From the NCBI RefSeq assembly GCF_014490485.1, contig NZ_JACTVA010000035.1, positions 1 to 59,081 of the forward strand: DNA of 59,081 bases. The letters run 5' to 3'. A model generated the notes under the pieces. It saw only the letters and a list, made by a program, of their open reading frames with translations. It was not told the origin of the DNA and made no database searches. Of this stretch, positions 1 to 59,081 are shown piece after piece. The first letter of the stretch is position 1; each line of letters begins with the position of its first letter. This DNA is from Teichococcus aerophilus. Its GTDB lineage: Bacteria; Pseudomonadota; Alphaproteobacteria; Acetobacterales; Acetobacteraceae. Made by a program: the position numbers and the translations under genes.

Positions 1-227
1 CTGGCCAGTGGGCCGTGCAGGTCGGCGCCTTCGCGGCGCGCGGCCCGGCGCAGACCGCCGCGCAGAAGGCCGCCGGCCGTGGCGGCCGCACGGAGGTGGA
101 GCGGGTGCGCGTCAACGGCAACTGGTTCTGGCGCGCCCGCGTCACCGGCCTCTCCGCCGATGCGGCGCGTGGCACCTGCCGCGCCACGCGCGGCCCATGC
201 ATGGTGCTCTCCCCCAGCGCCCAGTAA
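1..227 (+). CDS. SPOR-domain protein, C-terminal fragment (probably a D,D-carboxypeptidase)
   Basis: The gene enters from the left edge in frame 3 and stops at TAA 225-227, leaving about 74 residues. The visible part starts GQWAVQVGAF and continues as an alternating polar/aromatic domain with two cysteines near the end (GTCRATRGPC). This is the usual form of a SPOR domain, which binds denuded septal peptidoglycan. In alphaproteobacteria such a tail often ends a periplasmic D-alanyl-D-alanine carboxypeptidase or a lytic transglycosylase; the enzyme part is outside the window, so the full identity is inference. SPOR assignment is fairly secure. Confidence 0.7.
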   Translation, partial: GQWAVQVGAFAARGPAQTAAQKAAGRGGRTEVERVRVNGNWFWRARVTGLSADAARGTCRATRGPCMVLSPSAQ

Positions 228-293
228 CCGGCGCACAGTAAGCGGCACGGGGCGCCGGGCCCCGCCCGCCGAGCACCGGATTAAGCCCGGTTG

Positions 294-319
294 GTGGATC
301 GCGCAGCGGCGCGATCCAC
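294..319. terminator. Perfect 11-bp hairpin between the SPOR gene and the amidohydrolase
   Basis: GTGGATCGCGC and GCGCGATCCAC pair perfectly around the loop AGCG. The hairpin lies 67 bp after the SPOR-gene stop and 43 bp before the next ATG. There is no T-run after it, so it is either a weak terminator or a 5'-leader hairpin of the amidohydrolase mRNA. Confidence 0.5.
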
Positions 320-362
320 GGTATCCTGCCCGCCTGTCCCACGTGCAAAGGCGGTGTGCAGT

Positions 363-1745
363 ATGACTCTCCCTTATGACCGCGTGCTTCGCGGCAATCT
401 CGTCCTCCCCGATCGTGTCGTCGCCGACGGCTACATCGCCATCCGGGGCGAGACCATCGCGGCCATCGGCGAGGGAGAGCTTCCCCCGGCGAACGAGGTA
501 CATGACTTCAGCGGCCACACCCTGCTGCCGGGGCTGGTCGATGGCCACATGCACACCAGCAGCGCGCTGGGCTGGCCGGGTATCGAGGGCGCGACGCGCT
601 CCGCCGCCGCCGGCGGCGTCACCACCTGCGTGGACATGCCTTACGATGTGCCCCGCGCCGTCACCAACGCGGAGATCTTCGCGGAGAAGGTGGCGGTGGT
701 AAACGCCACCTCGCATGTCGATGTCGCGCTCTACGGCACTATAACCAAGCAGGGCGGCATCGATGCCATTGCCGGGCTGGCGGATGCTGGCGCCTGCTCC
801 TTCAAACTCTCCACCTATGAATACGACGCGGTGCGCTTCCCGCGCATCGACCATCCCACCATGGTCGCCGCCTTCCGCGAGATCGCGAAGACCGGCCTCA
901 TGGTGGCACTGCACAACGAGGACCAGGAGCTGGTGGAGCGGCTGACCGCCGAGGCCAAGGCCTCCGGCCGCGTCGACCCGATCATGCACGCCCGCACCCG
1001 CCCGCCTCTGGCGGAGACGATGGCGGATCTGGAGATCTTCGAGATCGGCATGGAGACGGGTGCGCACGTGCACATCGCGCACTCCTCGGTCGCCCGTGGC
1101 TTCGACATCGCGGAGAGCTTCCGCGCCCAGGGCGGCCTTTCCACCGGCGAGGCCTGCCTGCAGTATCTCTGCATGACGGAGGAGGACCTGGTCCGCCTCA
1201 AGGGCTTCGGCAAGTGCAACCCCCCCTTCCGCACCGCCGAGGAAGTGGAGCGCATGTGGGTGGCGCTGCTGGCCGGCAAGGTCGCCTACATCTCCACGGA
1301 CCATGCCCCCTGGCCGCGCGAGAAGAAGCTGGGCGACGACATCTTCGCCTGTGGCGCCGGGCTGACCGGCCTGCAGTCCTTCGCGCCGGTCCTCTACTCC
1401 CTGCTGGTGGAACGCGGGCTGCCGCTGACGCTGATGGCGAAGTACGCGTCTGAGCGGACGGCGAAGTTCCACGGCCTGTTCCCCAAGAAGGGCGCGCTGC
1501 GCGTCGGCTCCGACGCCGACGTGCTGGTGATGCAGGAAGGCGACTTCATCTTCGACGAAGCCATCATCCAGGACAGGGAGGCCACCCGCTGGTCGCCCTA
1601 TCACGGCCGCAAGATCAAGGCGCGCGTCGCCGCCACCTTCCTGCGCGGCACCCAACTGTGGGATGGCGAGACGGTGCTGGCCAACCCCGGCGCCGGCCGC
1701 TTCGTGCCACGCCAGCATCGCGACACCTATCTGGGCGAAGGCTGA
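363..1745 (+). CDS. Cyclic amidohydrolase, allantoinase/dihydropyrimidinase (hydantoinase)-like
   Basis: A 460-aa metal-dependent amidohydrolase of the dihydroorotase/allantoinase/hydantoinase group, which opens cyclic amide rings such as hydantoins, dihydropyrimidines or allantoin to N-carbamoyl acids. Visible metal ligands in the family order: H62 and H64 in DGHMHT, candidate carboxylated lysine K148 (CSFKLS), H184 (LHNED), H237/H240 (HIAHSS) and D313 (STDHAPW). ATG 363 was chosen because family homology begins there (LPYDRVLRGN); an upstream in-frame extension would run into the hairpin. The N-carbamoyl-D-amino-acid hydrolase 1 kb downstream and the hydantoin-racemase homologue at 8799-9455 suggest a hydantoin or pyrimidine substrate, but the exact substrate cannot be read from sequence. 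Confidence 0.85.
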   Translation: MTLPYDRVLRGNLVLPDRVVADGYIAIRGETIAAIGEGELPPANEVHDFSGHTLLPGLVDGHMHTSSALGWPGIEGATRSAAAGGVTTCVDMPYDVPRAVTNAEIFAEKVAVVNATSHVDVALYGTITKQGGIDAIAGLADAGACSFKLSTYEYDAVRFPRIDHPTMVAAFREIAKTGLMVALHNEDQELVERLTAEAKASGRVDPIMHARTRPPLAETMADLEIFEIGMETGAHVHIAHSSVARGFDIAESFRAQGGLSTGEACLQYLCMTEEDLVRLKGFGKCNPPFRTAEEVERMWVALLAGKVAYISTDHAPWPREKKLGDDIFACGAGLTGLQSFAPVLYSLLVERGLPLTLMAKYASERTAKFHGLFPKKGALRVGSDADVLVMQEGDFIFDEAIIQDREATRWSPYHGRKIKARVAATFLRGTQLWDGETVLANPGAGRFVPRQHRDTYLGEG

Positions 1746-1751
1746 CACGCG

Positions 1752-1991
1752 ATGCGGGTGTTCCTGATCTGCCTCTCCATCGTCCTGGCGCTGGCGCTAT
1801 GGGTGTGGGCGACCGGGCCGGGAACATCCCTGTTGCTGGCGCTGGGCGGCGGGCTGTTCGCCGCCCTGGTCGGCCGCGTCGCCTATATCCTGCTGCGTCC
1901 GCGCATCCCGGACCAGAACGACCCGGTGCCGGCCCCGTCCGGCACGTCCCAGGTGCTGCGGCCCCGGCCGCGCCACCGCCACCACCCCTGA
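1752..1991 (+). CDS. Small two-helix membrane protein, unknown function
   Basis: A 79-aa protein with two predicted transmembrane helices (about residues 3-20 and 25-47) and a proline/arginine/histidine-rich cytoplasmic-type tail. ATG lies 6 bp after the amidohydrolase stop, so it is probably co-transcribed. I recognise no family. Its G+C-rich third positions match its neighbours, and there is no competing frame. Confidence 0.55.
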   Translation: MRVFLICLSIVLALALWVWATGPGTSLLLALGGGLFAALVGRVAYILLRPRIPDQNDPVPAPSGTSQVLRPRPRHRHHP

Positions 1992-2016
1992 ACCGCCAGC
2001 CACCAGGAACAAGCCG

Positions 2017-2232
2017 ATGTTCGAGATCCGCCAGGAAGGCGACGAGGAATTCTCCGTCTGGATCGCCGGGAAGGAGCGCATCGCCCTGCTGCGCACCCAG
2101 GATGCGGCCGAGGCGCTGATGGATGCGCTGGAAGACGCGTGGGACGATGCCTTCATGCGCGCCATCGCCGAGACACAAATCGAGCACGGCGAGGATTTCA
2201 TCGACCCGATGCCGCCGGCCGCGAGCCACTGA
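2017..2232 (+). CDS. Small acidic hypothetical protein
   Basis: A 71-aa acidic protein beginning MFEIRQEGDEEF, with a short beta-strand-like start and a following helix rich in Ala, Glu and Asp (about residues 30-55). It lies 25 bp after the two-helix membrane protein and ends in a Pro/Ala tail. No family recognised. It may be the last gene of the amidohydrolase transcript before the repeat element. Confidence 0.55.
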   Translation: MFEIRQEGDEEFSVWIAGKERIALLRTQDAAEALMDALEDAWDDAFMRAIAETQIEHGEDFIDPMPPAASH

Positions 2233-2379
2233 GTGGGGCTGGGGTGTGGGAGGCACCCTCCTTCGCATCCCTGTTCTCCCTTCCAGGCGACCTGGCCTGC
2301 GCCCTCGGTGACCCGGGCCCGCACACCGCCCCGCCTGACACGTCTGACCCGTGCTCGCCTCCCGCCGCAGCCCGCGGAC

Positions 2380-2516
2380 TCGTAGAAGAAGATGGGGTCC
2401 GGGGAATTCCTTCCCCGGCCTTCCTTCTCCTGCCCCTCCCGAGCCGTGGCAGGCCGCGCACCGCAAAAATCCCATGAAAAAGATGGCCGGCAGGAATTCC
2501 TTCCCTCGCCGTCCCC
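2380..2516. repeat. Intergenic hairpin element, locus 1 (two right-type arms in direct orientation)
   Basis: The 457-bp gap 2233-2689 holds an arm of the dispersed family at about 2385-2424: AAGATGGGG, a three-base spacer, CCGGGGAATTCCTTCCCCGG, then CCTTCC. It is preceded by GACTCGTAG, matching the inner arm sequence of other copies. A second, degenerate arm in the same direction (AAAAAGATGG then AGGAATTCCTTCCC) is at about 2476-2516. No clear left arm is visible. The rest of the gap shows nothing codable. Confidence 0.75.
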
Positions 2517-2689
2517 TCGCATACTCGCCACCGAGTTCCTGGCATCCGGTTTGCTAGAGCGTGACCGCCCAAGGTGCGAAGCATCGGCCGGGCTTATCGC
2601 GCGGCCAGGCAACGGCCGGCCCTGGCGTCGCCACCTCCGGCGGCCGCCGGGTCCCGGCCTTCGCGCCCGTCTGAAGGAGTGACCACAGC

Positions 2690-3691
2690 ATGACCCGTCG
2701 TCTCACCGTCGCAGCCGCCCAGCTCGGCCCCATCCAGAAGGCGGAGGGGCGCGACGTGGTCGTCGCCCGCCTGGTGCGGCTGATGGAGACCGCGCACAAG
2801 CGCGGTGCCGAAGTCGTGGTGTTCCCCGAGCTGGCGCTGACCACCTTCTTCCCGCGCTGGTACGAGGAAGACATCAACAACGCCGACCATTGGTACGAGA
2901 GCGCGATGCCGTCCAACGAGACGGCGCCGCTGTTCGAGGCCGCGCGGAAGTACAATATCGGCTTCCACCTCGGCTATGGCGAGATCGCCTACGAGGCGGA
3001 CGAGACCGGGGTGGTGCGCAAGCGCCACTTCAACACCGCCATCTACGTGCATCCCTCGGGCGAGGTGGTGCTGAAGTACCGCAAGGTGCACCTGCCCGGG
3101 CACAAGGAATTCGACCCCGCGCGCAAGGTGCAGCACCTGGAGAAGCGCTACTTCGAGGTCGGCAATCTCGGCTTCCCGGTCGTGCGGGCGCCGATCGGCC
3201 AGGCCGGCCCGGTGAATATCGGCATGATGATCTGCAATGACCGCCGCTGGCCGGAATCCTGGCGCGTGATGGGCCTGCAGCAGGTGGAGCTGGTGATGCT
3301 GGGCTACAACACGCCCTCCATCAACCAGGACGCCAAGGGGTTCGAGGCGCATCACCTGCGCGTGGCGCACAGCCATCTCTCCATCCAGGCCGGCTGCTAC
3401 CAGAACGCCACCTTCGGCGTCGCCGTCGCCAAGGCGGGCGTGGAGGATGGGTGCGAGCTGTTCGGCAATTCCATCATCGTCAACCCGCAGGGCCAGATCA
3501 TGGCTGAGGCGACAAGCTGGGATGACGAGCTGATTGTCGCTGATTGCGACCTCGACATGTGCAATCTGGGCCGCACGACGATCTTCAACTTCGCCGCGCA
3601 TCGCCGGGTCGAGGCCTATGGCCGCATCCTGGAGCAGACCGGCAGCGTGGCGCCCGCCGAGTGGGCGCCCGCCGCCAAGGCCGCCGAGTAA
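2690..3691 (+). CDS. N-carbamoyl-D-amino-acid hydrolase (D-carbamoylase)
   Basis: A 333-aa cytoplasmic nitrilase-superfamily enzyme that hydrolyses N-carbamoyl-D-amino acids to the D-amino acid, CO2 and ammonia, the step after a hydantoinase. The catalytic triad is visible: E47 (VFPELALTTFFPRW), K132 (YRKVHLPGH) and C182 (MMICNDRRWPE). FFPRW and CNDRRWPE are typical of D-carbamoylases rather than of general nitrilases or beta-ureidopropionases. Length is slightly above the roughly 305-aa Agrobacterium enzyme, with a few extra residues before the lysine and an Ala/Pro tail. Start ATG 2690 follows GAAGGAG at proper spacing. The pairing with the cyclic amidase at 363 is classic for hydantoin use. 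Confidence 0.9.
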   Translation: MTRRLTVAAAQLGPIQKAEGRDVVVARLVRLMETAHKRGAEVVVFPELALTTFFPRWYEEDINNADHWYESAMPSNETAPLFEAARKYNIGFHLGYGEIAYEADETGVVRKRHFNTAIYVHPSGEVVLKYRKVHLPGHKEFDPARKVQHLEKRYFEVGNLGFPVVRAPIGQAGPVNIGMMICNDRRWPESWRVMGLQQVELVMLGYNTPSINQDAKGFEAHHLRVAHSHLSIQAGCYQNATFGVAVAKAGVEDGCELFGNSIIVNPQGQIMAEATSWDDELIVADCDLDMCNLGRTTIFNFAAHRRVEAYGRILEQTGSVAPAEWAPAAKAAE

Positions 3692-3728
3692 CCGACTAGG
3701 CGCGGCCGGCCGCGGCCGCGAGACGAGA

Positions 3729-3757
3729 CGGAAGCCGGCATGAGCGGCCGGCTTCCG
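3729..3757. terminator. 11-bp hairpin after the carbamoylase gene
   Basis: CGGAAGCCGGC and GCCGGCTTCCG pair perfectly around a 7-base loop, 38 bp after the carbamoylase stop. It has no T-tract, so it may be a leaky or Rho-assisted terminator, or an mRNA-stabilising hairpin between carbamoylase and binding-protein genes. Confidence 0.5.
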
Positions 3758-3800
3758 CGCTGACATGAATTCGCTCCATCACACGCCAAGGGTTTTCGTC

Positions 3801-5378
3801 ATGCACCGCCGCAGTTTCCTGTCCGCTGTCCTCGCGCCCGCGCTGGCGTCCGCCCCCGCCTTCGCACAGGGCAGTGACGCACGGGCCCGGACGCTGCGGG
3901 TGGTGCCGGAAACCCTGACCACCATCCTCGACCCGCATTTCACCACCAGCTTCACCGCGCGCGACTTCTCCTACCTGGTATTCGACACGCTCTTCGCCGT
4001 CGATGACCAGTGGCGCCCGCAGCCGCAGATGGTGGAGCGCTGGCAGCGCAGCGAGGACGGGCTGACCTGGACCTTCACCCTGCGCGAAGGCCTGGTGTTC
4101 CACGATGGCAGCCCCGTCACCGCCGAGGATTGCGTCGCCAGCCTGCGCCGCTGGGGCGCGCGGGATGCGCTGGGCGGCCTGCTGCTACGGGCTACCGGCA
4201 CGCTGGAGCCGGTGGACGCCGCCACCTTCCGCCTGGTGCTGAGCCAGCCCTTCGGCCTGGTGCTGGAAGCCCTGGCCAAGCCCGGCGCCATGGTGCCGAT
4301 GATCATGCCGAAGCGCCTGGCCGAGACGCCGGCCACCCGGCCGATCACCGAGCCCGTCGGCTCCGGCCCCTATCGCTTCGTGGCGGAGGAGTACCGGCCG
4401 GGCGACCGCATCGTCCTGGCCCGCCACGCCGCCTACAAGCCGCGCCCGGAGCCTTCCGTCTGGGCCAGCGGCGGCAAGCACCCGCGCTTCGACCGGGTGG
4501 AACTGATCGCCATGCCGGATGTCTCCAGCCAGGTGAGCGCGCTGACCACGGGCGAGGTGGATTACCTGGAGCGCCTGCCCGCCGACGTGCTGCCGATCCT
4601 GGAGCGCAACCGGCAGGTGAAGGTGCAGGTGGTCAGCCCGTTCGGCTACCAGGGCATCCTGCGCTTCAACCACCGCCTGCCCCCTTTCGACAACCCGAAG
4701 GTGCGCCGCGCGGTGATGATGGCGGTGGACCAGGCGGACTACCTGCCCGGCGTCGCCGGCCGCGCCGAGTTCGGCCGGGAATGCCGCAGCTTCTACGGCT
4801 GCGGCACGCCCTACGAGACCAATGCCGGCATGCCGGCCAAGCCGGACCTGGAAGCCGCACGCCGCCTGCTGGCCGAGAGCGGCGCCGATCTCTCCGTGCC
4901 CGTCGTCATCCTGCATCCGGCCGATGCGCCGGGCATCGCCTCGCTCGGCCTGGTGACGCAGGACCTGCTGACCCGCCTCGGCTTCAAGGTGGACATGCAG
5001 AGCATGGACCTGAACACCTTCTTCGGCCGCCGGGCGCGGCCGGAAGGCTGGAACATCTTCCACACCACCAACACCGTGCCGGACATGCAAACGCCGCTGC
5101 AGAACGTCTACCTGAACGGCGCCGGCCCCGGCCCGGCGGGCTTCGCCGGCTGGCCGGAGGATGCGGAGGTGGAGCGGCTGCGCGCCGCCTTCGCCGCCGC
5201 CAACAGCGAGGCCGAGCGCAAGACTCTGGCCGAGGCGATCCACGCCCGCGCCGCCGAGGCCGGCTTCTACATGCCGCTTGGCCAGTTCGTCGCCGCCTCC
5301 GCCTGGCGGGCCGAGCTGACCGACGTGCCGACCGGCCCGGCCATGTTCCTCTGGAACATCGGGCGCGGCGCCCGGTGA
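3801..5378 (+). CDS. ABC transporter substrate-binding protein, peptide/nickel type (SBP_bac_5)
   Basis: About 525 aa. The N-terminus MHRRSFLSAVLAPALASAPAFAQ has a twin-arginine-like RRSFLS motif, hydrophobic core and AxA cleavage site, so the protein is periplasmic. The rest is a family-5 extracellular binding protein (LDPHFTTSF, WTFTLREGLVFHDGSPVTAEDC, GSGPYRF), which captures di/oligopeptides or other small ligands. ATG 3801 was preferred to an in-frame ATG at 3765 because it gives the cleaner signal peptide. No permease or ATPase gene lies nearby, so it must work with components coded elsewhere. It is a paralogue of 40933-42540. Context suggests a peptide-like, carbamoylated or cyclic-amide ligand (inference). 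Confidence 0.88.
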   Translation: MHRRSFLSAVLAPALASAPAFAQGSDARARTLRVVPETLTTILDPHFTTSFTARDFSYLVFDTLFAVDDQWRPQPQMVERWQRSEDGLTWTFTLREGLVFHDGSPVTAEDCVASLRRWGARDALGGLLLRATGTLEPVDAATFRLVLSQPFGLVLEALAKPGAMVPMIMPKRLAETPATRPITEPVGSGPYRFVAEEYRPGDRIVLARHAAYKPRPEPSVWASGGKHPRFDRVELIAMPDVSSQVSALTTGEVDYLERLPADVLPILERNRQVKVQVVSPFGYQGILRFNHRLPPFDNPKVRRAVMMAVDQADYLPGVAGRAEFGRECRSFYGCGTPYETNAGMPAKPDLEAARRLLAESGADLSVPVVILHPADAPGIASLGLVTQDLLTRLGFKVDMQSMDLNTFFGRRARPEGWNIFHTTNTVPDMQTPLQNVYLNGAGPGPAGFAGWPEDAEVERLRAAFAAANSEAERKTLAEAIHARAAEAGFYMPLGQFVAASAWRAELTDVPTGPAMFLWNIGRGAR

Positions 5379-5383
5379 GCGCC

Positions 5384-6478
5384 ATGCTGAGCTATTCCGA
5401 TTATCTGGACCTGGTGCCGAAGGTGGAGTTGCACCTCCACATCGCCGGCGCGGTGCGCGCCACCACTCTGGTGGAACTGGCGGCAGCCAATGGCGTGCGC
5501 CTGCCGCGCCCGGCAGAGACGCTGTACCAGTGGCCGGATTTCTATGGCTTCCTGGAAATCCTGCGCCTCGGCGCTCTGGCGGTGCGGCGGCGGGAGGAAT
5601 TCGCCCGCATCGCCTATGAATGCATCGAGGATCTGCACCGGCACGGCAACGTCCGCCATGCCGAGATCTTCTTCAACCCGCATTACTACACGCCCAACGG
5701 CGCCACCTACCCCGAGATCGTCGACGGGTTGCTGGACGGCCTGGCGCGGGCGGAAGCCGCGTTCGGCACCTCCGCGCTGCTGATCGCCTGCATCGACCGC
5801 AGCGTGTGCCTGCCGTCCGAGGCGCTGGAGATGCTGGACTGGATGCAGCAACACCCGCGCGAGAAGGTGGTCGGCATCGGGCTGGATGGCGCGGAACGCG
5901 CCGGCCCGCCGCTGGTGTGGGTGGAAGCCTGGCGCCGCGCCGGACGCGCCGGCTTCCGCCGCACCGCGCATGTCTGCGAGGATAACCAGACCCTCTTCGA
6001 AGGCCCGCCCACCCACTTCACCCATTGCCGGGATGCGCTGGGCTGCGACCGGCTGGACCACGGCTACAACATGCTGGCGGACCCGGCCATCACCGCCCGC
6101 GCGGCGGCGGAAGGCGTGCCCTTCACCATGGCCTGCTGGTCCTCGATCCTGCCCAATCGCGGGCCGCGCCAGCAGCGCATCAAGCGGATGTACGAGGCCG
6201 GGCTGACGATCGTGCTGGGCACGGACGACCCCACCTTCTTCCACACCACCATGGGCCATTGCTGGCGCACGCTGTTCGCCGCCACCGGCTGGCAGCCCGC
6301 CGATGCGCGCCGCCTGAGCCTGAACGGCATCGACGCCAGCTGGCTGCCGGAGGATCGCAAGGCCGCGTTGCGCGCCGCGTTCACCGCGCGGCTGGATGCG
6401 TTGGACACGTCGCTCGACCTGTCTGACCGGACAATCGATGGCGCCATCGAACGCCCGCAGCCACGCTGGGAAGGGTGA
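5384..6478 (+). CDS. Adenosine/adenine-deaminase-like amidohydrolase
   Basis: A 364-aa TIM-barrel deaminase. Motifs in order: H17/H19 (KVELHLHIAG); GIGLDGAE; AHVCED, where the family usually has HAGE, with the catalytic glutamate kept; DRLDHGYN (compare RIDHG in adenine-deaminase-type members); and LGTDDPTFF. The fold and metal site are therefore intact, while the substrate loop differs from true adenosine deaminase. A GTG at 5375 overlapping the preceding stop is an alternative start, and the binding-protein gene ends 6 bp before ATG 5384, so translation is probably coupled. In this neighbourhood it may deaminate an aminated ring to give the substrate of the cyclic amidohydrolase, but that is inference. 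Confidence 0.82.
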   Translation: MLSYSDYLDLVPKVELHLHIAGAVRATTLVELAAANGVRLPRPAETLYQWPDFYGFLEILRLGALAVRRREEFARIAYECIEDLHRHGNVRHAEIFFNPHYYTPNGATYPEIVDGLLDGLARAEAAFGTSALLIACIDRSVCLPSEALEMLDWMQQHPREKVVGIGLDGAERAGPPLVWVEAWRRAGRAGFRRTAHVCEDNQTLFEGPPTHFTHCRDALGCDRLDHGYNMLADPAITARAAAEGVPFTMACWSSILPNRGPRQQRIKRMYEAGLTIVLGTDDPTFFHTTMGHCWRTLFAATGWQPADARRLSLNGIDASWLPEDRKAALRAAFTARLDALDTSLDLSDRTIDGAIERPQPRWEG

Positions 6479-6631
6479 GGAGACTCCGCCGCTGACCTGC
6501 TGTGCGGGGATGGCGTTGTGGGGAACGAGGCGCCGCGACAATGATGACGATTAACGCCGCCGCCATCTTGTCATCACGCCGTCATGGGCGGAGCATCCCG
6601 GTCCCGACTTGCTGACCGTGGAGCCTGCTGC

Positions 6632-7840
6632 ATGCCGAAAGAAACCGACGCCCGCGTTGCCGCCATCGCCGCCGAGGCGACCGAGTGGCGGCGCGATATC
6701 CACGCCCACCCGGAACTGGCCTTCCAGGAACACCGCACCAGCGACCTCGTCGCCGCCAAGCTGGAGTCCTGGGGCATCGAGGTAACGCGCGGCATCGCCG
6801 GCACGGGGCTGGTCGGCACGCTGCGCGGCGGCCGCGCGGCAGCGGGCGATGGGCGTGGCGCCAACAGCCCGCGCGCCATCGGCCTGCGCGCCGACATGGA
6901 CGCGCTGCCGATGCAGGAGATCACCGGCCTGCCCTATGCCAGCCAGACACCGGGCAAGATGCATGCCTGCGGGCATGACGGGCATACCTCCATGCTGCTC
7001 GGCGCCGCCAAGTACCTGGCGGAGACGAAGAACTTCGACGGCACCGTCCACTTCATCTTCCAGCCGGCCGAGGAGGATGGCGGCGGCGGCGAGGTGATGG
7101 TGAAGGAAGGGCTGTTCGACCGCTTCCCCTGCGATGCCGTCTTCGGCATCCACAATGACTCGCGCACCGAGGCCGGCACTTTCGTCATCACCCGTGGCAC
7201 CACCAACGCGGCGGCCGATTCCATCGACATCGTGGTGAAGGGCATGGGCGGCCACGCCGCGCGGCCGCATACCGCGATCGACCCGGTGGTGGCGGCGGCG
7301 CATATCATCGTCGCGGCGCAGACCGTGGTCAGCCGGCATACGGACCCGCTGGATTCCGCCGTCATCTCGCTCTGCACCGTGCATGGCGGCACCGCGCGCA
7401 ACGTCATCCCGGAAGAGGTGACGATCACCGGCACCGTGCGCACCCTGCTGCCGGAGACGCGGGATGCGGTAGAGGAGCAGTTGCGCAACGTCATCACCGC
7501 CACCGCCACCGCCCATGGCACCCAGGTGGAGATCCGCTACGCGCGGGGCTACCCGCCGGTGGTGAATACCGATTCCGCGGTGGAACGCGCGCAGCTGGCC
7601 GCCGCCGCCATGGCCGGCGAGGCAAGGCTGGTGCGGGAGCGCCCGCCCACCATGGGCGGCGAGGATTTCGCCTACATGGCCAACACGGTGCCGGGCTGCT
7701 TCATCCGCCTCGGCCAGGTGGACATGTCGAAGGAAAACTTCGCCACCCACCACCCGCGCTACAATTTCAACGACGCCATCCTGCCAACCGGCATCGCCTT
7801 CTGGTCGAGCCTGGTGGAACAGGAGCTGGCCGGGGAGTGA
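6632..7840 (+). CDS. M20-family amidohydrolase (hippurate/IAA-amino-acid hydrolase-like, M20D)
   Basis: A 402-aa cytoplasmic di-metal peptidase/amidase that cleaves N-acyl or amide-linked amino acids. Visible: RRDIHAHPELAFQE (25-34), C113/H115/H118 in HACGHDGH, E147-E148 in QPAEEDGGGG, GMGGHAARPH in the dimerisation domain, and GGEDFAYM near the C-terminus. HNDSR replaces the more usual HN-x-P, and a short Ala/Gly-rich insert (about 66-80) follows the first strand. ATG 6632 was chosen over an upstream in-frame codon because family similarity starts just after it. It lies 153 bp after the deaminase gene, on the same strand, and probably finishes the same degradative pathway. Confidence 0.87.
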   Translation: MPKETDARVAAIAAEATEWRRDIHAHPELAFQEHRTSDLVAAKLESWGIEVTRGIAGTGLVGTLRGGRAAAGDGRGANSPRAIGLRADMDALPMQEITGLPYASQTPGKMHACGHDGHTSMLLGAAKYLAETKNFDGTVHFIFQPAEEDGGGGEVMVKEGLFDRFPCDAVFGIHNDSRTEAGTFVITRGTTNAAADSIDIVVKGMGGHAARPHTAIDPVVAAAHIIVAAQTVVSRHTDPLDSAVISLCTVHGGTARNVIPEEVTITGTVRTLLPETRDAVEEQLRNVITATATAHGTQVEIRYARGYPPVVNTDSAVERAQLAAAAMAGEARLVRERPPTMGGEDFAYMANTVPGCFIRLGQVDMSKENFATHHPRYNFNDAILPTGIAFWSSLVEQELAGE

Positions 7841-7848
7841 AACGGTTT

Positions 7849-7876
7849 GGAGAAGGTCGGTCCGCCGCCCTTCTCC
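7849..7876. terminator. Hairpin after the M20 gene
   Basis: GGAGAAGG and CCTTCTCC pair perfectly (8 bp) around a 12-base G+C-rich loop, starting 8 bp after the M20 stop. There is no strong T-run. The opposing gene at 8060-8689 ends 183 bp further on; the remaining gap shows nothing recognisable. Confidence 0.45.
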
Positions 7877-8059
7877 ATCGCCTCGTCGCCGGGCCGAAGA
7901 GGCTGCGAAACGACGGCTGGCGCCGACCGTAGCCAAGGTGCCCACGAAGCTGGTCAGGCGCGCTATCCCGGACCGATGCGCCATTCGGCATCAGGCCGCA
8001 GGTCACGGTGGCCCGGTGCCGCCACTCTCCGCCTGCATGCCGGATCTGGGGGGTCTGCC

Positions 8060-8689
8060 TTAAGGCAGGTGGAGTGGCTCGAACCCGCCCCACTCCTCGC
8101 CCGGGCCAAAGGGGAGTGAGCGCCAGGAGACCGACATCTCGTCGAAATCGTCGCTGCCCTCGCCGGCGACCTCGATGCCGCCATGGCCATCCTGCCGGAC
8201 GAAATCGCACAGAACGACAAGGCTCTCCGGGAACATGACGAAGGAGCGGTTGATCAGCGGCGCCTCCCCCGTCGCCCGCTGCACGGCCGCAATGGCTTCC
8301 AGCGGCGACACGCCGAACAACCGCACACCGCCGACGCTGAGGCGGTAGCACAGCCTCGGCGCGATCATCTCGCACAGCCGGCCGTCCCGGTAATCCAGGA
8401 TCAGCCCGCTTTCCCGTTGCTCGGTCACCAGGTTGGCCTGCAGGGGCGCGGCTTCCCGCATGGCGTCCACCGCCGCCGTGATCTCCTCCGGCTCCAGCAG
8501 ATTGGCGAAGGCCTGTAGGCTTTCCTCGGCATGCTCGGCCAGATCGTCCCCGGCACGTTCACGGCTGACCCCGCCGATGCTTTGGGAAAAGCTCCCCACA
8601 TCGCCACGCGTCATGCCGAAATGAATGTCCCCCAGCCCCACGCGGGGCTTCAGGCTCCAGGTATCGTAATTATCGTCCAAGGCGAGCAT
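8060..8689 (-). CDS. Hypothetical protein with N-terminal GDIHFGM motif
   Basis: A 209-aa soluble, acidic protein of unknown function. After a short N-terminus it has RVGLGDIHFGMTRGDV, a pattern seen at the start of small proteins described as immunity or SMI-like, where GxGxxxFGMS/T opens a beta-strand and helix. The C-terminal half alternates strands and helices and has no signal peptide or membrane helix. It stands alone on the minus strand between the amidohydrolase group and the racemase. No toxin gene is visible beside it, so an immunity role is only a guess. Confidence 0.6.
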   Translation of the reverse strand: MLALDDNYDTWSLKPRVGLGDIHFGMTRGDVGSFSQSIGGVSRERAGDDLAEHAEESLQAFANLLEPEEITAAVDAMREAAPLQANLVTEQRESGLILDYRDGRLCEMIAPRLCYRLSVGGVRLFGVSPLEAIAAVQRATGEAPLINRSFVMFPESLVVLCDFVRQDGHGGIEVAGEGSDDFDEMSVSWRSLPFGPGEEWGGFEPLHLP

Positions 8690-8798
8690 GGGGGCCTATC
8701 CAAGCAGTCATGGGGAAACCATGAGCGCCCGGCGAGTTGCGCCGTGGCGTGCAGGGGCCTCCATTCTCGCCGAAAACCACGCCCAGCGGGGCTGAACT

Positions 8799-9455
8799 TT
8801 ACGCCAGCGCCAGCAGCGCCTGCGCGGCGGCCGCCTGGCACGGCTCGATCACCGGCACGCCGGCCGCATCTTCCACCGCCGCGCGATGCCCGGCCATGCC
8901 GGCACAACCCAGGATGACGGCCTCACTGCCGGCCGCAACCAGCGCCCTCGCGGTGTCGCACAATGCGGCGCGGGCGGCGGTGGGGTCGGTCAGCGTCTCC
9001 ATCGGCAGGTTCAGCGCGATGCTGGCCGCCAGGCGGGACTCGACGCCCATGGATTGCAGCACCTTGCGCTGCCTTGCCTTGGAGGCCTCGACGAAGGCGA
9101 TGATGCCGAAGCGCTCCGCCCTGACCAGGGCAGACGCCACGGCGGAGCGGAACGGGCCGATCACCGGCCGCGACGTCACCGTCCGCAGTACGTCGATCGC
9201 GGGGTCGGACACGCAGGCGATGATGTAGGCCAGGGCGGCTTCCCGCTCCACCATCTGGCAGAGCGGCTCCGCCACGCTGAACCAGTCCCGCCAGGTGGCG
9301 ATCGCCGGCGGGCCGCCGGGCAGGGAAACCACCTCGAACGGCGGGCGCCGCCCGTCCGCGCCGGGCGGCGCGGCGAAGGGGGCCAGGGATTGCGCGATGC
9401 CGGCAGTGCAGCTGTGCGAGCAATTCGGGTTGATGACGAGGATGCGGCTTGCCAT
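8799..9455 (-). CDS. Asp/Glu/hydantoin racemase family protein
   Basis: About 218 aa. It opens ASRILVINPNCSHS, the N-terminal strand and Asn/Ser motif of this family, and keeps both active-site cysteines: one in ACVSDPAID (about residue 78), one in ILGCAGMAG (about 185). The family racemises amino acids or 5-substituted hydantoins by a two-base cysteine mechanism. ATG 9455 was chosen because family homology begins there; an upstream in-frame extension is low-complexity. Next to a hydantoinase-like and a D-carbamoylase gene, hydantoin racemase is the likeliest role. It is read opposite to the rest of the group, from a 156-bp divergent region shared with 9612. Confidence 0.82.
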   Translation of the reverse strand: MASRILVINPNCSHSCTAGIAQSLAPFAAPPGADGRRPPFEVVSLPGGPPAIATWRDWFSVAEPLCQMVEREAALAYIIACVSDPAIDVLRTVTSRPVIGPFRSAVASALVRAERFGIIAFVEASKARQRKVLQSMGVESRLAASIALNLPMETLTDPTAARAALCDTARALVAAGSEAVILGCAGMAGHRAAVEDAAGVPVIEPCQAAAAQALLALA

Positions 9456-9611
9456 CTGACCTTTGTCCCTGCCCCGCTGCCCTGTCGCAAGCCCCTCTCG
9501 CAAGCCTTGATCTGCGGGGGCGAAATGAACGATATTGCGTTGCACAAATCAGAAGGCCCACCCAGGAGACTGCACCGGGTAGGGTCCAGGAACGCCTTCC
9601 AGGAACACCGC

Positions 9612-10079
9612 ATGACCAGCCAGCCACTGAGGCGGTGGGAACCGGATCGCGCGGCCGAGCCCCGCGGGACCGAGCTTCCCCCGTTCATGACCATGATCCG
9701 CCGAGGCCTGCGCGGCCGCTGCCCGGTCTGCGGGGAGGGCAAGCTGTTCGCCGGCTTCCTGACCATCGCCCCGGCTTGCGACCGCTGTGGCGCGGCCTTC
9801 GCGCATATCCATGCCGATGACGCGCCGCCCTATATCGTCATCTTCCTGGTCGGCCACCTGCTGGTGCCGGTGATCTTCTGGGTCGAAAAGACCTGGATGC
9901 CGCCGATGTGGCTGCACATGGCGCTCTGGCTGCCGCTGTTCACCATCATTTGCACCTTGATGCTGCGGCCGGTGAAGGGCGCGGTGCTGGGCTGGATGCT
10001 GCGGCTGGGTCCGTTGGGGGACACGGCGGAGGCCACCATCGCGCCCCGCCCCTCCGCCCGGGCCGATGGCGATGCCTGA
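9612..10079 (+). CDS. DUF983 family membrane protein
   Basis: 155 aa. The conserved start is MIRRGLRGRCPVCGEGKLF, followed by CDRCGAAF, making a CxxC...CxxC zinc-ribbon-like cytoplasmic head. Two hydrophobic helices follow (about residues 75-95 and 98-120), as expected for DUF983. Function is unknown; the family is widespread in alphaproteobacteria. ATG 9612 gives a 28-residue lead before the conserved region; an internal ATG (TMIRRG) is also possible. It overlaps or abuts the UPF0262 gene. Confidence 0.85.
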   Translation: MTSQPLRRWEPDRAAEPRGTELPPFMTMIRRGLRGRCPVCGEGKLFAGFLTIAPACDRCGAAFAHIHADDAPPYIVIFLVGHLLVPVIFWVEKTWMPPMWLHMALWLPLFTIICTLMLRPVKGAVLGWMLRLGPLGDTAEATIAPRPSARADGDA

Positions 10080-10086
10080 GCCCGAG

Positions 10087-10566
10087 ATGAACGCCGCCCC
10101 CAGCCAGCGGCTGGAGCGGATCGAGCTGCCGGACAGCGCGCCGCTGCCCAGCCCCTATGCCGAGGCGGACCGGACCCAGGCCGTGGCCGACCTGCTGATG
10201 GCCAACCGGTTCGACCCGGAAGGGCTGCCCGGCGGCCCCTATGCGCTGCATCTCTCGCTGCGCGAGGGCCGGCTGATCTTCGACATCCGCGACACCGCCG
10301 ACCAGCCGCTGCACGCGCTGATGCTGGCGCTCGGCCCGTTCCGCCGGCTGATCAAGGACTACCACATGGTGGTCGAAAGCCATGAGCGGGCGGTGACCGA
10401 GGGCGGCAACGAGTCCAGCATCCAGGCCATCGACATGGGGCGGCGCGGCCTGCACAACGAAGGGGCCGAGCTGCTGGCCCGCCGCCTGCACGGCCGCGTG
10501 GAGCTGGATTTCGAAACGGCGCGGCGCCTGTTCACCCTGGTCTGCGCCCTGCACCAGCGGATCTGA
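10087..10566 (+). CDS. UPF0262 family protein
   Basis: About 159 aa from ATG 10087; in-frame ATGs at 10066 and 10072 would overlap the DUF983 gene by 14 or 8 bp. Diagnostic features: RLERIELPD near the N-terminus, LIKDYHMVVESH, AIDMGRRGLHNEGAELL and DFETARRLFTLVCALH at the C-terminus, matching UPF0262 of alphaproteobacteria. No enzymatic function is known. Overlap or close spacing with DUF983 implies co-transcription. A 6-bp hairpin (CCCGCT/AGCGGG, 10572-10587) follows the stop. Confidence 0.88.
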   Translation: MNAAPSQRLERIELPDSAPLPSPYAEADRTQAVADLLMANRFDPEGLPGGPYALHLSLREGRLIFDIRDTADQPLHALMLALGPFRRLIKDYHMVVESHERAVTEGGNESSIQAIDMGRRGLHNEGAELLARRLHGRVELDFETARRLFTLVCALHQRI

Positions 10567-10618
10567 AACCGCCCGCTATAGAGCGGGGGTGGCACGCGTG
10601 CCCCGGAGAGATGGCGTG

Positions 10619-10810
10619 GGAAGGTCGGGGGAGTGAACTCCCCCGAACCCCCTCCTTTTCTCTGTCAGTTTCAGATGTGGCCGCTGTAGTCACGCGTGCG
10701 CCAGGACGGTTTCTCGTGCAGAAGGCCCGCTTCGCCAGCACCTCTTGGATGAACAGAAAGAAAAGGAGTGGGGGTCCGGGGGAGAATTAATTCTCCCCTA
10801 GTCCTGGCCC
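10619..10810. repeat. Intergenic hairpin element, locus 2 (GGGGG subfamily, inverted arms)
   Basis: The left arm (10619-10660) has a perfect 10-bp stem, TCGGGGGAGT/ACTCCCCCGA, then AACCCCCTCCTTTTCTCTG. The right arm (10755-10810) has AAAAGGAGTGGGGGTCC, then the perfect palindrome GGGGAGAATTAATTCTCCCC. The layout is the same as other loci but the stem sequence differs. The element fills the junction between convergent UPF0262 and DUF4153 genes. Confidence 0.75.
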
Positions 10811-10852
10811 GACCAATCGGTGCAACGCTGCTACCCAGCGTCTCTCGCGCCT

Positions 10853-12553
10853 CTAGTCGCAGTAGGGCGTATAGCCGCTCGGCGGCAGGCGGCGGCCGGC
10901 GACCTCGACCTCCTGCCAGCGCGGCGGCAGCAGCCGCAACTCGCCGGCCAGGATGCCGGCTGCTACCTCCCGGCCGCAATTGCCGGTGTTGAAGGAGCCG
11001 GTGCGCCGCCACTCGCCTTCCATCTGCTGGAACACCAGGAAGCTCTGCCCGGCAGGGCCGACCAGCCACGCCCGCTGCCCGTTGCCTTCCAGGTCAACCG
11101 GCGTCGCGACGCAATCGGTGATGCGGCAGAACGCGGACTGGCCCTGCATGGACGCCACGATTCCGGGCGGGATCTCCGCCTCGGCCGGGTAGGGCACCAG
11201 GCGCGGCCGCGAGGGTGTCTCCACGACGGAATCCGGCGGCGGCTCGGCCTGGCGCCGCGCTGCCGTGGCGATGGCCGGGTCGGGGTGCTGCGTCAGCGCC
11301 TGCAGGGCCCGCCGGCCGTAGCGGCGGGAAAAATCCTGCAGGAAGCGAAAGTCGAAGGCCTCCACCGGCACCTTGCCATCCAGCAGCCGGGCTACCTGGC
11401 TGTTGACGGCCAGCCGGTTGGGGTCGGCCAACGGAGTGTTCAGCCCCAGCACCACCAAAACGGCGATGCCGGCGACTGCGATGTTGGCGGGCTCCAGCAG
11501 CCGCATCCGCGGCCGCAGGGCCGCCAGCGCGTAGGGCACGGCATAGCAGGCCAGCACCAGGACCACTGCGACGCTGATCACCCGGTTCCGCGTCAGCCCG
11601 TATTGGCCAATGCGCAGCCACAGGCCCCAGGCGGCCAGCGCCACCAGCACCGGCAGCACCCAGCAGGCCAGCCGGGCGGACCAGCGCAGCAACGGCAGCG
11701 CCCCGGCATGGCCGTCCTGGTGCACGGCGTTGATCAGCACCACCAGCGTGGCGGCGGCCGTCATCAGCAGCGGCCCGCCATAGCCCGTTTCCCACAGCGG
11801 GGTCAGCCCGGTGAAGGGCAGCGCCAGCAGGAAGCAGGTGGTCAGCCCCGCCAGCAGCGGCGTCAGCCAGCCCAGCAGCGTCAACCCCAGGATGCGCACC
11901 CCACGTGTCAGCCGGTCCTGCGCATCGGCCAGGTGCAGCGCGGCAGCGCCCACTGTGGTGGTGACGACGATGACGAACGGGGCCTCCTCCGCCAGCCGGT
12001 CCAGCCACCCGATGCCGATGACCTGGAACAGCGAGGCCCCCAGCCGGTACACCGCCCAGAAGGCGGCGACAAAGGCGATGCCCAGCAGCAATTGAATGGC
12101 GGAGCGCCACGCGGCCTCGAAACAGGCGCCATAGCCCGGCCACCAATGGCGGGAGGCGTCGGCGGCGGCGACCAGGTTATGCGCCACGAACAGCATCGGC
12201 AGCAGGGACAGCATGAGTTGCAGCGACGGCTCGGCCAGGCCGCCGCTGCTATTCTGCCGCAGGTCGTGCGAGCCCATCAGCACAATCACCACCCCGGCCG
12301 TCAGCACCCAGCCGGCCAATACGCGGCGGCGCAGATGGCCCAGCCCCAGCAGCACCGTCAGCGGCAGGAAGGCTACCAGCAGGCAGAGCAGCGTAAACCC
12401 CTTGGGGTTGCGCAGCAGCCAAGGTGCCGGGTCGTCCGCCAGCAGGCGCCACAGCCCGTAGCCTGCCACGCCCTGCAACAGGCCGATGATCATGCGGGCG
12501 GCGGCGATGCCGGCCGCCGGTGCGGGCGCGGGCCGCGAGTCGCTGTCTGACAT
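10853..12553 (-). CDS. DUF4153-type polytopic membrane protein
   Basis: 566 aa. About eleven to twelve hydrophobic helices occupy residues 15-390, with a His/Trp-containing loop (ADASRHWWPGYG) and DNRV-like positions typical of DUF4153 proteins. The C-terminal 150 residues form a soluble, probably periplasmic domain with four cysteines (FCRITDC, NTGNCG, YCD). Function is unknown. ATG 12553 starts MSDSDSRPAPAPAAG just before the first helix. It points away from mtnA; the 166 bp between them must hold both promoters. Confidence 0.75.
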   Translation of the reverse strand: MSDSDSRPAPAPAAGIAAARMIIGLLQGVAGYGLWRLLADDPAPWLLRNPKGFTLLCLLVAFLPLTVLLGLGHLRRRVLAGWVLTAGVVIVLMGSHDLRQNSSGGLAEPSLQLMLSLLPMLFVAHNLVAAADASRHWWPGYGACFEAAWRSAIQLLLGIAFVAAFWAVYRLGASLFQVIGIGWLDRLAEEAPFVIVVTTTVGAAALHLADAQDRLTRGVRILGLTLLGWLTPLLAGLTTCFLLALPFTGLTPLWETGYGGPLLMTAAATLVVLINAVHQDGHAGALPLLRWSARLACWVLPVLVALAAWGLWLRIGQYGLTRNRVISVAVVLVLACYAVPYALAALRPRMRLLEPANIAVAGIAVLVVLGLNTPLADPNRLAVNSQVARLLDGKVPVEAFDFRFLQDFSRRYGRRALQALTQHPDPAIATAARRQAEPPPDSVVETPSRPRLVPYPAEAEIPPGIVASMQGQSAFCRITDCVATPVDLEGNGQRAWLVGPAGQSFLVFQQMEGEWRRTGSFNTGNCGREVAAGILAGELRLLPPRWQEVEVAGRRLPPSGYTPYCD

Positions 12554-12719
12554 GCGGCGGATGCTGCCGCCCGGTTCAAGCTCTGTCACATCAGAGGATC
12601 GCGCGCAGAGCTCACCTTTGCGATGGGCATGACGAAGCGCGCGAAAACACCCTATATGCCGGGCCTGAGACCCCCTGCCCCGCCCGCACCGCGCGGCCCT
12701 CCACGGACGGAGCCTTGCC

Positions 12720-13823
12720 ATGAAGATCGACGGCGTCGCCTATCGCAGCGTCTGGGTAGACGAGGATGGCTGGTCCGTCCGTATCCTGGACCAGACCCGC
12801 CTGCCCTGGACCGTGGACATCCTGCGCCTGACGGATGAGCAGCAGGTGGCGCACGCCATCAAATCCATGCAGGTGCGCGGCGCACCGCTGATCGGCGCCG
12901 TCGCCGCCTACGGGCTGGCGCTGGCATTGCGCCGCGATGCCTCCGACGCCGCGCTGGAAAGCGTCGCCGCCATGTTGGGCGAGACGCGGCCGACCGCGAT
13001 CAACCTCCGCTGGGCCCTGGCCCGCATGCTGGCGGCGCTGCGCCCGGTGGCCCCGGCCGCGCGCGCCCAGGCTGCCTACGATGCCGCCGCCGCCATCGCG
13101 GAGGATGACGTCGAGACCTGCCGCAGCATCGGCCAGCACGGCCTGCCGCTGATCCAGGACATCGCCGCCCGCAAGCCCGGGCAGCCGGTCAATATCCTGA
13201 CCCACTGCAACACCGGCTGGATCGCGACGGTCGATTACGGCACGGCGCTCTCCGTCATCTACCAGGCGCACGATGCCGGCATTCCGGTGCATGTGTGGGT
13301 GGACGAGACCCGCCCGCGCAACCAGGGCTCGGCGCTGACGGCGTGGGAGCTCGGCAAGCACGGCGTGCCGCATACCGTGATCGCCGACAATGCCGGTGGT
13401 CACCTGATGCAGCATGGGCAGGTGGACATCGTGCTGGTGGGCACCGACCGGGTGACGCGCCATGGCGATGTGGCCAACAAGATCGGTACTTACCTGAAGG
13501 CGCTGGCCTGCCACGACAACAACGTGCCCTTCTGGGTGGCGCTGCCGCACTCCACGCTGGACATGTCCGTGCGGGACGGCCTGCGCGAGATCCCGATCGA
13601 GGAGCGCGCCGCCGAGGAAGTGCTGACCGTGACGGGCCAGACGGCCGATGGCAAGGTGGTGACGGTCCGTACCGCCGCCCCCGGCAGCGCCGGCGCCAAC
13701 CCGGCGTTCGACGTGACGCCGGCCCGGCTGGTGACGGGGCTGATCACCGAACGCGGGCGCTGCGATGCCTCCGAAGCCGGGCTGCTCGGACTGTATCCGG
13801 AGTTCGCGGCGAAGGCGGCCTGA
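12720..13823 (+). CDS. mtnA: S-methyl-5-thioribose-1-phosphate isomerase
   Basis: A 367-aa soluble enzyme of the methionine salvage pathway that isomerises 5-methylthioribose-1-phosphate to 5-methylthioribulose-1-phosphate. Diagnostic motifs: MQVRGAPLIGAVAAYG (substrate loop), RPTAINLRWAL, LTHCNTG with the catalytic cysteine, VWVDETRPRNQGS, and IVLVGTDRVTRHGDVANKIGTY with the catalytic aspartate. Length matches the family. It is monocistronic here; other mtn genes are not in the window. Downstream, 16 bp after the stop, a hairpin element begins. Confidence 0.95.
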   Translation: MKIDGVAYRSVWVDEDGWSVRILDQTRLPWTVDILRLTDEQQVAHAIKSMQVRGAPLIGAVAAYGLALALRRDASDAALESVAAMLGETRPTAINLRWALARMLAALRPVAPAARAQAAYDAAAAIAEDDVETCRSIGQHGLPLIQDIAARKPGQPVNILTHCNTGWIATVDYGTALSVIYQAHDAGIPVHVWVDETRPRNQGSALTAWELGKHGVPHTVIADNAGGHLMQHGQVDIVLVGTDRVTRHGDVANKIGTYLKALACHDNNVPFWVALPHSTLDMSVRDGLREIPIEERAAEEVLTVTGQTADGKVVTVRTAAPGSAGANPAFDVTPARLVTGLITERGRCDASEAGLLGLYPEFAAKAA

Positions 13824-13838
13824 CGGGGCACGGTTGAT

Positions 13839-14089
13839 GGAAGGCTGGGGAAGCAATTCCCCAGCCCCCATCTTCTTTTCTTCGCGTTGGGCTGTGCGAG
13901 AGGCCATCCGTGCTTTGGTGAGGCGGCTGCCGGTTGCTGCGGCAGGCAGTGCCGGCTGAAGGCGTCGCCGCCGCCCGATACCCGTCTCGGCCCAGCCCAG
14001 CCCTCTTTCAACCGAACGACCCTCCCCCACAGCCACGCCACACAACTCGCAAAAAAGAAGGGGCCCGGGGAATTCCTTCACCGGCCTTC
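13839..14089. repeat. Intergenic hairpin element, locus 3
   Basis: The left arm (13839-13886) has stem CTGGGGAA/TTCCCCAG with loop GCAA, then CCCCCATCTTCTTTTCTTCGCG. The right arm (14041-14089) has AACTCGC, a run of six A, GAAGGGGCC, then CCGGGGAATTCCTTCACCGG and CCTTC. The two arms are inverted with about 155 bp between them. The element fills the convergent junction of mtnA and the LysR gene. Confidence 0.85.
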
Positions 14090-14119
14090 TCCCACCGCGG
14101 CATGAAAAGCGGCGCACCC

Positions 14120-14998
14120 TCAGCCCGCGTCCTGCAACGCCTCCGACATCACCCGCAGCCCGCGGTCCAGCACCTTTTCCTTCCGCATCACCAGCACGAG
14201 TTCCCGCGAGGTCGCCGGACGTAGCGGGCGGCGTTCGGCGCCCGGCACGTCCTCCGGCAGCGCCAACCCAGGGAGGACGGACGCACCAAGGCCGCCGCCC
14301 ACCAGCACCTTGATGGCCTCCACGCTGCCCAGTTCCATGATTGGCTTCGGTGCCACCCCGGCCTTGCGGAACCAGGCGTCGACGATCCCGCGCGTATCGC
14401 CGCCGGCCTCGTAGAGAATCAGCGGCAGCCCCGCCAGTTGGGAAGGGGTCAGCGGCCCTTCCCCCAGGCTGCCGCGCGGCACCAGCGCCACGAGGCCGTC
14501 CCGCCGCAGCGGGATGCGCGCCAGGCTGCGGCTGAGGCTGCGCGGCATCGTGACCAGGCCGGCATCCAGGCTGCCTTCCTCCACCCGGCGCAGCATCTCC
14601 GGCGTGTTGCCGATGACGACCAGGATCTCCAGCCCCGGCATGCGCCGACGCGCTGCCTCCAGCACCGGTGGCAGCAGGTGGATGCAGGCGGTGGCCCCGG
14701 TGCCCAACCGCACCCGGCCGAAATCGCCGGAGCGGCAGGCGAGCGCGGCGGTGGTGACTTCGATGGCGGCGGCCTGGGCGCGGCGGGCGGGTTCCAGGAT
14801 GGCCAGGCCGGCGGCGGTCGGCACCACGCGTCCCTCCGCCCGGTCCAGCAAGCGGGCGCCAAGGATGCGCTCCATCTCCCGCAACTGCTGGCTGGCGGCG
14901 GGCTGGGTCAGGTTGAGGGAGCGCGCGGCTTCCGTGACGCTGCCGAGATCGATGGCGGCGATGAAGGTGCGAAGCTGGCGCAACGTCGGGGTGTCCAT
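14120..14998 (-). CDS. LysR-family transcriptional regulator
   Basis: 292 aa. The N-terminal winged helix-turn-helix (residues 1-60) includes LRQLRTFIAAIDLGSVTEAA and LNLTQPAASQQL. The effector-binding domain follows (about 90-290). Target and ligand are unknown. The divergent neighbour is the GNAT-MFS pair at 15084; LysR regulators often control the divergent gene, so those are candidate targets. The 85-bp intergenic region contains AACTTATTCTGATGCGGC and ATTCAGAAAACTTTC, an imperfect inverted AAACTT/GAATAAG-type pair that could be an operator. Confidence 0.9.
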   Translation of the reverse strand: MDTPTLRQLRTFIAAIDLGSVTEAARSLNLTQPAASQQLREMERILGARLLDRAEGRVVPTAAGLAILEPARRAQAAAIEVTTAALACRSGDFGRVRLGTGATACIHLLPPVLEAARRRMPGLEILVVIGNTPEMLRRVEEGSLDAGLVTMPRSLSRSLARIPLRRDGLVALVPRGSLGEGPLTPSQLAGLPLILYEAGGDTRGIVDAWFRKAGVAPKPIMELGSVEAIKVLVGGGLGASVLPGLALPEDVPGAERRPLRPATSRELVLVMRKEKVLDRGLRVMSEALQDAG

Positions 14999-15083
14999 AA
15001 GGCAAACTTATTCTGATGCGGCGCATTCAGAAAACTTTCTTTCCGATACGGCCTGGCAGCCCGACCATGGGCCGGCACCCTCC

Positions 15084-15638
15084 ATGGCCAGATCGAACGT
15101 GACCCAGACCACCATCCGCCCCGTCGCTGACGCCGATCTCGGCGCCATCACCGCCATCTACCGCCACCACGTGCTGTACGGCAGCGCCTCCTTCGAGACG
15201 GAACCACCGGCGGAGGCGGAGATGGCCCGGCGCCGGTCCGCGCTGCTGGACCAGGAGTACCCGTATCTGGTGGCCGAGCGCGGCGGCGACGTCCTTGGCT
15301 ACGCCTATGCCGGTGCCTATCGGCCGCGCGTGGCCTACCGCAACACGGTGGAGGATTCGGTCTATCTGCGGCCGGATGCCTTTGGGCTCGGCATCGGCTC
15401 CATGCTGCTGGCGGCCCTCATCGAGACCTGCGAGGCACGCGGCTTCCGGCAGATGATGGCGGTGGTGGGGGATAGCGCCAACGCATCCTCCATCCGGCTG
15501 CATCAGCGCCATGGCTTCCGCTGCGTCGGCACGTTGGAGACCGTCGGCTACAAGCATGGGCGATGGCTGGATTGCGTGCTGTTCCAGCGCCGCCTCGGCG
15601 CCGGCGCCACCACGCCCCCACAGCCCCGCGATGCCTGA
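15084..15638 (+). CDS. GNAT N-acetyltransferase, phosphinothricin-acetyltransferase-like
   Basis: 184 aa. The start TIRPVADADLGAITAIYRHHV, then YGSASFETEPP, then LGYAYAGAYRPRVAYRNTVEDSVYL and GLGIGSMLL (acetyl-CoA loop) are characteristic of the PAT/YncA branch, which acetylates phosphinothricin-like compounds, methionine sulfoximine or similar amines. ATG 15084 starts MARSNVTQTTIRP; a longer in-frame extension into the LysR promoter is not supported. It overlaps the MFS gene by 8 bp, so the two probably form a resistance/export unit. Confidence 0.88.
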   Translation: MARSNVTQTTIRPVADADLGAITAIYRHHVLYGSASFETEPPAEAEMARRRSALLDQEYPYLVAERGGDVLGYAYAGAYRPRVAYRNTVEDSVYLRPDAFGLGIGSMLLAALIETCEARGFRQMMAVVGDSANASSIRLHQRHGFRCVGTLETVGYKHGRWLDCVLFQRRLGAGATTPPQPRDA

Positions 15639-16809
15639 GAACCCAGTACCGGTCCGCCGCCTGGCTTGGGCACTGGGGGTCAACCAGCTGCTCTCCTGGG
15701 CCACCAGCTTCTATGTGCCGGCTGTCATCGCCGGGGCGGCGGCGGCGGAAATGGGCGTCTCCACCGCCCTGCTGATGGGCGGGTTTTCCTGCGCGCTGCT
15801 GATCACCGGCCTCTGCGCGCCACATGTTGGCCGATGGATCGGCCAGCATGGCGGCCGCTTCTCATTGGCGGCCAGCACGGTGGTGCTGGGGCTGGGCTTG
15901 CTGCTGCTGGCCTGGGCACAAGGTGTGGGCGGCTGGTATCTGGGCTGGGCGGTGCTCGGAATCGGCATGGCGCTGGGGCTGTACGATGCCGCTTTCGCCA
16001 CGGCCGGCACCTTGCTCGGCGTTGGCGTGGCACCGGCCATCACCGGCATCTCGCTGCTCGGCGGCTTTGCCAGCACGCTGGGCTGGCCGGCCGGCATGGC
16101 GCTGCTCGGCCTGCTGGACTGGCGCGGCGTGCTGGTTGTCTATGCCCTGGTGCAGTTGGCCGTGAACCTGCCACTGGTGCTGTGGGCCGTACCCCAAGCG
16201 CCGCCGCAGCCGCCCGCCCCGGCCGCCGCCACAACCGGCCCAACGGCCGCCCACCGTCTCAGGGCGGTGATGCTGGCTTGCATGGGCAGCTTCTTCACCC
16301 TCCGCTGGTTCATCACCTCCGCCATGGCGGCGCATGTCCTGCCATTGATGGCCGGGCTCGGCCTCAGCCCCGGCCAGGCTCTGGCCGCCGCCATGCTGAT
16401 CGGCCCCGGCCAGGTGGCAGGGCGCCTGCTGGAATGGCAGTTGGCGCCGCGCATCGGCACATTGTGGCGGGCGAGGCTGGGGGCGCTGCTGTTTCCAGCG
16501 GGCGCATTGCTGCTGCTCTCCGGTAGCCCGTTTGCCGCCTTCGGCTTCGCGCTGCTCTATGGGATGAGCAACGGCATCCTCACCATCAACCGCGGTACGC
16601 TGCCCATGCTGGTCTTCGGCCCCAACGGCTACGCCGCCCTGCTCGGCTGGATCGCGCTGCCGGTGCTGCTGGCCCAGGCCGCCGCACCCGCCGTGGCGGC
16701 ACCCTTCATTGCCGCACTGCCCGCGACCGGCCTGCTGGTCGGCTCCGGCTGCGTCGCCGGGCTCGCCGCGTTTCTGCTGTTGCCATTGCGGGCCCGGGTG
16801 ACCGGGTGA
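15631..16809 (+). CDS. MFS transporter
   Basis: 392 aa with twelve predicted membrane helices in two halves joined by a Pro/Ala-rich loop (about residues 188-208). A conserved YxP...G pattern in helix 1 (SFYVPAVIAG) and G-rich helix 5 (LLGGFASTLGWPAG) are typical of major facilitator proteins of the oxalate/formate- or cyanate-like type. The start ATG overlaps the GNAT stop, implying translational coupling. The substrate is unknown; coupling to a PAT-like acetyltransferase suggests efflux of a toxic amine or its acetylated form. Confidence 0.85.
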   Translation: MPENPVPVRRLAWALGVNQLLSWATSFYVPAVIAGAAAAEMGVSTALLMGGFSCALLITGLCAPHVGRWIGQHGGRFSLAASTVVLGLGLLLLAWAQGVGGWYLGWAVLGIGMALGLYDAAFATAGTLLGVGVAPAITGISLLGGFASTLGWPAGMALLGLLDWRGVLVVYALVQLAVNLPLVLWAVPQAPPQPPAPAAATTGPTAAHRLRAVMLACMGSFFTLRWFITSAMAAHVLPLMAGLGLSPGQALAAAMLIGPGQVAGRLLEWQLAPRIGTLWRARLGALLFPAGALLLLSGSPFAAFGFALLYGMSNGILTINRGTLPMLVFGPNGYAALLGWIALPVLLAQAAAPAVAAPFIAALPATGLLVGSGCVAGLAAFLLLPLRARVTG

Positions 16810-16825
16810 CAGGGGGATGGAGGCA

Positions 16826-17069
16826 GGCCGGGGAAGGAATTCCCCGGACCCCATCTTTCCTTTTTTCGAGTTTTGCCAAGTAGGCGTTGAGAGGGCGGGT
16901 CTGAGAGACGGCTGGGTGCGCCGGAGGTTCTAGACCTCTGGCGACTGACGGTTCAGTCCTTGTGGGCCCATTTTGAATATCAGCTGCTGCGTCCGCTCTC
17001 ATTCCTACGGCGCCACCCCAACTCCCAGAAAATAAAGAAGGGGTCCGGGGAATTCCTTCCCCGGCCTTC
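16826..17069. repeat. Intergenic hairpin element, locus 4 (complete, interior in plus orientation)
   Basis: The left arm begins 16 bp after the MFS stop: AGGCCGGGGAAGGAATTCCC, then CCGGACCCCATCTTTCC and TTTTTTCGAGTTTTG (16826-16875). The right arm (17016-17069) is its inverse, starting CCAACTCCCAGAAAATAAAG. The interior carries GGTTCTAGACCTCTGGCG, ACTGACGGTTCAGTCC and GGGCCCATTTTGAATATCAG, shared with loci 5 and 6. No gene lies in 16810-17245. Confidence 0.9.
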
Positions 17070-17245
17070 ACCCCCCGCCCCAAGCCCACGCGTGCCCTGC
17101 ACCGAAGGATATTTTTTGCGGCAAACGTCGGCCTTAGGGACATTTCCTTCCCGTTTCCCTTCGGATGTTGCACGCTTCTTGCTGGCAATCGGCGCTGGCC
17201 AGCGCCACCATCGCGGCGAACTTGGCCGCCAGGAGTCTTTGAACG

Positions 17246-18088
17246 ATGCGTTTCCTTGCCTGCCTTCTTGCCGCGCCGCTGGCCTTCGGGCTGTTGGCGA
17301 CCCCTGCTTCCGCGCAGCAGCCGCTGCGGACGGCGGTGGACGGCACCTTTGCCCCGCATGCCTTCCCCAAGTTGGATGGCGGCGTGCAGGGCTTCAACGT
17401 GGATCTGTTCACCGAGGTCGCGCGCCGTCTCGGCCGGCCCATCACCATCGACAGTGCCAGCTTCTCCGGCCTGGTGCCTGCTTTGAATGCAGGCCGCTAC
17501 GACTTCCTGGCGGCGCCGGTGACGGTCACGGCGGAGCGGGCGGAGAACCTGCTGTTCACCGAGGGCTACCTGTACACCGCCTTCCAGTTCGGCATCCGCA
17601 AGGGCACCACGCCGATCACCAGCCTGGAGGAACTGCGCGGCAAGGTCATCGCCGTGAACAAGGGTTCCGCCTACGACGCGTGGGCGCAGGCGAACGCGGC
17701 CAAGTACGGCTTCACGGCTCAGACCTTCGAGAGCCAGCCGGATGCCGTGCAGGCGGTGCTGGCCGGCCGCGCCTATGCCACGCTCGGCGGCAACACCGTC
17801 ATCCGCTACGCCGCCACGCGCACGCCGAACTTCGTGCCGGACTTCGTCATCAAGGAGACCCGCGCGCATTGGGGTGCGCCGTTCCGCCGCGACAATGCGG
17901 AACTGCGCAATGCGGTGGAGAACGTGCTGGAATGCATGAAGAAGGACGGTAGCCTGGCGGCGCTGTCCGAGAAGTGGTTCGGCGTGAAGCCCGGCCCGGA
18001 CGATGCCGAGAACACGGTATTCCCCGGCTATGGTGTTCCCGGCCTGGCCGGCTACGACGCCACGCCGCACGAGCCGCGCTGCAGCTAA
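17246..18088 (+). CDS. Amino-acid-type ABC transporter substrate-binding protein (SBP_bac_3)
   Basis: 280 aa with a classic Sec signal peptide (residues 1-24, cleavage after ATPASA). It has the family-3 binding-protein fold: FAPHAFPKLDGGVQGFNVDLFTEVARRLG near the N-terminus, LSGLVPALNAGRYDFLAAPVTVTAERA-like middle (here SFSGLVPALNAGRYD), and LRGKVIAVNKGSAYDAW. The protein binds a polar amino acid or similar small ligand in the periplasm. ATG 17246 follows GCCAGGAG. No permease or ATPase gene is nearby. A palindromic mini-element starts right after its stop. Confidence 0.9.
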   Translation: MRFLACLLAAPLAFGLLATPASAQQPLRTAVDGTFAPHAFPKLDGGVQGFNVDLFTEVARRLGRPITIDSASFSGLVPALNAGRYDFLAAPVTVTAERAENLLFTEGYLYTAFQFGIRKGTTPITSLEELRGKVIAVNKGSAYDAWAQANAAKYGFTAQTFESQPDAVQAVLAGRAYATLGGNTVIRYAATRTPNFVPDFVIKETRAHWGAPFRRDNAELRNAVENVLECMKKDGSLAALSEKWFGVKPGPDDAENTVFPGYGVPGLAGYDATPHEPRCS

Positions 18089-18252
18089 GAGACTATTTCA
18101 GAAGTCTGCTGGCTAAAGGCGCGGCCGGAGTTTTTCGTGCCAGCACGGAGGTGGCTTGGACCAATGCAGGGACATTGGGCCAAGCCGCCGACACATCTGG
18201 TGCGGAAAAGACCGCCGCCGCGCCTGACCCGGCAGGCTTTTGAAACAGACGC
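18089..18252. mobile_element. 164-bp palindromic mini-element (MITE-like)
   Basis: The stretch from the stop of the binding-protein gene to 18252 folds on itself almost end to end. The ends are GAGACTATTTCAGAAGTCTG and the imperfect inverse ending TTTTGAAACAGACGC. The centre is GGCTTGGACCAATG, loop CAGGGA, CATTGGGCCAAGCC (one mismatch). Intervening parts (AAAGGCGCGGCC against CGCGCC) also match. There is no reading frame of note. It is probably a non-autonomous transposable element of unknown parent; a target duplication is not clear. Confidence 0.7.
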
Positions 18253-18366
18253 CAAATCGGCCGCTTGCGTGAAGGCCCCGCGGCAGCGAGCGCCGCTGGG
18301 CCGGACGGCTGGGGAACCCGGCGCGCCCCACAGCGTTTGTCCTTCATGCAACGGAAGGAGGACGCC

Positions 18367-18669
18367 GTGCCCCGTGGTGACAAGTCTGCCTATACCGACA
18401 AGCAGAAGCGCAAGGCCGAGCATATCGAAGAAGGCTACGAGGCCCGCGGCGTTCCGGAAGGCGAGGCCGAGCGGCGCGCCTGGGCGACAGTGAACAAGGA
18501 CGAGGGCGGCGGGAAGAAGAGCGGTTCCGGCCGTGGGCATCCCTCCAGCAACGCCGCGTCCCACAAGGGCGGCAAGGCTGGTGGCCAGGCCTCGGCCTCC
18601 CGCTCCGCCGCCGCGCGTTCCGCCAGTGCCAAGAAGGCGGCGGCAACACGCAAGGCCCACGCCAGCTAA
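18367..18669 (+). CDS. Small basic ChaB/plasmid-stabilisation-like protein
   Basis: 100 aa, starting PRGDKSAYTDKQKRKAEHIE, then EGYEARGVPEGEAERRAW and ATVNKDEGGGKKSGSG, a pattern frequently named plasmid stabilisation protein in proteobacteria and ChaB-like. The tail is rich in Lys, Ala and Ser, with AAARSASAKKAAATRKAHAS resembling histone-H1-type DNA-binding tails. The GTG start at 18367 is favoured over an upstream ATG because AAGGAGG lies 6 bases before it. The function is unproven; a DNA-associated role in the cytoplasm is inferred from the basic tail. Confidence 0.85.
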   Translation: MPRGDKSAYTDKQKRKAEHIEEGYEARGVPEGEAERRAWATVNKDEGGGKKSGSGRGHPSSNAASHKGGKAGGQASASRSAAARSASAKKAAATRKAHAS

Positions 18670-18715
18670 GCCAGCGGAACAGGCGGCCCCGTTATCGCTA
18701 AAGGCCAGAGGGATC

Positions 18716-18740
18716 GCGCGCGGGTCAATCTTCCGCGCGC
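18716..18740. terminator. Hairpin between convergent ChaB-like and rhodanese genes
   Basis: GCGCGCGG and CCGCGCGC form a perfect 8-bp stem around the loop GTCAATCTT. It sits 47 bp after the plus-strand stop and 15 bp from the minus-strand stop, so it could serve both directions. There is no T-run. Confidence 0.45.
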
Positions 18741-18754
18741 TCCCCCGTGGCTGC

Positions 18755-19168
18755 TTAGCGCTGGCGCCAGGGCAGCCCCTCGGCCTTCCAGCCCGCCACG
18801 CTGCCGCGATGGCCACTGGCATCCGGCGGCCCCTCAAACCCGTCCGCCACGTTGAATGCGTTGGGGAAGCCGGCGGCCTGCGCCGCCTGCCCGGCCGCCA
18901 GGCTGCGGGCACCGGAGCGGCACAGGAAATACAGCTTGTTCAGCGGCGTCACGCCCGCCTTGCGCAGGTGTTCGGAGAAGGCCGCGTTCACCTGCATGGA
19001 CGGATAGACCTGCCAGGGGATCAGCACAGGCTGCTTACCGGCTTCCGTGAGGTCCGGCAGGCCGACGAAGTTCCACTCGGCGTCGGTGCGGACATCGATC
19101 AGCACCGCGTCATGGTCCGTTCGCAGCGAGTCCCAGGCGGCGCGGGGGGTGACGTCGGCAACGCTCAT
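18755..19168 (-). CDS. Rhodanese-domain sulfurtransferase
   Basis: A 137-aa single rhodanese domain: VLIDVRTDAEWNFVGLPDL, then LYFLCRSGARSLAAGQ with the active-site cysteine C83 and a six-residue CRSGAR loop, and GFPNAFNVADGFEG at the end. Single-domain rhodaneses transfer sulfane sulfur from thiosulfate or persulfides to acceptors in the cytoplasm. It stands alone on the minus strand, with ATG 19168 close to a divergent MFS gene. Confidence 0.92.
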   Translation of the reverse strand: MSVADVTPRAAWDSLRTDHDAVLIDVRTDAEWNFVGLPDLTEAGKQPVLIPWQVYPSMQVNAAFSEHLRKAGVTPLNKLYFLCRSGARSLAAGQAAQAAGFPNAFNVADGFEGPPDASGHRGSVAGWKAEGLPWRQR

Positions 19169-19326
19169 GGCGGCTCTCCCTCAAGAAGTTAGGTCGAATG
19201 TGGGCGCCCTCAGGCGCTTCGTCCATCTCGGCACGGGCCTTGCACTGCACAACGGCCCGGTGCCACCGTGGCATCATAGCATTGGCGGAGCGTGCGGCCA
19301 TTTCAGCGTCATCCTTTTCGCGCGGC

Positions 19327-20487
19327 ATGGGCCGAGTACCTGTCCTGGCCGCCGCGTCCTTCGCCACCTCCACCCAGTCCTTCGTCTATGCCGGCCTGCT
19401 GAATGAGATGTCGCACGACCTGGGCGTCGCCGTCGCCCACGTCGGGCAGCTCGGCACCGCTTTCGCGCTGGCCTATGGACTTTCGGCCATTCCATTGGCG
19501 GCGTTGTGCGCGCGGGTGCCGCGCCGGCGGCTGATGGTCGGGGCGCTTTCCGCCATGGCGCTGCTCAATCTCGGCATGGCGCTGGCGCCCAGCTTCGGGG
19601 CGCTGCTGTTGCTGCGGGTGCTGTGCGGCATGGCGGCGGCGCTGATCGTCCCCTCCGCCAGCGCCGTTGCCGTGGTGTTGGCGCCACCGGAGAAACGTGC
19701 GCGGGCGTTGGCATTGGTCATCGGCGGCACCACGGCGGCGTTTCTGCTGGGCATTCCGCTGGGCTCCGTCGCCGGGGCCACCTTCGGCTGGCACGGCGCC
19801 TTCGGGCTGACCACCGTGCTCTGCGCCGCCAGCGCCCTGGCCATCCGCATGGCACTGCCGGAGGTGCCGGGCGAGGGCCGGGGCGGCGCCAGCCTCGGCG
19901 TGCTGCGGCGCGGCGGCGTGCTGCCGGCCATCGGGTTGGCCTATTTCTGCTTCACCAGCTCCTTCGCCACCTCGGCCTATATCGGCCCGGCGGTGAATGC
20001 CGTCAGCGGGTTGAGCGGCGGCGGCGTCGGGTTGATGCAGGCGCTCTCCGGCGTCGCTTCCATCTTCGGGCTGCCGCTGGGCACGCGGATGTACGAGAAG
20101 GCGGGCGTCCATACCGTCTGGCTGGTACCAGCGGCCATCGTGGCCGCGCAGGCATTGCAGGCTTCCCTGCTGCTCGGCTTCCTGCAGGGCAGCATGCTGG
20201 CCATCGCCGCGCAGGGGCTGGCGCTGCTGGTTTCCTCGATGGCCATCTTCGCCATGATGCCCGTCGTCCAGTCCCGCCTGATCGCGTTGGCGCCGGATGC
20301 GCGGGGCGTCGTGCTGGCCGCCAATGCATCCGGCGTCTATCTCGGCCAGGCCAGCGGCGCGGCGGCGGGTGGCATCGCCATCGCCGTGGCGGGCCTGCCC
20401 GGCATCAGCATCGCCGGTACGCTGATCGCCTGCTGCGCGCTGCTGCTGGCATTCCAGGTACGGCGCGGGGCGCGTGCGGGGGCGTGA
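19327..20487 (+). CDS. MFS transporter (drug/arabinose-efflux type)
   Basis: 386 aa with twelve predicted helices. Motif A-like RVPRRRLMVGA lies in loop 2-3, and helix 5 contains the GGTTAAFLLGIPLGSVAG drug-antiporter-like motif C. It resembles the AraJ/DHA1 exporters. ATG 19327 starts just before helix 1; an upstream in-frame extension to 19198 lacks hydrophobic or conserved features. The substrate is unknown. The 224-bp gap after it, 20488-20711, shows no clear feature. Confidence 0.85.
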   Translation: MGRVPVLAAASFATSTQSFVYAGLLNEMSHDLGVAVAHVGQLGTAFALAYGLSAIPLAALCARVPRRRLMVGALSAMALLNLGMALAPSFGALLLLRVLCGMAAALIVPSASAVAVVLAPPEKRARALALVIGGTTAAFLLGIPLGSVAGATFGWHGAFGLTTVLCAASALAIRMALPEVPGEGRGGASLGVLRRGGVLPAIGLAYFCFTSSFATSAYIGPAVNAVSGLSGGGVGLMQALSGVASIFGLPLGTRMYEKAGVHTVWLVPAAIVAAQALQASLLLGFLQGSMLAIAAQGLALLVSSMAIFAMMPVVQSRLIALAPDARGVVLAANASGVYLGQASGAAAGGIAIAVAGLPGISIAGTLIACCALLLAFQVRRGARAGA

Positions 20488-20711
20488 AGGCCCCACCCCC
20501 GCAACACGCGTTCCGACCTGGACGCACCGCCCCGCCTTTCCTCGATTCGCTCCAGGGATGATTCGCGCTTCCCGCCGCTGGCCACCCGCGCGATCATGCG
20601 CACCGTGCAACGCGGTACCCCGCGTCGGCACGAGGCGTCGGGACGGCGCGCGTGGTTCCTGCTGGCTGGCACTTCCGCCACCGGTGTTCATGCCCTGGGG
20701 AAACCGAACCA

Positions 20712-21365
20712 ATGGCCTTCGTGGTAGCAGTGGCACAACGCAAGGGCGGCGCCGGCAAGTCCACCGTCGCCGCGACACTGGCCACCACCTACGCCGCGCA
20801 GGGCCTGCGCGTCGCCCTGCTGGATACCGACCCGCAGCAGACCCTGGCCCGCTGGCAGCAGGAACGCATGGCCGCCGGCACCCGCGCCGCAGCGCTGACC
20901 TTCGAGGCACCCTCCGGCTGGCGGCTGCCGGCGATGATCGAGCGCATGGCCAAGGCGCATGACGTCGTGGTGCTGGATACGCCGCCGCATGCCGATACCG
21001 ATGCGCGCATTGCCATCCGCGGCGCCGACCTGGTGCTGGTGCCGCTGCAACCCTCCCCCGCCGATGTCTGGGCCATGGAAGGCACCCTGGCCCTGGTGGC
21101 GGAGGAACGGCGGCGCGCCATGCTGGTGCTGAACCGCGTGCCCGCCGCCGGCAAGCTGCGGGAAGACATCGCGCGCGAATTGCTGCGGCGGGAACTGCCT
21201 TTGCTGGAACCCGGCTTCGGCAACCGCACCGCCTTTGCCACCGCCTTCGCCAAGGGGCTGGGCGTGGTAGAAAGCGCGCCCCGCAGCGCCGCCGCCGACG
21301 AAGCCCGCGCGGTGGCCGAGGCCGTCGCCGCCCTGAAAACCGGCAAGGCGCTGGGAGCCGCATGA
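20712..21365 (+). CDS. ParA/MinD-family ATPase
   Basis: A 217-aa cytoplasmic P-loop ATPase with deviant Walker A KGGAGKST (residues 11-18), signature lysine K11, LLDTDPQQTL (Walker A' region) and VVLDTPPHAD (Walker B). It is short and lacks an N-terminal DNA-binding domain, so it is an orphan ParA of the kind that positions chromosomal, carbon-storage or chemotaxis cargo, rather than a chromosomal ParA (no parB beside it). ATG 20712 starts MAFVVAVAQRKGG. It overlaps the following GNAT gene (ATGA). Confidence 0.88.
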   Translation: MAFVVAVAQRKGGAGKSTVAATLATTYAAQGLRVALLDTDPQQTLARWQQERMAAGTRAAALTFEAPSGWRLPAMIERMAKAHDVVVLDTPPHADTDARIAIRGADLVLVPLQPSPADVWAMEGTLALVAEERRRAMLVLNRVPAAGKLREDIARELLRRELPLLEPGFGNRTAFATAFAKGLGVVESAPRSAAADEARAVAEAVAALKTGKALGAA

Positions 21366-21820
21366 ACGATACAACGACCTTCGAACTCATCGAGGACCGT
21401 CACGGGCCCGAAGCCAAGGCCATCAGCGAAGGCCTGCGCGCCCACCGGGCCGCCGCGCTGGGCTTCAATGCCACCAGCCAGCCGCTCTGCCTGGTGCACC
21501 GGGACCCCTCCGGCCGCATCCTGGGTGGGCTGGTCGGCGAAGTGGTGCTGGATTGGCTCTATGTCGAGGCATTCTGGCTGGATGACAGCCTGCGCGGCCA
21601 GGGCATCGGCAGCCGCATGCTGGCCCAGGCGGAAGAAACGGCCCGACAGCACGGCGCGGTCGGCGCGCATCTCAACACCAGCAGCTTCCAGGCGCCTGCC
21701 TTCTACCAGCGGCACGGATACGTCGCCTTGGGCGGACTGGAAGGAAGGCCGCACGGCCAACGGCGCTACTGGTTCGCCAAGCGCTTCGACGGCCAGGACC
21801 CGCGCGCGCCGGCGCCCTGA
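21362..21820 (+). CDS. GNAT N-acetyltransferase
   Basis: 152 aa. The acetyl-CoA loop is DDSLRGQGIGSRML, preceded by the strand WLYVEAFWL and followed by GAHLNTSSFQAPAFYQRHGY, typical of small-molecule or peptide acetyltransferases. The start codon overlaps the ParA stop by 4 bp (ATGA), so translation is coupled. The target is unknown; linkage to a ParA ATPase could be accidental. Confidence 0.88.
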   Translation: MNDTTTFELIEDRHGPEAKAISEGLRAHRAAALGFNATSQPLCLVHRDPSGRILGGLVGEVVLDWLYVEAFWLDDSLRGQGIGSRMLAQAEETARQHGAVGAHLNTSSFQAPAFYQRHGYVALGGLEGRPHGQRRYWFAKRFDGQDPRAPAP

Positions 21821-21841
21821 TGGGTTTGTGGCGTTAGAGGA

Positions 21842-22085
21842 GAAGGCCGGGGAAGGAATTCCCCGGACCCCTTCTTTTTTCTGCGCGTTTGGCGTGGCGC
21901 TGTCGGACTGAAAGCGGACGCGGCTTGATGATTCTAATGGGCCACGCGGGCTGAAATCTCAGTCGCAGGAGGTCCAGGATCTCTGGCGCATTCAGCCGTT
22001 TCTCAGGTGCGCTCCCTTCGACAGCCACGCCCAAAAAAACTCGAGAAAGGAGAAGAAGGGGTCCGGGGAATCCCTTCCCCGGCCT
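21842..22085. repeat. Intergenic hairpin element, locus 5 (complete, interior in minus orientation)
   Basis: The left arm (21842-21900) has AAGGCCGGGGAAGGAATTCC, then CCCTTCTTTTTTCTGCGCG and TTTGGCGTGGC. The right arm (22021-22085) has AGCCACGCCCAAAAAAACTC, then GGGGTCCGGGG and the stem. The arms match over about 60 bases. Read on the minus strand, the interior (GACCTCCTGCGACTGA, GTGGCCCATTAGAATCATCA) resembles the plus-strand interior of locus 4. The gap 21821-22185 holds no gene. Confidence 0.9.
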
Positions 22086-22185
22086 TCGCCCCAAGAAGCA
22101 ATCCTGATTTGACAGCAAGAAGCGGAGTTCCAGCATCCGGCTGCTCCGCCACCCTGGCCAGACCGCATCCAAAGGTCTTCGCCCC

Positions 22186-23415
22186 ATGTCCGCCGACACC
22201 GCCCTTCCCGCTGCCTTTCGCCGGCTGAGCTGGTCCAACCTGGCGGCGCAGTTGTCCGAGCAGGTGGCGCTGGCGGCGGCGCCGCTGGTGGCGGTGTTGC
22301 TGCTGGGGGCCGGGGCGGCGGAGGCCGGCTTGCTGCAAACGGCACAGACCTTGCCGTTCCTGCTGCTGTCCCTGCCCATCGGCGTGCTGGCGGACCGGAT
22401 GTCCCGCCGCTGGCTGATGGCGGGGGCGGAGTTCCTGCGCGCGGCGTCGCTGCTGGTGGTCCTGGCGCTGCTGGTGGGCGGTGCGTTGAACCTGCCGTTG
22501 CTGGCCGCGCTGGGGTTTGTGGGTGCCATCGGCACGGTGGCCTACAGCGTGGCGGCGCCGGCGCTGGTGCCGTCACTGGTGCGGCGGGACCAGCTGGCCA
22601 CGGCCAATCGCTGGCTGGAACTGGCGCGCAGCATTGCCTTCGCGGCGGGCCCGGCTTTGGGTGGTGCGCTGGTGGGATGGACCGGCGCTTCCGCCGCCTA
22701 TGTGCTGGCCACGGCGCTGTCCCTGCTGGCGGCCCTGACGCTGGCCAGGCTGCCGGAAAGCCAGGCCCCCGCTCGGCCCCGCCGCCACCCGCTGGATGAA
22801 TTGCGGGAAGGCGCGCGCTTCGTCGGCACGCACCCGTTGCTGCGGCCGGTGCTCCTGACAGCGGTGTTCTTCAACACCGGCTGGTTCGTGCTGCAGGCCG
22901 TGTATGTGGCGTATGCCGTGCAGCATCTGGGGCTGACGGCCTGGGGCGTCGGCGTCACGCTGGCCATCTATGGCGGCGGCATGGTGATGGGGGCCTGGGT
23001 AGCACCACGCCTGGCGGCGCGGATCGGCTTTGGCACGCTGGTGGTGGTCGGGCCGGCCTGCGGGCTGGCGGGGGCCCTGCTGATGCTGCTGAGCGCTTGG
23101 GTGAGGCTGCCGGCGCTGGCGGGGCTGTCCTTCTTCCTGTTCGGCGTGGGGCCGATCCTCTGGACCATTGCCACCACGACGCTGCGGCAGGCGGTGACGC
23201 CACAGGCGGTGCTCGGCCGGGTCTCCGCGGTGGTGATGACGGCCACCTTCGGTGCCCGGCCGTTGGGGGCCGCGATCGGCGCGCTGGTCGCGGCACGGCT
23301 GGGGGTGGAAGCCAGCTTGGCGGTCGCGGCGGGTTGCTTCCTGGTGCAGTTCCTGCTGATCGCCGCCTCCCCCGTGCCGCGGCTGGCGCGGCTGCCGGAT
23401 GCGGTGGCCGCCTGA
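22186..23415 (+). CDS. MFS transporter, EntS-like (MFS_3)
   Basis: 409 aa with twelve membrane helices. The first loop has GVLADRMSRRWLM (motif A), and the early sequence WSNLAAQLSEQVALAAAPLVAV is characteristic of the enterobactin-exporter-like MFS_3 group, which exports siderophores, macrolides or other organic molecules. The substrate is unknown. ATG 22186 is directly preceded by GCCCC without a strong ribosome site. The HxlR gene on the other strand ends 3 bp after the stop. Confidence 0.85.
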   Translation: MSADTALPAAFRRLSWSNLAAQLSEQVALAAAPLVAVLLLGAGAAEAGLLQTAQTLPFLLLSLPIGVLADRMSRRWLMAGAEFLRAASLLVVLALLVGGALNLPLLAALGFVGAIGTVAYSVAAPALVPSLVRRDQLATANRWLELARSIAFAAGPALGGALVGWTGASAAYVLATALSLLAALTLARLPESQAPARPRRHPLDELREGARFVGTHPLLRPVLLTAVFFNTGWFVLQAVYVAYAVQHLGLTAWGVGVTLAIYGGGMVMGAWVAPRLAARIGFGTLVVVGPACGLAGALLMLLSAWVRLPALAGLSFFLFGVGPILWTIATTTLRQAVTPQAVLGRVSAVVMTATFGARPLGAAIGALVAARLGVEASLAVAAGCFLVQFLLIAASPVPRLARLPDAVAA

Positions 23416-23418
23416 GGC

Positions 23419-23874
23419 TCAGGCTTCCGCCAGCGCCTCCTCCGCCGTCACCATCCGCAGCCTGCGGGTGCCGAGGGGGGCGCCGTTGGTCTGGTCGACC
23501 ACCACGGCTCGCACAGTGTGGCCGGTCTCGGCATCGACCAGCCGGTTGAGCGTGCCGCCGCCGCAATGGCGTGCGCCCCAGGCGCCGAGCACCTGCAGCA
23601 CCGGCAGGAAGTCCCGCCCCGCCTCGGTCAGCACATACTCGTGGCGGGGCGGCCGTTCGCTGTAGCGGCGCTTTTCCAGCAGCCCATGCGCCGTCAGCGC
23701 CTTCAACCGGCTCGTCAGGATGTTGGGGGCGATGCCCAGCCGCGTGCGGAACTCGTCGAAGCGCGCCACGCCCAGCCCGGCATCGCGCAGGATCAGCCAG
23801 CTCCAGCCATCGCCGGCCCGGGCGAGGCCGCGGGCCACCGGGCAGGGCCCATGAGAAAGTGCGTCAGTGTCCAT
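23419..23874 (-). CDS. HxlR-family transcriptional regulator
   Basis: 151 aa. The conserved start is CPVARGLARAGDGWSWLILRDAG, then RFDEFRTRLGIAPNILTSRLKALTAHGLL (winged helix) and RPPRHEYVLTEAGRDFLPVL. HxlR proteins are redox- or aldehyde-responsive, or general repressors of divergent genes. ATG 23874 was chosen because the domain begins soon after; an upstream extension would run into the operator. It is divergent from the SDR gene at 23945 with a clear palindrome between them. Confidence 0.92.
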   Translation of the reverse strand: MDTDALSHGPCPVARGLARAGDGWSWLILRDAGLGVARFDEFRTRLGIAPNILTSRLKALTAHGLLEKRRYSERPPRHEYVLTEAGRDFLPVLQVLGAWGARHCGGGTLNRLVDAETGHTVRAVVVDQTNGAPLGTRRLRMVTAEEALAEA

Positions 23875-23882
23875 TGCAAAAA

Positions 23883-23899
23883 GATAGCAACTTACTATC
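23883..23899. promoter_or_regulatory. Candidate HxlR operator
   Basis: GATAG and CTATC are inverted repeats around CAACTTA, flanked by TTGCAA on both sides (23873-23878 and 23903-23908). It lies 9 bp upstream of hxlR and 46 bp upstream of the SDR ATG. The spacing and A+T-rich palindrome fit HxlR-type operators, so the regulator is expected to repress both genes. Confidence 0.65.
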
Positions 23900-23944
23900 G
23901 TATTGCAAGTGACTTGGCCCACCCCGTGGCCAACGGAGATTCCC

Positions 23945-24754
23945 ATGAGTTCGACCACCCCCGCTTCCGGCCTGGGCACCGCCCTGATCACCGGCGCCTC
24001 CACCGGCCTCGGCGCCGTCTATGCCCGTAAGCTGGCACAGCGCGGCTATGACCTGACCCTGGTGGCGCGGGACCAGGCGCGGATGGAGGCCCTGGCCGCC
24101 ACCCTGCGGGCCGAGACCGGCCGCACCATCGACATCCTGCCTGCTGACCTGACCGACCCCGCCGCGCTGGCGCAGGTGGCCCAGCGCCTGGCGGAGGACG
24201 CCGCCATCACCCTGCTGGTCAACAACGCCGGCATGGCGCTGGATGGCGGGCTACTGGATAGCAAGCCGGCGGCGATCGAGCGGGTGATCGCGCTGAACAT
24301 CACGGCGCCGACGCTGCTGGCCAGCGCGGCCGGCAAGGCCTTCGTGGCGCGCGGCAAGGGCGGGTTGATCAACATTTCCTCGGTCGTGGCGATGGCGCCG
24401 GAGCAGTTCGAGGGCATCTACAGCGGTTCCAAATCCTACATCCTGAACCTAACGCTTTCCCTGGCCGCCGGGCTGAAGGGCACCGGCGTGCATGCACAGG
24501 TCGTGCTGCCCGGCGCCACCCGCACCGAGATCTGGGAGCGGTCCGGCAAGGACGTGGATGCCTTCCCGGACGGGATCGTCATGGAGGCCGATGATCTGGT
24601 CGAAGCCGCCCTGCTGGGCTTCGAGCGGGGCGAGGTGGTGACCATCCCGCCGCTGGAAGATGAAGGCCAGTGGCAGGCCTACGAGGCAGCGCGCACCGCC
24701 ATGGGCCCGTATCTGTCACGCCGCGACGTGGCGACGCGCTACCGCCAGGGCTGA
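23945..24754 (+). CDS. Short-chain dehydrogenase/reductase
   Basis: 269 aa. The N-terminal nucleotide-binding motif is TGASTGLGAVYARKLAQRG, the middle is LVNNAGMA (NNAG), and the catalytic motif is ISS...YSGSK with Y and K in YxxxK. It belongs to the DltE/KR-like SDR group that acts on aldehydes, ketones or quinones with NAD(P)H. ATG 23945 has GGAGA 8 bases upstream; the earlier in-frame start at 23903 would overlap the operator. It is probably controlled by the divergent HxlR protein, a common pairing for aldehyde or quinone detoxification. Confidence 0.9.
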   Translation: MSSTTPASGLGTALITGASTGLGAVYARKLAQRGYDLTLVARDQARMEALAATLRAETGRTIDILPADLTDPAALAQVAQRLAEDAAITLLVNNAGMALDGGLLDSKPAAIERVIALNITAPTLLASAAGKAFVARGKGGLINISSVVAMAPEQFEGIYSGSKSYILNLTLSLAAGLKGTGVHAQVVLPGATRTEIWERSGKDVDAFPDGIVMEADDLVEAALLGFERGEVVTIPPLEDEGQWQAYEAARTAMGPYLSRRDVATRYRQG

Positions 24755-24923
24755 CCGGGTAGCTGGTTGGGTCCAGCACCCCCGGCTCTGCGGAGGTGAT
24801 GGATCGGCCAGTTTGGCCGATGCGGTGGCGGCAGCAATCCATTCGTACCTGCGAGATGGCGGCTGCTGTCTGGCCGCGCCCCGGCGACGTTTCCTCGGAG
24901 TGATCGACATTCGGCTTCGAATA

Positions 24924-25170
24924 GGAAGGCCGGGGAAAGAATTCCCCGGCCCCCATCTTTCTTCTGTGAGTCTTTCGGGCGTGACTGCCGATGCGTCAGC
25001 CTTTTGAAGCCAACCTGGGCGCATGTCAGGGGTCCATGACCTCCGGCAGCTGAGGGTTCAGTTCAGGCGGCCCTTTATATTCTTCGTGGACCCCGCCTCA
25101 GTCCTGAAGCCTGACGCCAAACTCTCGGAAAAAAGATGGGGTTTCAGGGGAATTCCTTCCCCTGACCTTC
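24924..25170. repeat. Intergenic hairpin element, locus 6 (complete, plus orientation)
   Basis: The left arm (24924-24985) has stem CCGGGGAA, loop AGAA, TTCCCCGG, then CCCCCATCTTTCTTCTGTGAG. The right arm (25114-25170) has ACGCCAAACTCTCGG, then AAAAAAGATGGGG and stem CAGGGGAA/TTCCCCTG. The second base pair differs between arms yet pairs in each. The interior GACCTCCGGCAGCTGAGGG, TTCAGTTCAGGCGGCCC is like locus 4. It lies between convergent SDR and EamA genes; the rest of 24755-25204 shows nothing else. Confidence 0.9.
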
Positions 25171-25204
25171 CATGCCCGCCTCAGCGACCGAATATCGGAC
25201 CGCC

Positions 25205-26185
25205 CTAGCCGCCGCGGGCGTTGCCGCGCGTGTTGCTCCACCACATGGCCAGCCCCCCGGTCACCAGGATGGCGATGCCGGCCACGCTCCATGCATCCGG
25301 CCACTCCTCCCACACCAGCGCGCCGAGGGCGGTGGTCCACAGGATGCCGGAATACTCGAACGGGGCGATCAGCGTGGTGTCGCCACTGCGATAGGCCGCC
25401 GTCATCAGCAACTGCGCAAAGGCCGAGATCACGCCGACCGCCACCAGCAGCGCCCATTGCCGCCCATCCGGCCAGGCCCAGCCCGGCAGTGCGGCGACGG
25501 CGCCAACGACGGTGCCGCCCAACGCGAACCACAGCACGATGGTGGCGCCCGACTCGCCGTTCTCGCCCATGCGGCGGATGGTGATCATCGCCAGCGCCCA
25601 GCCCAGCGCGCCGGCCAGCACCACCAGCACCGGCACCAGCGGCAGGCCGGTCTGCTCCAGCCCTTCCCACGGGCGCAGCATCACCAGGACGCCGCCGAAC
25701 CCGGCGAGCATCGCCAGCATGCGCCCGCGCTGCAGCGTCTCCCCCAGCATCAGCACGGACAGGCCGGCCAGGAAGAACGGCATGGTGAAGCTGAGTGCCG
25801 TGACGGTCGCCAGCGGCAGGTGCACATAGCCGTAGAAGCTGCCGAACATGCCCAGCAGCCCCCACAGTACCCGCTGCGCATGGGCAAAGGGCTGGCGCGT
25901 CGTCAGCAGCGCGGCGAGGGAGGCATTGCGCCCCGCCTTCCGGGCCGCCAGCACCGCCAGCGCCAGCAGCACCGGGATGGCCAGCAGGTTGCGGAACAGG
26001 ATGACCTGCATCACCGGCACCTCGCCCCGCAGCGCCTTCACGGCAGCCGCGGCGAGGGCGAAGGTTGCGGCGGCGCCCAGAACGCACAGAATGGCTTTCT
26101 GGCGCGCGGCCCTGATGCGGCGGGTCTCGGCGGCCTGCGCCTCGGCAGAGGGGCGGGCAGAATCGGAAAGGATGGTTTGTTGCAT
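25205..26185 (-). CDS. EamA/DMT-superfamily transporter
   Basis: 326 aa with ten predicted helices in two EamA halves (about residues 30-160 and 175-310); LLAIPVLLALAV, LPLATVTALSFTMPFF and LIAPFEYSGILWTT are recognisable DMT motifs. It probably exports amino acids or metabolites across the inner membrane; the substrate is unknown. ATG 26185 (MQQTILSD) gives a short cytosolic lead; a start at 26206 is possible. The nudix gene is divergent 81 bp away. Confidence 0.88.
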   Translation of the reverse strand: MQQTILSDSARPSAEAQAAETRRIRAARQKAILCVLGAAATFALAAAAVKALRGEVPVMQVILFRNLLAIPVLLALAVLAARKAGRNASLAALLTTRQPFAHAQRVLWGLLGMFGSFYGYVHLPLATVTALSFTMPFFLAGLSVLMLGETLQRGRMLAMLAGFGGVLVMLRPWEGLEQTGLPLVPVLVVLAGALGWALAMITIRRMGENGESGATIVLWFALGGTVVGAVAALPGWAWPDGRQWALLVAVGVISAFAQLLMTAAYRSGDTTLIAPFEYSGILWTTALGALVWEEWPDAWSVAGIAILVTGGLAMWWSNTRGNARGG

Positions 26186-26266
26186 GATCTGGACGTTCCG
26201 CAGCAAGGCTTGGCATCACACCGCGAGGCGCGCAACCGTCCGCCACGCCCCTGAAGGCCCGCGCGC

Positions 26267-26908
26267 ATGATGGCGAGGCCCGCCAAGGCCCCGGTGGTGC
26301 CGGAGCATCCGCTGTATGTGCCGGAGAGCGACGAGGTGGTCTGGGATGGCCGCTTCCCGCTGCAACGCGTGCGTTTCCGCTACCGCCGCTTCGATGGCAG
26401 CCTTTCCGGCCTGCTGACCTGGGAGATGTGGCGGCGCGGCCGCGCCGTGGTGATCCTGCCCTACGACCCCTGGACGCACCGCATCGCCCTGATCGAGCAA
26501 TTCCGCCTGCCGTGCCTGGCCGCCGGCGAGGACCCGATCTCCCGCGAATGCCCCGCCGGCCTGCTGGAGGAAGGCGAGGACCCGGAGGAATGCGCGGCGC
26601 GTGAGGTGCAGGAGGAAGCCGGGCTGACGCCGGACAAGCTGGAATCCATCGGCCAGTTCATGCTGCTGCAGGGCGGCTGCGACGAGAAGCTGAATTTCTA
26701 CGCCGCCCGCGTCCACCTGCCCGAGCCCGGCCAGGCCGGCACGCTGGGGCTGGAGAGCGAGCACGAGGAAACCCGCGTGACCATCGTCGATGCCGATGAG
26801 GCCTTCGCGATGCTGGCGCGCAACGAGATCCGCAACGCCAGCGCGGCGCTCAGCCTGTTGTGGCTGCAGGTGCACAGCGCGCGGCTGCGGCAGGAATGGA
26901 CCGCATGA
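26267..26908 (+). CDS. NUDIX hydrolase, ADP-ribose pyrophosphatase-like
   Basis: 213 aa. The Nudix box is complete: GLLEEGEDPEECAAREVQEEAGL fits GX5EX7REUXEEXGU (around residues 101-123), preceded by PYDPWTHRIALIEQFRLPCLA, the ADP-ribose pyrophosphatase-type strand. The enzyme likely hydrolyses ADP-ribose or nucleotide sugars. Two adjacent ATG codons (26267, 26270) are possible. It overlaps alaX by 4 bp (ATGA), heading a four-gene operon. Confidence 0.9.
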   Translation: MMARPAKAPVVPEHPLYVPESDEVVWDGRFPLQRVRFRYRRFDGSLSGLLTWEMWRRGRAVVILPYDPWTHRIALIEQFRLPCLAAGEDPISRECPAGLLEEGEDPEECAAREVQEEAGLTPDKLESIGQFMLLQGGCDEKLNFYAARVHLPEPGQAGTLGLESEHEETRVTIVDADEAFAMLARNEIRNASAALSLLWLQVHSARLRQEWTA

Positions 26909-27624
26909 CCATCGAGACCCTGTTCCACGCCGACGCCTATGCCCGCGAAGCCGAGGCCAAGGTGCTCTCCGCTACGGCCGAGGGCGTGTGGCTGGACCGT
27001 AGCATCTTCTACGCCCAGTCCGGCGGCCAGCCCGGTGATACCGGCACGCTGCGCTGGGCAGGCGGCGAGATGGCGGTGGCCAATACCGTGAAAGGCGAGG
27101 CCGGCGCCATCCTGCTGAAGCCCGCGGAAGGCGCCACCCTGCCGCCCGAGGGCGCAGCGGTGACGATGCTGCTGGACTGGCCACGCCGCCACCGGCTGAT
27201 GCGCATGCACACCGCCATGCACCTGCTGTGCAGCCTGATCCCCGGCGCCGGCGTCACCGGCGGGCAGATCGGGCTGGAGAAGTCCCGCCTGGATTTCGAC
27301 CTGCCGGAGCCACCGACGAAGGAGGCGCTGACCGAGGGTCTGCGCGCCCTGGTTGCCGCCAACCATCCCGTCAGCACCTCCTGGGTGGATGAGGCCGAGC
27401 TGGACGCCAATCCGGGCCTGGTCCGCACCCTCTCGGTCAAGCCGCCGCGCGGTGCGGGGGTGGTGCGGCTGGTGCGGATCGGCGAGGGTGAAGCCCCCGT
27501 CGATCTCCAGCCCTGCGGCGGCACGCATGTGCGTGCTACCGGCGAGATCGGCACCGTGACCGTCACCAAGCTCGAGAACAAGGGCAAGCAGAACCGCCGG
27601 GTCTACCTGGTGGTGGAGGATTGA
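26905..27624 (+). CDS. Alanyl-tRNA editing protein AlaX
   Basis: A 239-aa free-standing editing domain of alanyl-tRNA synthetase, which deacylates Ser- or Gly-tRNA(Ala). Zinc/catalytic residues are visible: H102xxxH106 (MHTAMHLL) and C204xxxH208 (QPCGGTHV), plus FYAQSGGQPGDTG near residue 35, typical of the AlaRS second domain. ATG 26905 overlaps the nudix stop; ATG 26896 is a three-codon longer alternative. It is the second gene of the nudix-alaX-sseA-metC operon. Confidence 0.93.
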   Translation: MTIETLFHADAYAREAEAKVLSATAEGVWLDRSIFYAQSGGQPGDTGTLRWAGGEMAVANTVKGEAGAILLKPAEGATLPPEGAAVTMLLDWPRRHRLMRMHTAMHLLCSLIPGAGVTGGQIGLEKSRLDFDLPEPPTKEALTEGLRALVAANHPVSTSWVDEAELDANPGLVRTLSVKPPRGAGVVRLVRIGEGEAPVDLQPCGGTHVRATGEIGTVTVTKLENKGKQNRRVYLVVED

Positions 27625-27629
27625 ACGCC

Positions 27630-28472
27630 ATGCAGGACCTGGTATCCGCCGATTGGCTGAAGGGCGAGTTGGGCAAGCCCGACCTCGTGCTCTTCGACGC
27701 CACCTACTACCTGCCGCCCGAGGGCAAGGACGCCCGCGCGCTGTTCGACGCCGCGCATATCCCCGGCGCCCGCTTCTTCGACATCAACGAAGTGGCGGAC
27801 CCGGAGACGGACCTGCCGCACATGGCCCCCACCCCGGGCCGTGCCGCCCGGCTGCTGGGGCAGCTCGGCGTCTCCAACGACGCCCGCATCGTGTTCTACG
27901 ACCAGAAGGGGTTGTTCTCCGCCGCGCGCGGCTGGTGGCTGCTGCGGCTGTTCGGGCATGAGCGGGTGGCGGTGCTGGATGGCGGCCTGCCGAAATGGCG
28001 CGCGGAAGGCGGCGACACCGCCTCAGGTCCCGCCCCCGCCCCTGCCCCCCAGACCTTCTGGGCCGATTTCATCGCCCGCCGCCTGGCCGGCATCGGCGAT
28101 GTGAAGCGCGTGGTGGCCGATGGCTCGGCGCGCATCATCGACGCCCGCGCCCGCGGCCGCTTCGATGGCACGGCGGCCGAGCCGCGCCCCGGCCTGCCTT
28201 CCGGCCACATGCCCGGCGCCTGCAACGTGCCGGCAACCGAGTTGCTGGCGCCGGACCAGACCATGCTGCCGCCGGATGCGCTGCGGGCCATCTTCGCCCA
28301 GGCCGGCATCGACGGCTCGCAGCCGCTCATTGCCTCCTGCGGCACCGGCGTCACCGCCTGCGTGGTGGCGCTGGGCCTGGTACGCGCCGGCCTGCCGGAA
28401 CCCGCCATCTATGACGGCTCCTGGACCGAATGGGCCTCTCGCCCCGAAACGCAGAAAGAGAAGAGCGCCTGA
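27630..28472 (+). CDS. sseA: 3-mercaptopyruvate sulfurtransferase
   Basis: A 280-aa, two-rhodanese-domain protein. Domain 1 (about 5-125) contains DATYYLPPEGKDARALF, HIPGARFFDIN and VFYDQKGLFSAARGWW. Domain 2 (about 155-275) has the active-site loop SCGTGVTA with catalytic C237, close to the CGSGVTA of mercaptopyruvate sulfurtransferases and unlike the CRKGVTA of thiosulfate sulfurtransferases. The enzyme moves sulfur from 3-mercaptopyruvate to thiols or cyanide. ATG 27630 lies 5 bp after alaX; a TTG at 27621 is less likely. It overlaps metC by one base. Confidence 0.94.
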   Translation: MQDLVSADWLKGELGKPDLVLFDATYYLPPEGKDARALFDAAHIPGARFFDINEVADPETDLPHMAPTPGRAARLLGQLGVSNDARIVFYDQKGLFSAARGWWLLRLFGHERVAVLDGGLPKWRAEGGDTASGPAPAPAPQTFWADFIARRLAGIGDVKRVVADGSARIIDARARGRFDGTAAEPRPGLPSGHMPGACNVPATELLAPDQTMLPPDALRAIFAQAGIDGSQPLIASCGTGVTACVVALGLVRAGLPEPAIYDGSWTEWASRPETQKEKSA

Positions 28473-29689
28473 TGCCCGACGACCATTCCAAGCCGCCGCA
28501 TGCCACCGACGGGCAGGGCTTCGCCACCCGCGTCACCCATGTCAGCCGGCCTTCGGTCCGCAGCCATGGCTTCGTCAATCACGGCGTGCATCGCGGCTCC
28601 ACCGTGCTGTACCCGTCCTGCGCGGCGCGCGGCACCATCAACGATGCGTCGTTCGACAAGCACGCGCTGACCTACGGCACCGCCGGCGGCCCGACGCATT
28701 TCGCGCTGGAGGACGCCATCGCCGAGGTGGAGGGCGGCACACGCTGCATGATCGTCGGCACCGGCCTGGCCGCCTGCGCCGTGCCGTTGCTGGCCTACCT
28801 CAAGGCCGGCGACCACTGCCTGATCCCGGACACGGTCTACAGTCCCACGCGCCGGCTGGCGGACGGCATGATGGCGGGCTGGGGCATCGAGACCACCTAC
28901 TACGACCCCACCATCGACGCCGAGGGGCTGCGGGCGCTGATGCGGCCCAACACAAAGGTGCTCTACACCGAGAGCCCCGGCAGCCACACTTTCGAGCTGC
29001 AGGACATCGATGCCCTGGCTGAAGTGGCCCACGCCGCCGGCGCCAAGGTGCTGATGGACAACACCTGGGGCATCCACCACTACCAGCCCTTCCAGCATGG
29101 CGTGGACGTCTCCATCCAGGCGCTGACCAAGTATGTCGGTGGGCATTCGGACGTGCTGCTGGGCAGCATTACCGTGAATAATGACGAGGATTTCCACGCC
29201 ATTGCCGCCGCCGGCCGCTACATGGGCCACTATGCCAGCCCGGACGATTGCTGGCTGGCGCTGCGCGGCCTGCGGACCATGGCGGTGCGGCTGAAGCACC
29301 AGGAACAGGCTGGGCTGGAGGTCGCGCGCTGGTTCGAGGGCCGGCCGGAAGTGCTGAGGGTGCTGCACCCGGCCCTGCCCAGCCACCCGCAGAACGCCCT
29401 GTTCAAGCGGGACTTCACCGGCGCGTGCAGCCTGTTCGGCGTGGTGTTCCAGCCCCGCTACAGCACGGCGCAGATCGACGCCGTGGTGGACGGGCTGAAG
29501 CTGTTCGGCATCGGCGCCTCCTGGGGCGGGTTCGAGAGCCTGGCTCTGCCGACCACCAACTATGTCAGCCGCACCGCCACCAGCGCCGACCGGCTGGGCG
29601 GCCCCACCGTGCGCTTCCACATCGGGCTGGAGGACACGGCGGACCTGATCGCCGACATCGCGGCGGGGCTTGATACGCTGCCGCGCTGA
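28472..29689 (+). CDS. metC: Cystathionine beta-lyase
   Basis: A 405-aa PLP enzyme of the Cys/Met-metabolism family that cleaves cystathionine to homocysteine, pyruvate and ammonia. Features: YGTAGGPTHFALEDAIAEVEGG (68-89), YTESPGSHTFE (165-175), LMDNTWG with D196, and the PLP lysine K220 in ALTKYVGGHSD. Sequence style (HGFVNHGVHRGSTVLYPS) is that of alphaproteobacterial cystathionine beta-lyases. The start overlaps the sseA stop (TGATG). Pairing with a mercaptopyruvate sulfurtransferase makes this a cysteine/sulfur operon. Confidence 0.94.
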   Translation: MPDDHSKPPHATDGQGFATRVTHVSRPSVRSHGFVNHGVHRGSTVLYPSCAARGTINDASFDKHALTYGTAGGPTHFALEDAIAEVEGGTRCMIVGTGLAACAVPLLAYLKAGDHCLIPDTVYSPTRRLADGMMAGWGIETTYYDPTIDAEGLRALMRPNTKVLYTESPGSHTFELQDIDALAEVAHAAGAKVLMDNTWGIHHYQPFQHGVDVSIQALTKYVGGHSDVLLGSITVNNDEDFHAIAAAGRYMGHYASPDDCWLALRGLRTMAVRLKHQEQAGLEVARWFEGRPEVLRVLHPALPSHPQNALFKRDFTGACSLFGVVFQPRYSTAQIDAVVDGLKLFGIGASWGGFESLALPTTNYVSRTATSADRLGGPTVRFHIGLEDTADLIADIAAGLDTLPR

Positions 29690-29696
29690 AATCCGC

Positions 29697-29726
29697 GCCG
29701 CGCCTCGCAACTCCGCGAGGCGCGGC
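29697..29726. terminator. Perfect 12-bp hairpin after metC
   Basis: GCCGCGCCTCGC and GCGAGGCGCGGC pair perfectly around AACTCC. It begins 8 bp after the metC stop and ends 11 bp before the GTG start of glgX. It could end the nudix-metC transcript, or act as a leader hairpin close to the glgX ribosome site. No T-run. Confidence 0.6.
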
Positions 29727-29736
29727 ACGCTTAACC

Positions 29737-31920
29737 GTGGCGCTCTCCAACCAGGGGTTCACCGTGCCACCTTCGTTCAACCAATCGCGTATCTCGCAAG
29801 GCCGCCCGAACCCTCTGGGCGCCACCTGGACCGGGCTCGGCGTCAATTTCGCCCTGTTCTCGGCCAATGCCACCAAGGTCGAGCTCTGCCTGTTCGACCA
29901 TTCGGGCGAGACTGAGCTGGAACGCATCGAGCTGCCGGAATACACCAACGAGGTGTTCCACGGCTTCCTGCCCGATGCGCGGCCCGGCACCGTCTACGCC
30001 TACCGCGTCCACGGCCCCTACGCGCCGGAGGAAGGCCACAGGTTCAACCCGAACAAGCTGGTGCTGGACCCCTACGCGCTCAGCCATGTCGGCGACCTGA
30101 AGTGGGACCCCTCGCTGTTCGGCTACACGATCGGTCATAAGGACGAGGACCTGTCCTACGACGAGCGGGACAGCGCCCAGTACATGCCGAAGTGCCGCGT
30201 GGTGGACCCCGCCTTCACCTGGGGCAATGACCGCCGCCCGCGCATCCCGTGGGAGCGCACGGTGTTCTACGAGACGCACGTCAAGGGCATCACCAAGCGC
30301 CACCCGCTGGTGCCGCCGGACGCCCAGGGCACCTATGCCGGCCTGGCGCATCCCGACGTCATCAAGCACATCAAGTCGCTGGGCGTGACCTCGGTCGAGC
30401 TGCTGCCGATCCACTTTTTCCTGAACGACGACTACCTGATCAACAAGGGGCTGGTGAACTACTGGGGGTACAACTCCCTCGGCTTCTTCTCCCCGGCCCG
30501 TCGCTACGCGCGCACGCCGGACTTCGCCTTCTCCGAGTTCAAGGAGATGGTGGCGAGGCTGCATGACGCGGGCCTCGAGGTCATCATGGACGTGGTGTAC
30601 AACCACACGGCCGAGGGCAACGAGCGCGGCGCCACACTGTCCTTCAAGGGCATCGACAACGCCAGCTACTACCGCCTGCTGCCGGACCAGAAGCGCTACT
30701 ACATCAACGACACCGGCACCGGGAACACCGTCAACCTCTCCCACCCCCGGGTGCTGCAGATGGTCGCGGACAGCCTGCGCTACTGGGTCAACGAGATGCA
30801 TGTCGATGGCTTCCGCTTCGACCTCGGCACCATCCTGGCGCGTGAGCCGGGTGGCTTCGACACGCAATCCGCCTTCCTCAAGGCCTGCATGCAGGACCCG
30901 GTGCTGGCCGATGTGAAGCTGATCGCCGAGCCGTGGGACATTGGCCCCGGCGGTTATCAGGTCGGCAATTTCGCGCCCGGCTGGGCCGAGTGGAACGACA
31001 AGTACCGCGATACAGTGCGCGGCTTCTGGCTGGGCGAGGAAGGCAAGGCCGCCGACCTCGGCAACCGCCTCTCCGGCTCCGGCGACCTGTTCGACCATAA
31101 TGGCCGCAAGCCCTGGGCCAGCGTGAACTTCCTGGCGGCGCATGACGGCTTCACCGTCAACGACCTCGTCACCTACAACGAGAAGCACAACGAGGCGAAT
31201 GGCGAGGAGAACCGCGACGGCCACTCGCACAACATCTCGCACAACTATGGCGTCGAGGGGCCAACGGACGACGCGGAGATCAACGCGACGCGTGAGCGGC
31301 AGATCCGCAACATGCTGGGCACGCTGTATCTGAGCCAGGGCACGCCGCTGCTGCTGGCAGGCGACGAGTTCGGCCGCACCCAGCAGGGCAACAACAACGC
31401 CTATTGCCAGGATAACGAGATCTCCTGGCTGGACTGGGACTGGGGGGAAAAGGGGGATCACCTCGTCGCCTTCACCCAGCGCCTGGCGCAGTTGCGCAAC
31501 CGCTTCCCCGTCCTGCGCCGCGGCCGCTTCCTGAACGGCGACTTCCACGAGGCCAGCGGCAGCAAGGCCCTGGCCTGGTACAAGCCCTCCGGCGAGGAGA
31601 TGGAGCCGGACGACTGGAACGACCCGAACACGAAGTGCTTCGCCCGCATGCTGGATGGCCGCGCGCAGGAGAGCGGCATCAAGGTGGCCGCGCATGACGA
31701 GACGCTGCTGCTGATCCTGAACGCGCACCACGAGGCGGTGGACTTCACCCTGCCGGCCAGCCAGGACGGCCGTGCCTGGGTGCGGCTGCTGGACACCAAC
31801 GTCACCGGCGAGGATGAGGACGAGGAGCCCGCCTTCCCGATCGGTGAGACCTATACGGTGACCGGCCGCTCCCTGCTGTTGTTCCGCCTGCGGACGCAGC
31901 AGCGCCGCCATCAGACCTGA
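29737..31920 (+). CDS. glgX: Glycogen debranching enzyme (isoamylase type)
   Basis: A 727-aa cytoplasmic GH13 enzyme that hydrolyses alpha-1,6 branches in glycogen. N-terminal CBM48-type domain (about 15-120, LGATWTGLGVNFALFSANATKVELCLFD), catalytic barrel with conserved regions VIMDVVYNHTAEG, DGFRFDLGTI (nucleophile Asp), LIAEPWDIGPGGYQVG (acid Glu) and FLAAHDGFTVNDL, and a C-terminal beta-domain from about residue 610. The start is GTG 29737, with GTG 29764 as an alternative; no ATG fits. No other glg genes are visible nearby. Confidence 0.95.
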   Translation: MALSNQGFTVPPSFNQSRISQGRPNPLGATWTGLGVNFALFSANATKVELCLFDHSGETELERIELPEYTNEVFHGFLPDARPGTVYAYRVHGPYAPEEGHRFNPNKLVLDPYALSHVGDLKWDPSLFGYTIGHKDEDLSYDERDSAQYMPKCRVVDPAFTWGNDRRPRIPWERTVFYETHVKGITKRHPLVPPDAQGTYAGLAHPDVIKHIKSLGVTSVELLPIHFFLNDDYLINKGLVNYWGYNSLGFFSPARRYARTPDFAFSEFKEMVARLHDAGLEVIMDVVYNHTAEGNERGATLSFKGIDNASYYRLLPDQKRYYINDTGTGNTVNLSHPRVLQMVADSLRYWVNEMHVDGFRFDLGTILAREPGGFDTQSAFLKACMQDPVLADVKLIAEPWDIGPGGYQVGNFAPGWAEWNDKYRDTVRGFWLGEEGKAADLGNRLSGSGDLFDHNGRKPWASVNFLAAHDGFTVNDLVTYNEKHNEANGEENRDGHSHNISHNYGVEGPTDDAEINATRERQIRNMLGTLYLSQGTPLLLAGDEFGRTQQGNNNAYCQDNEISWLDWDWGEKGDHLVAFTQRLAQLRNRFPVLRRGRFLNGDFHEASGSKALAWYKPSGEEMEPDDWNDPNTKCFARMLDGRAQESGIKVAAHDETLLLILNAHHEAVDFTLPASQDGRAWVRLLDTNVTGEDEDEEPAFPIGETYTVTGRSLLLFRLRTQQRRHQT

Positions 31921-31930
31921 CGCCGGAACA

Positions 31931-31954
31931 GGCCGGGGGAGACATCCCCCGGCC
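31931..31954 (+). terminator. Terminator after glgX
   Basis: GGCCGGGGGA, loop GACA, TCCCCCGGCC form a perfect 10-bp stem 10 bp after the glgX stop, followed by CGTTTG. It is a strong G+C hairpin with a short T run, so likely an intrinsic terminator. Confidence 0.7.
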
Positions 31955-32091
31955 CGTTTGCCCTACCGCCACCACGGCTCGCCGCCGTGGGAGAACGGGC
32001 TTGGGGAGCAGGTGCTCCATTCGACGCCCCTGCCCTGGCATTCCGCCGCGGTATCCCGGATCATCGGCGTTCATCGCCGGGGGAACCGATC

Positions 32092-32430
32092 ATGGCAGAC
32101 AGCATCACCATCTATCACAACCCTGCCTGCGGCACGTCCCGCACGGTGCTCGCCGCGCTACGCGAGGCCGGGCATGAGCCGCTGGTGGTGGAATACCTCA
32201 AGGCCGGCTGGACCCGCCCGCAGTTGCAGCGCCTGCTGGCGGCGATGGGCGCCACCCCACGCGATATCCTGCGTGCCAAGGAAGCGCCCGACCTGCCGGC
32301 GGATGCATCGGACGACGCCATCCTGGATGCGATGGTGGCACGGCCGGTGCTGGTGAACCGACCCATCGTCATCACCCCACGCGGAACAAGGCTGTGCCGG
32401 CCGGCGGATACGGTCGCGTCGCTGCTCTAG
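32092..32430 (+). CDS. arsC: Arsenate reductase (glutaredoxin-type, ArsC/Spx family)
   Basis: 112 aa, starting SITIYHNPACGTSRTVL with the catalytic cysteine C13 in CGTSR, followed by EPLVVEYLKAGWTRPQL and VLVNRPIVITPRGTRLCRP, which supplies the arginines that bind arsenate. This is the glutaredoxin-coupled ArsC type that reduces arsenate to arsenite. No arsR, arsB or acr3 gene is adjacent, so the gene stands alone; members of this family also include YffB-type proteins without arsenic roles. ATG 32092 follows GGGGGAACCG. Confidence 0.88.
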   Translation: MADSITIYHNPACGTSRTVLAALREAGHEPLVVEYLKAGWTRPQLQRLLAAMGATPRDILRAKEAPDLPADASDDAILDAMVARPVLVNRPIVITPRGTRLCRPADTVASLL

Positions 32431-32456
32431 GGCCAGTCCACGTTCAACAAAGGTGA

Positions 32457-32699
32457 GGAAGGTCAGGGGAAGGAATTCCCCTGAAACCCCATCTTTTTCT
32501 GCGAGTTTGGTGTGGGGCTTCAGGGCTGGCAGGCGCGACCTTGATGAATATCAAAAGCCATAGCCCTGCGCGTGGTCATTGGAGGCCACAGATCTTCGCC
32601 GCCGCCCCGGCCAAGGCTTGAGGCTGACGCTTCCACAGCCACGCCCCAAAGACTCGCAAACAAAAGATGGGATCCGGGGCATTCCTTCCCCGGCCTTCC
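32457..32699. repeat. Intergenic hairpin element, locus 7 (complete, minus orientation)
   Basis: The left arm (32457-32516) has stem CAGGGGAA, loop GGAA, TTCCCCTG, then AAACCCCATCTTTTTCTGCG and AGTTTGGTGTGGG. The right arm (32638-32699) has CCACGCCCCAAAGACTCGCA, then AAAAGATGGGATCCGGGGC. Read on the minus strand, the interior contains GATATTCATCAAGG and CGCGCCTGCCAGCCCTGA, shared with locus 8. The element fills the convergent arsC/EamA junction. Confidence 0.9.
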
Positions 32700-32770
32700 T
32701 ACCCCGAGCCAAAATGTCGATCCGCGCCTGCGCCTGATGCACGCCGCCGGGTCATGCGGCCGGCGGCCAG

Positions 32771-33682
32771 TCAGGCTCTCGGTGCCTTGGGCCGGCTGGC
32801 GGTCAGCAGCACCACGCCCAGCGCGATCAGGAACGCGGCGGCGACGTCGTGCGGCTGGGGGATTTCCGCCAGCAGCAGCGCCGCCAGCGCCATGGTGATG
32901 ACCGGGATCAGGGCCGAGAGCGAGGCCCCCGCCGCCGCACCCAGCAGCGCTACCGCGCGGTTGAAGGCCAGCAGGCCGAATACGGTGGTCAGCACGCCCT
33001 GGTACCCGGCCTGGAGCGCGATATCCGCCAGCGGCGCCGTGGTCAGGTGGTTCGGCAGGAACAGCAGGTACACCGGCAGATACGCCGCCGCCGAGAGGAT
33101 GGCGGAGAGCGACGCCGCGTGCAGCGCCGGCAGGCGTGCCCGGCGCAGGATCAGCACATACCCGGCCCAGAGCAGCGCGGCGAAGACGAAGGCCACATGC
33201 CCAGGCCCCTGCCCGGGCTGGGAGGACCACCACCCGATCATCAGGCTGCCCACCAGGATAGCGCCGGCACCCCACCAGGCCTGGCCGGGCGGCCGGTCCC
33301 GCCACAGCAGCACGCCGAGGATGGCGACCATCACCGTCATCATGCCCGGGATCAGCGCCCCGGCCTGGGACGCGGGCGCATAGGTCATGCCGATGGCGGA
33401 GACCAGCGCATAGGGTGCGCCGCCGCCGGCCACCAGCATCAGCAAGCCGCGCCAGCCCAGCCGGTCCAGCGCCAGGCCATGTTTCAGCAGGACGGGCAGC
33501 AGCAGGATGGCACCGACGCCGTAGCGCAGGGCGATGATGTCGTAGGCCGTCAGCGTGGACTTCACGCCCAGCCGCGTCAGCACGAAGGAGCCGGACCAGA
33601 CCACCACGCCGCCCAGCCCCCAGGCCAGCCCCGGCAACAAGCCACCCCGAGCCGCTGCCCCGTTACCCGCCTGACCCGACAT
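32771..33682 (-). CDS. EamA/DMT-superfamily transporter
   Basis: 303 aa with ten predicted helices; GLGGVVVWSGSFVLTRLGV in helix 1, YDIIALRYGVGAILLLPVL in helix 2, ASQAGALIPGMMTVMVAILG in the middle, and ALIPVITMALAALLLAE in helix 9 are EamA hallmarks. It probably exports small metabolites. ATG 33682 (MSGQAGN) or 33700 are both possible starts. No paired regulator is adjacent. Confidence 0.87.
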   Translation of the reverse strand: MSGQAGNGAAARGGLLPGLAWGLGGVVVWSGSFVLTRLGVKSTLTAYDIIALRYGVGAILLLPVLLKHGLALDRLGWRGLLMLVAGGGAPYALVSAIGMTYAPASQAGALIPGMMTVMVAILGVLLWRDRPPGQAWWGAGAILVGSLMIGWWSSQPGQGPGHVAFVFAALLWAGYVLILRRARLPALHAASLSAILSAAAYLPVYLLFLPNHLTTAPLADIALQAGYQGVLTTVFGLLAFNRAVALLGAAAGASLSALIPVITMALAALLLAEIPQPHDVAAAFLIALGVVLLTASRPKAPRA

Positions 33683-33757
33683 CCCACGCACTCCATCCAT
33701 CGCGGGCGATCATGGCAGCGGGCGGGGATTGTGGCGTCCCCCTAAATCGGGTGGAGC

Positions 33758-33814
33758 GGATCGAGAGGGGCGCTGCTCCTCTCGATCCCCGTGCCAAAGG
33801 CCCGAGGCCTTTGG
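33758..33814. terminator. Two tandem perfect hairpins downstream of zur
   Basis: The first hairpin is GGATCGAGAGG/CCTCTCGATCC (33758-33788, 11 bp). The second is CCAAAGGCC, CGA, GGCCTTTGG (33794-33814, 9 bp). They lie about 160 bp past the zur stop on the minus strand and 76 bp upstream of the EamA start. They probably end transcription or are a repetitive palindromic sequence. The rest of the gap to 33974 shows nothing else. Confidence 0.55.
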
Positions 33815-33974
33815 AAACCCATTCATGGGCGCGGGGGGCGAAGAACATCTGGCTATGGGAAACTCAGCGGGCGGGCGCGTCAGTTGAGGATGAAGGTCCA
33901 GACGATCGCGGCGCCGGGGATCGCATCCCCTGCGGTGGAGTGGTGCCCTTCACCTTGCGCGCGGCAAGCGTGCC

Positions 33975-34493
33975 TCAGGCGGCGGCGGAGCAGGTGGCGC
34001 AGCGGCCCTCGATCTCGACGGTCGCCTGGATGGCGGTGAAGCCCACCCGCTGCGCCGCCGCTTCAAGGGCATGCGCCACGGCGTGGTCGCTGATCTCGAC
34101 GGTGGTGCCGCAATCGCGGCAGATCAGGAACTGGTGCGGGTGGTGGTGGTCGTGGCCATGGGCGTGGTCGTGCCCGGCCTCGACGCAGCCGACGAAGGCA
34201 TTCAGCCGCTCCACCTTATGGATCAGCCCCTGCTCCAGCAGGAAGTCCAGCGCGCGGTACACGGTGGGCGGCGCGGCACCGGGGCGCAGGGCCTTCAGCT
34301 TGTCAAGCAGCGCATAGGCGCCCAGCGGCTGGTCCGATTCCAGCACCAGGCCGAGCACCTGCCGCCGCAGCTCCGTCAGCTGGGCGCCGGCGCGGGCGCA
34401 GCGGGCATCGGCCGCCGCCAGGGCGTGCGCGACATCCGGTGCCGGCGTATCCTGGCCATCCGTTCCACTCGCGCTGCCCTGACCTGCCGCCAT
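33975..34493 (-). CDS. zur: Fur-family zinc uptake regulator (Zur)
   Basis: 172 aa. The Fur-type winged helix covers about 25-95 ([59 protein letters not shown]). It is followed by [28 protein letters not shown] and GRCATC, giving the two CxxC pairs of the structural zinc site. Zur is favoured over Fur because of the Zur-box-like palindrome in its promoter and the zinc genes it faces. ATG 34493 was chosen because AGGAG precedes it by seven bases; upstream in-frame ATGs would overlap the operator. Confidence 0.88.
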
Positions 34494-34518
34494 CGCCATT
34501 CTCCTGCCCGCCCGCATC

Positions 34519-34531
34519 GTTATACTGTAAC
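34519..34531. promoter_or_regulatory. Candidate Zur box
   Basis: GTTATACTGTAAC is a near-perfect palindrome matching the alphaproteobacterial Zur pattern GTTATAnTATAAC at all but one position. It lies 25 bp from the zur ATG and 24 bp from the hisI ATG, so one box could repress both divergent transcripts. Confidence 0.7.
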
Positions 34532-34555
34532 ACACATCGTTCCGAGGATTCCGCC

Positions 34556-34993
34556 ATGACGACGGCCCCCAGCAGCCCCGCCCCCTCGCCGGAGGCCCGC
34601 GCCCAGTTCCTGGCCGCCATCCGCTTCAACCGCGATGGGCTGGTGCCCGTCATCGCCCAGGCGCAGGGCAGTGGCGAGGTGCTGATGATGGCCTGGGCCA
34701 ATGCCGAAGCGCTGGAGGAAACCCTAGCCACCGGACGTGTCGTCTATTTCAGCCGCAGCCGCAACGCGCTGTGGCGGAAGGGCGAGACATCCGGCCAGGT
34801 GCAACATCTGGTGGACCTGCGCCTGGATTGCGATGGGGACACCGTCCTGGCCGTGGTGGAGCAGAAAGGCGTGGCCTGCCACACCGGCCGCCGCAGCTGC
34901 TTCTTCCAGGCCCTGCGGGAGGACCAGCTGGTGCCCATCACGGCGCCGGAGGTGGAGCCGGAAGCCCTGTACGGCCACGCCCATGGCCACTGA
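34556..34993 (+). CDS. hisI: Phosphoribosyl-AMP cyclohydrolase
   Basis: A 145-aa enzyme that opens the adenine ring of phosphoribosyl-AMP in histidine synthesis. The metal site is intact: D91/D93/D95 with C92 in LDCDGDT, and C108/C115 in CHTGRRSC, the family's zinc and magnesium ligands. WRKGETSG (73-80) is the substrate loop. It ends with a His-rich tail (YGHAHGH). It overlaps cobW by 11 bp and lies behind a Zur box rather than in a his operon. Zur-controlled HisI copies beside COG0523 genes are known from other bacteria; whether this genome has a second hisI cannot be told from the window. Confidence 0.93.
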
Positions 34994-36101
34994 GCCGCCG
35001 GCCCAGCCGGTCGCCGCGCCCATTCCTGTCACGGTGCTGACGGGCTTCCTGGGCGCCGGCAAGACCACGCTGCTGAACCACCTGCTGCGACAGCCGGAGA
35101 TGGCGGCCACGGCGGTGATGATCAACGAGTTCGGCGAGATCGGCCTGGACCACCTGCTGGTCGAGACGCTGGAGGAGGACGCCATCCTGCTGCAGGCCGG
35201 CTGCCTGTGCTGCACCATCCGTGGCGACCTCTCCGCCGCGCTGCTGCGGCTGGCGGAGCGGGTGGAAGCCGGCCAGGTGGTGCGCCGCGTGGTGCTGGAG
35301 ACGACCGGCCTGGCCGACCCCGTGCCCATCCTGCAGACCCTGCTGGCCGACCCGGCCATCCAGCGCCACTTCGTCCTGGCCGGGGTGGTGACGCTGGTGG
35401 ACGCCGCCAACGCCATGGCGACGCTGGACAGCCAGCCGGAAGCGGTGCGGCAGGTGGCGGTGGCCGACCGCCTGCTGGTGAGCAAGCCGGACCTGGTCGA
35501 TGCGGCGGCCCTGGCGGCGCTGCAGGAGCGGCTGCGGACGCAGAACCCCGGTGCCGTGCCGGCCCTGGCGCCGCAGGGCGCCGCCCCGGTCGAGGCCTTC
35601 CTGGGTGAGGCGCGCTTCGACCCCGCCGAGCGGGGCGAGGCCGTGCGCGGCTGGCTGGCCCCGGCGGCCTGGGACGCGCATGCGCACCATCAAGGCCATA
35701 CGCACCGGCACGGCCACGCGCATCATGGCCATAGCCATCACCACCACGAGGCCGGCCGGCATGACGCCAACCGGCACGATGCCAGCATCCACGCCTTCTG
35801 CCTGACCTTCGACCGCCCCCTGCCGTGGCAAGGCCTGGCGACGTGGCTGGAAATGCTGACCGCCACCCGCGGTGCCTCCGTCCTGCGCGTGAAGGGCATC
35901 CTGGACCTGGAAGGGCACGACAAGCCGGTGGCCATCCATGGCGTGCAGCATGTCTGGCACAGCCCTACCGTGCTCTCCGGCTGGCCGGAGGGCGAAGCGC
36001 GGCAGTCCCGTCTGGTGTTCATCCTGCGGGACCTGCCCCGCAGCGTGGTGGAGGACGGGCTGGCCGCCTTCGTCACCGCCGCGCGCCAGGACGCCGGCTA
36101 A
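34983..36101 (+). CDS. CobW/COG0523-family GTPase, zinc metallochaperone type
   Basis: 372 aa. GTPase motifs: Walker [11 protein letters not shown] (21-30), CxCC metal motif GCLCCTI (73-79), ETTGLADP (switch region) and SKPD. A His-rich linker around 225-265 (repeated HxH, with HSHHHH) leads to the CobW C-terminal domain ([34 protein letters not shown]). COG0523 proteins deliver zinc, cobalt or iron to target proteins; the Zur box and hisI partner point to zinc delivery under starvation. Start ATG 34983 overlaps hisI. No his-tail function is proven. Confidence 0.9.
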
Positions 36102-36219
36102 ACGGGCCGCAGCCGGGCCAGCAGAGACCGGCGGCCTCCTGCGATCTGCGCCGCCGCCGCAACCGAAACGGATGCCGCAGCGTTGCCTTGGCCAATGGAG
36201 CCAAGAGGAGGGCGCCGCG

Positions 36220-36870
36220 ATGCCGTTGACCATGCCGGAGGAAATCCTCCTGTTGATGCTGGATGACGAGACGGGCCGGCTGACCGACCGTGCCGCCCCG
36301 GCTGGCGATTACGCCCTGGTGGGCGCCATGCTGGCCGAGCTGGCGCTGGAGGAACGGATCGACGCCGACCCGCCGCGCCTGCGGGTGAAGAACCCCGCCC
36401 CTACCGGCGACACGGTGCTGGACGGCGTGCTGGCCCGCATCACCGCCGAGCCGGAGCCGCAGGACAGCCGCTGGTGGGTGGAAACCCTGGTCCGCGACGC
36501 CGAGGATTTCCGCAACGCCTATTTCGAGCGGCTGGTGCAGCGCGGCATCCTGCGGGCCGAGGAAGGCCGCTTCCTCTGGATCTTCTCTGAGCGCCGCTAC
36601 CCCGTGATCTCCGACAAGGAGGAGCGCGAGGTGAAGGCGCGGCTGATGAGCGTGATCTTCGAGGACGGCCCGCCGGATGCACGCGATTCCCTGCTGATCG
36701 GCCTGACGCGGGCGGCGGGGCTGTTCCCCATGCTGCTGGCGCCGGAGGAGCTGGAACGGGCCCAGCCGCGCATCGACGCCGTCTCCCGCCACGAGTCGCT
36801 GAACAAGACGGTGTCGGACGCCGTGCGGGATATCTTCACGGAAATCGCCCGCTACGCACCGATGATGTAA
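36220..36870 (+). CDS. GPP34 (GOLPH3-like) family protein
   Basis: 216 aa, matching bacterial GPP34 proteins: LTMPEEILLLMLDDETGRL at the N-terminus, YALVGAMLAELALEERID, LVQRGILRAEEGRFLWIFSERRYPVI, and DSLLIGLTRAAGLFPMLL in the second half. The eukaryotic homologue binds phosphatidylinositol-4-phosphate in the Golgi; the bacterial role is unknown, perhaps membrane association. ATG 36220 has AAGAGGAGG nine bases upstream, a strong ribosome site. A hairpin (GCCGCTGC/GCAGCGGC, 36895-36916) follows the gene. Confidence 0.88.
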   Translation: MPLTMPEEILLLMLDDETGRLTDRAAPAGDYALVGAMLAELALEERIDADPPRLRVKNPAPTGDTVLDGVLARITAEPEPQDSRWWVETLVRDAEDFRNAYFERLVQRGILRAEEGRFLWIFSERRYPVISDKEEREVKARLMSVIFEDGPPDARDSLLIGLTRAAGLFPMLLAPEELERAQPRIDAVSRHESLNKTVSDAVRDIFTEIARYAPMM

Positions 36871-36965
36871 AAACCAACGGTTTTGTCATGCGCCGCCGCT
36901 GCTGGCAGGCAGCGGCGCGTGCTTATCTATCCCTAAGGCCAAGGATGGCCGATGGGAGATACGCC

Positions 36966-37604
36966 ATGCAGCGACGGATGATTCTGGCCATGACGGCCTG
37001 CCTTGCTTTGCCGTCGGGGCTGGCGATGGCCCAGGCCCCCGCTGGTACCCAGCCCGTGCGGCTGCGCGGTGTGCTGGACAGTATCGACCCCGCCACGCTG
37101 GAGATGACGACGCGGGACGGCGCCAAGGTGACCGCCCGCCTGCCGGAAAACCTGCGCGTCAGCCAGATGATGGCTGCCAAGCTGAGTGACATCCAGGCGG
37201 ACAGCTATGTCGGCTCCGCCGCCGTGCCGCAACCCGATGGCACCCTGCGCGCTTTGCAGGTGACGATCTTTCCACCCGCCGCGCGCGGTGTCGGCGAAGG
37301 CCACCGCCCGTGGGACCTGGGCGGTAGCAGCACCATGACCAACGGCACGGTCGCCAGCATGACCAACGGTACGGTGGGCAGCGTCGGCACCGGGCAGGAC
37401 ATGGTGCTAACCGTGCGCTATGCCGGCGGCGAGCAGCGTATCCTGGTGCCGGAGGATGTGCCCGTGGTCACCTTTGGCCCGGGGGAGCGCGCCATGCTGG
37501 TGCCGGGCGCGCAGATCATCCTCAGCGGCAGCCGTGCCGCGGATGGTGCCGTCACCGCCGCCAGCGTCACCGTCGGCAAGGACGGGCTGGTGCCGCCGAA
37601 TTAG
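36966..37604 (+). CDS. Secreted hypothetical protein, DUF5666-like
   Basis: 212 aa with a Sec signal peptide (1-22, cleavage after GLAMA). The mature protein has two short beta-rich repeats (VRLRGVLDSIDPATLEMTTR; VTARLPENLRVSQM), like DUF5666 or OB-fold periplasmic proteins. It carries an internal tandem repeat SMTNGTVA/SMTNGTVG (about residues 125-140; DNA 37334-37385). Function is unknown; probably periplasmic. It may be preceded by the GPP34 terminator and so be separately transcribed. Confidence 0.7.
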   Translation: MQRRMILAMTACLALPSGLAMAQAPAGTQPVRLRGVLDSIDPATLEMTTRDGAKVTARLPENLRVSQMMAAKLSDIQADSYVGSAAVPQPDGTLRALQVTIFPPAARGVGEGHRPWDLGGSSTMTNGTVASMTNGTVGSVGTGQDMVLTVRYAGGEQRILVPEDVPVVTFGPGERAMLVPGAQIILSGSRAADGAVTAASVTVGKDGLVPPN

Positions 37605-37876
37605 AGCGTGATGCGTTCGCCTTCATCCACGCACCACGCTCCGTGTCGTTGTTTGGTCCGTGGTCCAGGCGTTCCGGTGAGTCCAACTCAGGCCGCCACG
37701 ATCCAGCGCGCCGCCGCAGGCTGAACCACGCGGCGGCGCCCGTTAAGTGACCAGCGGCCTGAAGCAGGTCGGCTGCCCCGGCAGCGGATTTGTGCGGGCC
37801 GGCATCGTTTCGAGGCGGGGAGCCCTGGGACGCCGTGCCTGAACGGCCCGGGGCTCTCCATTGCAGGAGGCTTTTC

Positions 37877-38587
37877 ATGTCCGCAGACACGCCCGTCGCG
37901 CTCATCACCGGTGGCGCCCATGGTATCGGCGCCGGCATCGCCGCGCATCTCGCAGCGAAGGGCTGGCGGGTGGTGACGGCGGACATGAAGCCCGCCCCCG
38001 CCAATGCCCCCGGCCGCCACACCATCGCCGACGTGGCGGATGAAGCGGCGGTGGCCGCGCTGTTGCAGGGCGTGGCGGAGACCGAGGGCCGGCTGGACGG
38101 GCTGGTCTGCAATGCCGGCATCATGATCCGCAAGCCGGTGGAGCAGCTTTCGCTCGGCGAGTGGCGGCGGGTGCTGGATACCAACCTGACCAGCAGCTTC
38201 CTGCTGACCAAGGCCGCCGCGCCGCTGCTGCGCGCCTCCGGGCGCGGTGCCATCGTCACCATCGCCTCCACCCGCGCGCATATGTCGGAGCCGGATACGG
38301 AATCCTATTCCGCCAGCAAGGGCGGGCTGATGGCGCTGACGCACGCGCTGGCGGTCAGCCTGGGTCCGGATATCCGCGTGAACTGCATCAGCCCGGGCTG
38401 GATCAACGTCTCCGACGAAGCCCTGCGGCCGGAGGACCACGCCCAGCACCCGGCCGGCCGGGTGGGACAGCCGAAGGACGTCGCGTCCCTCGCCGCCTGG
38501 CTGCTGGGCGAGGATGCCGGCTTCGTCACCGGCGCAGAGTTCATCACCGACGGCGGCATGACGCGAAAGATGATCTACCCCGAGTGA
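37877..38587 (+). CDS. Short-chain dehydrogenase/reductase (FabG-like)
   Basis: 236 aa. NAD(P)-binding motif [16 protein letters not shown] (10-25), [14 protein letters not shown] (NAG), catalytic serine in IASTRAH, and YSASKGG giving YxxxK; the C-terminal [14 protein letters not shown] is typical of sugar-alcohol, glucose or 3-oxoacyl reductases. A classical SDR; substrate not determinable. ATG 37877 is preceded by AGGAGG at good spacing. The 272-bp gap upstream holds only a weak 7-bp inverted repeat (GAGCGTG/CACGCTC). Confidence 0.9.
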
Positions 38588-38709
38588 ACATGGACATCCG
38601 CCCATGATCCTGAAGCGGTCTTGAACGCCGGCCCGGCTGCCGCTTGTGGCCGATCGCCGGGCCACATGGTTTATCCAGGCCCTGTGCAACAAGGCTGGGC
38701 GTTGGAAGC

Positions 38710-39072
38710 ATGATCCTGATCTGGCGCGGCTGGGGTATCCTGACCCTACCCATCATCGTGGTGACGTGGCTGGTGATCGGCGGCGGGCTGGCCGTGCTGG
38801 CCCGGAAGATGGGCCTGCCGCAGTTGGAGCCGGTGGGCGCCGCCATTGGCTGCCTGGCCGCGGCGGCCGCGATCTGGTGGTCCGGGAAGCGGCTGAACGG
38901 CCGCCCGCCGCGCGAGCTGATCGATGCCAGGACCGGTGAGCGCGTGTTGCTGCACCGGCGGCATGAGATGTTCTTCGTGCCGATGCAGTACTGGGCCATC
39001 CTGCCCCTGCTGGGCATCGTGGTGGTGCTGCTGCCGCTGTTCACCCAGGCCGGCGGCCTGAGCAAGAACTGA
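38710..39072 (+). CDS. Small membrane protein, unknown
   Basis: 120 aa with three predicted helices (about 8-30, 40-57, 95-115), a basic cytoplasmic loop (GKRLNGRPPRELIDARTG) and RHEMFFVPMQYW before the last helix. This resembles uncharacterised membrane proteins of alphaproteobacteria often found beside unrelated genes. It may lie in the SDR transcript (122 bp gap) or alone. No function can be inferred. Confidence 0.65.
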   Translation: MILIWRGWGILTLPIIVVTWLVIGGGLAVLARKMGLPQLEPVGAAIGCLAAAAAIWWSGKRLNGRPPRELIDARTGERVLLHRRHEMFFVPMQYWAILPLLGIVVVLLPLFTQAGGLSKN

Positions 39073-39107
39073 CCAACGGCAGCCCCGCGAACCTGCCGCC
39101 CAGGCCT

Positions 39108-39794
39108 TCAGGGTTGGCGGGCGCGCAGGAAGGCCACTAGGGCCTCCCCCACATGCTCCACATGCTGCTTCAGGAAGGGCACGGCGGCACGCACGTCGCC
39201 AGCGCGGCAGAGCTGCACCAGCTCGCGATGCTCGCTATCCGCGCGCTCCAGGGACTCAAGGTCGGAGGAGAGCTGCAGGCGGGTGTAGCGGTCGCATTCC
39301 TGCAGCAGGCTGGTCACCAGCGTCGCGGTGCGGGGCTTGCCGGCGTGCTGATACAGCATCAGGTGCAGCGTGGTGTTCAGCTCGCCCCAGCGCGCCGTAT
39401 CCCGCTCCCGCAACGCGCGCGAATAATCCGCCAACACCACGTCGATGGCTTCGTAATCCGATTCCGTCAGGCGCGGCGCGGAATGGCGCAGCAGGCGCGG
39501 CTCCAGCAACGCGCGCAGCTCGAACGCCTCCGCCACGTCCTCGACTGAGAGGGAGGACACCGTCGCGCCCTTATGCGGCAGGATGCGGACGAAGCCCTCG
39601 GCTTCCAGCTGGAACAGGGCTTCGCGCACCGGGATGCGGCTGACGCCGAACTCCTCGGCCAGCGTGTCCTGCCGTAGCTGGGAACCGGCGGCGAAGCTGC
39701 CATCGAGGATGCGGCGGCGGATCTCCTCCAGCAGCGCCCCGGCCACGGTGCGATGCGCCAGGCCCTTGCGGCCGCGCGCGGTGGTGGTGCTCAC
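39108..39794 (-). CDS. GntR-family regulator with FCD domain
   Basis: 228 aa. Winged helix at about 15-75 (LLEEIRRRILDGSFAAGSQLRQDTLAEEFGVSRIPVREALFQLEAEGFV), then the all-helical FCD ligand domain (about 90-215), usually binding carboxylates with a metal. Divergent from the DapA-like gene, which together with the binding protein downstream is the likely target. A TGTA-N7-TACA palindrome lies in the shared region. Confidence 0.93.
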   Translation of the reverse strand: MSTTTARGRKGLAHRTVAGALLEEIRRRILDGSFAAGSQLRQDTLAEEFGVSRIPVREALFQLEAEGFVRILPHKGATVSSLSVEDVAEAFELRALLEPRLLRHSAPRLTESDYEAIDVVLADYSRALRERDTARWGELNTTLHLMLYQHAGKPRTATLVTSLLQECDRYTRLQLSSDLESLERADSEHRELVQLCRAGDVRAAVPFLKQHVEHVGEALVAFLRARQP

Positions 39795-39914
39795 CGGGGT
39801 TCTCCGATCCTGTGCATGGCGTGCCGCTTCGCGATCCTTGGCGCCTGACTATCCGCAGGGGGTGGAGGCTGTCCATCTCCCGCCCGGGGCCTGAAACATT
39901 GTTGACGCACCGAT

Positions 39915-39929
39915 TGTATAAATTCTACA
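39915..39929. promoter_or_regulatory. Candidate GntR/FCD operator
   Basis: TGTATAAATTCTACA is a 15-base palindrome (12 of 14 positions pair), the form expected for FadR/FCD-type regulators. It lies 37 bp before the DapA-like ATG and 121 bp from the regulator start, overlapping an A+T-rich promoter stretch. Confidence 0.6.
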
Positions 39930-39965
39930 TTCGACACAGCAAGACATATCGCAGCGAGCACGCCA

Positions 39966-40889
39966 ATGCCCAAGGTCAGCTGGCAGGGGGTCTTCCCCGC
40001 CGTCACCACGCAGTTCCACGACGATCTCAGCCTGGACGTGCAGCGCACCCACGGCGTCATGCAGGCGCTGATCCGCGACGGTGTCTCCGGCCTCATCGTC
40101 TGCGGCACGGTGGGGGAGAATTGCTCCCTCTCCCGCGACGAGAAGATCACGGTGATGGAGGCGGCCAAGGATGCCGCCGGCGGCCGCGTGCCGGTCATCG
40201 CCGGCATCGCCGAGTTCACCACCGCCTTCGCCTGCGACATGGCGAAGGAAGCCGCGCGCATCGGCCTGGACGGCGTCATGGTGATGCCGGCACTGGTCTA
40301 TTCCTCGAAGCCGCATGAGACGGCGGCGCATTTCCGCGGCGTCTCCAAGGCCACCGACCTGCCGGTGATGGTCTATAACAACCCGCCCATCTACAAGAAC
40401 GACGTCACGCCACAGATCCTCGCCTCCCTCGCGGATTGCGAGACGGTGGTGTGCTTCAAGGAATCCTCGGGCGATTCCCGCCGCTTCACCGATGTCCGCA
40501 ACATGGTGGGCGACCGCTTCCTCATGTTCGCCGGCCTGGACGACACCGTGGTGGAGAGCATCATGCTTGGCGCCAAGGGCTGGGTCTCCGGCATGTCCAA
40601 CGCCTTTCCGCAGGAGGGCGAGGCGCTGTTCCGCCTGGCCGCCGCCGGCCGGTACGCGGAAGCGCGCGCGCTGTACGACTGGTTCATGCCGCTGCTGCAC
40701 CTCGATGCGCGCCCGGACCTCGTCCAGTGCATCAAGCTGTGCGAGCATATCGTGGGCCGTGGCACGTATCTGACGCGCCCGCCGCGCCTGGCGCTCTCGG
40801 CCGAGGAGACGGCGGAGGTGGAGGCGCTGATGCGGACCGCGCTCGCCACCCGCCCTGCCCTGCCGCAAATCGCCGCACTGGCTGCCTGA
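39966..40889 (+). CDS. DapA-family (dihydrodipicolinate synthase/N-acetylneuraminate lyase-like) aldolase
   Basis: 307 aa. The Schiff-base lysine K165 is in CFKESSGD and Y137 in MVYNNP; the substrate-carboxylate loop is CGTVGEN, where DapA has GTTGE. The family condenses or cleaves pyruvate-containing compounds. A divergent FCD regulator and a downstream ABC binding protein point to catabolism of an imported carboxylate or keto-acid, not lysine synthesis. Length is typical. The specific substrate is unknown. Confidence 0.9.
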   Translation: MPKVSWQGVFPAVTTQFHDDLSLDVQRTHGVMQALIRDGVSGLIVCGTVGENCSLSRDEKITVMEAAKDAAGGRVPVIAGIAEFTTAFACDMAKEAARIGLDGVMVMPALVYSSKPHETAAHFRGVSKATDLPVMVYNNPPIYKNDVTPQILASLADCETVVCFKESSGDSRRFTDVRNMVGDRFLMFAGLDDTVVESIMLGAKGWVSGMSNAFPQEGEALFRLAAAGRYAEARALYDWFMPLLHLDARPDLVQCIKLCEHIVGRGTYLTRPPRLALSAEETAEVEALMRTALATRPALPQIAALAA

Positions 40890-40932
40890 TCGTCACGGCC
40901 GCGCCGCCGGCCACCTGCTGGAGTTCTCGCCC

Positions 40933-42540
40933 ATGAGCCTTCCCCTCACCCGGCGCACCCTGCTGGCCGGCGGTGCCGCCCTGGCTTCCTCCGGCCTCGC
41001 GCGGCCGCATTTCGCCCACGCGCAAGGCGGCGGCGGCAACCGCGGCACGCTGCGCTTCATCCCCTCCACGCCGCTGCCCTCGCTGGACCCGATCGTCGCC
41101 ACCAGCTACGTCATCCGCAACCATGGCTACCTGATCTACGACACGCTGTTCGCCACCGATGCGAACTTCCAGATCAAGCCGCAGATGGTCCGTGAATGGC
41201 AGACGGCGCCGGACGGGCTGACATGGACTTTCCACCTGCGCGACGGCCTGGCCTTCCATGACGGCCAGCCGGTGCGCGCGCAGGACTGCATCGCCTCCAT
41301 CCAGCGCTGGTCCAAGCGCGACGCCTTCGGCCAGACGTTCGCGACGTTCGTCGAAGGCTACGCCGCCGACGATGCGCGCACCTTCAGCATCAGGCTGAAG
41401 AAGCCCTTCCCGCTGCTGCCGGATGCACTGGGCAAGCTCTCCTCCAACGTGCCCTTCATCATGCCGGAGCGGGTGGCGCAGGGCGATGCGTCCAAGCCGA
41501 TCTCGGACCCCACCGGCTCCGGCCCCTGGCAGTTCCAGAGCCGCGAGTGGGTGCCAGGGCAAAACGCCATCTACACCCGCAACGCCACCTACAAGCCGCG
41601 GGAGGAAGCGCCCTCCTGGGCCGCTGGCGGCAAAGTGGCGAAGATCGACCGCATCGAGTGGCTGGCGCTGACCGAGCCCTCCGCCGCCGTCGGCGCCCTG
41701 CTGCAAGGCGAGGTGGACTGGTACGAGCAGCCGCCGGTCGATCTCCTGCCCGTGCTGAAGCGGGACCGCAACATCGCCATCCAGAACGTGCCGCTCGGCC
41801 TGATCCTGCTGATGCGCTTCAACCAGGCGCAGCCGCCCTTCAACAACCCCGGCGTGCGCCGCGCGGTGCTGATGGCGATGAAGCAGGAGGACTACATGCA
41901 GGCCGTGGTCGGCAGCCCCGACTACTACAGGGAAGCCAAGACCTTCTTCACCCCCGGCTCCCCCATGTCCACCGGCGCCGGTGGGCAGGAGGCGATGCGC
42001 GGGGACCTGGAACGCGCCAAGGCGATGCTGAAGGAAGCCGGCTACGCCAACGAGAAGGTCGTGCTGCTGGCGCCGGCGGACCAGCCCATCGCCTACAACC
42101 AGTCGCTGGTGACGCAGGAACTGCTGAAGAACCTTGGCATGAATGTCGAGTTGATCTCGACCGACTGGGCCAGCTTCATCGGCCGCCGCAGCAATCGCGG
42201 CCTGCCGGATGCGGGCGGCTGGTCGGTGTTCCATACGCTGTGGTCCGGCGCCGATGTGCTGAACCCGGCACTGCACCCGCTGATCCGCAGCAACGGCGCC
42301 ACCGCCTGGTTCGGCTGGCCGGAGGACGCGACCCTGGAAGGCCTGCGCGATCAGTGGATCGCGACCGCCGATACGGCGAGGCAGAAGGAACTGGCGGCGC
42401 AGATCGAACGCCGGGCGTTCGAGACGGTGCCCTACGCACCGGCCGGCCTGATCGAACAGCCGATGGCCTACCGTACCAGCCTGAAGGGCATGGTGGTCTC
42501 CCCGGTGCAATTCTTCTGGAACATGGAGAAGACGGGCTGA
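40933..42540 (+). CDS. ABC transporter substrate-binding protein, peptide type (SBP_bac_5), Tat-like signal
   Basis: 535 aa. The start SLPLTRRTLLAGGAALASSGL is a twin-arginine signal, cleaved before AQGGGG. The remainder is a family-5 binding protein (WTFHLRDGLAFHDGQPVRAQDC, GSGPWQFQSREW, MAMKQEDYMQAV). It is a paralogue of the protein at 3801-5378: corresponding blocks are close throughout. No permease or ATPase gene is near. The DapA-like gene upstream (43-bp gap) suggests a carboxylate or amino-acid derivative ligand. ATG 40933 follows GGAG. Confidence 0.9.
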   Translation: MSLPLTRRTLLAGGAALASSGLARPHFAHAQGGGGNRGTLRFIPSTPLPSLDPIVATSYVIRNHGYLIYDTLFATDANFQIKPQMVREWQTAPDGLTWTFHLRDGLAFHDGQPVRAQDCIASIQRWSKRDAFGQTFATFVEGYAADDARTFSIRLKKPFPLLPDALGKLSSNVPFIMPERVAQGDASKPISDPTGSGPWQFQSREWVPGQNAIYTRNATYKPREEAPSWAAGGKVAKIDRIEWLALTEPSAAVGALLQGEVDWYEQPPVDLLPVLKRDRNIAIQNVPLGLILLMRFNQAQPPFNNPGVRRAVLMAMKQEDYMQAVVGSPDYYREAKTFFTPGSPMSTGAGGQEAMRGDLERAKAMLKEAGYANEKVVLLAPADQPIAYNQSLVTQELLKNLGMNVELISTDWASFIGRRSNRGLPDAGGWSVFHTLWSGADVLNPALHPLIRSNGATAWFGWPEDATLEGLRDQWIATADTARQKELAAQIERRAFETVPYAPAGLIEQPMAYRTSLKGMVVSPVQFFWNMEKTG

Positions 42541-42557
42541 TTTGGGGGTAGATGCAA

Positions 42558-42750
42558 AAGGCTGGGGAAGGAATTCCCCAGACCCCATCTTTTTTCTGCG
42601 AGTTAGGGGGCAGGGCCGGCAGGCGCAGCTTGGATATTTTTACAAATCCGCGCCGACAGAACCGTTGGCTGTCACGCTACTAGGCGCCGACCTCCTCTCC
42701 AAAAGCTTGAAGCAAAAAGATGGGGCCCGGGGAATTCTTTCCCCGGCCTT
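42558..42750. repeat. Intergenic hairpin element, locus 8 (minus orientation)
   Basis: The left arm (42558-42614) has stem CTGGGGAA, loop GGAA, TTCCCCAG, then ACCCCATCTTTTTTCTGCG. The right arm (42714-42750) has AAAAAGATGGGGCC, then CCGGGGAATTCTTTCCCCGG. The interior GGCAGGGCCGGCAGGCGCAG and GGATATTTT matches locus 7 read on the same strand. The element ends 5 bp before the diguanylate-cyclase stop, in a convergent junction. Confidence 0.9.
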
Positions 42751-42755
42751 ACCCC

Positions 42756-43685
42756 CTAATGCGGCAGCACTTCCGTCGCATCGAAGGTGGTCCCGATCAC
42801 GTTGTTCCGCCCCGCTGCCTTGGCCAGGTAGAGCTGGCTGTCCGCCACGCGCATCCAGTGGTCCGGCACCGCCCCCGGCACGCAGGCGGCGGTCGCCACG
42901 CCGATGCTGACGGTGACGATCGGCGCCGTGTCCGAGGACGCATGCGGGATGCCGAGCAGCAGGACGCGTTCCTTGATCTGCATCGCCACATCCAGCGCCT
43001 GCTCGTGGCCCATGGCGGGCAGGATGCAGGCGAATTCCTCCCCTCCATAGCGGACAGCGACGTCGGAGGCGCAGCGTATGGCGCGGTTCAGCGCCGCGGC
43101 CACCATGGCCAGGCAGCGGTCCCCGGCGGCGTGGCCGTAGGCGTCGTTGAAGCGTTTAAAGAAATCGACGTCGAGGATGATGACGGATAGTGGCTCACCG
43201 GTCTCCGTCAGGCGGGAGACATCCTGGTTCAGCGACTTCTCCAGCCGCCGGCGGTTGCCGAGGCCGGTCAGCGCGTCCGTCACCGCCAGCTCGGCCAGTT
43301 CGTCGCGCATCCGCTTCATCTCGACATGGTTGCGCACGCGGGCACGGGCGATGACAGGCGAGATCGGCTTGGCCAGGTAGTCGATGGCGCCCATCAGCAG
43401 GCCGCGTACCTCGGCCTCCTGGTCTCCCAGCGCGGTGGTGAAGATGATGGGCACGTCCATCAGCAGCGGGTCGGACTTGATGACGCGGCAGACCTCGTAG
43501 CCATCCATCCCCGGCATCAGCACGTCCAGCAGGATCAGGTCCGGCAGCAAGCTGCGCGCGACGCGGACGGCCTCCGCCCCCGATGTGGCGAAGGAGATGT
43601 CATGCTCCTCCTCCAGCGCCTCGCTGAGGATCTCGATGTTGCTGACTTCGTCGTCAACGACAAGGATGACAGCACGTTGCCTCAC
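42756..43685 (-). CDS. Response-regulator diguanylate cyclase (PleD/WspR-like)
   Basis: 309 aa. REC domain 1-120 with D11/D12, phosphoacceptor D54 ([11 protein letters not shown]) and K106 (LAKP). GGDEF domain from about 135, with [10 protein letters not shown] and GGEEF at 214-218, so synthesis of c-di-GMP is expected. The inhibitory I-site should be RxxD five residues before GGEEF; here it reads CASD, so product feedback through that site is probably lost. It overlaps the histidine kinase by 4 bp and is likely phosphorylated through it. Confidence 0.93.
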
Positions 43686-46492
43686 TGCGCTCCCTCCTGG
43701 ACGCGGAAGGCGTCCGACATGGTCTCGATCAGGTCCGCCGCGCTGGCGTAGTCCAGGCGGGACAATGCATCGCCCAGCGCCGTCATGGCCGGCATGCCGG
43801 GCGGCACTAGCAGCACCAGCGCCTCGTAGGTCCGACGGGCGGAAAGGCTGCGGCGCTCCACCTGCTGGCGCAGCTGCGCCAGCAGCGGCTCGGCCGCCAC
43901 CAGGTCGATGGTCGCGGGGCGGACGGCGGGGGCCAGCGGCGGTTCCGGCGGCAGGGACTGGCGCAGCGTGTCGATGGCGGCCAGGGCGGCGGCCAGCGCC
44001 TGTTCCAACTGGTCCAGCCAGGCTGGCACGGCGTCCAGTTGCCCATGCGCCAGCGAGTCCTCGACATGCCGTGCCGCCTCGGCCACCAGGCGGATTTCCA
44101 ACGCGCCGGCCACGCCCTTCAGCGTATGCGCCAGCGCGCGCGCGTCCTCGAACTCACCCATCGCCATCATGCCGCGCAGGCGCGTGGTGGCGGAGGCGTA
44201 TCGGGCGCCGAAATCCAGGATCAGCTTTCGCAGCAACTTGCGTTTGCCGTTCACGCGCCGCAGCGCCGCCGGCAGGTCGAAGGCAGGCATGCTGTCCGGC
44301 AACTCGTCCTCCGCCAGCAGCGGGCGCGGCGGCGGCTCCGGCACCGGCGCGGCAGGCGCGGGGGAGGCGCTGATCCACTGCTCCAGCGTACGGATCAGCG
44401 CGGCGGGATCGACGGGCTTGGAAAGGTGGTCGTTCATCCCGACCTGCAGGCAGCGTTGCCGCTCTGCCTCGTAGGCATGCGCCGTCATGGCGATGATGGG
44501 AAGCTGGGTGGCGGAGAGCGCCTGGCGGATGCGCGTGGTGGCCTCGTAGCCATCCATCACCGGCATCTGCACATCCATCAGTACGGCATCGTAGCGCAGG
44601 GGCCCGTGCAGCACCTTGTCGCAGGCGATGCGCCCGTTCTCGGCGGTGTCGACCACCAGGCCGGCATCGGTGAGGATCTCGGTTGCCAGCTCGCGGTTGA
44701 TCTCGTTGTCCTCCACCAGCAGCAGGTGGCGGCCCATCAGTGGCGATGCCGGGGGCGGCGGGGCGGCATCCCGTGACGCATCGGCGAGCACGACCGCCTC
44801 GGCCCGACTGAACAGGCGGGTCAGCGTCTCCAGCAACAGCCCGGCATCCACCGGCTTGACCAGGAAGGCGGAGATGCCGGCGCCATCGGCAGCGGACATC
44901 ACCTCCTCCCGCCCATAGGCGCTGACCATCAGCATGGTGGGGATGTGGGACAGGCGCACGTGGTCCCGGATCGCCCGCGCCACTTCCACGCCGTCCATCC
45001 CCGGCATCTTCCAGTCCATCATCACCAAGTCGTAGGGCCGGCCGCGCGTGGCCTCCGCCTCCAGCGCGCTCACCGCCTCCCGCCCGGATGCCGCCAGGTC
45101 CACCTGCATGCCCCAGGCGCCGAAGGTGGCCTGCAGGATCTCGCGGGAGCCGGAATTGTCGTCCACCACCATGATGCGCAGCTTGCGCAGCGCCTCGACC
45201 GTCAGGCGGCGGGACATCACCTCGGCATCGCCGCGCTGCATGGCGGTGGTGAAGGTGAAGGTGCTGCCCTTCCCCGGCTCGCTCTCCACCGCGATAGTGC
45301 CGCCCATCAGTTCCACCAGCTGGCGGCTGATGGCGAGGCCGAGGCCGGTGCCGCCGAACTTCCGGGTGGTGGAGGCATCGGCCTGGGAGAAGGTGCTGAA
45401 CAGCATCTCCCGCTGCTGCCGCGTCATGCCGATGCCGGTGTCGCGCACCGCGAATTCCAGCAGCAGGTCCTCGCCCCGCTGCTCCCGCACCCGCACCGCC
45501 ACGTCCACGCCGCCACGCTCGGTGAATTTCACCGCGTTGCTGATGACGTTCAGCAGCACCTGGTTGAGCCGCAGCGCATCCCCCACCACCGCATCCGGCA
45601 CGTCCGGGGCGATGCTGACATTCAGCGCGATGCCCTTCTCCTGCGCGCGGAGGGAGGCGATGCCGATGGTGCTGTCCAGCGCCGGGCGCAGGCCGAAATC
45701 CGCCTTCTCCAGCACCAGCTTGCCGGCCTCGATCTTGGAGAAGTCCAGGATATCGTTGATGAGGGAGAGCAGGTTGCCGCTGGCGGTCTTGATCTTCACC
45801 AGGTAGTTCCGCTGCGGCGGCGCCAGCTCCGTCCGCAGCGCCAGGTGGCAGAAGCCGAGGATGGCGTTCATCGGCGTGCGGATCTCGTGGCTCATATTGG
45901 CCAGGAACATGCTCTTGGCCTCGCTGGCCGCCGTCGCCTCCCGCGTCCGCTCCATGATCTCGGCCGACATCGCCTCGATCCGCGCGAAGCTGCTGACCAG
46001 GGTCTGGCTCAGCCACACCAGCACCGCCGTCTGGAACGCCACGATGGCGGCGTGCAGGATCACCCGGTCTAGGTCCGCGCCGCGGGCGAAGATCATGGAG
46101 GGATAAATGAAGTTCAGCACCAGGTGGTGCAGCGCGATGGTCGCCGCCGCCACCACCAGCGTCCGCCAGTCGCACCAGGCCATCAGCAGGGCCAGGGTGG
46201 CGAAGAAGTACATGTGCATGTCCATCTGCCAGCCATGGCCGGCCAGCAGGTAGACCAGCAGCGCCGGCTGCCCCATCAGCGCCACGGCGGAGAGATAGCG
46301 CGTCGCCGGCGCCGGGCCCTGCCGCCACCAGGAAAGCTGCACCGCGCCGTTCAGTACCAGGGTCACCGCCATGGCCGGCCAGGGCGGATGCCCCGTCAGC
46401 CAGGCGACGGCGCCGATGAGCGGCAGGTGCAGCCACAACAGCAGGATCAGCAGCCGGCCGAAGCGCTGCCGCAGGCCAGTGATTTCCTGCAT
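43682..46492 (-). CDS. Hybrid sensor histidine kinase with two receivers and Hpt domain
   Basis: 936 aa. The membrane sensor spans residues 10-170, with six to seven helices and a His-rich motif ([24 protein letters not shown]). HisKA follows with H202 in [12 protein letters not shown]; HATPase_c about 310-420 (DTGIGM, GGTGLGL); two receivers (MVVDDNSG...DWKMPGMDG and [11 protein letters not shown]...DVQMPVMDG); and a C-terminal Hpt with [12 protein letters not shown]. This is a complete internal phosphorelay, probably feeding the adjacent cyclase. The sensor module resembles that of some chemoreceptors. ATG 46492 overlaps the upstream small gene (ATGA). Confidence 0.93.
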
Positions 46493-46845
46493 CAGACGCG
46501 CCCTTCCATGGCGGCGGGCGCATCGTTCAGCCCCAGGCAGCCCCGCAGCCTTGCGGGGTCCACCACCAACCAGGCACCGGCCCGGTACAGGGCGGCGGAA
46601 AATCCGGGGTCCTCCGAATAGGCGACCAGCACGTTGCCGAAGCCGCCGGCCTCCACCATCCGCCCGCCGGCCTGGACCACGATGGCTGCCGTATCCCCCA
46701 GACCGAACCAGGGCGGGGCGATGACGGCCATCTGGCTGCCCTGCCGGGGCGAGGCCAAGGTAACGGCGAAGATCGAGCCAGCACTGAACAGAGCCAGGGC
46801 CAGTGCAGGGAGAAAATGCCGAAGGCGCGGGGCCTCGTCGTTCAT
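46492..46845 (-). CDS. Small membrane-anchored protein heading the kinase operon
   Basis: 117 aa. One hydrophobic helix lies near the N-terminus (about 11-30, [21 protein letters not shown]), perhaps an uncleaved signal anchor, followed by a periplasmic domain with strands ([47 protein letters not shown]). No family recognised. Its stop overlaps the kinase start, so it probably works with the kinase, for instance as a periplasmic partner of the sensor (inference). ATG 46845 (MNDEAPR) is the first start before the helix; a longer form would enter the A+T-rich promoter. Confidence 0.65.
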
Positions 46846-46849
46846 GTTG

Positions 46850-47045
46850 GTTATTCCTGGCCGGTGCCGATTATTCTCGGTTCGCCAATATTTTCTTATT
46901 AGCCGTAGATGCGACTGTTCTTCTGCCGACTTGCTTTTTATTCTCGATTGGCTCGGCTCGGGCGCCATTTTCCGTATCGTTATATTTAAAGACATCGTTA
47001 ATCGTCATACAAGTTCCGAATTTCATCGAGCGAAATAAATTCACC
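46850..47045. promoter_or_regulatory. A+T-rich divergent promoter region
   Basis: About 200 bp richer in A+T than anywhere else in the window (for example ATTTTCTTATTAGCC, TATATTTAAAGACATCG, AATAAATTCACC). It separates the kinase operon from the GNAT-nitrilase-lpxB operon. Candidate promoter or regulator-binding material (TTTAAATATAACG on the minus strand); no specific site can be named. No gene is supported in 46846-47125. Confidence 0.5.
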
Positions 47046-47125
47046 TTCGGCGCTACCGGCCCGCCAAGCCCTCGCCCTGCGCCCCGACCTCGCCCCGCCC
47101 GCCGATCCGCTGTATCCCTGCCCCC

Positions 47126-47716
47126 ATGGCCCTCCGCTTCGAGACCGTGCGCGGCGACGCACTGCAACCCTGGCTGCCGGCCCTGGCGCGGCTGCGCATC
47201 GGTGTGTTCCGCGACTGGCCCTATCTGTACAAAGGCGACCGCCGGGCCGAGGCCGCCTATCTCCGCGACTTCTCCCGCAACGCCGACGCCGCCATCATCC
47301 TGGCGCTGGACGGCGAGCGCGCCGTCGGTGCCGCCACCTGCGAACCAATGGCCAACGCCCATGGCTGGGCCCGCGCGCCCTTCATCGCCAGCGGGCGCGA
47401 CCCGGCGGCTTATTGCTACTTCGGGGAGAGCGTGTTGCTGCCGGCCTGGCGCGGCCAGGGCGCCGGCGTTCGCTTCTTCGAGCGGCGCGAAGCCCATGCC
47501 CGCAGCCTGGGCCTGCACCGCACCACCTTCTGCGCCGTGCGGCGGGACGACCCTGCCGACCCGCGCCGCCCCGCCAGCTATACGCCTCTGGACGGCTTCT
47601 GGCGCAATCGCGGCTACGCCCCCGCCGGCTTCGCCTGCGCCCTGCCCTGGCGGGAGACCGGCCGGCGCGGGGAAACGCCCCACATGCTCGATTTCTGGGA
47701 ACGCGCCCTGCCATGA
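47126..47716 (+). CDS. GNAT N-acetyltransferase, partner of nitrilase
   Basis: 196 aa. RIGVFRDWPYLYKGDRRAEAAYLRDF near the N-terminus and GESVLLPAWRGQGAGVRFFERREAHA, with the acetyl-CoA loop RGQGAG, are typical of GNAT domains often fused to a nitrilase-type hydrolase. GNAT and nitrilase are separate genes here, overlapping by 4 bp (ATGA), so the protein pair probably acts together on one substrate. The substrate is unknown. Confidence 0.88.
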   Translation: MALRFETVRGDALQPWLPALARLRIGVFRDWPYLYKGDRRAEAAYLRDFSRNADAAIILALDGERAVGAATCEPMANAHGWARAPFIASGRDPAAYCYFGESVLLPAWRGQGAGVRFFERREAHARSLGLHRTTFCAVRRDDPADPRRPASYTPLDGFWRNRGYAPAGFACALPWRETGRRGETPHMLDFWERALP

Positions 47717-48621
47717 CCGCCCAGCCCGTACCCGCGCGGCCCCTGCGCCTCGCCTTGCTGCAATACCCGGTGGAGCGGCCCGAGGGCATCGCTGCCTTCG
47801 GCGCCAAGCTGGACCACTGGCTGGCCCAGGCCAAAGCCGGCGGCGCCGAGCTGGCCGTGCTGCCGGAATATGCCTGCGTGGAGCTGGGCGCCGCCCTCAC
47901 CCGCTCCGACATCGCTGACGAGGCGGCGGAGCTGGCGGCGATGGTCGAAGCCGCGCCCGCCATCCTGGCCGAGATGCGCGCAGCCGCCCGCCGCGCCGGG
48001 CTGTGGCTGCTGGCCGGTACCCTGCCGATGCGGGATGCCGATGGCCTGATCCGCAACCGCGCCCCGCTGATCGACCCCGAAGGCCGCCTCGCCACCCAGG
48101 ACAAGCATGCGATGACGCGGTTCGAGCGGGAGCGCTGGGGCGTCACCGCCGGTGCCAGCCCCTCGGTATTCAGCACGCCGTGGGGGCTGATCGGCATCTC
48201 CGTCTGCTACGACGCGGAATTCCCGAAGCACGTGCGCGCCCAGGTGGAAGCCGGCGCCTGGCTGGTCCTCGCCCCCTCCTGCACCGACACGCTGCACGGC
48301 TTCAACCGCGTCCGCGTCTGCGCCGCCGCGCGCGCGGTGGAGAACCAGTGCTTCGTCGCCATCACCCCCACCGTCGGCACCGCGCCCTGGTCCGCCGCGC
48401 TGGATGCCAACCGGGGCTACGCCGCCGTGTTCGGCCCGATCGACCGCGGCTTCCCGGAGGATGGCGTGCTAGCGCGCGGCGCGCTCGACATGCCGCAATG
48501 GGTGTTCGCCGAGCTGGACCCCGCGCGCATCGAGGCCGTCCGCCGTGAAGGCGCCGTCTTCAACCACCGGGACTGGCCCAAGCGATCCTTCCACAAGCCG
48601 CCCGTGGCGGTGCCGGCATGA
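47713..48621 (+). CDS. Carbon-nitrogen hydrolase (nitrilase superfamily)
   Basis: 302 aa with the triad E52 (LPEYAC), K131 (QDKHAMTRFE) and C165 (SVCYDAEFP). It looks like an amidase/nitrilase acting on amides or acylated amines rather than a true nitrilase. The ATGA overlap with the GNAT gene and the ATGA overlap with lpxB on the other side put it in a three-gene operon. Fusions of this hydrolase to a GNAT domain in other bacteria suggest the two proteins share a substrate. Confidence 0.9.
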   Translation: MTAQPVPARPLRLALLQYPVERPEGIAAFGAKLDHWLAQAKAGGAELAVLPEYACVELGAALTRSDIADEAAELAAMVEAAPAILAEMRAAARRAGLWLLAGTLPMRDADGLIRNRAPLIDPEGRLATQDKHAMTRFERERWGVTAGASPSVFSTPWGLIGISVCYDAEFPKHVRAQVEAGAWLVLAPSCTDTLHGFNRVRVCAAARAVENQCFVAITPTVGTAPWSAALDANRGYAAVFGPIDRGFPEDGVLARGALDMPQWVFAELDPARIEAVRREGAVFNHRDWPKRSFHKPPVAVPA

Positions 48622-49781
48622 CGCTGGTCTATATCGTCGCCGGGGAAGCCTCTGGCGACCTGCTGGGGGCCCGGCTGATCGCCGCCCTGCGTGACGCGCG
48701 CCCGGACCTGGTCTTCGCCGGCGTCGGCGGCGACCGCATGGCCGAGCAGGGTTTTGTCAGTCTCTTCCCCATGCGGGAACTCGCCGTGATGGGGTTGGCG
48801 GAGGTGCTGCCCAATATCCGCCGCCTCTCCCAGCGGCTGACGCAGACAGTGGCCGATATCGAAGCGCGCCGCCCCGCCGTGGTCGTCACCATCGACAGCC
48901 CCGGCTTCGGCCTGCGCGTGGCGGCGCGGGTTAGGCCCAAGGGCTTCACCATCCTCCACTACGTCGCCCCCCAGGTCTGGGCCTGGCGCCAGGGGCGGGT
49001 GAAGCGCATCGCCAAGGAAGTCGACCGCATCCTGGCCCTGCTGCCCTTCGAGGCGCCCTTCTTCGAGAAAGCCGGCATCCCGGTCGATTTCGTCGGCCAT
49101 TCCATCCTGGAATCCGGCGCCGACCAGGGCGACGCCGCCCGCTTCCGCGCCCTCCACGCCATCGCGCCGGATGAGCGCATCGTCCTCGTCATGCCCGGCA
49201 GCCGCCGCAGCGAGGTCGGCCGCCTGCTACCCACCTTCGGCGCCGCGCTGAAGCTGGCCGCCAACCGCGTGCCGAAGCTGCGCCCCGTCGTCCCGCTCGC
49301 CGGGCCGGTGGAGGAGAGCGTCCGCGCCGTCGCCGCCGGCTGGCACCCCGCGCCCATCCTGGTGCGCGACATCGCCGAGAAATACGACGCCTTCGCCGCC
49401 GCCGAGGCCGGCATCATCAAATCCGGCACCTCCTCGCTGGAGGTGGCACTGGCCGGCGTGCCCATGGTGGTGGGCTACCGCGTCAACCCGATCACCGCCG
49501 CCATCGTGCGCCGGCTGGTCAAGGTGCAGTATGTCAGCATCGTCAACCTCCTCGCCAAGCGCAGCATCATTCCGGAATTGCTGCAGGAGGATTGCACGCC
49601 CGAAAAGCTCTCCGCCGAACTGGTCCGCCTGCTGACGGACCCCGCCGCGGCGACAGCCCAGCGCGACGGCTTCGCCAGCGTGTTCGACATGCTACGGCCG
49701 GAGGGCGGCGTGCCCAGCGCGGCAGCGGCCGCGTCGGTGCTGCGGGCGATCGAGGGGCGGTCGGCAGAAGCGCCGAGTTAA
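48618..49781 (+). CDS. lpxB: Lipid-A-disaccharide synthase
   Basis: 387 aa, GT19 glycosyltransferase of lipid A synthesis. It joins UDP-2,3-diacylglucosamine and 2,3-diacylglucosamine-1-phosphate on the inner membrane. Motifs: VAGEASGDLLGARL (N-terminal Rossmann), GVGGDRM, VTIDSPGFGLRVA, YVAPQVWAWRQGR, VMPGSRRSEVGRLLPTF and GIIKSGTSSLEVAL. It is not beside lpxA/lpxD/fabZ here but translationally coupled to a nitrilase gene. A hairpin-element arm begins right after the stop. Confidence 0.96.
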   Translation: MTLVYIVAGEASGDLLGARLIAALRDARPDLVFAGVGGDRMAEQGFVSLFPMRELAVMGLAEVLPNIRRLSQRLTQTVADIEARRPAVVVTIDSPGFGLRVAARVRPKGFTILHYVAPQVWAWRQGRVKRIAKEVDRILALLPFEAPFFEKAGIPVDFVGHSILESGADQGDAARFRALHAIAPDERIVLVMPGSRRSEVGRLLPTFGAALKLAANRVPKLRPVVPLAGPVEESVRAVAAGWHPAPILVRDIAEKYDAFAAAEAGIIKSGTSSLEVALAGVPMVVGYRVNPITAAIVRRLVKVQYVSIVNLLAKRSIIPELLQEDCTPEKLSAELVRLLTDPAAATAQRDGFASVFDMLRPEGGVPSAAAAASVLRAIEGRSAEAPS

Positions 49782-49840
49782 GGTTGGGGGCATGAACTCC
49801 CCCAAGCCCCCGTCTTTTTCTGCGAGTTTTGAGGTGGGTC
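49782..49840. repeat. Intergenic hairpin element, locus 9 (left arm only)
   Basis: Immediately after lpxB: GGTTGGGGGCATGAACTCCC, then CCCAAGCCCCCGTCTTTTTC and TGCGAGTTTTGAGG. The 7-bp stem is TTGGGGG/CCCCCAA, the GGGGG subfamily like locus 2. The inner part GAGGTGGGTCC has an inverse GGACCCACCTT at 49949-49959, but no outer right arm is found; the element looks half lost. Confidence 0.75.
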
Positions 49841-49961
49841 CAGATGCCGGATGCGGCGCCTGTAGCCTTGGAACGTGGCCGTCGCCGGTGAATCAGCGGG
49901 AAATCACGCGGCCGGCGAGCTCGGGTTTCGCAGGGCATGATACGCGGCGGACCCACCTTGA

Positions 49962-49998
49962 AGCTTATCTGCTGAAAAGCGAATGGAGCGGATAAGCT
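49962..49998. terminator. 12-bp imperfect hairpin in the lpxB/racemase gap
   Basis: AGCTTATCTGCT and AGCGGATAAGCT pair except for one U-G position, loop 13 bases. An alternative stem GGAGC/GCTCC overlaps it. It may end lpxB transcription or be part of the degenerate element. The rest of 49841-50175 shows nothing recognisable. Confidence 0.45.
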
Positions 49999-50175
49999 CC
50001 GATCTCGTTTGATCGCGTGATGCGCGCCTTCGCTTGATTCAACCGCAGGCAATTGTGCCATCCATTGGATGACCCCCTGGTCCTGACGCGATTCTGCAGA
50101 GGTCTGCCTTCCCGGAAATCGGCCCGCCGGCCATCAAGTCAGTCCAATGAAGGCCGAGGAAAACACGCCCCAGCG

Positions 50176-50910
50176 TCACCCCTTCAACATCGCCGCCAAT
50201 TCGGCCGACAGCCCGCTGCTATCCCGGCCCGAGAGCGGCGCCAGGCTGCCGGCACGCGGCTTCGGCAGGTTCAGCGCCACCAGCGCCTCGGCCTGCTTCA
50301 CCGCGCAGGCAATGCCGTCCAGCAACGGCACGGGGGACCGGTCCGCCAGCCGGGCCGCCATGCCGGCCAGCGCGGCACCGCCCAGCACCACCGCATCGGC
50401 GCCGCCTTCCACCAGGCGGTGGATGCCTGCCAGCACCGCCGCCTCGGCCCCAGCCGGGTCGCGCACCGCCTCCTGCGGCGTCATCGCCACGCCATCCAGG
50501 CCGGACAGGCGGGAGGACAGGCCATGGCGGCCAATCAGTTCCCGGTAGGTCTCCACCCCACCCAGCGTCAGCAGGCCGAAGCGCGCCGCCACCATGCAGG
50601 CGGTCAGGCACGCAGCCTCGGTCATGCCGACCACCGGGCAGGGCATCAGCTGGCGTGCGGCTTCCAGCGCGGTGTCGTGGCTGACCGCCAGCACCACCGC
50701 CTGCACCTGCCCGCTATGCCCGGCCAGCAACTCCAGCAACGCATGCCCGGCGATGATGTTCTCAGCGCGAGAGGAGATGACCGCCGGGCCGAAGCGGGGA
50801 GTTGCCGGCACGATCTCGGTGCCCGGCGCCGCCGCATCCCGCGCCGCCGCGGCGCAGAGCTGCGTGATCGCCTCGGTCGTGTTGGCGTTCGCGACCAGGA
50901 TGCGCATCAT
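50176..50910 (-). CDS. Asp/Glu/hydantoin-racemase-like protein lacking both catalytic cysteines
   Basis: 244 aa, starting MRILVANANTTEAITQLC, the family N-terminus. The two cysteine positions are replaced: the first region reads AVSHDTALE where the paralogue at 8799 has ACVSDPAID, and the second reads VLGGAALAG where that protein has ILGCAGMAG. Fold features remain (VPATPRFGPAVISSRAENI; GLLTLGGVETYRELI). It probably does not racemise by the usual mechanism; it may bind ligand only or catalyse a different reaction. It is coupled to the TauD-like gene (ATGA overlap). Confidence 0.82.
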   Translation of the reverse strand: MMRILVANANTTEAITQLCAAAARDAAAPGTEIVPATPRFGPAVISSRAENIIAGHALLELLAGHSGQVQAVVLAVSHDTALEAARQLMPCPVVGMTEAACLTACMVAARFGLLTLGGVETYRELIGRHGLSSRLSGLDGVAMTPQEAVRDPAGAEAAVLAGIHRLVEGGADAVVLGGAALAGMAARLADRSPVPLLDGIACAVKQAEALVALNLPKPRAGSLAPLSGRDSSGLSAELAAMLKG

Positions 50911-51647
50911 GCGCCCAGCCCCGCGAAGGCACCGGTGGCCAGGCGGGAATCCACCTTGCCCCGCAGCGCCAGCGCCTCCAGCCCCGATGCCGGGTCCGCC
51001 CAGACCAGGAAGGGGTTCAGCGCCAGCACATCCCCCGGCCGCAGCGGCAGGCTGAGCGCCAGGCCCGGCGTCTCCAGCGCCGCATCCAGCGCGGCCAGCG
51101 CTGCGGCAGGCGTGGCGCGGGCGATCGCCTCCCGCCGCAGCCAGGCGGAAAACACGCCGCTGCTGACAGCAAAGACCGGCAGGTCCAGATCCTCCCCATG
51201 TGGCAGCGGGCGGTAGAACACCTCCAGCTGGGCGCGGTCCGCCTTCATCAGGGCGTTGTGCACGGCGGCGGCGGACCGCAGCGTCACGGTCGTCGGCTGC
51301 CGGCACAGTAGCAGCAGGATATCGCTGGCACCCTCCGCCAGGCTGCCGGCCGGTACGGTCATCCTCTCGCCCATCCGCTCGCCCAGAGTGGCCAGCAGTG
51401 CCGCGCCATCCTCCGGCGCCGGCAGGCCGCGCAGCAGCGCGAAGCCCTTGCCATGCGCCAGCCGCTCCGCCACGCGGGACAGCAAGGGGTCCAGCACGGG
51501 CCTCGGCTCGCCCGGCGGCGCCAGGGTTTCCGCGGCGGCCTCGGCCCCCAGCGGCACCATCCAGTCGGCGGGGGAGAGCGCCTCCGCGGTCCAGAGATGC
51601 GCGCCACTCTCAGGTGCGATGCGGCGGGGGGTCGGGGTGTCTGTCAT
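50907..51647 (-). CDS. Degenerate TauD/clavaminate-synthase-like protein
   Basis: 246 aa. Resembles the Fe(II)/2-oxoglutarate dioxygenase TauD/TfdA family: HGKGFALLRGLPAPEDGAALLATLGERMG (about 60-90), AVHNALMKADRAQLEVFYRPLPHG (about 130-153) and LSLPLRPGDVLALNPFLVW near the C-terminus. The family's FHTD iron-binding region reads SLAEGASDILLLLC here, with no HxD, and the distal histidine/arginine segment is also missing. Catalysis by the usual mechanism is therefore unlikely. ATG 51647 is placed at MTDTPTPRR; upstream sequence is element-derived. Similarity is by eye, so the call is moderate. Confidence 0.65.
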   Translation of the reverse strand: MTDTPTPRRIAPESGAHLWTAEALSPADWMVPLGAEAAAETLAPPGEPRPVLDPLLSRVAERLAHGKGFALLRGLPAPEDGAALLATLGERMGERMTVPAGSLAEGASDILLLLCRQPTTVTLRSAAAVHNALMKADRAQLEVFYRPLPHGEDLDLPVFAVSSGVFSAWLRREAIARATPAAALAALDAALETPGLALSLPLRPGDVLALNPFLVWADPASGLEALALRGKVDSRLATGAFAGLGA

Positions 51648-51733
51648 CGTCAGGCAGGCTAGCAGGCGGCCCCGGCCGCCGTCAGCCACACATGCGTCAG
51701 TGGCGGTGTGCACCCAGGCCTTTGCGGAAGCTA

Positions 51734-51963
51734 AGGAAGGTTGGGGAAGGAGTTCCCCAGGCCCCTTCTTTTTCTGCAGTTTTGGCAGCTCTCCCCGGGC
51801 TGTAGGGGCGTGCCCTGGTGATGGAAACAGGCACGAGAGCTGGACCATCGGTCCGCGCACCTCGTTGCCGCCCCGCTTCAGATCGAAACACCTGCTTCGC
51901 AGTCGCACCAGAGCACTCGAAAAAGCAAAGGAAGGGGATCGGGGAATTCTTCCCCGGCCTTCC
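51734..51963. repeat. Intergenic hairpin element, locus 10
   Basis: The left arm (51734-51790) has TTGGGGAAGGAGTTCCCCAG, then GCCCCTTCTTTTTCTGCAG. The right arm (51914-51963) has CACTCGAAAAAGCAAAGGAA, GGGGATC, stem CGGGGAA/TTCCCCG and CCTTCC. Unlike most loci it lies between two divergent start sites (TauD-like and M20), so it cannot simply be a terminator pair. The rest of 51648-52167 shows no gene; an AGGAG site precedes the M20 ATG. Confidence 0.85.
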
Positions 51964-52167
51964 GCTGATCTTCCTTCTCATCCGCCCAAACCGACCATTC
52001 CCGGCCGCCCGGACCCCCTTGCCGCATCGGCCCGGGCATCGCAGGCTCGTCACCTCACCGCCGGAACCATGGCCGCCGCCGCTGCCGGATGCGGCATGGA
52101 CCAGCCTGTCTTTGTCCCGCGTAATGCGCGCCACCCTCGGCGCCACGCCCAGCAGGAGCACCACCCC

Positions 52168-53337
52168 ATGGATGCAGCGACGCCGAATGCCCCCTCCCCC
52201 AACGCGGACCGGGCCCTCGCGCTGCCCTTCACGGCGGAGGCGCTGCTGGCCGCGATGCGTCCTTGGGTGGAGCAGGAAAGCCCGACCTTCGACGCCACCG
52301 CCGTTAATGCCATGATGTCCCTCGCCATGCGGGACATGGCGCTGATGGGCGCGCAGGTGGAGCGCATTCCCGGCCGCCTGGGCCTGGGCGATTGCGTCCG
52401 TGCCCGCTTCGCGCCCCCCGGCGCCCCGGCCGGCGGCATCCTGATCCTGGCGCATCTGGATACGGTGCATCCGGTAGGCACGCTGGCGAACGGCCTGCCC
52501 TTCCGCGTGGAAGGCGACCGCGCCTTCGGCCCCGGCCTGTTCGACATGAAGGGCGGCACCGTGCTGGCGCTGCAGGCACTGGGCGCGCTGGCCAAGGCCG
52601 GCATCCCCACCAGCCGCCCGGTGACGGTGCTGCTGACCAGCGACGAGGAGATCGGCAGCCCCTCCACCCGCGACCTGATTGAGGCCGAGGCCGCCCGCCA
52701 CCAGGTGGTGCTGGTGCCGGAGCCGGGGCGCGCCGACCATGGCGTGGTCAGCGGCCGCTATGCCATTGCCCGCTTCAACCTGCGTGCCACTGGCAAGCCC
52801 AGCCATGCCGGCGCGCAACTCTCCGCCGGCCGCAGCGCGGTGAAGGAGATGGCGCGCCGGATGATCGCCATCGAGGACATGACGACCGAGGCCTGCACCT
52901 ATTCCGTCGGCGTCTTCCATGGCGGCCAGTGGGTGAACTGCGTGCCCACCTTCTGCGATGCCGAGTCGCTGAGCATGGCCAAGCGCCAGGCGGATCTGGA
53001 CGCGGCGGTGGAGAAGATGCTGGCGCTGAACGACACCAGCGGCGATGTCCGCTTCGAGGTGAAGCGCGGCGTCACCCGCCCGGTGTGGGAGCCGGATGCC
53101 GGCACGATGGGCCTGTATGAGCTGGCGCGCGGCCTCGGCGCCAAGCTGGGCCTGACCATCGGGCATGAGAGCGCCGGCGGCGGCTCGGACGGCAACTTCA
53201 CCGGCGCCATGGGTATCCCGACGCTGGATGGGCTGGGCGTGATGGGCGGCAACGCGCATACGCTGAACGAACACGTGCTGATGGATAGCCTGGTGCCCCG
53301 CGCCCGGTTGCTGGCCGGCCTGCTGGCCAGCGTCTGA
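52168..53337 (+). CDS. M20 peptidase, glutamate carboxypeptidase (CPG2)-like
   Basis: 389 aa di-zinc exopeptidase or amidase. Motifs: LAHLDTVHPVG (metal ligand H), GPGLFDMKGG (bridging Asp), LTSDEEIGS (catalytic Glu), GKPSHAG in the lid, and GGSDGNF and NAHTLNEHV at the C-terminus. Family members cleave C-terminal glutamate or N-acyl groups from amino acids; it differs in type from the M20D at 6632. ATG 52168 is preceded by AGGAG. It is divergent from the TauD-like/racemase-like pair and may share its ligand. Confidence 0.9.
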   Translation: MDAATPNAPSPNADRALALPFTAEALLAAMRPWVEQESPTFDATAVNAMMSLAMRDMALMGAQVERIPGRLGLGDCVRARFAPPGAPAGGILILAHLDTVHPVGTLANGLPFRVEGDRAFGPGLFDMKGGTVLALQALGALAKAGIPTSRPVTVLLTSDEEIGSPSTRDLIEAEAARHQVVLVPEPGRADHGVVSGRYAIARFNLRATGKPSHAGAQLSAGRSAVKEMARRMIAIEDMTTEACTYSVGVFHGGQWVNCVPTFCDAESLSMAKRQADLDAAVEKMLALNDTSGDVRFEVKRGVTRPVWEPDAGTMGLYELARGLGAKLGLTIGHESAGGGSDGNFTGAMGIPTLDGLGVMGGNAHTLNEHVLMDSLVPRARLLAGLLASV

Positions 53338-53344
53338 CCGCACG

Positions 53345-53372
53345 GGGCCGGGGAATCCCGCTTCCCCGGCCC
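53345..53372. terminator. Bidirectional terminator between M20 and MFS genes
   Basis: GGGCCGGGGAA and TTCCCCGGCCC pair perfectly (11 bp) around TCCCGC, between convergent stops. This stem resembles the arm hairpin of the dispersed elements (CCGGGGAA/TTCCCCGG), but the flanking spacer and T-run are absent. Confidence 0.65.
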
Positions 53373-53395
53373 TGCCGTTCGCCAACGCTACGCCT

Positions 53396-54562
53396 TCAGG
53401 GTGTCTCGGCCGGCTCCGCCACCGGTGGGCGCAGGCCCAGCGCCACCGGCACTGCCAGCGCGCAAAGCGCCGCCATCAGCCAGAACACTCCGCCGCCGAA
53501 ATTGGCGTAGAGCGGGCCACACACCAGCGTCAGCAGCGCCGTGGCGACGCCGACACCCAGGCTGGCGTGCAGGGATTGCGCCGTCGCCGCCTGCCCCGGC
53601 GGCACCAGGCTGATCAGCAGGCGCATCGAGGCCAGATACTGCGCGCCGAAGGTCAGGCCATGCAGCAGTTGCGCCACCGCCAGCGCCGGCAACCAGACCG
53701 TGCCGGCCAGCAGCCCCCAGCGCACCACCCCCGCCACCGCCGCGACCAGGGAGAGGCCGCGCAGCCCCAGCCGTTCCACCAGCGCGTGGCCGAAGGTGAA
53801 CAGCAGGATCTCGGCGATGACGCCACCGGCCCATAGCAGGCCGATGGTCAGCGGTGCGTGCCCTGCCGCCGCCCAGTGGATGGCGCCGAACGCGTACAGT
53901 GCGGCGTGGCTGCCCTGCACCAGGGCCGAGACCAGCATCAGCCGCCCCAGCCCCGGCAGCGCCAGCACGGCGCGGAAACTGCCGGGCCGCGCCACGCGCA
54001 CCTCGCCCGTCCGCCGCAGCGTCAGCGCCGCGAGGGCGGAGAGCACCAGCATCAGCGCCAGCAGCACCGGCACGATATCGTAGCCCTGCCGCCCCACCAG
54101 CCAGCCCGCCAGCGCCGAGGCCAGGATGAAGGTGGCCGAGCCGACCGCGCGCACCCGGCCGTAGTCGAACAGCCCGCGCCTGGCGGCGGCAAGCGTGACC
54201 GTCTCGCTCAACGGCACCAGCGGGGCCAGGACGGTGCTGTACATCAGCTGCGCCAGCAGGATGCCGACGACGCCCGCCGCCAGCAGAAAGCCGCAGGCCG
54301 CCAGGGCGGAGGCCGCCGCCGTCGCTGCCAGCAGCAGGCGCGGGTCGTGCAGCGAATCGGCCAGCCGCCCCGCCATTGGCCCTACCAGCAGGCGCACGGC
54401 AGAACCCAGTGCCAGGGCGACCGAGACCTCCCCCGCATCGAGGCCACGAGAGGTCAGGAAGGCCGGCAGAAAGGGCTGGAACACCCCGACCACGGCATAG
54501 GCGGCGCCCAATAGCGCCGCGTGGCGCAAGGCATGGGAGGTCGAGGCAGGAGCTTGGCGCAT
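53396..54562 (-). CDS. MFS transporter, HcaT/phenylpropionate-permease-like
   Basis: 388 aa, twelve predicted helices. The start HAALLGAAYAVVGVFQPFLPAFLTSRGLDAGEVSVALA and the middle VRAVGSATFILASALAGWLVG, with GLTFGAQYLASMRLL in the second half, match the HcaT/LacY-like family of phenylpropionate and related permeases. Import of an aromatic acid or sugar is plausible but the substrate cannot be fixed. No catabolic genes flank it. Confidence 0.83.
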   Translation of the reverse strand: MRQAPASTSHALRHAALLGAAYAVVGVFQPFLPAFLTSRGLDAGEVSVALALGSAVRLLVGPMAGRLADSLHDPRLLLAATAAASALAACGFLLAAGVVGILLAQLMYSTVLAPLVPLSETVTLAAARRGLFDYGRVRAVGSATFILASALAGWLVGRQGYDIVPVLLALMLVLSALAALTLRRTGEVRVARPGSFRAVLALPGLGRLMLVSALVQGSHAALYAFGAIHWAAAGHAPLTIGLLWAGGVIAEILLFTFGHALVERLGLRGLSLVAAVAGVVRWGLLAGTVWLPALAVAQLLHGLTFGAQYLASMRLLISLVPPGQAATAQSLHASLGVGVATALLTLVCGPLYANFGGGVFWLMAALCALAVPVALGLRPPVAEPAETP

Positions 54563-54705
54563 GAGCCCCGCCAGCCTGCCCCAGCCCCGCCGGCAGGACC
54601 AGGGGCCAGTCGCTGGGGCGAGGTGCTTCAGTGGGTGCTGCGGTCACGGCGCACGTGCCAGGCCTTCACCTCGTCACGCCATTCACGGTTTCGGCTCCGG
54701 TCCCA

Positions 54706-56400
54706 TCATCGCCCGTCCGCCGCCGTGCGCGCCAGGAAGCCATCCACCGCGCGGCGCAGTTCCGCGCTGCGCCCCTGTAGCCCATCGGCGGCGCCGGAGA
54801 GGGTGACAAGTTCCGCCCGCGTGCGGGTGGCTGCGCCCTGCACGTCGGCGCTGCGCTGGGCCACGGCATTGGTGCCCTGCGCGGCGGCGGCGGCGGCGCG
54901 GGCAATCTCCTTCGTCGCGGCGCCCTGCTGCTCCACCGCCGCGGCAATGCCGGCGCTGATGCGGTCCATCTCCGCGATGGTCGCGGCAATGCCGCCAATG
55001 GCCTGTACCGTGGCGCCGGTGGCCTGCCGCATCGCCTCGATCTGCCCGCCGATCTCCTCGGTCGCCCTGGCGGTCTGGCTGGCCAGGGACTTCACCTCGC
55101 TGGCCACCACGGCAAAGCCCTTGCCGGCCTCGCCCGCGCGTGCCGCCTCGATCGTCGCGTTCAGCGCCAGCAGGTTGGTCTGTCCGGCGATGTCGCCGAT
55201 CAGCCGCACCACGTCGCCGATGCGGGCGGCGGCGTCCGTCAGCCCCTGCACGGTGCGGTCGCTGTTGCGGGCGGCCTCCGCCGCGCCGGTCGCGGCCTGG
55301 GTCGCCTGCGCGGTCTGGCGCGCGATCTCCTGCACGGCGGAGGCCATTTCCTCGGCCGCCGCGGCCACGGTGCGCACTTCCTGGGCGGTGCCGCCGGCCG
55401 CATCCGCCACCGCGTGCCCGGCATCCTCGCCCACTTCCGCCGCCTGCATCAGCGCCTGCCGCGCCCCGCCCACCGATTCCGTCGCCTGGAACAGGCCGGA
55501 CATGGCGCGGTCCACTTCCTGCCGGAAGGCGGCGACGGCGCTGGCATACAGTTCCGCCTGTTGCGCCCGCTGCTCGGCCTGATGCCGGGCGCCGGCCTCC
55601 ACCTTGCGCGCCTCACTCAGGCTCTGGCGCAGTTGCTCGGCGCTTTGGGCCAGGGCACCGATCTCGTCGGTCCGTGCGGTGCCGGGCACGGCAGCGCCCA
55701 AATCGCCCTGCGCCATGCCGCCCAGCCGCGCTCCGGTGGCCGAGAGCGGCCGCAGGATGCTGCGGCGCACCACGAGCGGCAACACCACCCCCAGCACGCC
55801 AAGGCCGGCCAGCGCCACGATCACCAGGGTCCACGCCGTCTGCCGCGCTTCCGCCTGCGCCGCCGCCAGGTCGGCCGCCGCGCGCGCGCCGGCGCTCCGC
55901 TCCGCCTGTTGCAGCAATTCGTTGAACTGGCGGCGCACGGCCCGGTTGGCCTCGTTATTGCCCAGCCGGTCCGCAGCCTGGTGGCCCTCGGCCACGGCCA
56001 CGCGGGCCACCTCCTCCCGGAACCGGGCGAATTCGGCGGCGGCGGCGGCCATGCGGGCGAACTCCGCCTCGCCCTCCGGCCGGACGAGCGGCCGCCACTG
56101 GCCGATCTCGCCCTGCATCTGCCCCAGCACCTCCTGCAGCCGGGACGCCGCCCGCTGCCGCCCAACAGGGTCGGCGGTGAAGTACAGCAGGCGGCTCTCG
56201 GCCACCGCCTCCATCACCTCGGCATTCACCCGCTCCGCATGCCAGGCGGCGGAGAGGGAGCGGTGCAGGTTCCGCACGTGCTCCTCGCCACGCGAAAGGC
56301 CATGGAAGGCCAGCAGGGCAATTCCCAGGGCCACCAGCCCCGCCAGCCCCATCAGGGCGTACAGGCGCAAGGCGAGCGACGATGCGAGCCAGCGGAGCAT
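54706..56400 (-). CDS. Methyl-accepting chemotaxis protein
   Basis: 564 aa. Membrane helix near residues 10-32, a periplasmic helical domain of about 150 residues (four-helix-bundle type), second membrane helix near 190-212, HAMP region, then the signalling domain with the hairpin tip [33 protein letters not shown]. Long Ala/Gln/Glu-rich coiled-coils contain methylation-type sites. The ligand is unknown. No C-terminal pentapeptide for CheR binding is seen. ATG 56400 starts [17 protein letters not shown]. No che genes are nearby, so it is an orphan receptor. Confidence 0.94.
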
Positions 56401-56540
56401 TGGCGTTCCTTCCCCCCGCGCCAGCCATTGGCGCGCTACGCCCCGCACTAGCCTGGAATTGCCTTTCGGTCGGTTAACGGCCCCGCGCCGCACGCCCCCC
56501 GTTGCCAAGCACCCCCCATTGGCGCCACACACTGGCTGCG

Positions 56541-59081
56541 ATGTCAGCCTTCGTCCCCACGAACTCGTCCGCCTCGATGTTTCCGGCCCGCGTCAAGGCC
56601 ATCCTGGGTCCGACCAATACGGGTAAGACCCATTTGGCGATCACCCGGCTGCTGGCGCATGCGTCCGGTATCATCGGCTTCCCGCTGCGTTTGCTGGCGC
56701 GCGAGAACTATGACCGCATGGTGGCGGCCAAGGGGGCGCGCTACGTTGCCCTGATCACCGGCGAGGAAAAGATCGTCCCGCCCGAGGCCAGGTGGTTCGC
56801 CTGCACGGTCGAGGCCATGCCGCTGGACCGCAAGGCCGAGTTCGTCGCGGTGGACGAGATCCAGCTCTGCGCCGACCCTGACCGCGGCCATATCTTCACC
56901 GACCGGCTGCTGCACGCGCGCGGGCTGGTCGAGACGATGTTCCTGGGCGCGGAGACCATCCGCCCGCTGCTGCAGCGCCTGGTGCCGCAGGCGGAGATCG
57001 AGACCCGCCCACGCCTTTCCCAGCTCGAATACGCCGGCCCGGCCAAGCTGACCCGCCTGCCGCCGCGCAGCGCCGTCGTCGCCTTCTCCGCCGCCGAGGT
57101 CTACGCGATCGCCGAGGCCATCCGCCGCCGGCGCGGCGGCTGCGCCGTGGTCATGGGCCGCCTCTCACCCCGCACCCGCAACGCCCAGGTGGCGCTGTAC
57201 CAGAACCGCGAGGTGGATTTCCTGGTGGCGACCGACGCCATCGGGATGGGGCTGAACATGGATGTCGACCATGTCGCCTTCGCCAGCACGCAGAAATTCG
57301 ACGGCCACCGCCCGCGCCCGCTGACGGCGCAGGAAGCCGCGCAGATCGCCGGCCGCGCCGGGCGCGGCATGCGGGACGGCAGCTTCGGCGTCACCGCCGA
57401 CTGCCCGCCACTGGCGGAGGAGATCGTCGCCAAGATCGAGAACCACCAGTTCGAGGCGCTGACCACCCTCGCCTGGCGGAACTCCTCGCTGGATACCAGC
57501 AGCATCGACGCGCTGCTGGACAGCCTGGCCCTGGCACCGAACCAGCCCGGCCTGTCCCGCGGCAACGACGCGACGGACCATATCACGCTGGAAGCCCTGT
57601 CCCGCGACCCGGATGTGCGCCGGCTGGCTTCCTCCCGCGCCCGGGTGCGGCTGCTGTGGGAAGCCTGCCAGATCCCGGATTTCCGGAAGCTGGCGGATGA
57701 CAGCCACACCCGCCTCGCCGCCAAGATCTTCGGCCATCTCGCCGAGGATGGCTCGCTGCCCAATGACTGGGTCGCCAGCCAGATCGCCCAACTGGGTAAC
57801 ATCGAGGGCGACCTCGATACGCTGATGTCACGCCTTTCGGCTATCCGGGTCTGGACCTACGTGGCCGCCCGGGCCGATTGGGTGCGCGATGCAACCCGTT
57901 TCCAGTCCGAGGCCCGCGCGGCCGAGGACGCCGTTTCCGACGCGCTGCATGAGCGCCTGACCGCCCGTTTCGTCGACCGCCGCGCGGCTCACTTGATCCG
58001 CAGGCTGGACGAGACGGAGGAAGAGCTGCTGTCCGCCGTCAATCGTAAAGGAGAGGTGGTAGTGGAAGGCCATCCGGTCGGTCATGTCAGCGGCTTCGTG
58101 TTCGAGCCGGATGCGACAGTCGCCAATGAGGACGAGCGTAAGCTGGTCATGCGCGCGGCGCGCCGCGCCCTGGTGGGCGAAATGCCCCGCCGGGTCGATG
58201 CGCTGGAGGCGGCGAAGGACGAGGAATTCTCCCTCATCCCCACCCACCGCATCGTCTGGGACGGCGCGGAGATTGCGCGGCTGAAGCCCGGCCCGACGCC
58301 GGACAAGCCGCAGGTCGAGCCCCTGCCCAGCGAGTTCCTGGACGGCGCCCAGCGGGAGCGCATCCGCGCCAAGCTGGCCACCTGGCTGGAAGCGATGCTG
58401 GCGAAGGAATTCGCCGCCCTCGCCACGGTCGAGGAAAAGGCGGCCGAGGACAACACTCTGCGCGGCCCCGCCTTCCGCCTGCGGGAGTATCTGGGCCTCG
58501 TCCCCGGTGGCACCGAAGCCGACATCAACCCGGAGCTGCGGCAGAAGCTGAAGGCCATCGGCATCCGTGCCGGGCGCTTCGCGCTGTACCTGCCGGAAGT
58601 GCTGAAGCCGAAGCCGATGGCACTGCGCGCGCAGCTCTGGGCGCTGAAGGCCGAATGCATCGTGCCGACGCTGCCGGGTGGCGGCCTCGTCTCCATCCAA
58701 CCGCCGGAAGGCTGGCCGCGCGGCTTCGCCGAGACCATGGGCTGGGTGCAGGCCGGCCCTGTGCTGCTGCGCCTGGACGTGGCGGAGCGCGTGGCCGGCG
58801 AGTTGGGCCACCTGACCCGCCGTACCCCCGCCATGTTGCCGCCGGACGTCGCCAGCCGCCTGGGCGTGAAGGCCGATGCGCTGCCGGCGGTGCTGGCCAC
58901 GCTGGGCTTCCGCCTGCTGCCGGTGGATGCCCTGGCCGAGGACGCCTTCGGCCCGCCCAGCCCGACCATGGTCGGCGCCCGGCGGGAAGACGGGCATCGC
59001 GGCCGCCACGGCCAGCCACGCCACGGCCGCCCGCAGCGTGACCGCCGGCCCCAGCCCGCCGCCGCCGCGCCGCAGGATGGC
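56541..59081 (+). CDS. SUV3-like ATP-dependent RNA helicase, C-terminus beyond window
   Basis: At least 847 aa, open to the last base. Walker A is GPTNTGKTH (about 23-31), helicase motif [10 protein letters not shown] with DEIQ, and the second RecA domain holds [19 protein letters not shown] and [19 protein letters not shown], ending QIAGRAGRG. This layout is that of alphaproteobacterial homologues of the mitochondrial degradosome helicase SUV3, probably unwinding RNA. A helical C-terminal region follows, and the visible end turns into a basic low-complexity tail ([11 protein letters not shown]). ATG 56541 was chosen as the first in-frame start before the Walker A motif. Any further C-terminal part is outside the window. 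Confidence 0.9.

Follow-up and report, generated by a model that had tools for sequence, protein, structure and literature searches.

Several kinds of short, repeated, non-coding elements are known in bacteria. SPRITE, BOX and RUP are the repeats of this kind described in Streptococcus pneumoniae, where they spread in the past (PMC3049150). REPINs and REP sequences are described as inverted palindrome doublets with hairpin ends, extragenic and present in many copies (PMC3116915; PMC3733652), and a 2013 survey lists Acetobacteraceae among the families that have no CGTC repeats (PMC3733652). MITEs, such as Correia, ERIC and Chunjie, are presented in a review as small, intergenic and non-coding, with inverted ends and a high and variable copy number; the review gives 711 copies of ERIC in Photorhabdus luminescens (PMC10969869).

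Here we describe a family of repeats present in several hundred copies in a Roseomonas-group bacterium, which is probably a family of non-autonomous mobile elements, similar to MITEs and REPINs and with terminator-like ends. The initial annotation of a window of 59,081 nt (the whole stretch of DNA that was analysed) listed ten loci built on one plan. All ten exist, as judged by an arm profile and by the sequence itself: seven are complete copies of 194–252 bp, but the other three are damaged, being incomplete or degenerate. The profile identifies 18 arms in the window, including seven complete inverted pairs, in line with the proposal of two inverted arms per complete copy. The features are as follows.

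2378..2424, minus strand: orphan right arm (hairpin and pyrimidine tract), arm profile E 9.5e-14
2474..2514, minus strand: second right arm, degenerate, arm profile E 1.9e-3
10619..10671, plus strand: left arm of a degenerate element, in the gap between UPF0262 (+) and DUF4153 (-) genes, arm profile E 1.1e-7
about 10752..10806, minus strand: degenerate right arm, partner of the left arm at 10619, recognised by eye only and missed by the arm profile
13839..14090, no strand assigned: complete element in the gap between an mtnA-like gene (IF-2B family, +) and a LysR-type gene (-), arms E 2.7e-11 and 1.7e-12
16822..17069, no strand assigned: complete element 3' of an MFS gene, arms E 8.9e-14 and 3.4e-14
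21841..22087, no strand assigned: complete element 3' of a GNAT acetyltransferase gene, arms E 1.3e-16 and 3.2e-12
24924..25170, no strand assigned: complete element, arms E 3.1e-15 and 2.7e-11
32458..32699, no strand assigned: complete element about 71 nt past the stop codon of a minus-strand EamA-family gene, arms E 3.5e-11 and 4.8e-13
42557..42750, no strand assigned: complete, shorter element that fills the gap between convergent genes (ends at 42540 and 42756), arms E 9.0e-16 and 2.5e-13
49780..49828, plus strand: solitary left arm that overlaps the lpxB stop codon, arm profile E 6.4e-6
51735..51963, no strand assigned: complete element, junction classed as divergent, arms E 6.8e-11 and 1.2e-9

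Within the window, some elements give the impression of bracketing added genes.

Of two motifs in the arm, the 20-mer CCGGGGAAGGAATTCCCCGG matches 13 times in the window with up to three mismatches, compared with 0.02 expected from shuffled sequences, but CTGCGAGTTTGG by itself is not enriched there (9 matches against 5.35 expected). The density of the family had been called very high, and a genome-wide count bears this out, with 848 core hairpins in 5.66 Mb and none in the reversed control. Extrapolation gives about 570 loci in the genome. A sample of 1.19 Mb (21% of the genome), picked partly for matches, contains 346 arms, including 151 inverted pairs, and the same 1.19 Mb reversed gives no arm-profile match. 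In this sample, neighbouring arms at most 520 bases apart are oriented +/- in 150 cases and -/+, +/+ and -/- in 2, 7 and 6. The G+C content of 70% could in itself suggest chance or an artefact, but the empty reversed controls and the excess of the 20-mer mean that this explanation can practically be dismissed.

The unit is about 120–280 bp long, with a median of 248 bp in this genome. Each end is a module in which a GC hairpin has CCCC and a U or pyrimidine tract on its inner side, and the two modules are inverted. The middle is structured, often with a third hairpin, and the consensus is conserved over its full length. The family has the form of a MITE, a short non-coding unit in many copies with terminal inverted repeats, and also that of an extragenic inverted palindrome doublet, as in REP sequences and REPINs. 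Very young copies were not found in the set compared, where the most alike pair is 90.7% identical.

The suggestion that the repeat is characteristic of its lineage is correct in that 16 of the 17 genus genomes contain the core hairpin, but the repeats also occur further afield: the arm model matches 15 of 150 genomes of the Acetobacteraceae, 13 of them outside the genus. Its distribution across the family is patchy and its copy number variable. One copy is located in a phage-like contig, and only two plasmid records have arm-sized matches, both from Pseudoroseomonas cervicalis.

Orthologous junctions were compared between species using a second set of gene calls, which mis-stranded some of the window genes. 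In 120 comparisons, 107 junctions are empty in both genomes, 11 (representing 8 junctions) are occupied in our genome only, and 2 in the relative only. None of the 13 comparisons occupied on either side has a shared element; all 13 differ, which is the insertion polymorphism between related genomes that is typical of MITEs. The element at 21841..22087, for example, is absent from the orthologous junction in genome L061. When seven of the differing junctions were read as sequence, the gaps were found to differ by about one arm, one element or more. On the basis of the copy number, the conserved unit with its inverted ends, and this presence and absence at orthologous junctions, spread in the manner of MITEs is supported. 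The patchy, copy-number-variable distribution and the copy in a phage-like contig favour the same reading.

The initial annotation also proposed an RNA-structured repeat, and covariation inside each arm supports a structure formed in RNA or in single strands. The outer stem pair adjoining GGGG is Watson-Crick in 129 of 153 cases compared with 77 expected, and the next pair in 132 compared with 125. Pair 7 occurs in four pair types and is standard in a fraction of 0.95, where 0.54 would be expected, in a parse that took 295 of 331 arms and that chooses the best-pairing centre. Pairs 10–14, in the stem outside the hairpin, have no excess pairing in the unbulged register. A covariance model of the arm retained just four base pairs, because hairpins of unequal stem length misalign. 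Across the two arms, identity in the same columns is 33 of 53 against 31 expected, and 50 against 48. Partner arms resemble each other no more than arms taken at random do (68.8 against 68.3, sd 0.64, in 66 elements), and this, together with the covariation within arms, also favours mobility. We considered and rejected an RNA with a long stem of arm against arm: the consensus folds in this way, yet partner arms do not covary.

The consensus folds strongly on either strand (z of -11 and -13) and the central hairpin is conserved, as would be the case for an immobile family of RNA genes or RNA regulatory elements that is transcribed for its structure. Against this, not one of the 13 occupied orthologous comparisons shares an element, and the long stem is free of covariation. 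Rfam has no match at threshold in the window; the best weak match for a single element is ar35, with 25.9 bits against a gathering score of 45. An immobile RNA family is thus very unlikely.

We then come to what might have moved the elements. No convincing target-site duplication was found in 59, 58 or 143 elements, in ungapped and gapped tests. The gapped test gave a slight excess with 100-base flanks only (15.5 against 15.1, sd 0.16), and nothing clear with flanks of 15–70 bases. Five transposase families were searched for in this genome; one of these searches, with PF04986 (Y2_Tnp), was uninformative because its control gave no signal. IS110 is absent from the genome. The arms are absent from the 16 transposase loci fetched (12 DDE_Tnp_1 and 4 rve matches) from this draft assembly of 140 contigs, with only two matches at E 2.3. 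The 1.19 Mb sample yielded no multi-copy transposase gene, although copies of this sort are collapsed in a draft assembly. In 21% of the genome just one wide-spaced pair consists of two unpaired arms, at 27023–27777 of contig C66 (754 bp); it was considered as an autonomous parent, and by eye it has no transposase-like frame. Two wide-spaced arm pairs in 0.34 Mb of genome G067 were rejected likewise, since they enclose genes that look ordinary by eye. The comparison with MITEs, made in the initial annotation, holds for copy number, unit and junction polymorphism; two other usual MITE features, target duplication and, in the families searched, a resident transposase that shares the ends, were sought in vain.

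A true REPIN or REP family, whose RAYT has disappeared or has diverged beyond the reach of the Pfam model, would have the two inverted hairpins with a spacer, the hundreds of extragenic copies and the occurrence as doublets and singlets that are seen here and that match the description of REPINs (PMC3116915). However, no Y1 transposase (RAYT-type, Y1_Tnp) was detected in this genome or in 7 element-bearing genomes, while control genomes match, and across 17 genomes of the genus there is one weak fragment of 36 positions (G005). By eye, the foot of the consensus hairpin (GAAGG-hairpin-ACCCC) carries neither GTAG nor CGTC. The unit is also longer than a REPIN, with a conserved middle. We consider a REPIN family in this strict sense unlikely.

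As the initial annotation noted, the elements lie between genes. With the best gene calls, which recover 17 of 18 Pfam-supported window genes and were used for the class counts, none of 195 loci in the 1.19 Mb has its midpoint inside a gene; there are likewise none with the second set, and an earlier, poorer finder places 1 of 108 within a called gene. The three sets give the same trend in placement. In these match-enriched stretches, 79 of 150 convergent junctions are occupied, compared with 77 of 673 tandem and 14 of 147 divergent ones, the locus at 13839..14090 being scored as tandem because the best calls lack the LysR gene at 14120. Since the stretches are enriched for matches, the convergent share must be lower genome-wide, perhaps about a third. 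The median distance to a stop codon is 26 nt, and 126 of 200 distances are 40 nt or less, a position like that of intrinsic terminators. Several convergent pairs have hardly any bases between them besides the element, and one element separates genes that overlap in genome G006. The outer flanks are purine-rich on both sides. Insertion into pre-existing terminators was considered and rejected, as complementarity of the flanks past the ends is not significant.

This placement raises the alternative of a dedicated or co-opted bidirectional terminator module, in which each arm is the intrinsic terminator of the preceding gene and native terminators at many convergent ends have been displaced by the family. 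Besides the occupied convergent junctions, the short distances to stops and the closely filled gaps, one of four typed arms, the consensus arm, forms a bulged stem, closed by GGAAGG/CCUUCU and extending to the U tract. In G067, where 20 of 21 single arms were classed, 9 of the 11 with the outer end toward a gene 3' end sit 1–7 nt behind it. On the other side, a spacer precedes the U tract in the other three typed arms, and the stem outside the hairpin has the lack of excess pairing given above. A strict scan of 13001–33000 flags no arm, with 12 terminators found against 9.0 expected, one of them mid-element at 16822. Conservation of the two arms was compared at 64 tandem loci, and the one that faces incoming transcription shows no advantage over the other in bits (p 0.90), stem (p 0.35) or T content (p 0.74); other gene calls gave the same result. 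Single arms at tandem junctions have no preferred orientation (7 against 10 here, 5 against 7 in G067). The element between genes that overlap in G006 also counts against replacement, and placement at 3' ends is predicted by tolerance alone, as argued for pneumococcal repeats (PMC3049150). Because the arms facing transcription are not better kept, a dedicated terminator role is weakened, and we regard this alternative as rather unlikely. Such equal conservation, whatever the gene orientation, is to be expected when mobility depends on both ends, or when the copies are too young to tell.

We therefore return to the mobile, MITE/REPIN-like family. Counted against it are the lack of target duplication, of RAYT or IS110, of an arm-bearing transposase locus or parent, and of very young copies. 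We infer that the unit was copied or moved in trans by a machine that recognises the hairpin into which each end folds, in the way suggested for RAYTs and REPINs. Such a mover would leave no target duplication, and may have been lost or belong to another family. The copies that survive would be those at the least damaging sites, which are the positions just past stop codons and the gaps between convergent genes. Because transcripts from either side would there meet a hairpin and a U-rich tract, many copies are probably terminators too, a predicted function that would be a by-product and not the reason the elements exist. A bolder version is a portable mobile double-terminator, in which a transposon-like unit with a hairpin-recognising mover outside Y1/RAYT and the other families checked has colonised a large share of convergent ends, now serves termination genome-wide, and has ends that swap hairpin cassettes; this we hold to be improbable.

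In the examined, match-enriched stretches, a single repeat family is thus present at about half of all convergent gene ends. It offers a test case for how REP- or MITE-like elements spread when there is neither a RAYT nor an evident parent transposase, and for whether such elements turn into the working terminators of a genome.

We regard the family as new, and as belonging to a known kind of element. Unlike MITEs, it has shown neither target duplication nor a parent transposase, and the inverted ends of one copy do not covary with each other. It differs from REPINs and REP sequences in having no detected RAYT gene and no GTAG/CGTC tag, and in its U tracts and conserved middle with a third hairpin. 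SPRITE, as described in PMC3049150, also resembles a terminator and is found close to gene 3' ends as well as between convergent genes, and a target duplication could not be established for it. Compared by description, SPRITE is AT-rich, with a single 18-bp duplex and a U-rich tract, and 30 are tabulated (PMC3049150), whereas the present family is built as a larger unit with inverted GC hairpins at its two ends, and has several hundred copies, in an unrelated lineage.

The ten double-hairpin loci described in the initial annotation of the window do exist: a core 20-mer, with up to 3 mismatches, gives 13 matches there against 0.02 expected. The proposal that all ten share one plan holds for the seven that are complete inverted pairs, and has to be relaxed for three incomplete or degenerate loci:

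10619, left arm (+ strand) clear, right arm (- strand) degenerate
2380, two right arms (- strand)
49782, a left arm (+ strand) as the sole arm

Across the whole T. aerophilus genome, the 16-mer GGGGAAGGAATTCCCC, allowing up to 1 mismatch, is matched 431 times in forward and 417 times in reverse orientation, and the reversed control genome has no match. An arm profile (E < 0.01) identified 346 arms, making up 151 inverted pairs and 44 singles, in 1,186,785 bases (21% of the genome, in stretches selected partly for matches and about 1.6 times richer in pattern matches than the whole); the same sample reversed gave no arms. Scaling the 195 loci by 848/288 pattern matches extrapolates to about 574 loci genome-wide. 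Density in the sample ranges between contigs from 0.5 to 6.3 arms per 10 kb. Contigs C1, C53, C2 and C35 fall below the others, and are perhaps a younger replicon or plasmid.

The inverted pairs have a median outer length of 248 bp (n = 151); 83 of the 151 lie at 240-256 bp, 8 are shorter than 200 bp and 28 longer than 300 bp. Read from the outside inwards, the consensus arm consists of a purine-rich flank, GAAGG, the hairpin CCGGGGAA-NGAA-TTCCCCGG, ACCCC[T/A]TC, a T/C tract and CTGCGAGTTTGG. The middle contains a hairpin CGCCGGAGGTC/GACCTCCGGCG, and is followed by the mirror image of the first arm. In 66 main-subfamily elements (106 are of that size, 90 of them oriented), the 20-column blocks with the end hairpins and central hairpin have mean conservation of 0.91-0.94, against 0.75-0.91 for the remaining blocks. 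In some arms another palindrome, of the TCAAACCTATAGGTTTGA or AAACGTATACGTTT type, substitutes for the bases beyond the terminal hairpin, a like swap being seen in two genera:

T. aerophilus contig C51, 55746-56245 and 34930-35194, arms with swapped palindrome
T. aerophilus contig C24, 24767 and 68007, arms with swapped palindrome
G067 (a genome of another genus), loci L256, L260 and L265, arms with swapped palindrome

Several elements also have in common a motif near GATCGACATTCGGC, 10-30 bp beyond their ends, which may be a separate repeat or else a preferred site:

window, about 24895-24915, motif
contig C13, regions 14170 and 91450, motif
contig C97, region 64338, motif

The outer stem covaries within each arm. 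At pair 7 the fraction of standard pairs is 0.95, against 0.54 expected (295 parsed of 331 arms), with GC, CG, AT and TA each present across the T. aerophilus arms, and in other species the values are 0.95 and 0.48 (42 of 48 arms). Pairs 1-6 are almost invariant. Pairs 10-14 have no clear pairing excess in the register examined, so covariation there does not support an extension of the outer stem. The two arms of an element resemble each other no more closely than arms taken from different elements, and the long arm-against-arm stem preferred by folding programs is thus not the maintained structure. Since the outer pairs covary within the arm and partner arms show no extra similarity, each end is maintained as its own hairpin.

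The elements lie between genes, as first described: 0 of 195 loci fall within called genes, when these are predicted by a program that found 17 of the 18 window genes with Pfam support. Junctions could be classed for 183 loci, the other 12 being at stretch ends. In this hit-rich sample, elements occupy 79/150 convergent, 77/673 tandem and 14/147 divergent junctions (convergent against tandem, Fisher p 3e-26). Because of that richness, the occupied share of convergent junctions in the genome as a whole is probably smaller and may be around a third. Paired elements lie a median of 26 nt from a gene 3' end (n = 200 distances; 40 nt or less in 126), the gene 3' side is the closer one at 52 of 64 tandem junctions, and the gap between some convergent genes holds few bases besides the element.

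These are positions where terminators belong, and the arms resemble terminators; in one of four typed arms, the consensus, the bulged stem extends to the U tract. Against a terminator role, a strict terminator scan of window 13001-33000 flags no arms, and at 64 tandem loci the arm facing transcription is no better conserved than the far arm, also with other gene calls, a difference that young copies would mask. Insertion tolerance behind stop codons would account for the placement without any selection, as has been argued for pneumococcal repeats (PMC3049150). Termination by the arms is likely a side effect rather than the driver.

Among 120 orthologous-junction comparisons, an element is present in T. 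aerophilus only in 11 (8 junctions), in the relative only in 2, and in both in 0. Two genes that overlap by alignment in the congener G006 (proteins 87-89% identical) are separated in T. aerophilus by an element of 158 bp plus another 32 bases. An arm follows the lpxB 3' end in T. aerophilus, and the loci of 15 relatives have no profile match there at E < 0.01, L194 ending too early to tell. The remainder of this gap contains an unrelated inverted repeat (window 49960-50020, GCTTATC...GATAAGC region); in the relative's locus L198 the gap is filled by different sequence. At window 10566-17246, DUF4153 and LysR-MFS genes are added compared with relatives, where UPF0262, mtnA-like and SBP3 genes stand close. 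Elements 10619, 13839 and 16822 border the added genes.

Of the 17 genomes in the genus, 16 contain the core pattern, as do 5 of 17 from other genera of the family (4 of these have no more than 1-3 matches, close to the control level of single matches in three genomes) and 0 of 24 from other families. The arm model, with strict filters and at most 37 candidates scored per genome, matched 15 genomes out of 150 in the family, spread over 10 of the 102 genera; 2 of the 15 belong to the same genus. Stretches of five congeners (G006, G007, G002, G009, G003) have inverted pairs with the same plan and different stem letters, those of G016, G014 and G001 only single arms, and the 20 kb examined of G012 no arms. 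The predominant form in G067 is compact and differs in its palindromic middle (49 arms, 14 pairs in 339,500 bases), and this genome's single arms with the outer end toward a gene 3' end lie 1-7 nt from it in 9 of 11 cases. Single inverted arms bracket whole genes at L257 5705-8313 and L274 9242-9880 of this genome. In a relative, L057 2970-3070 is a shorter palindrome with T tracts and no terminal hairpin, directly 3' of a stop codon and weakly similar to the inner arm. One copy is on an IMG/VR contig with phage structural genes:

L228, 7800-7927, element between virion-protein-like and tail-protein-like genes

Tests for target duplication at element ends were negative, apart from a slight excess when 100-base flanks were used. 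T. aerophilus and 7 element-bearing genomes lack Y1_Tnp (the family of RAYT and IS200/IS605), and the 17 genus genomes give one weak fragment of it; control genomes were positive in each search. IS110 is absent from T. aerophilus, and its 16 loci with DDE_Tnp_1 (12) or rve (4) matches have no arms. No autonomous copy was recognised in the T. aerophilus sample or in the 339,500 bases of G067. The closest pair of elements compared is 90.7% identical, and activity may therefore be past.

Rfam gave no match at threshold within the window. In the library searched, we found no paper on REP or MITE repeats in Roseomonas and none on a MITE as a bidirectional terminator, and none of the titles among the matches listed deals with this family. 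The closest known kinds are SPRITE, REPIN and MITE repeats. The element works like a REPIN but is without the RAYT/tag, and works like a MITE but is without the duplication. We file the double-hairpin elements as a new family belonging to a known kind of repeat.
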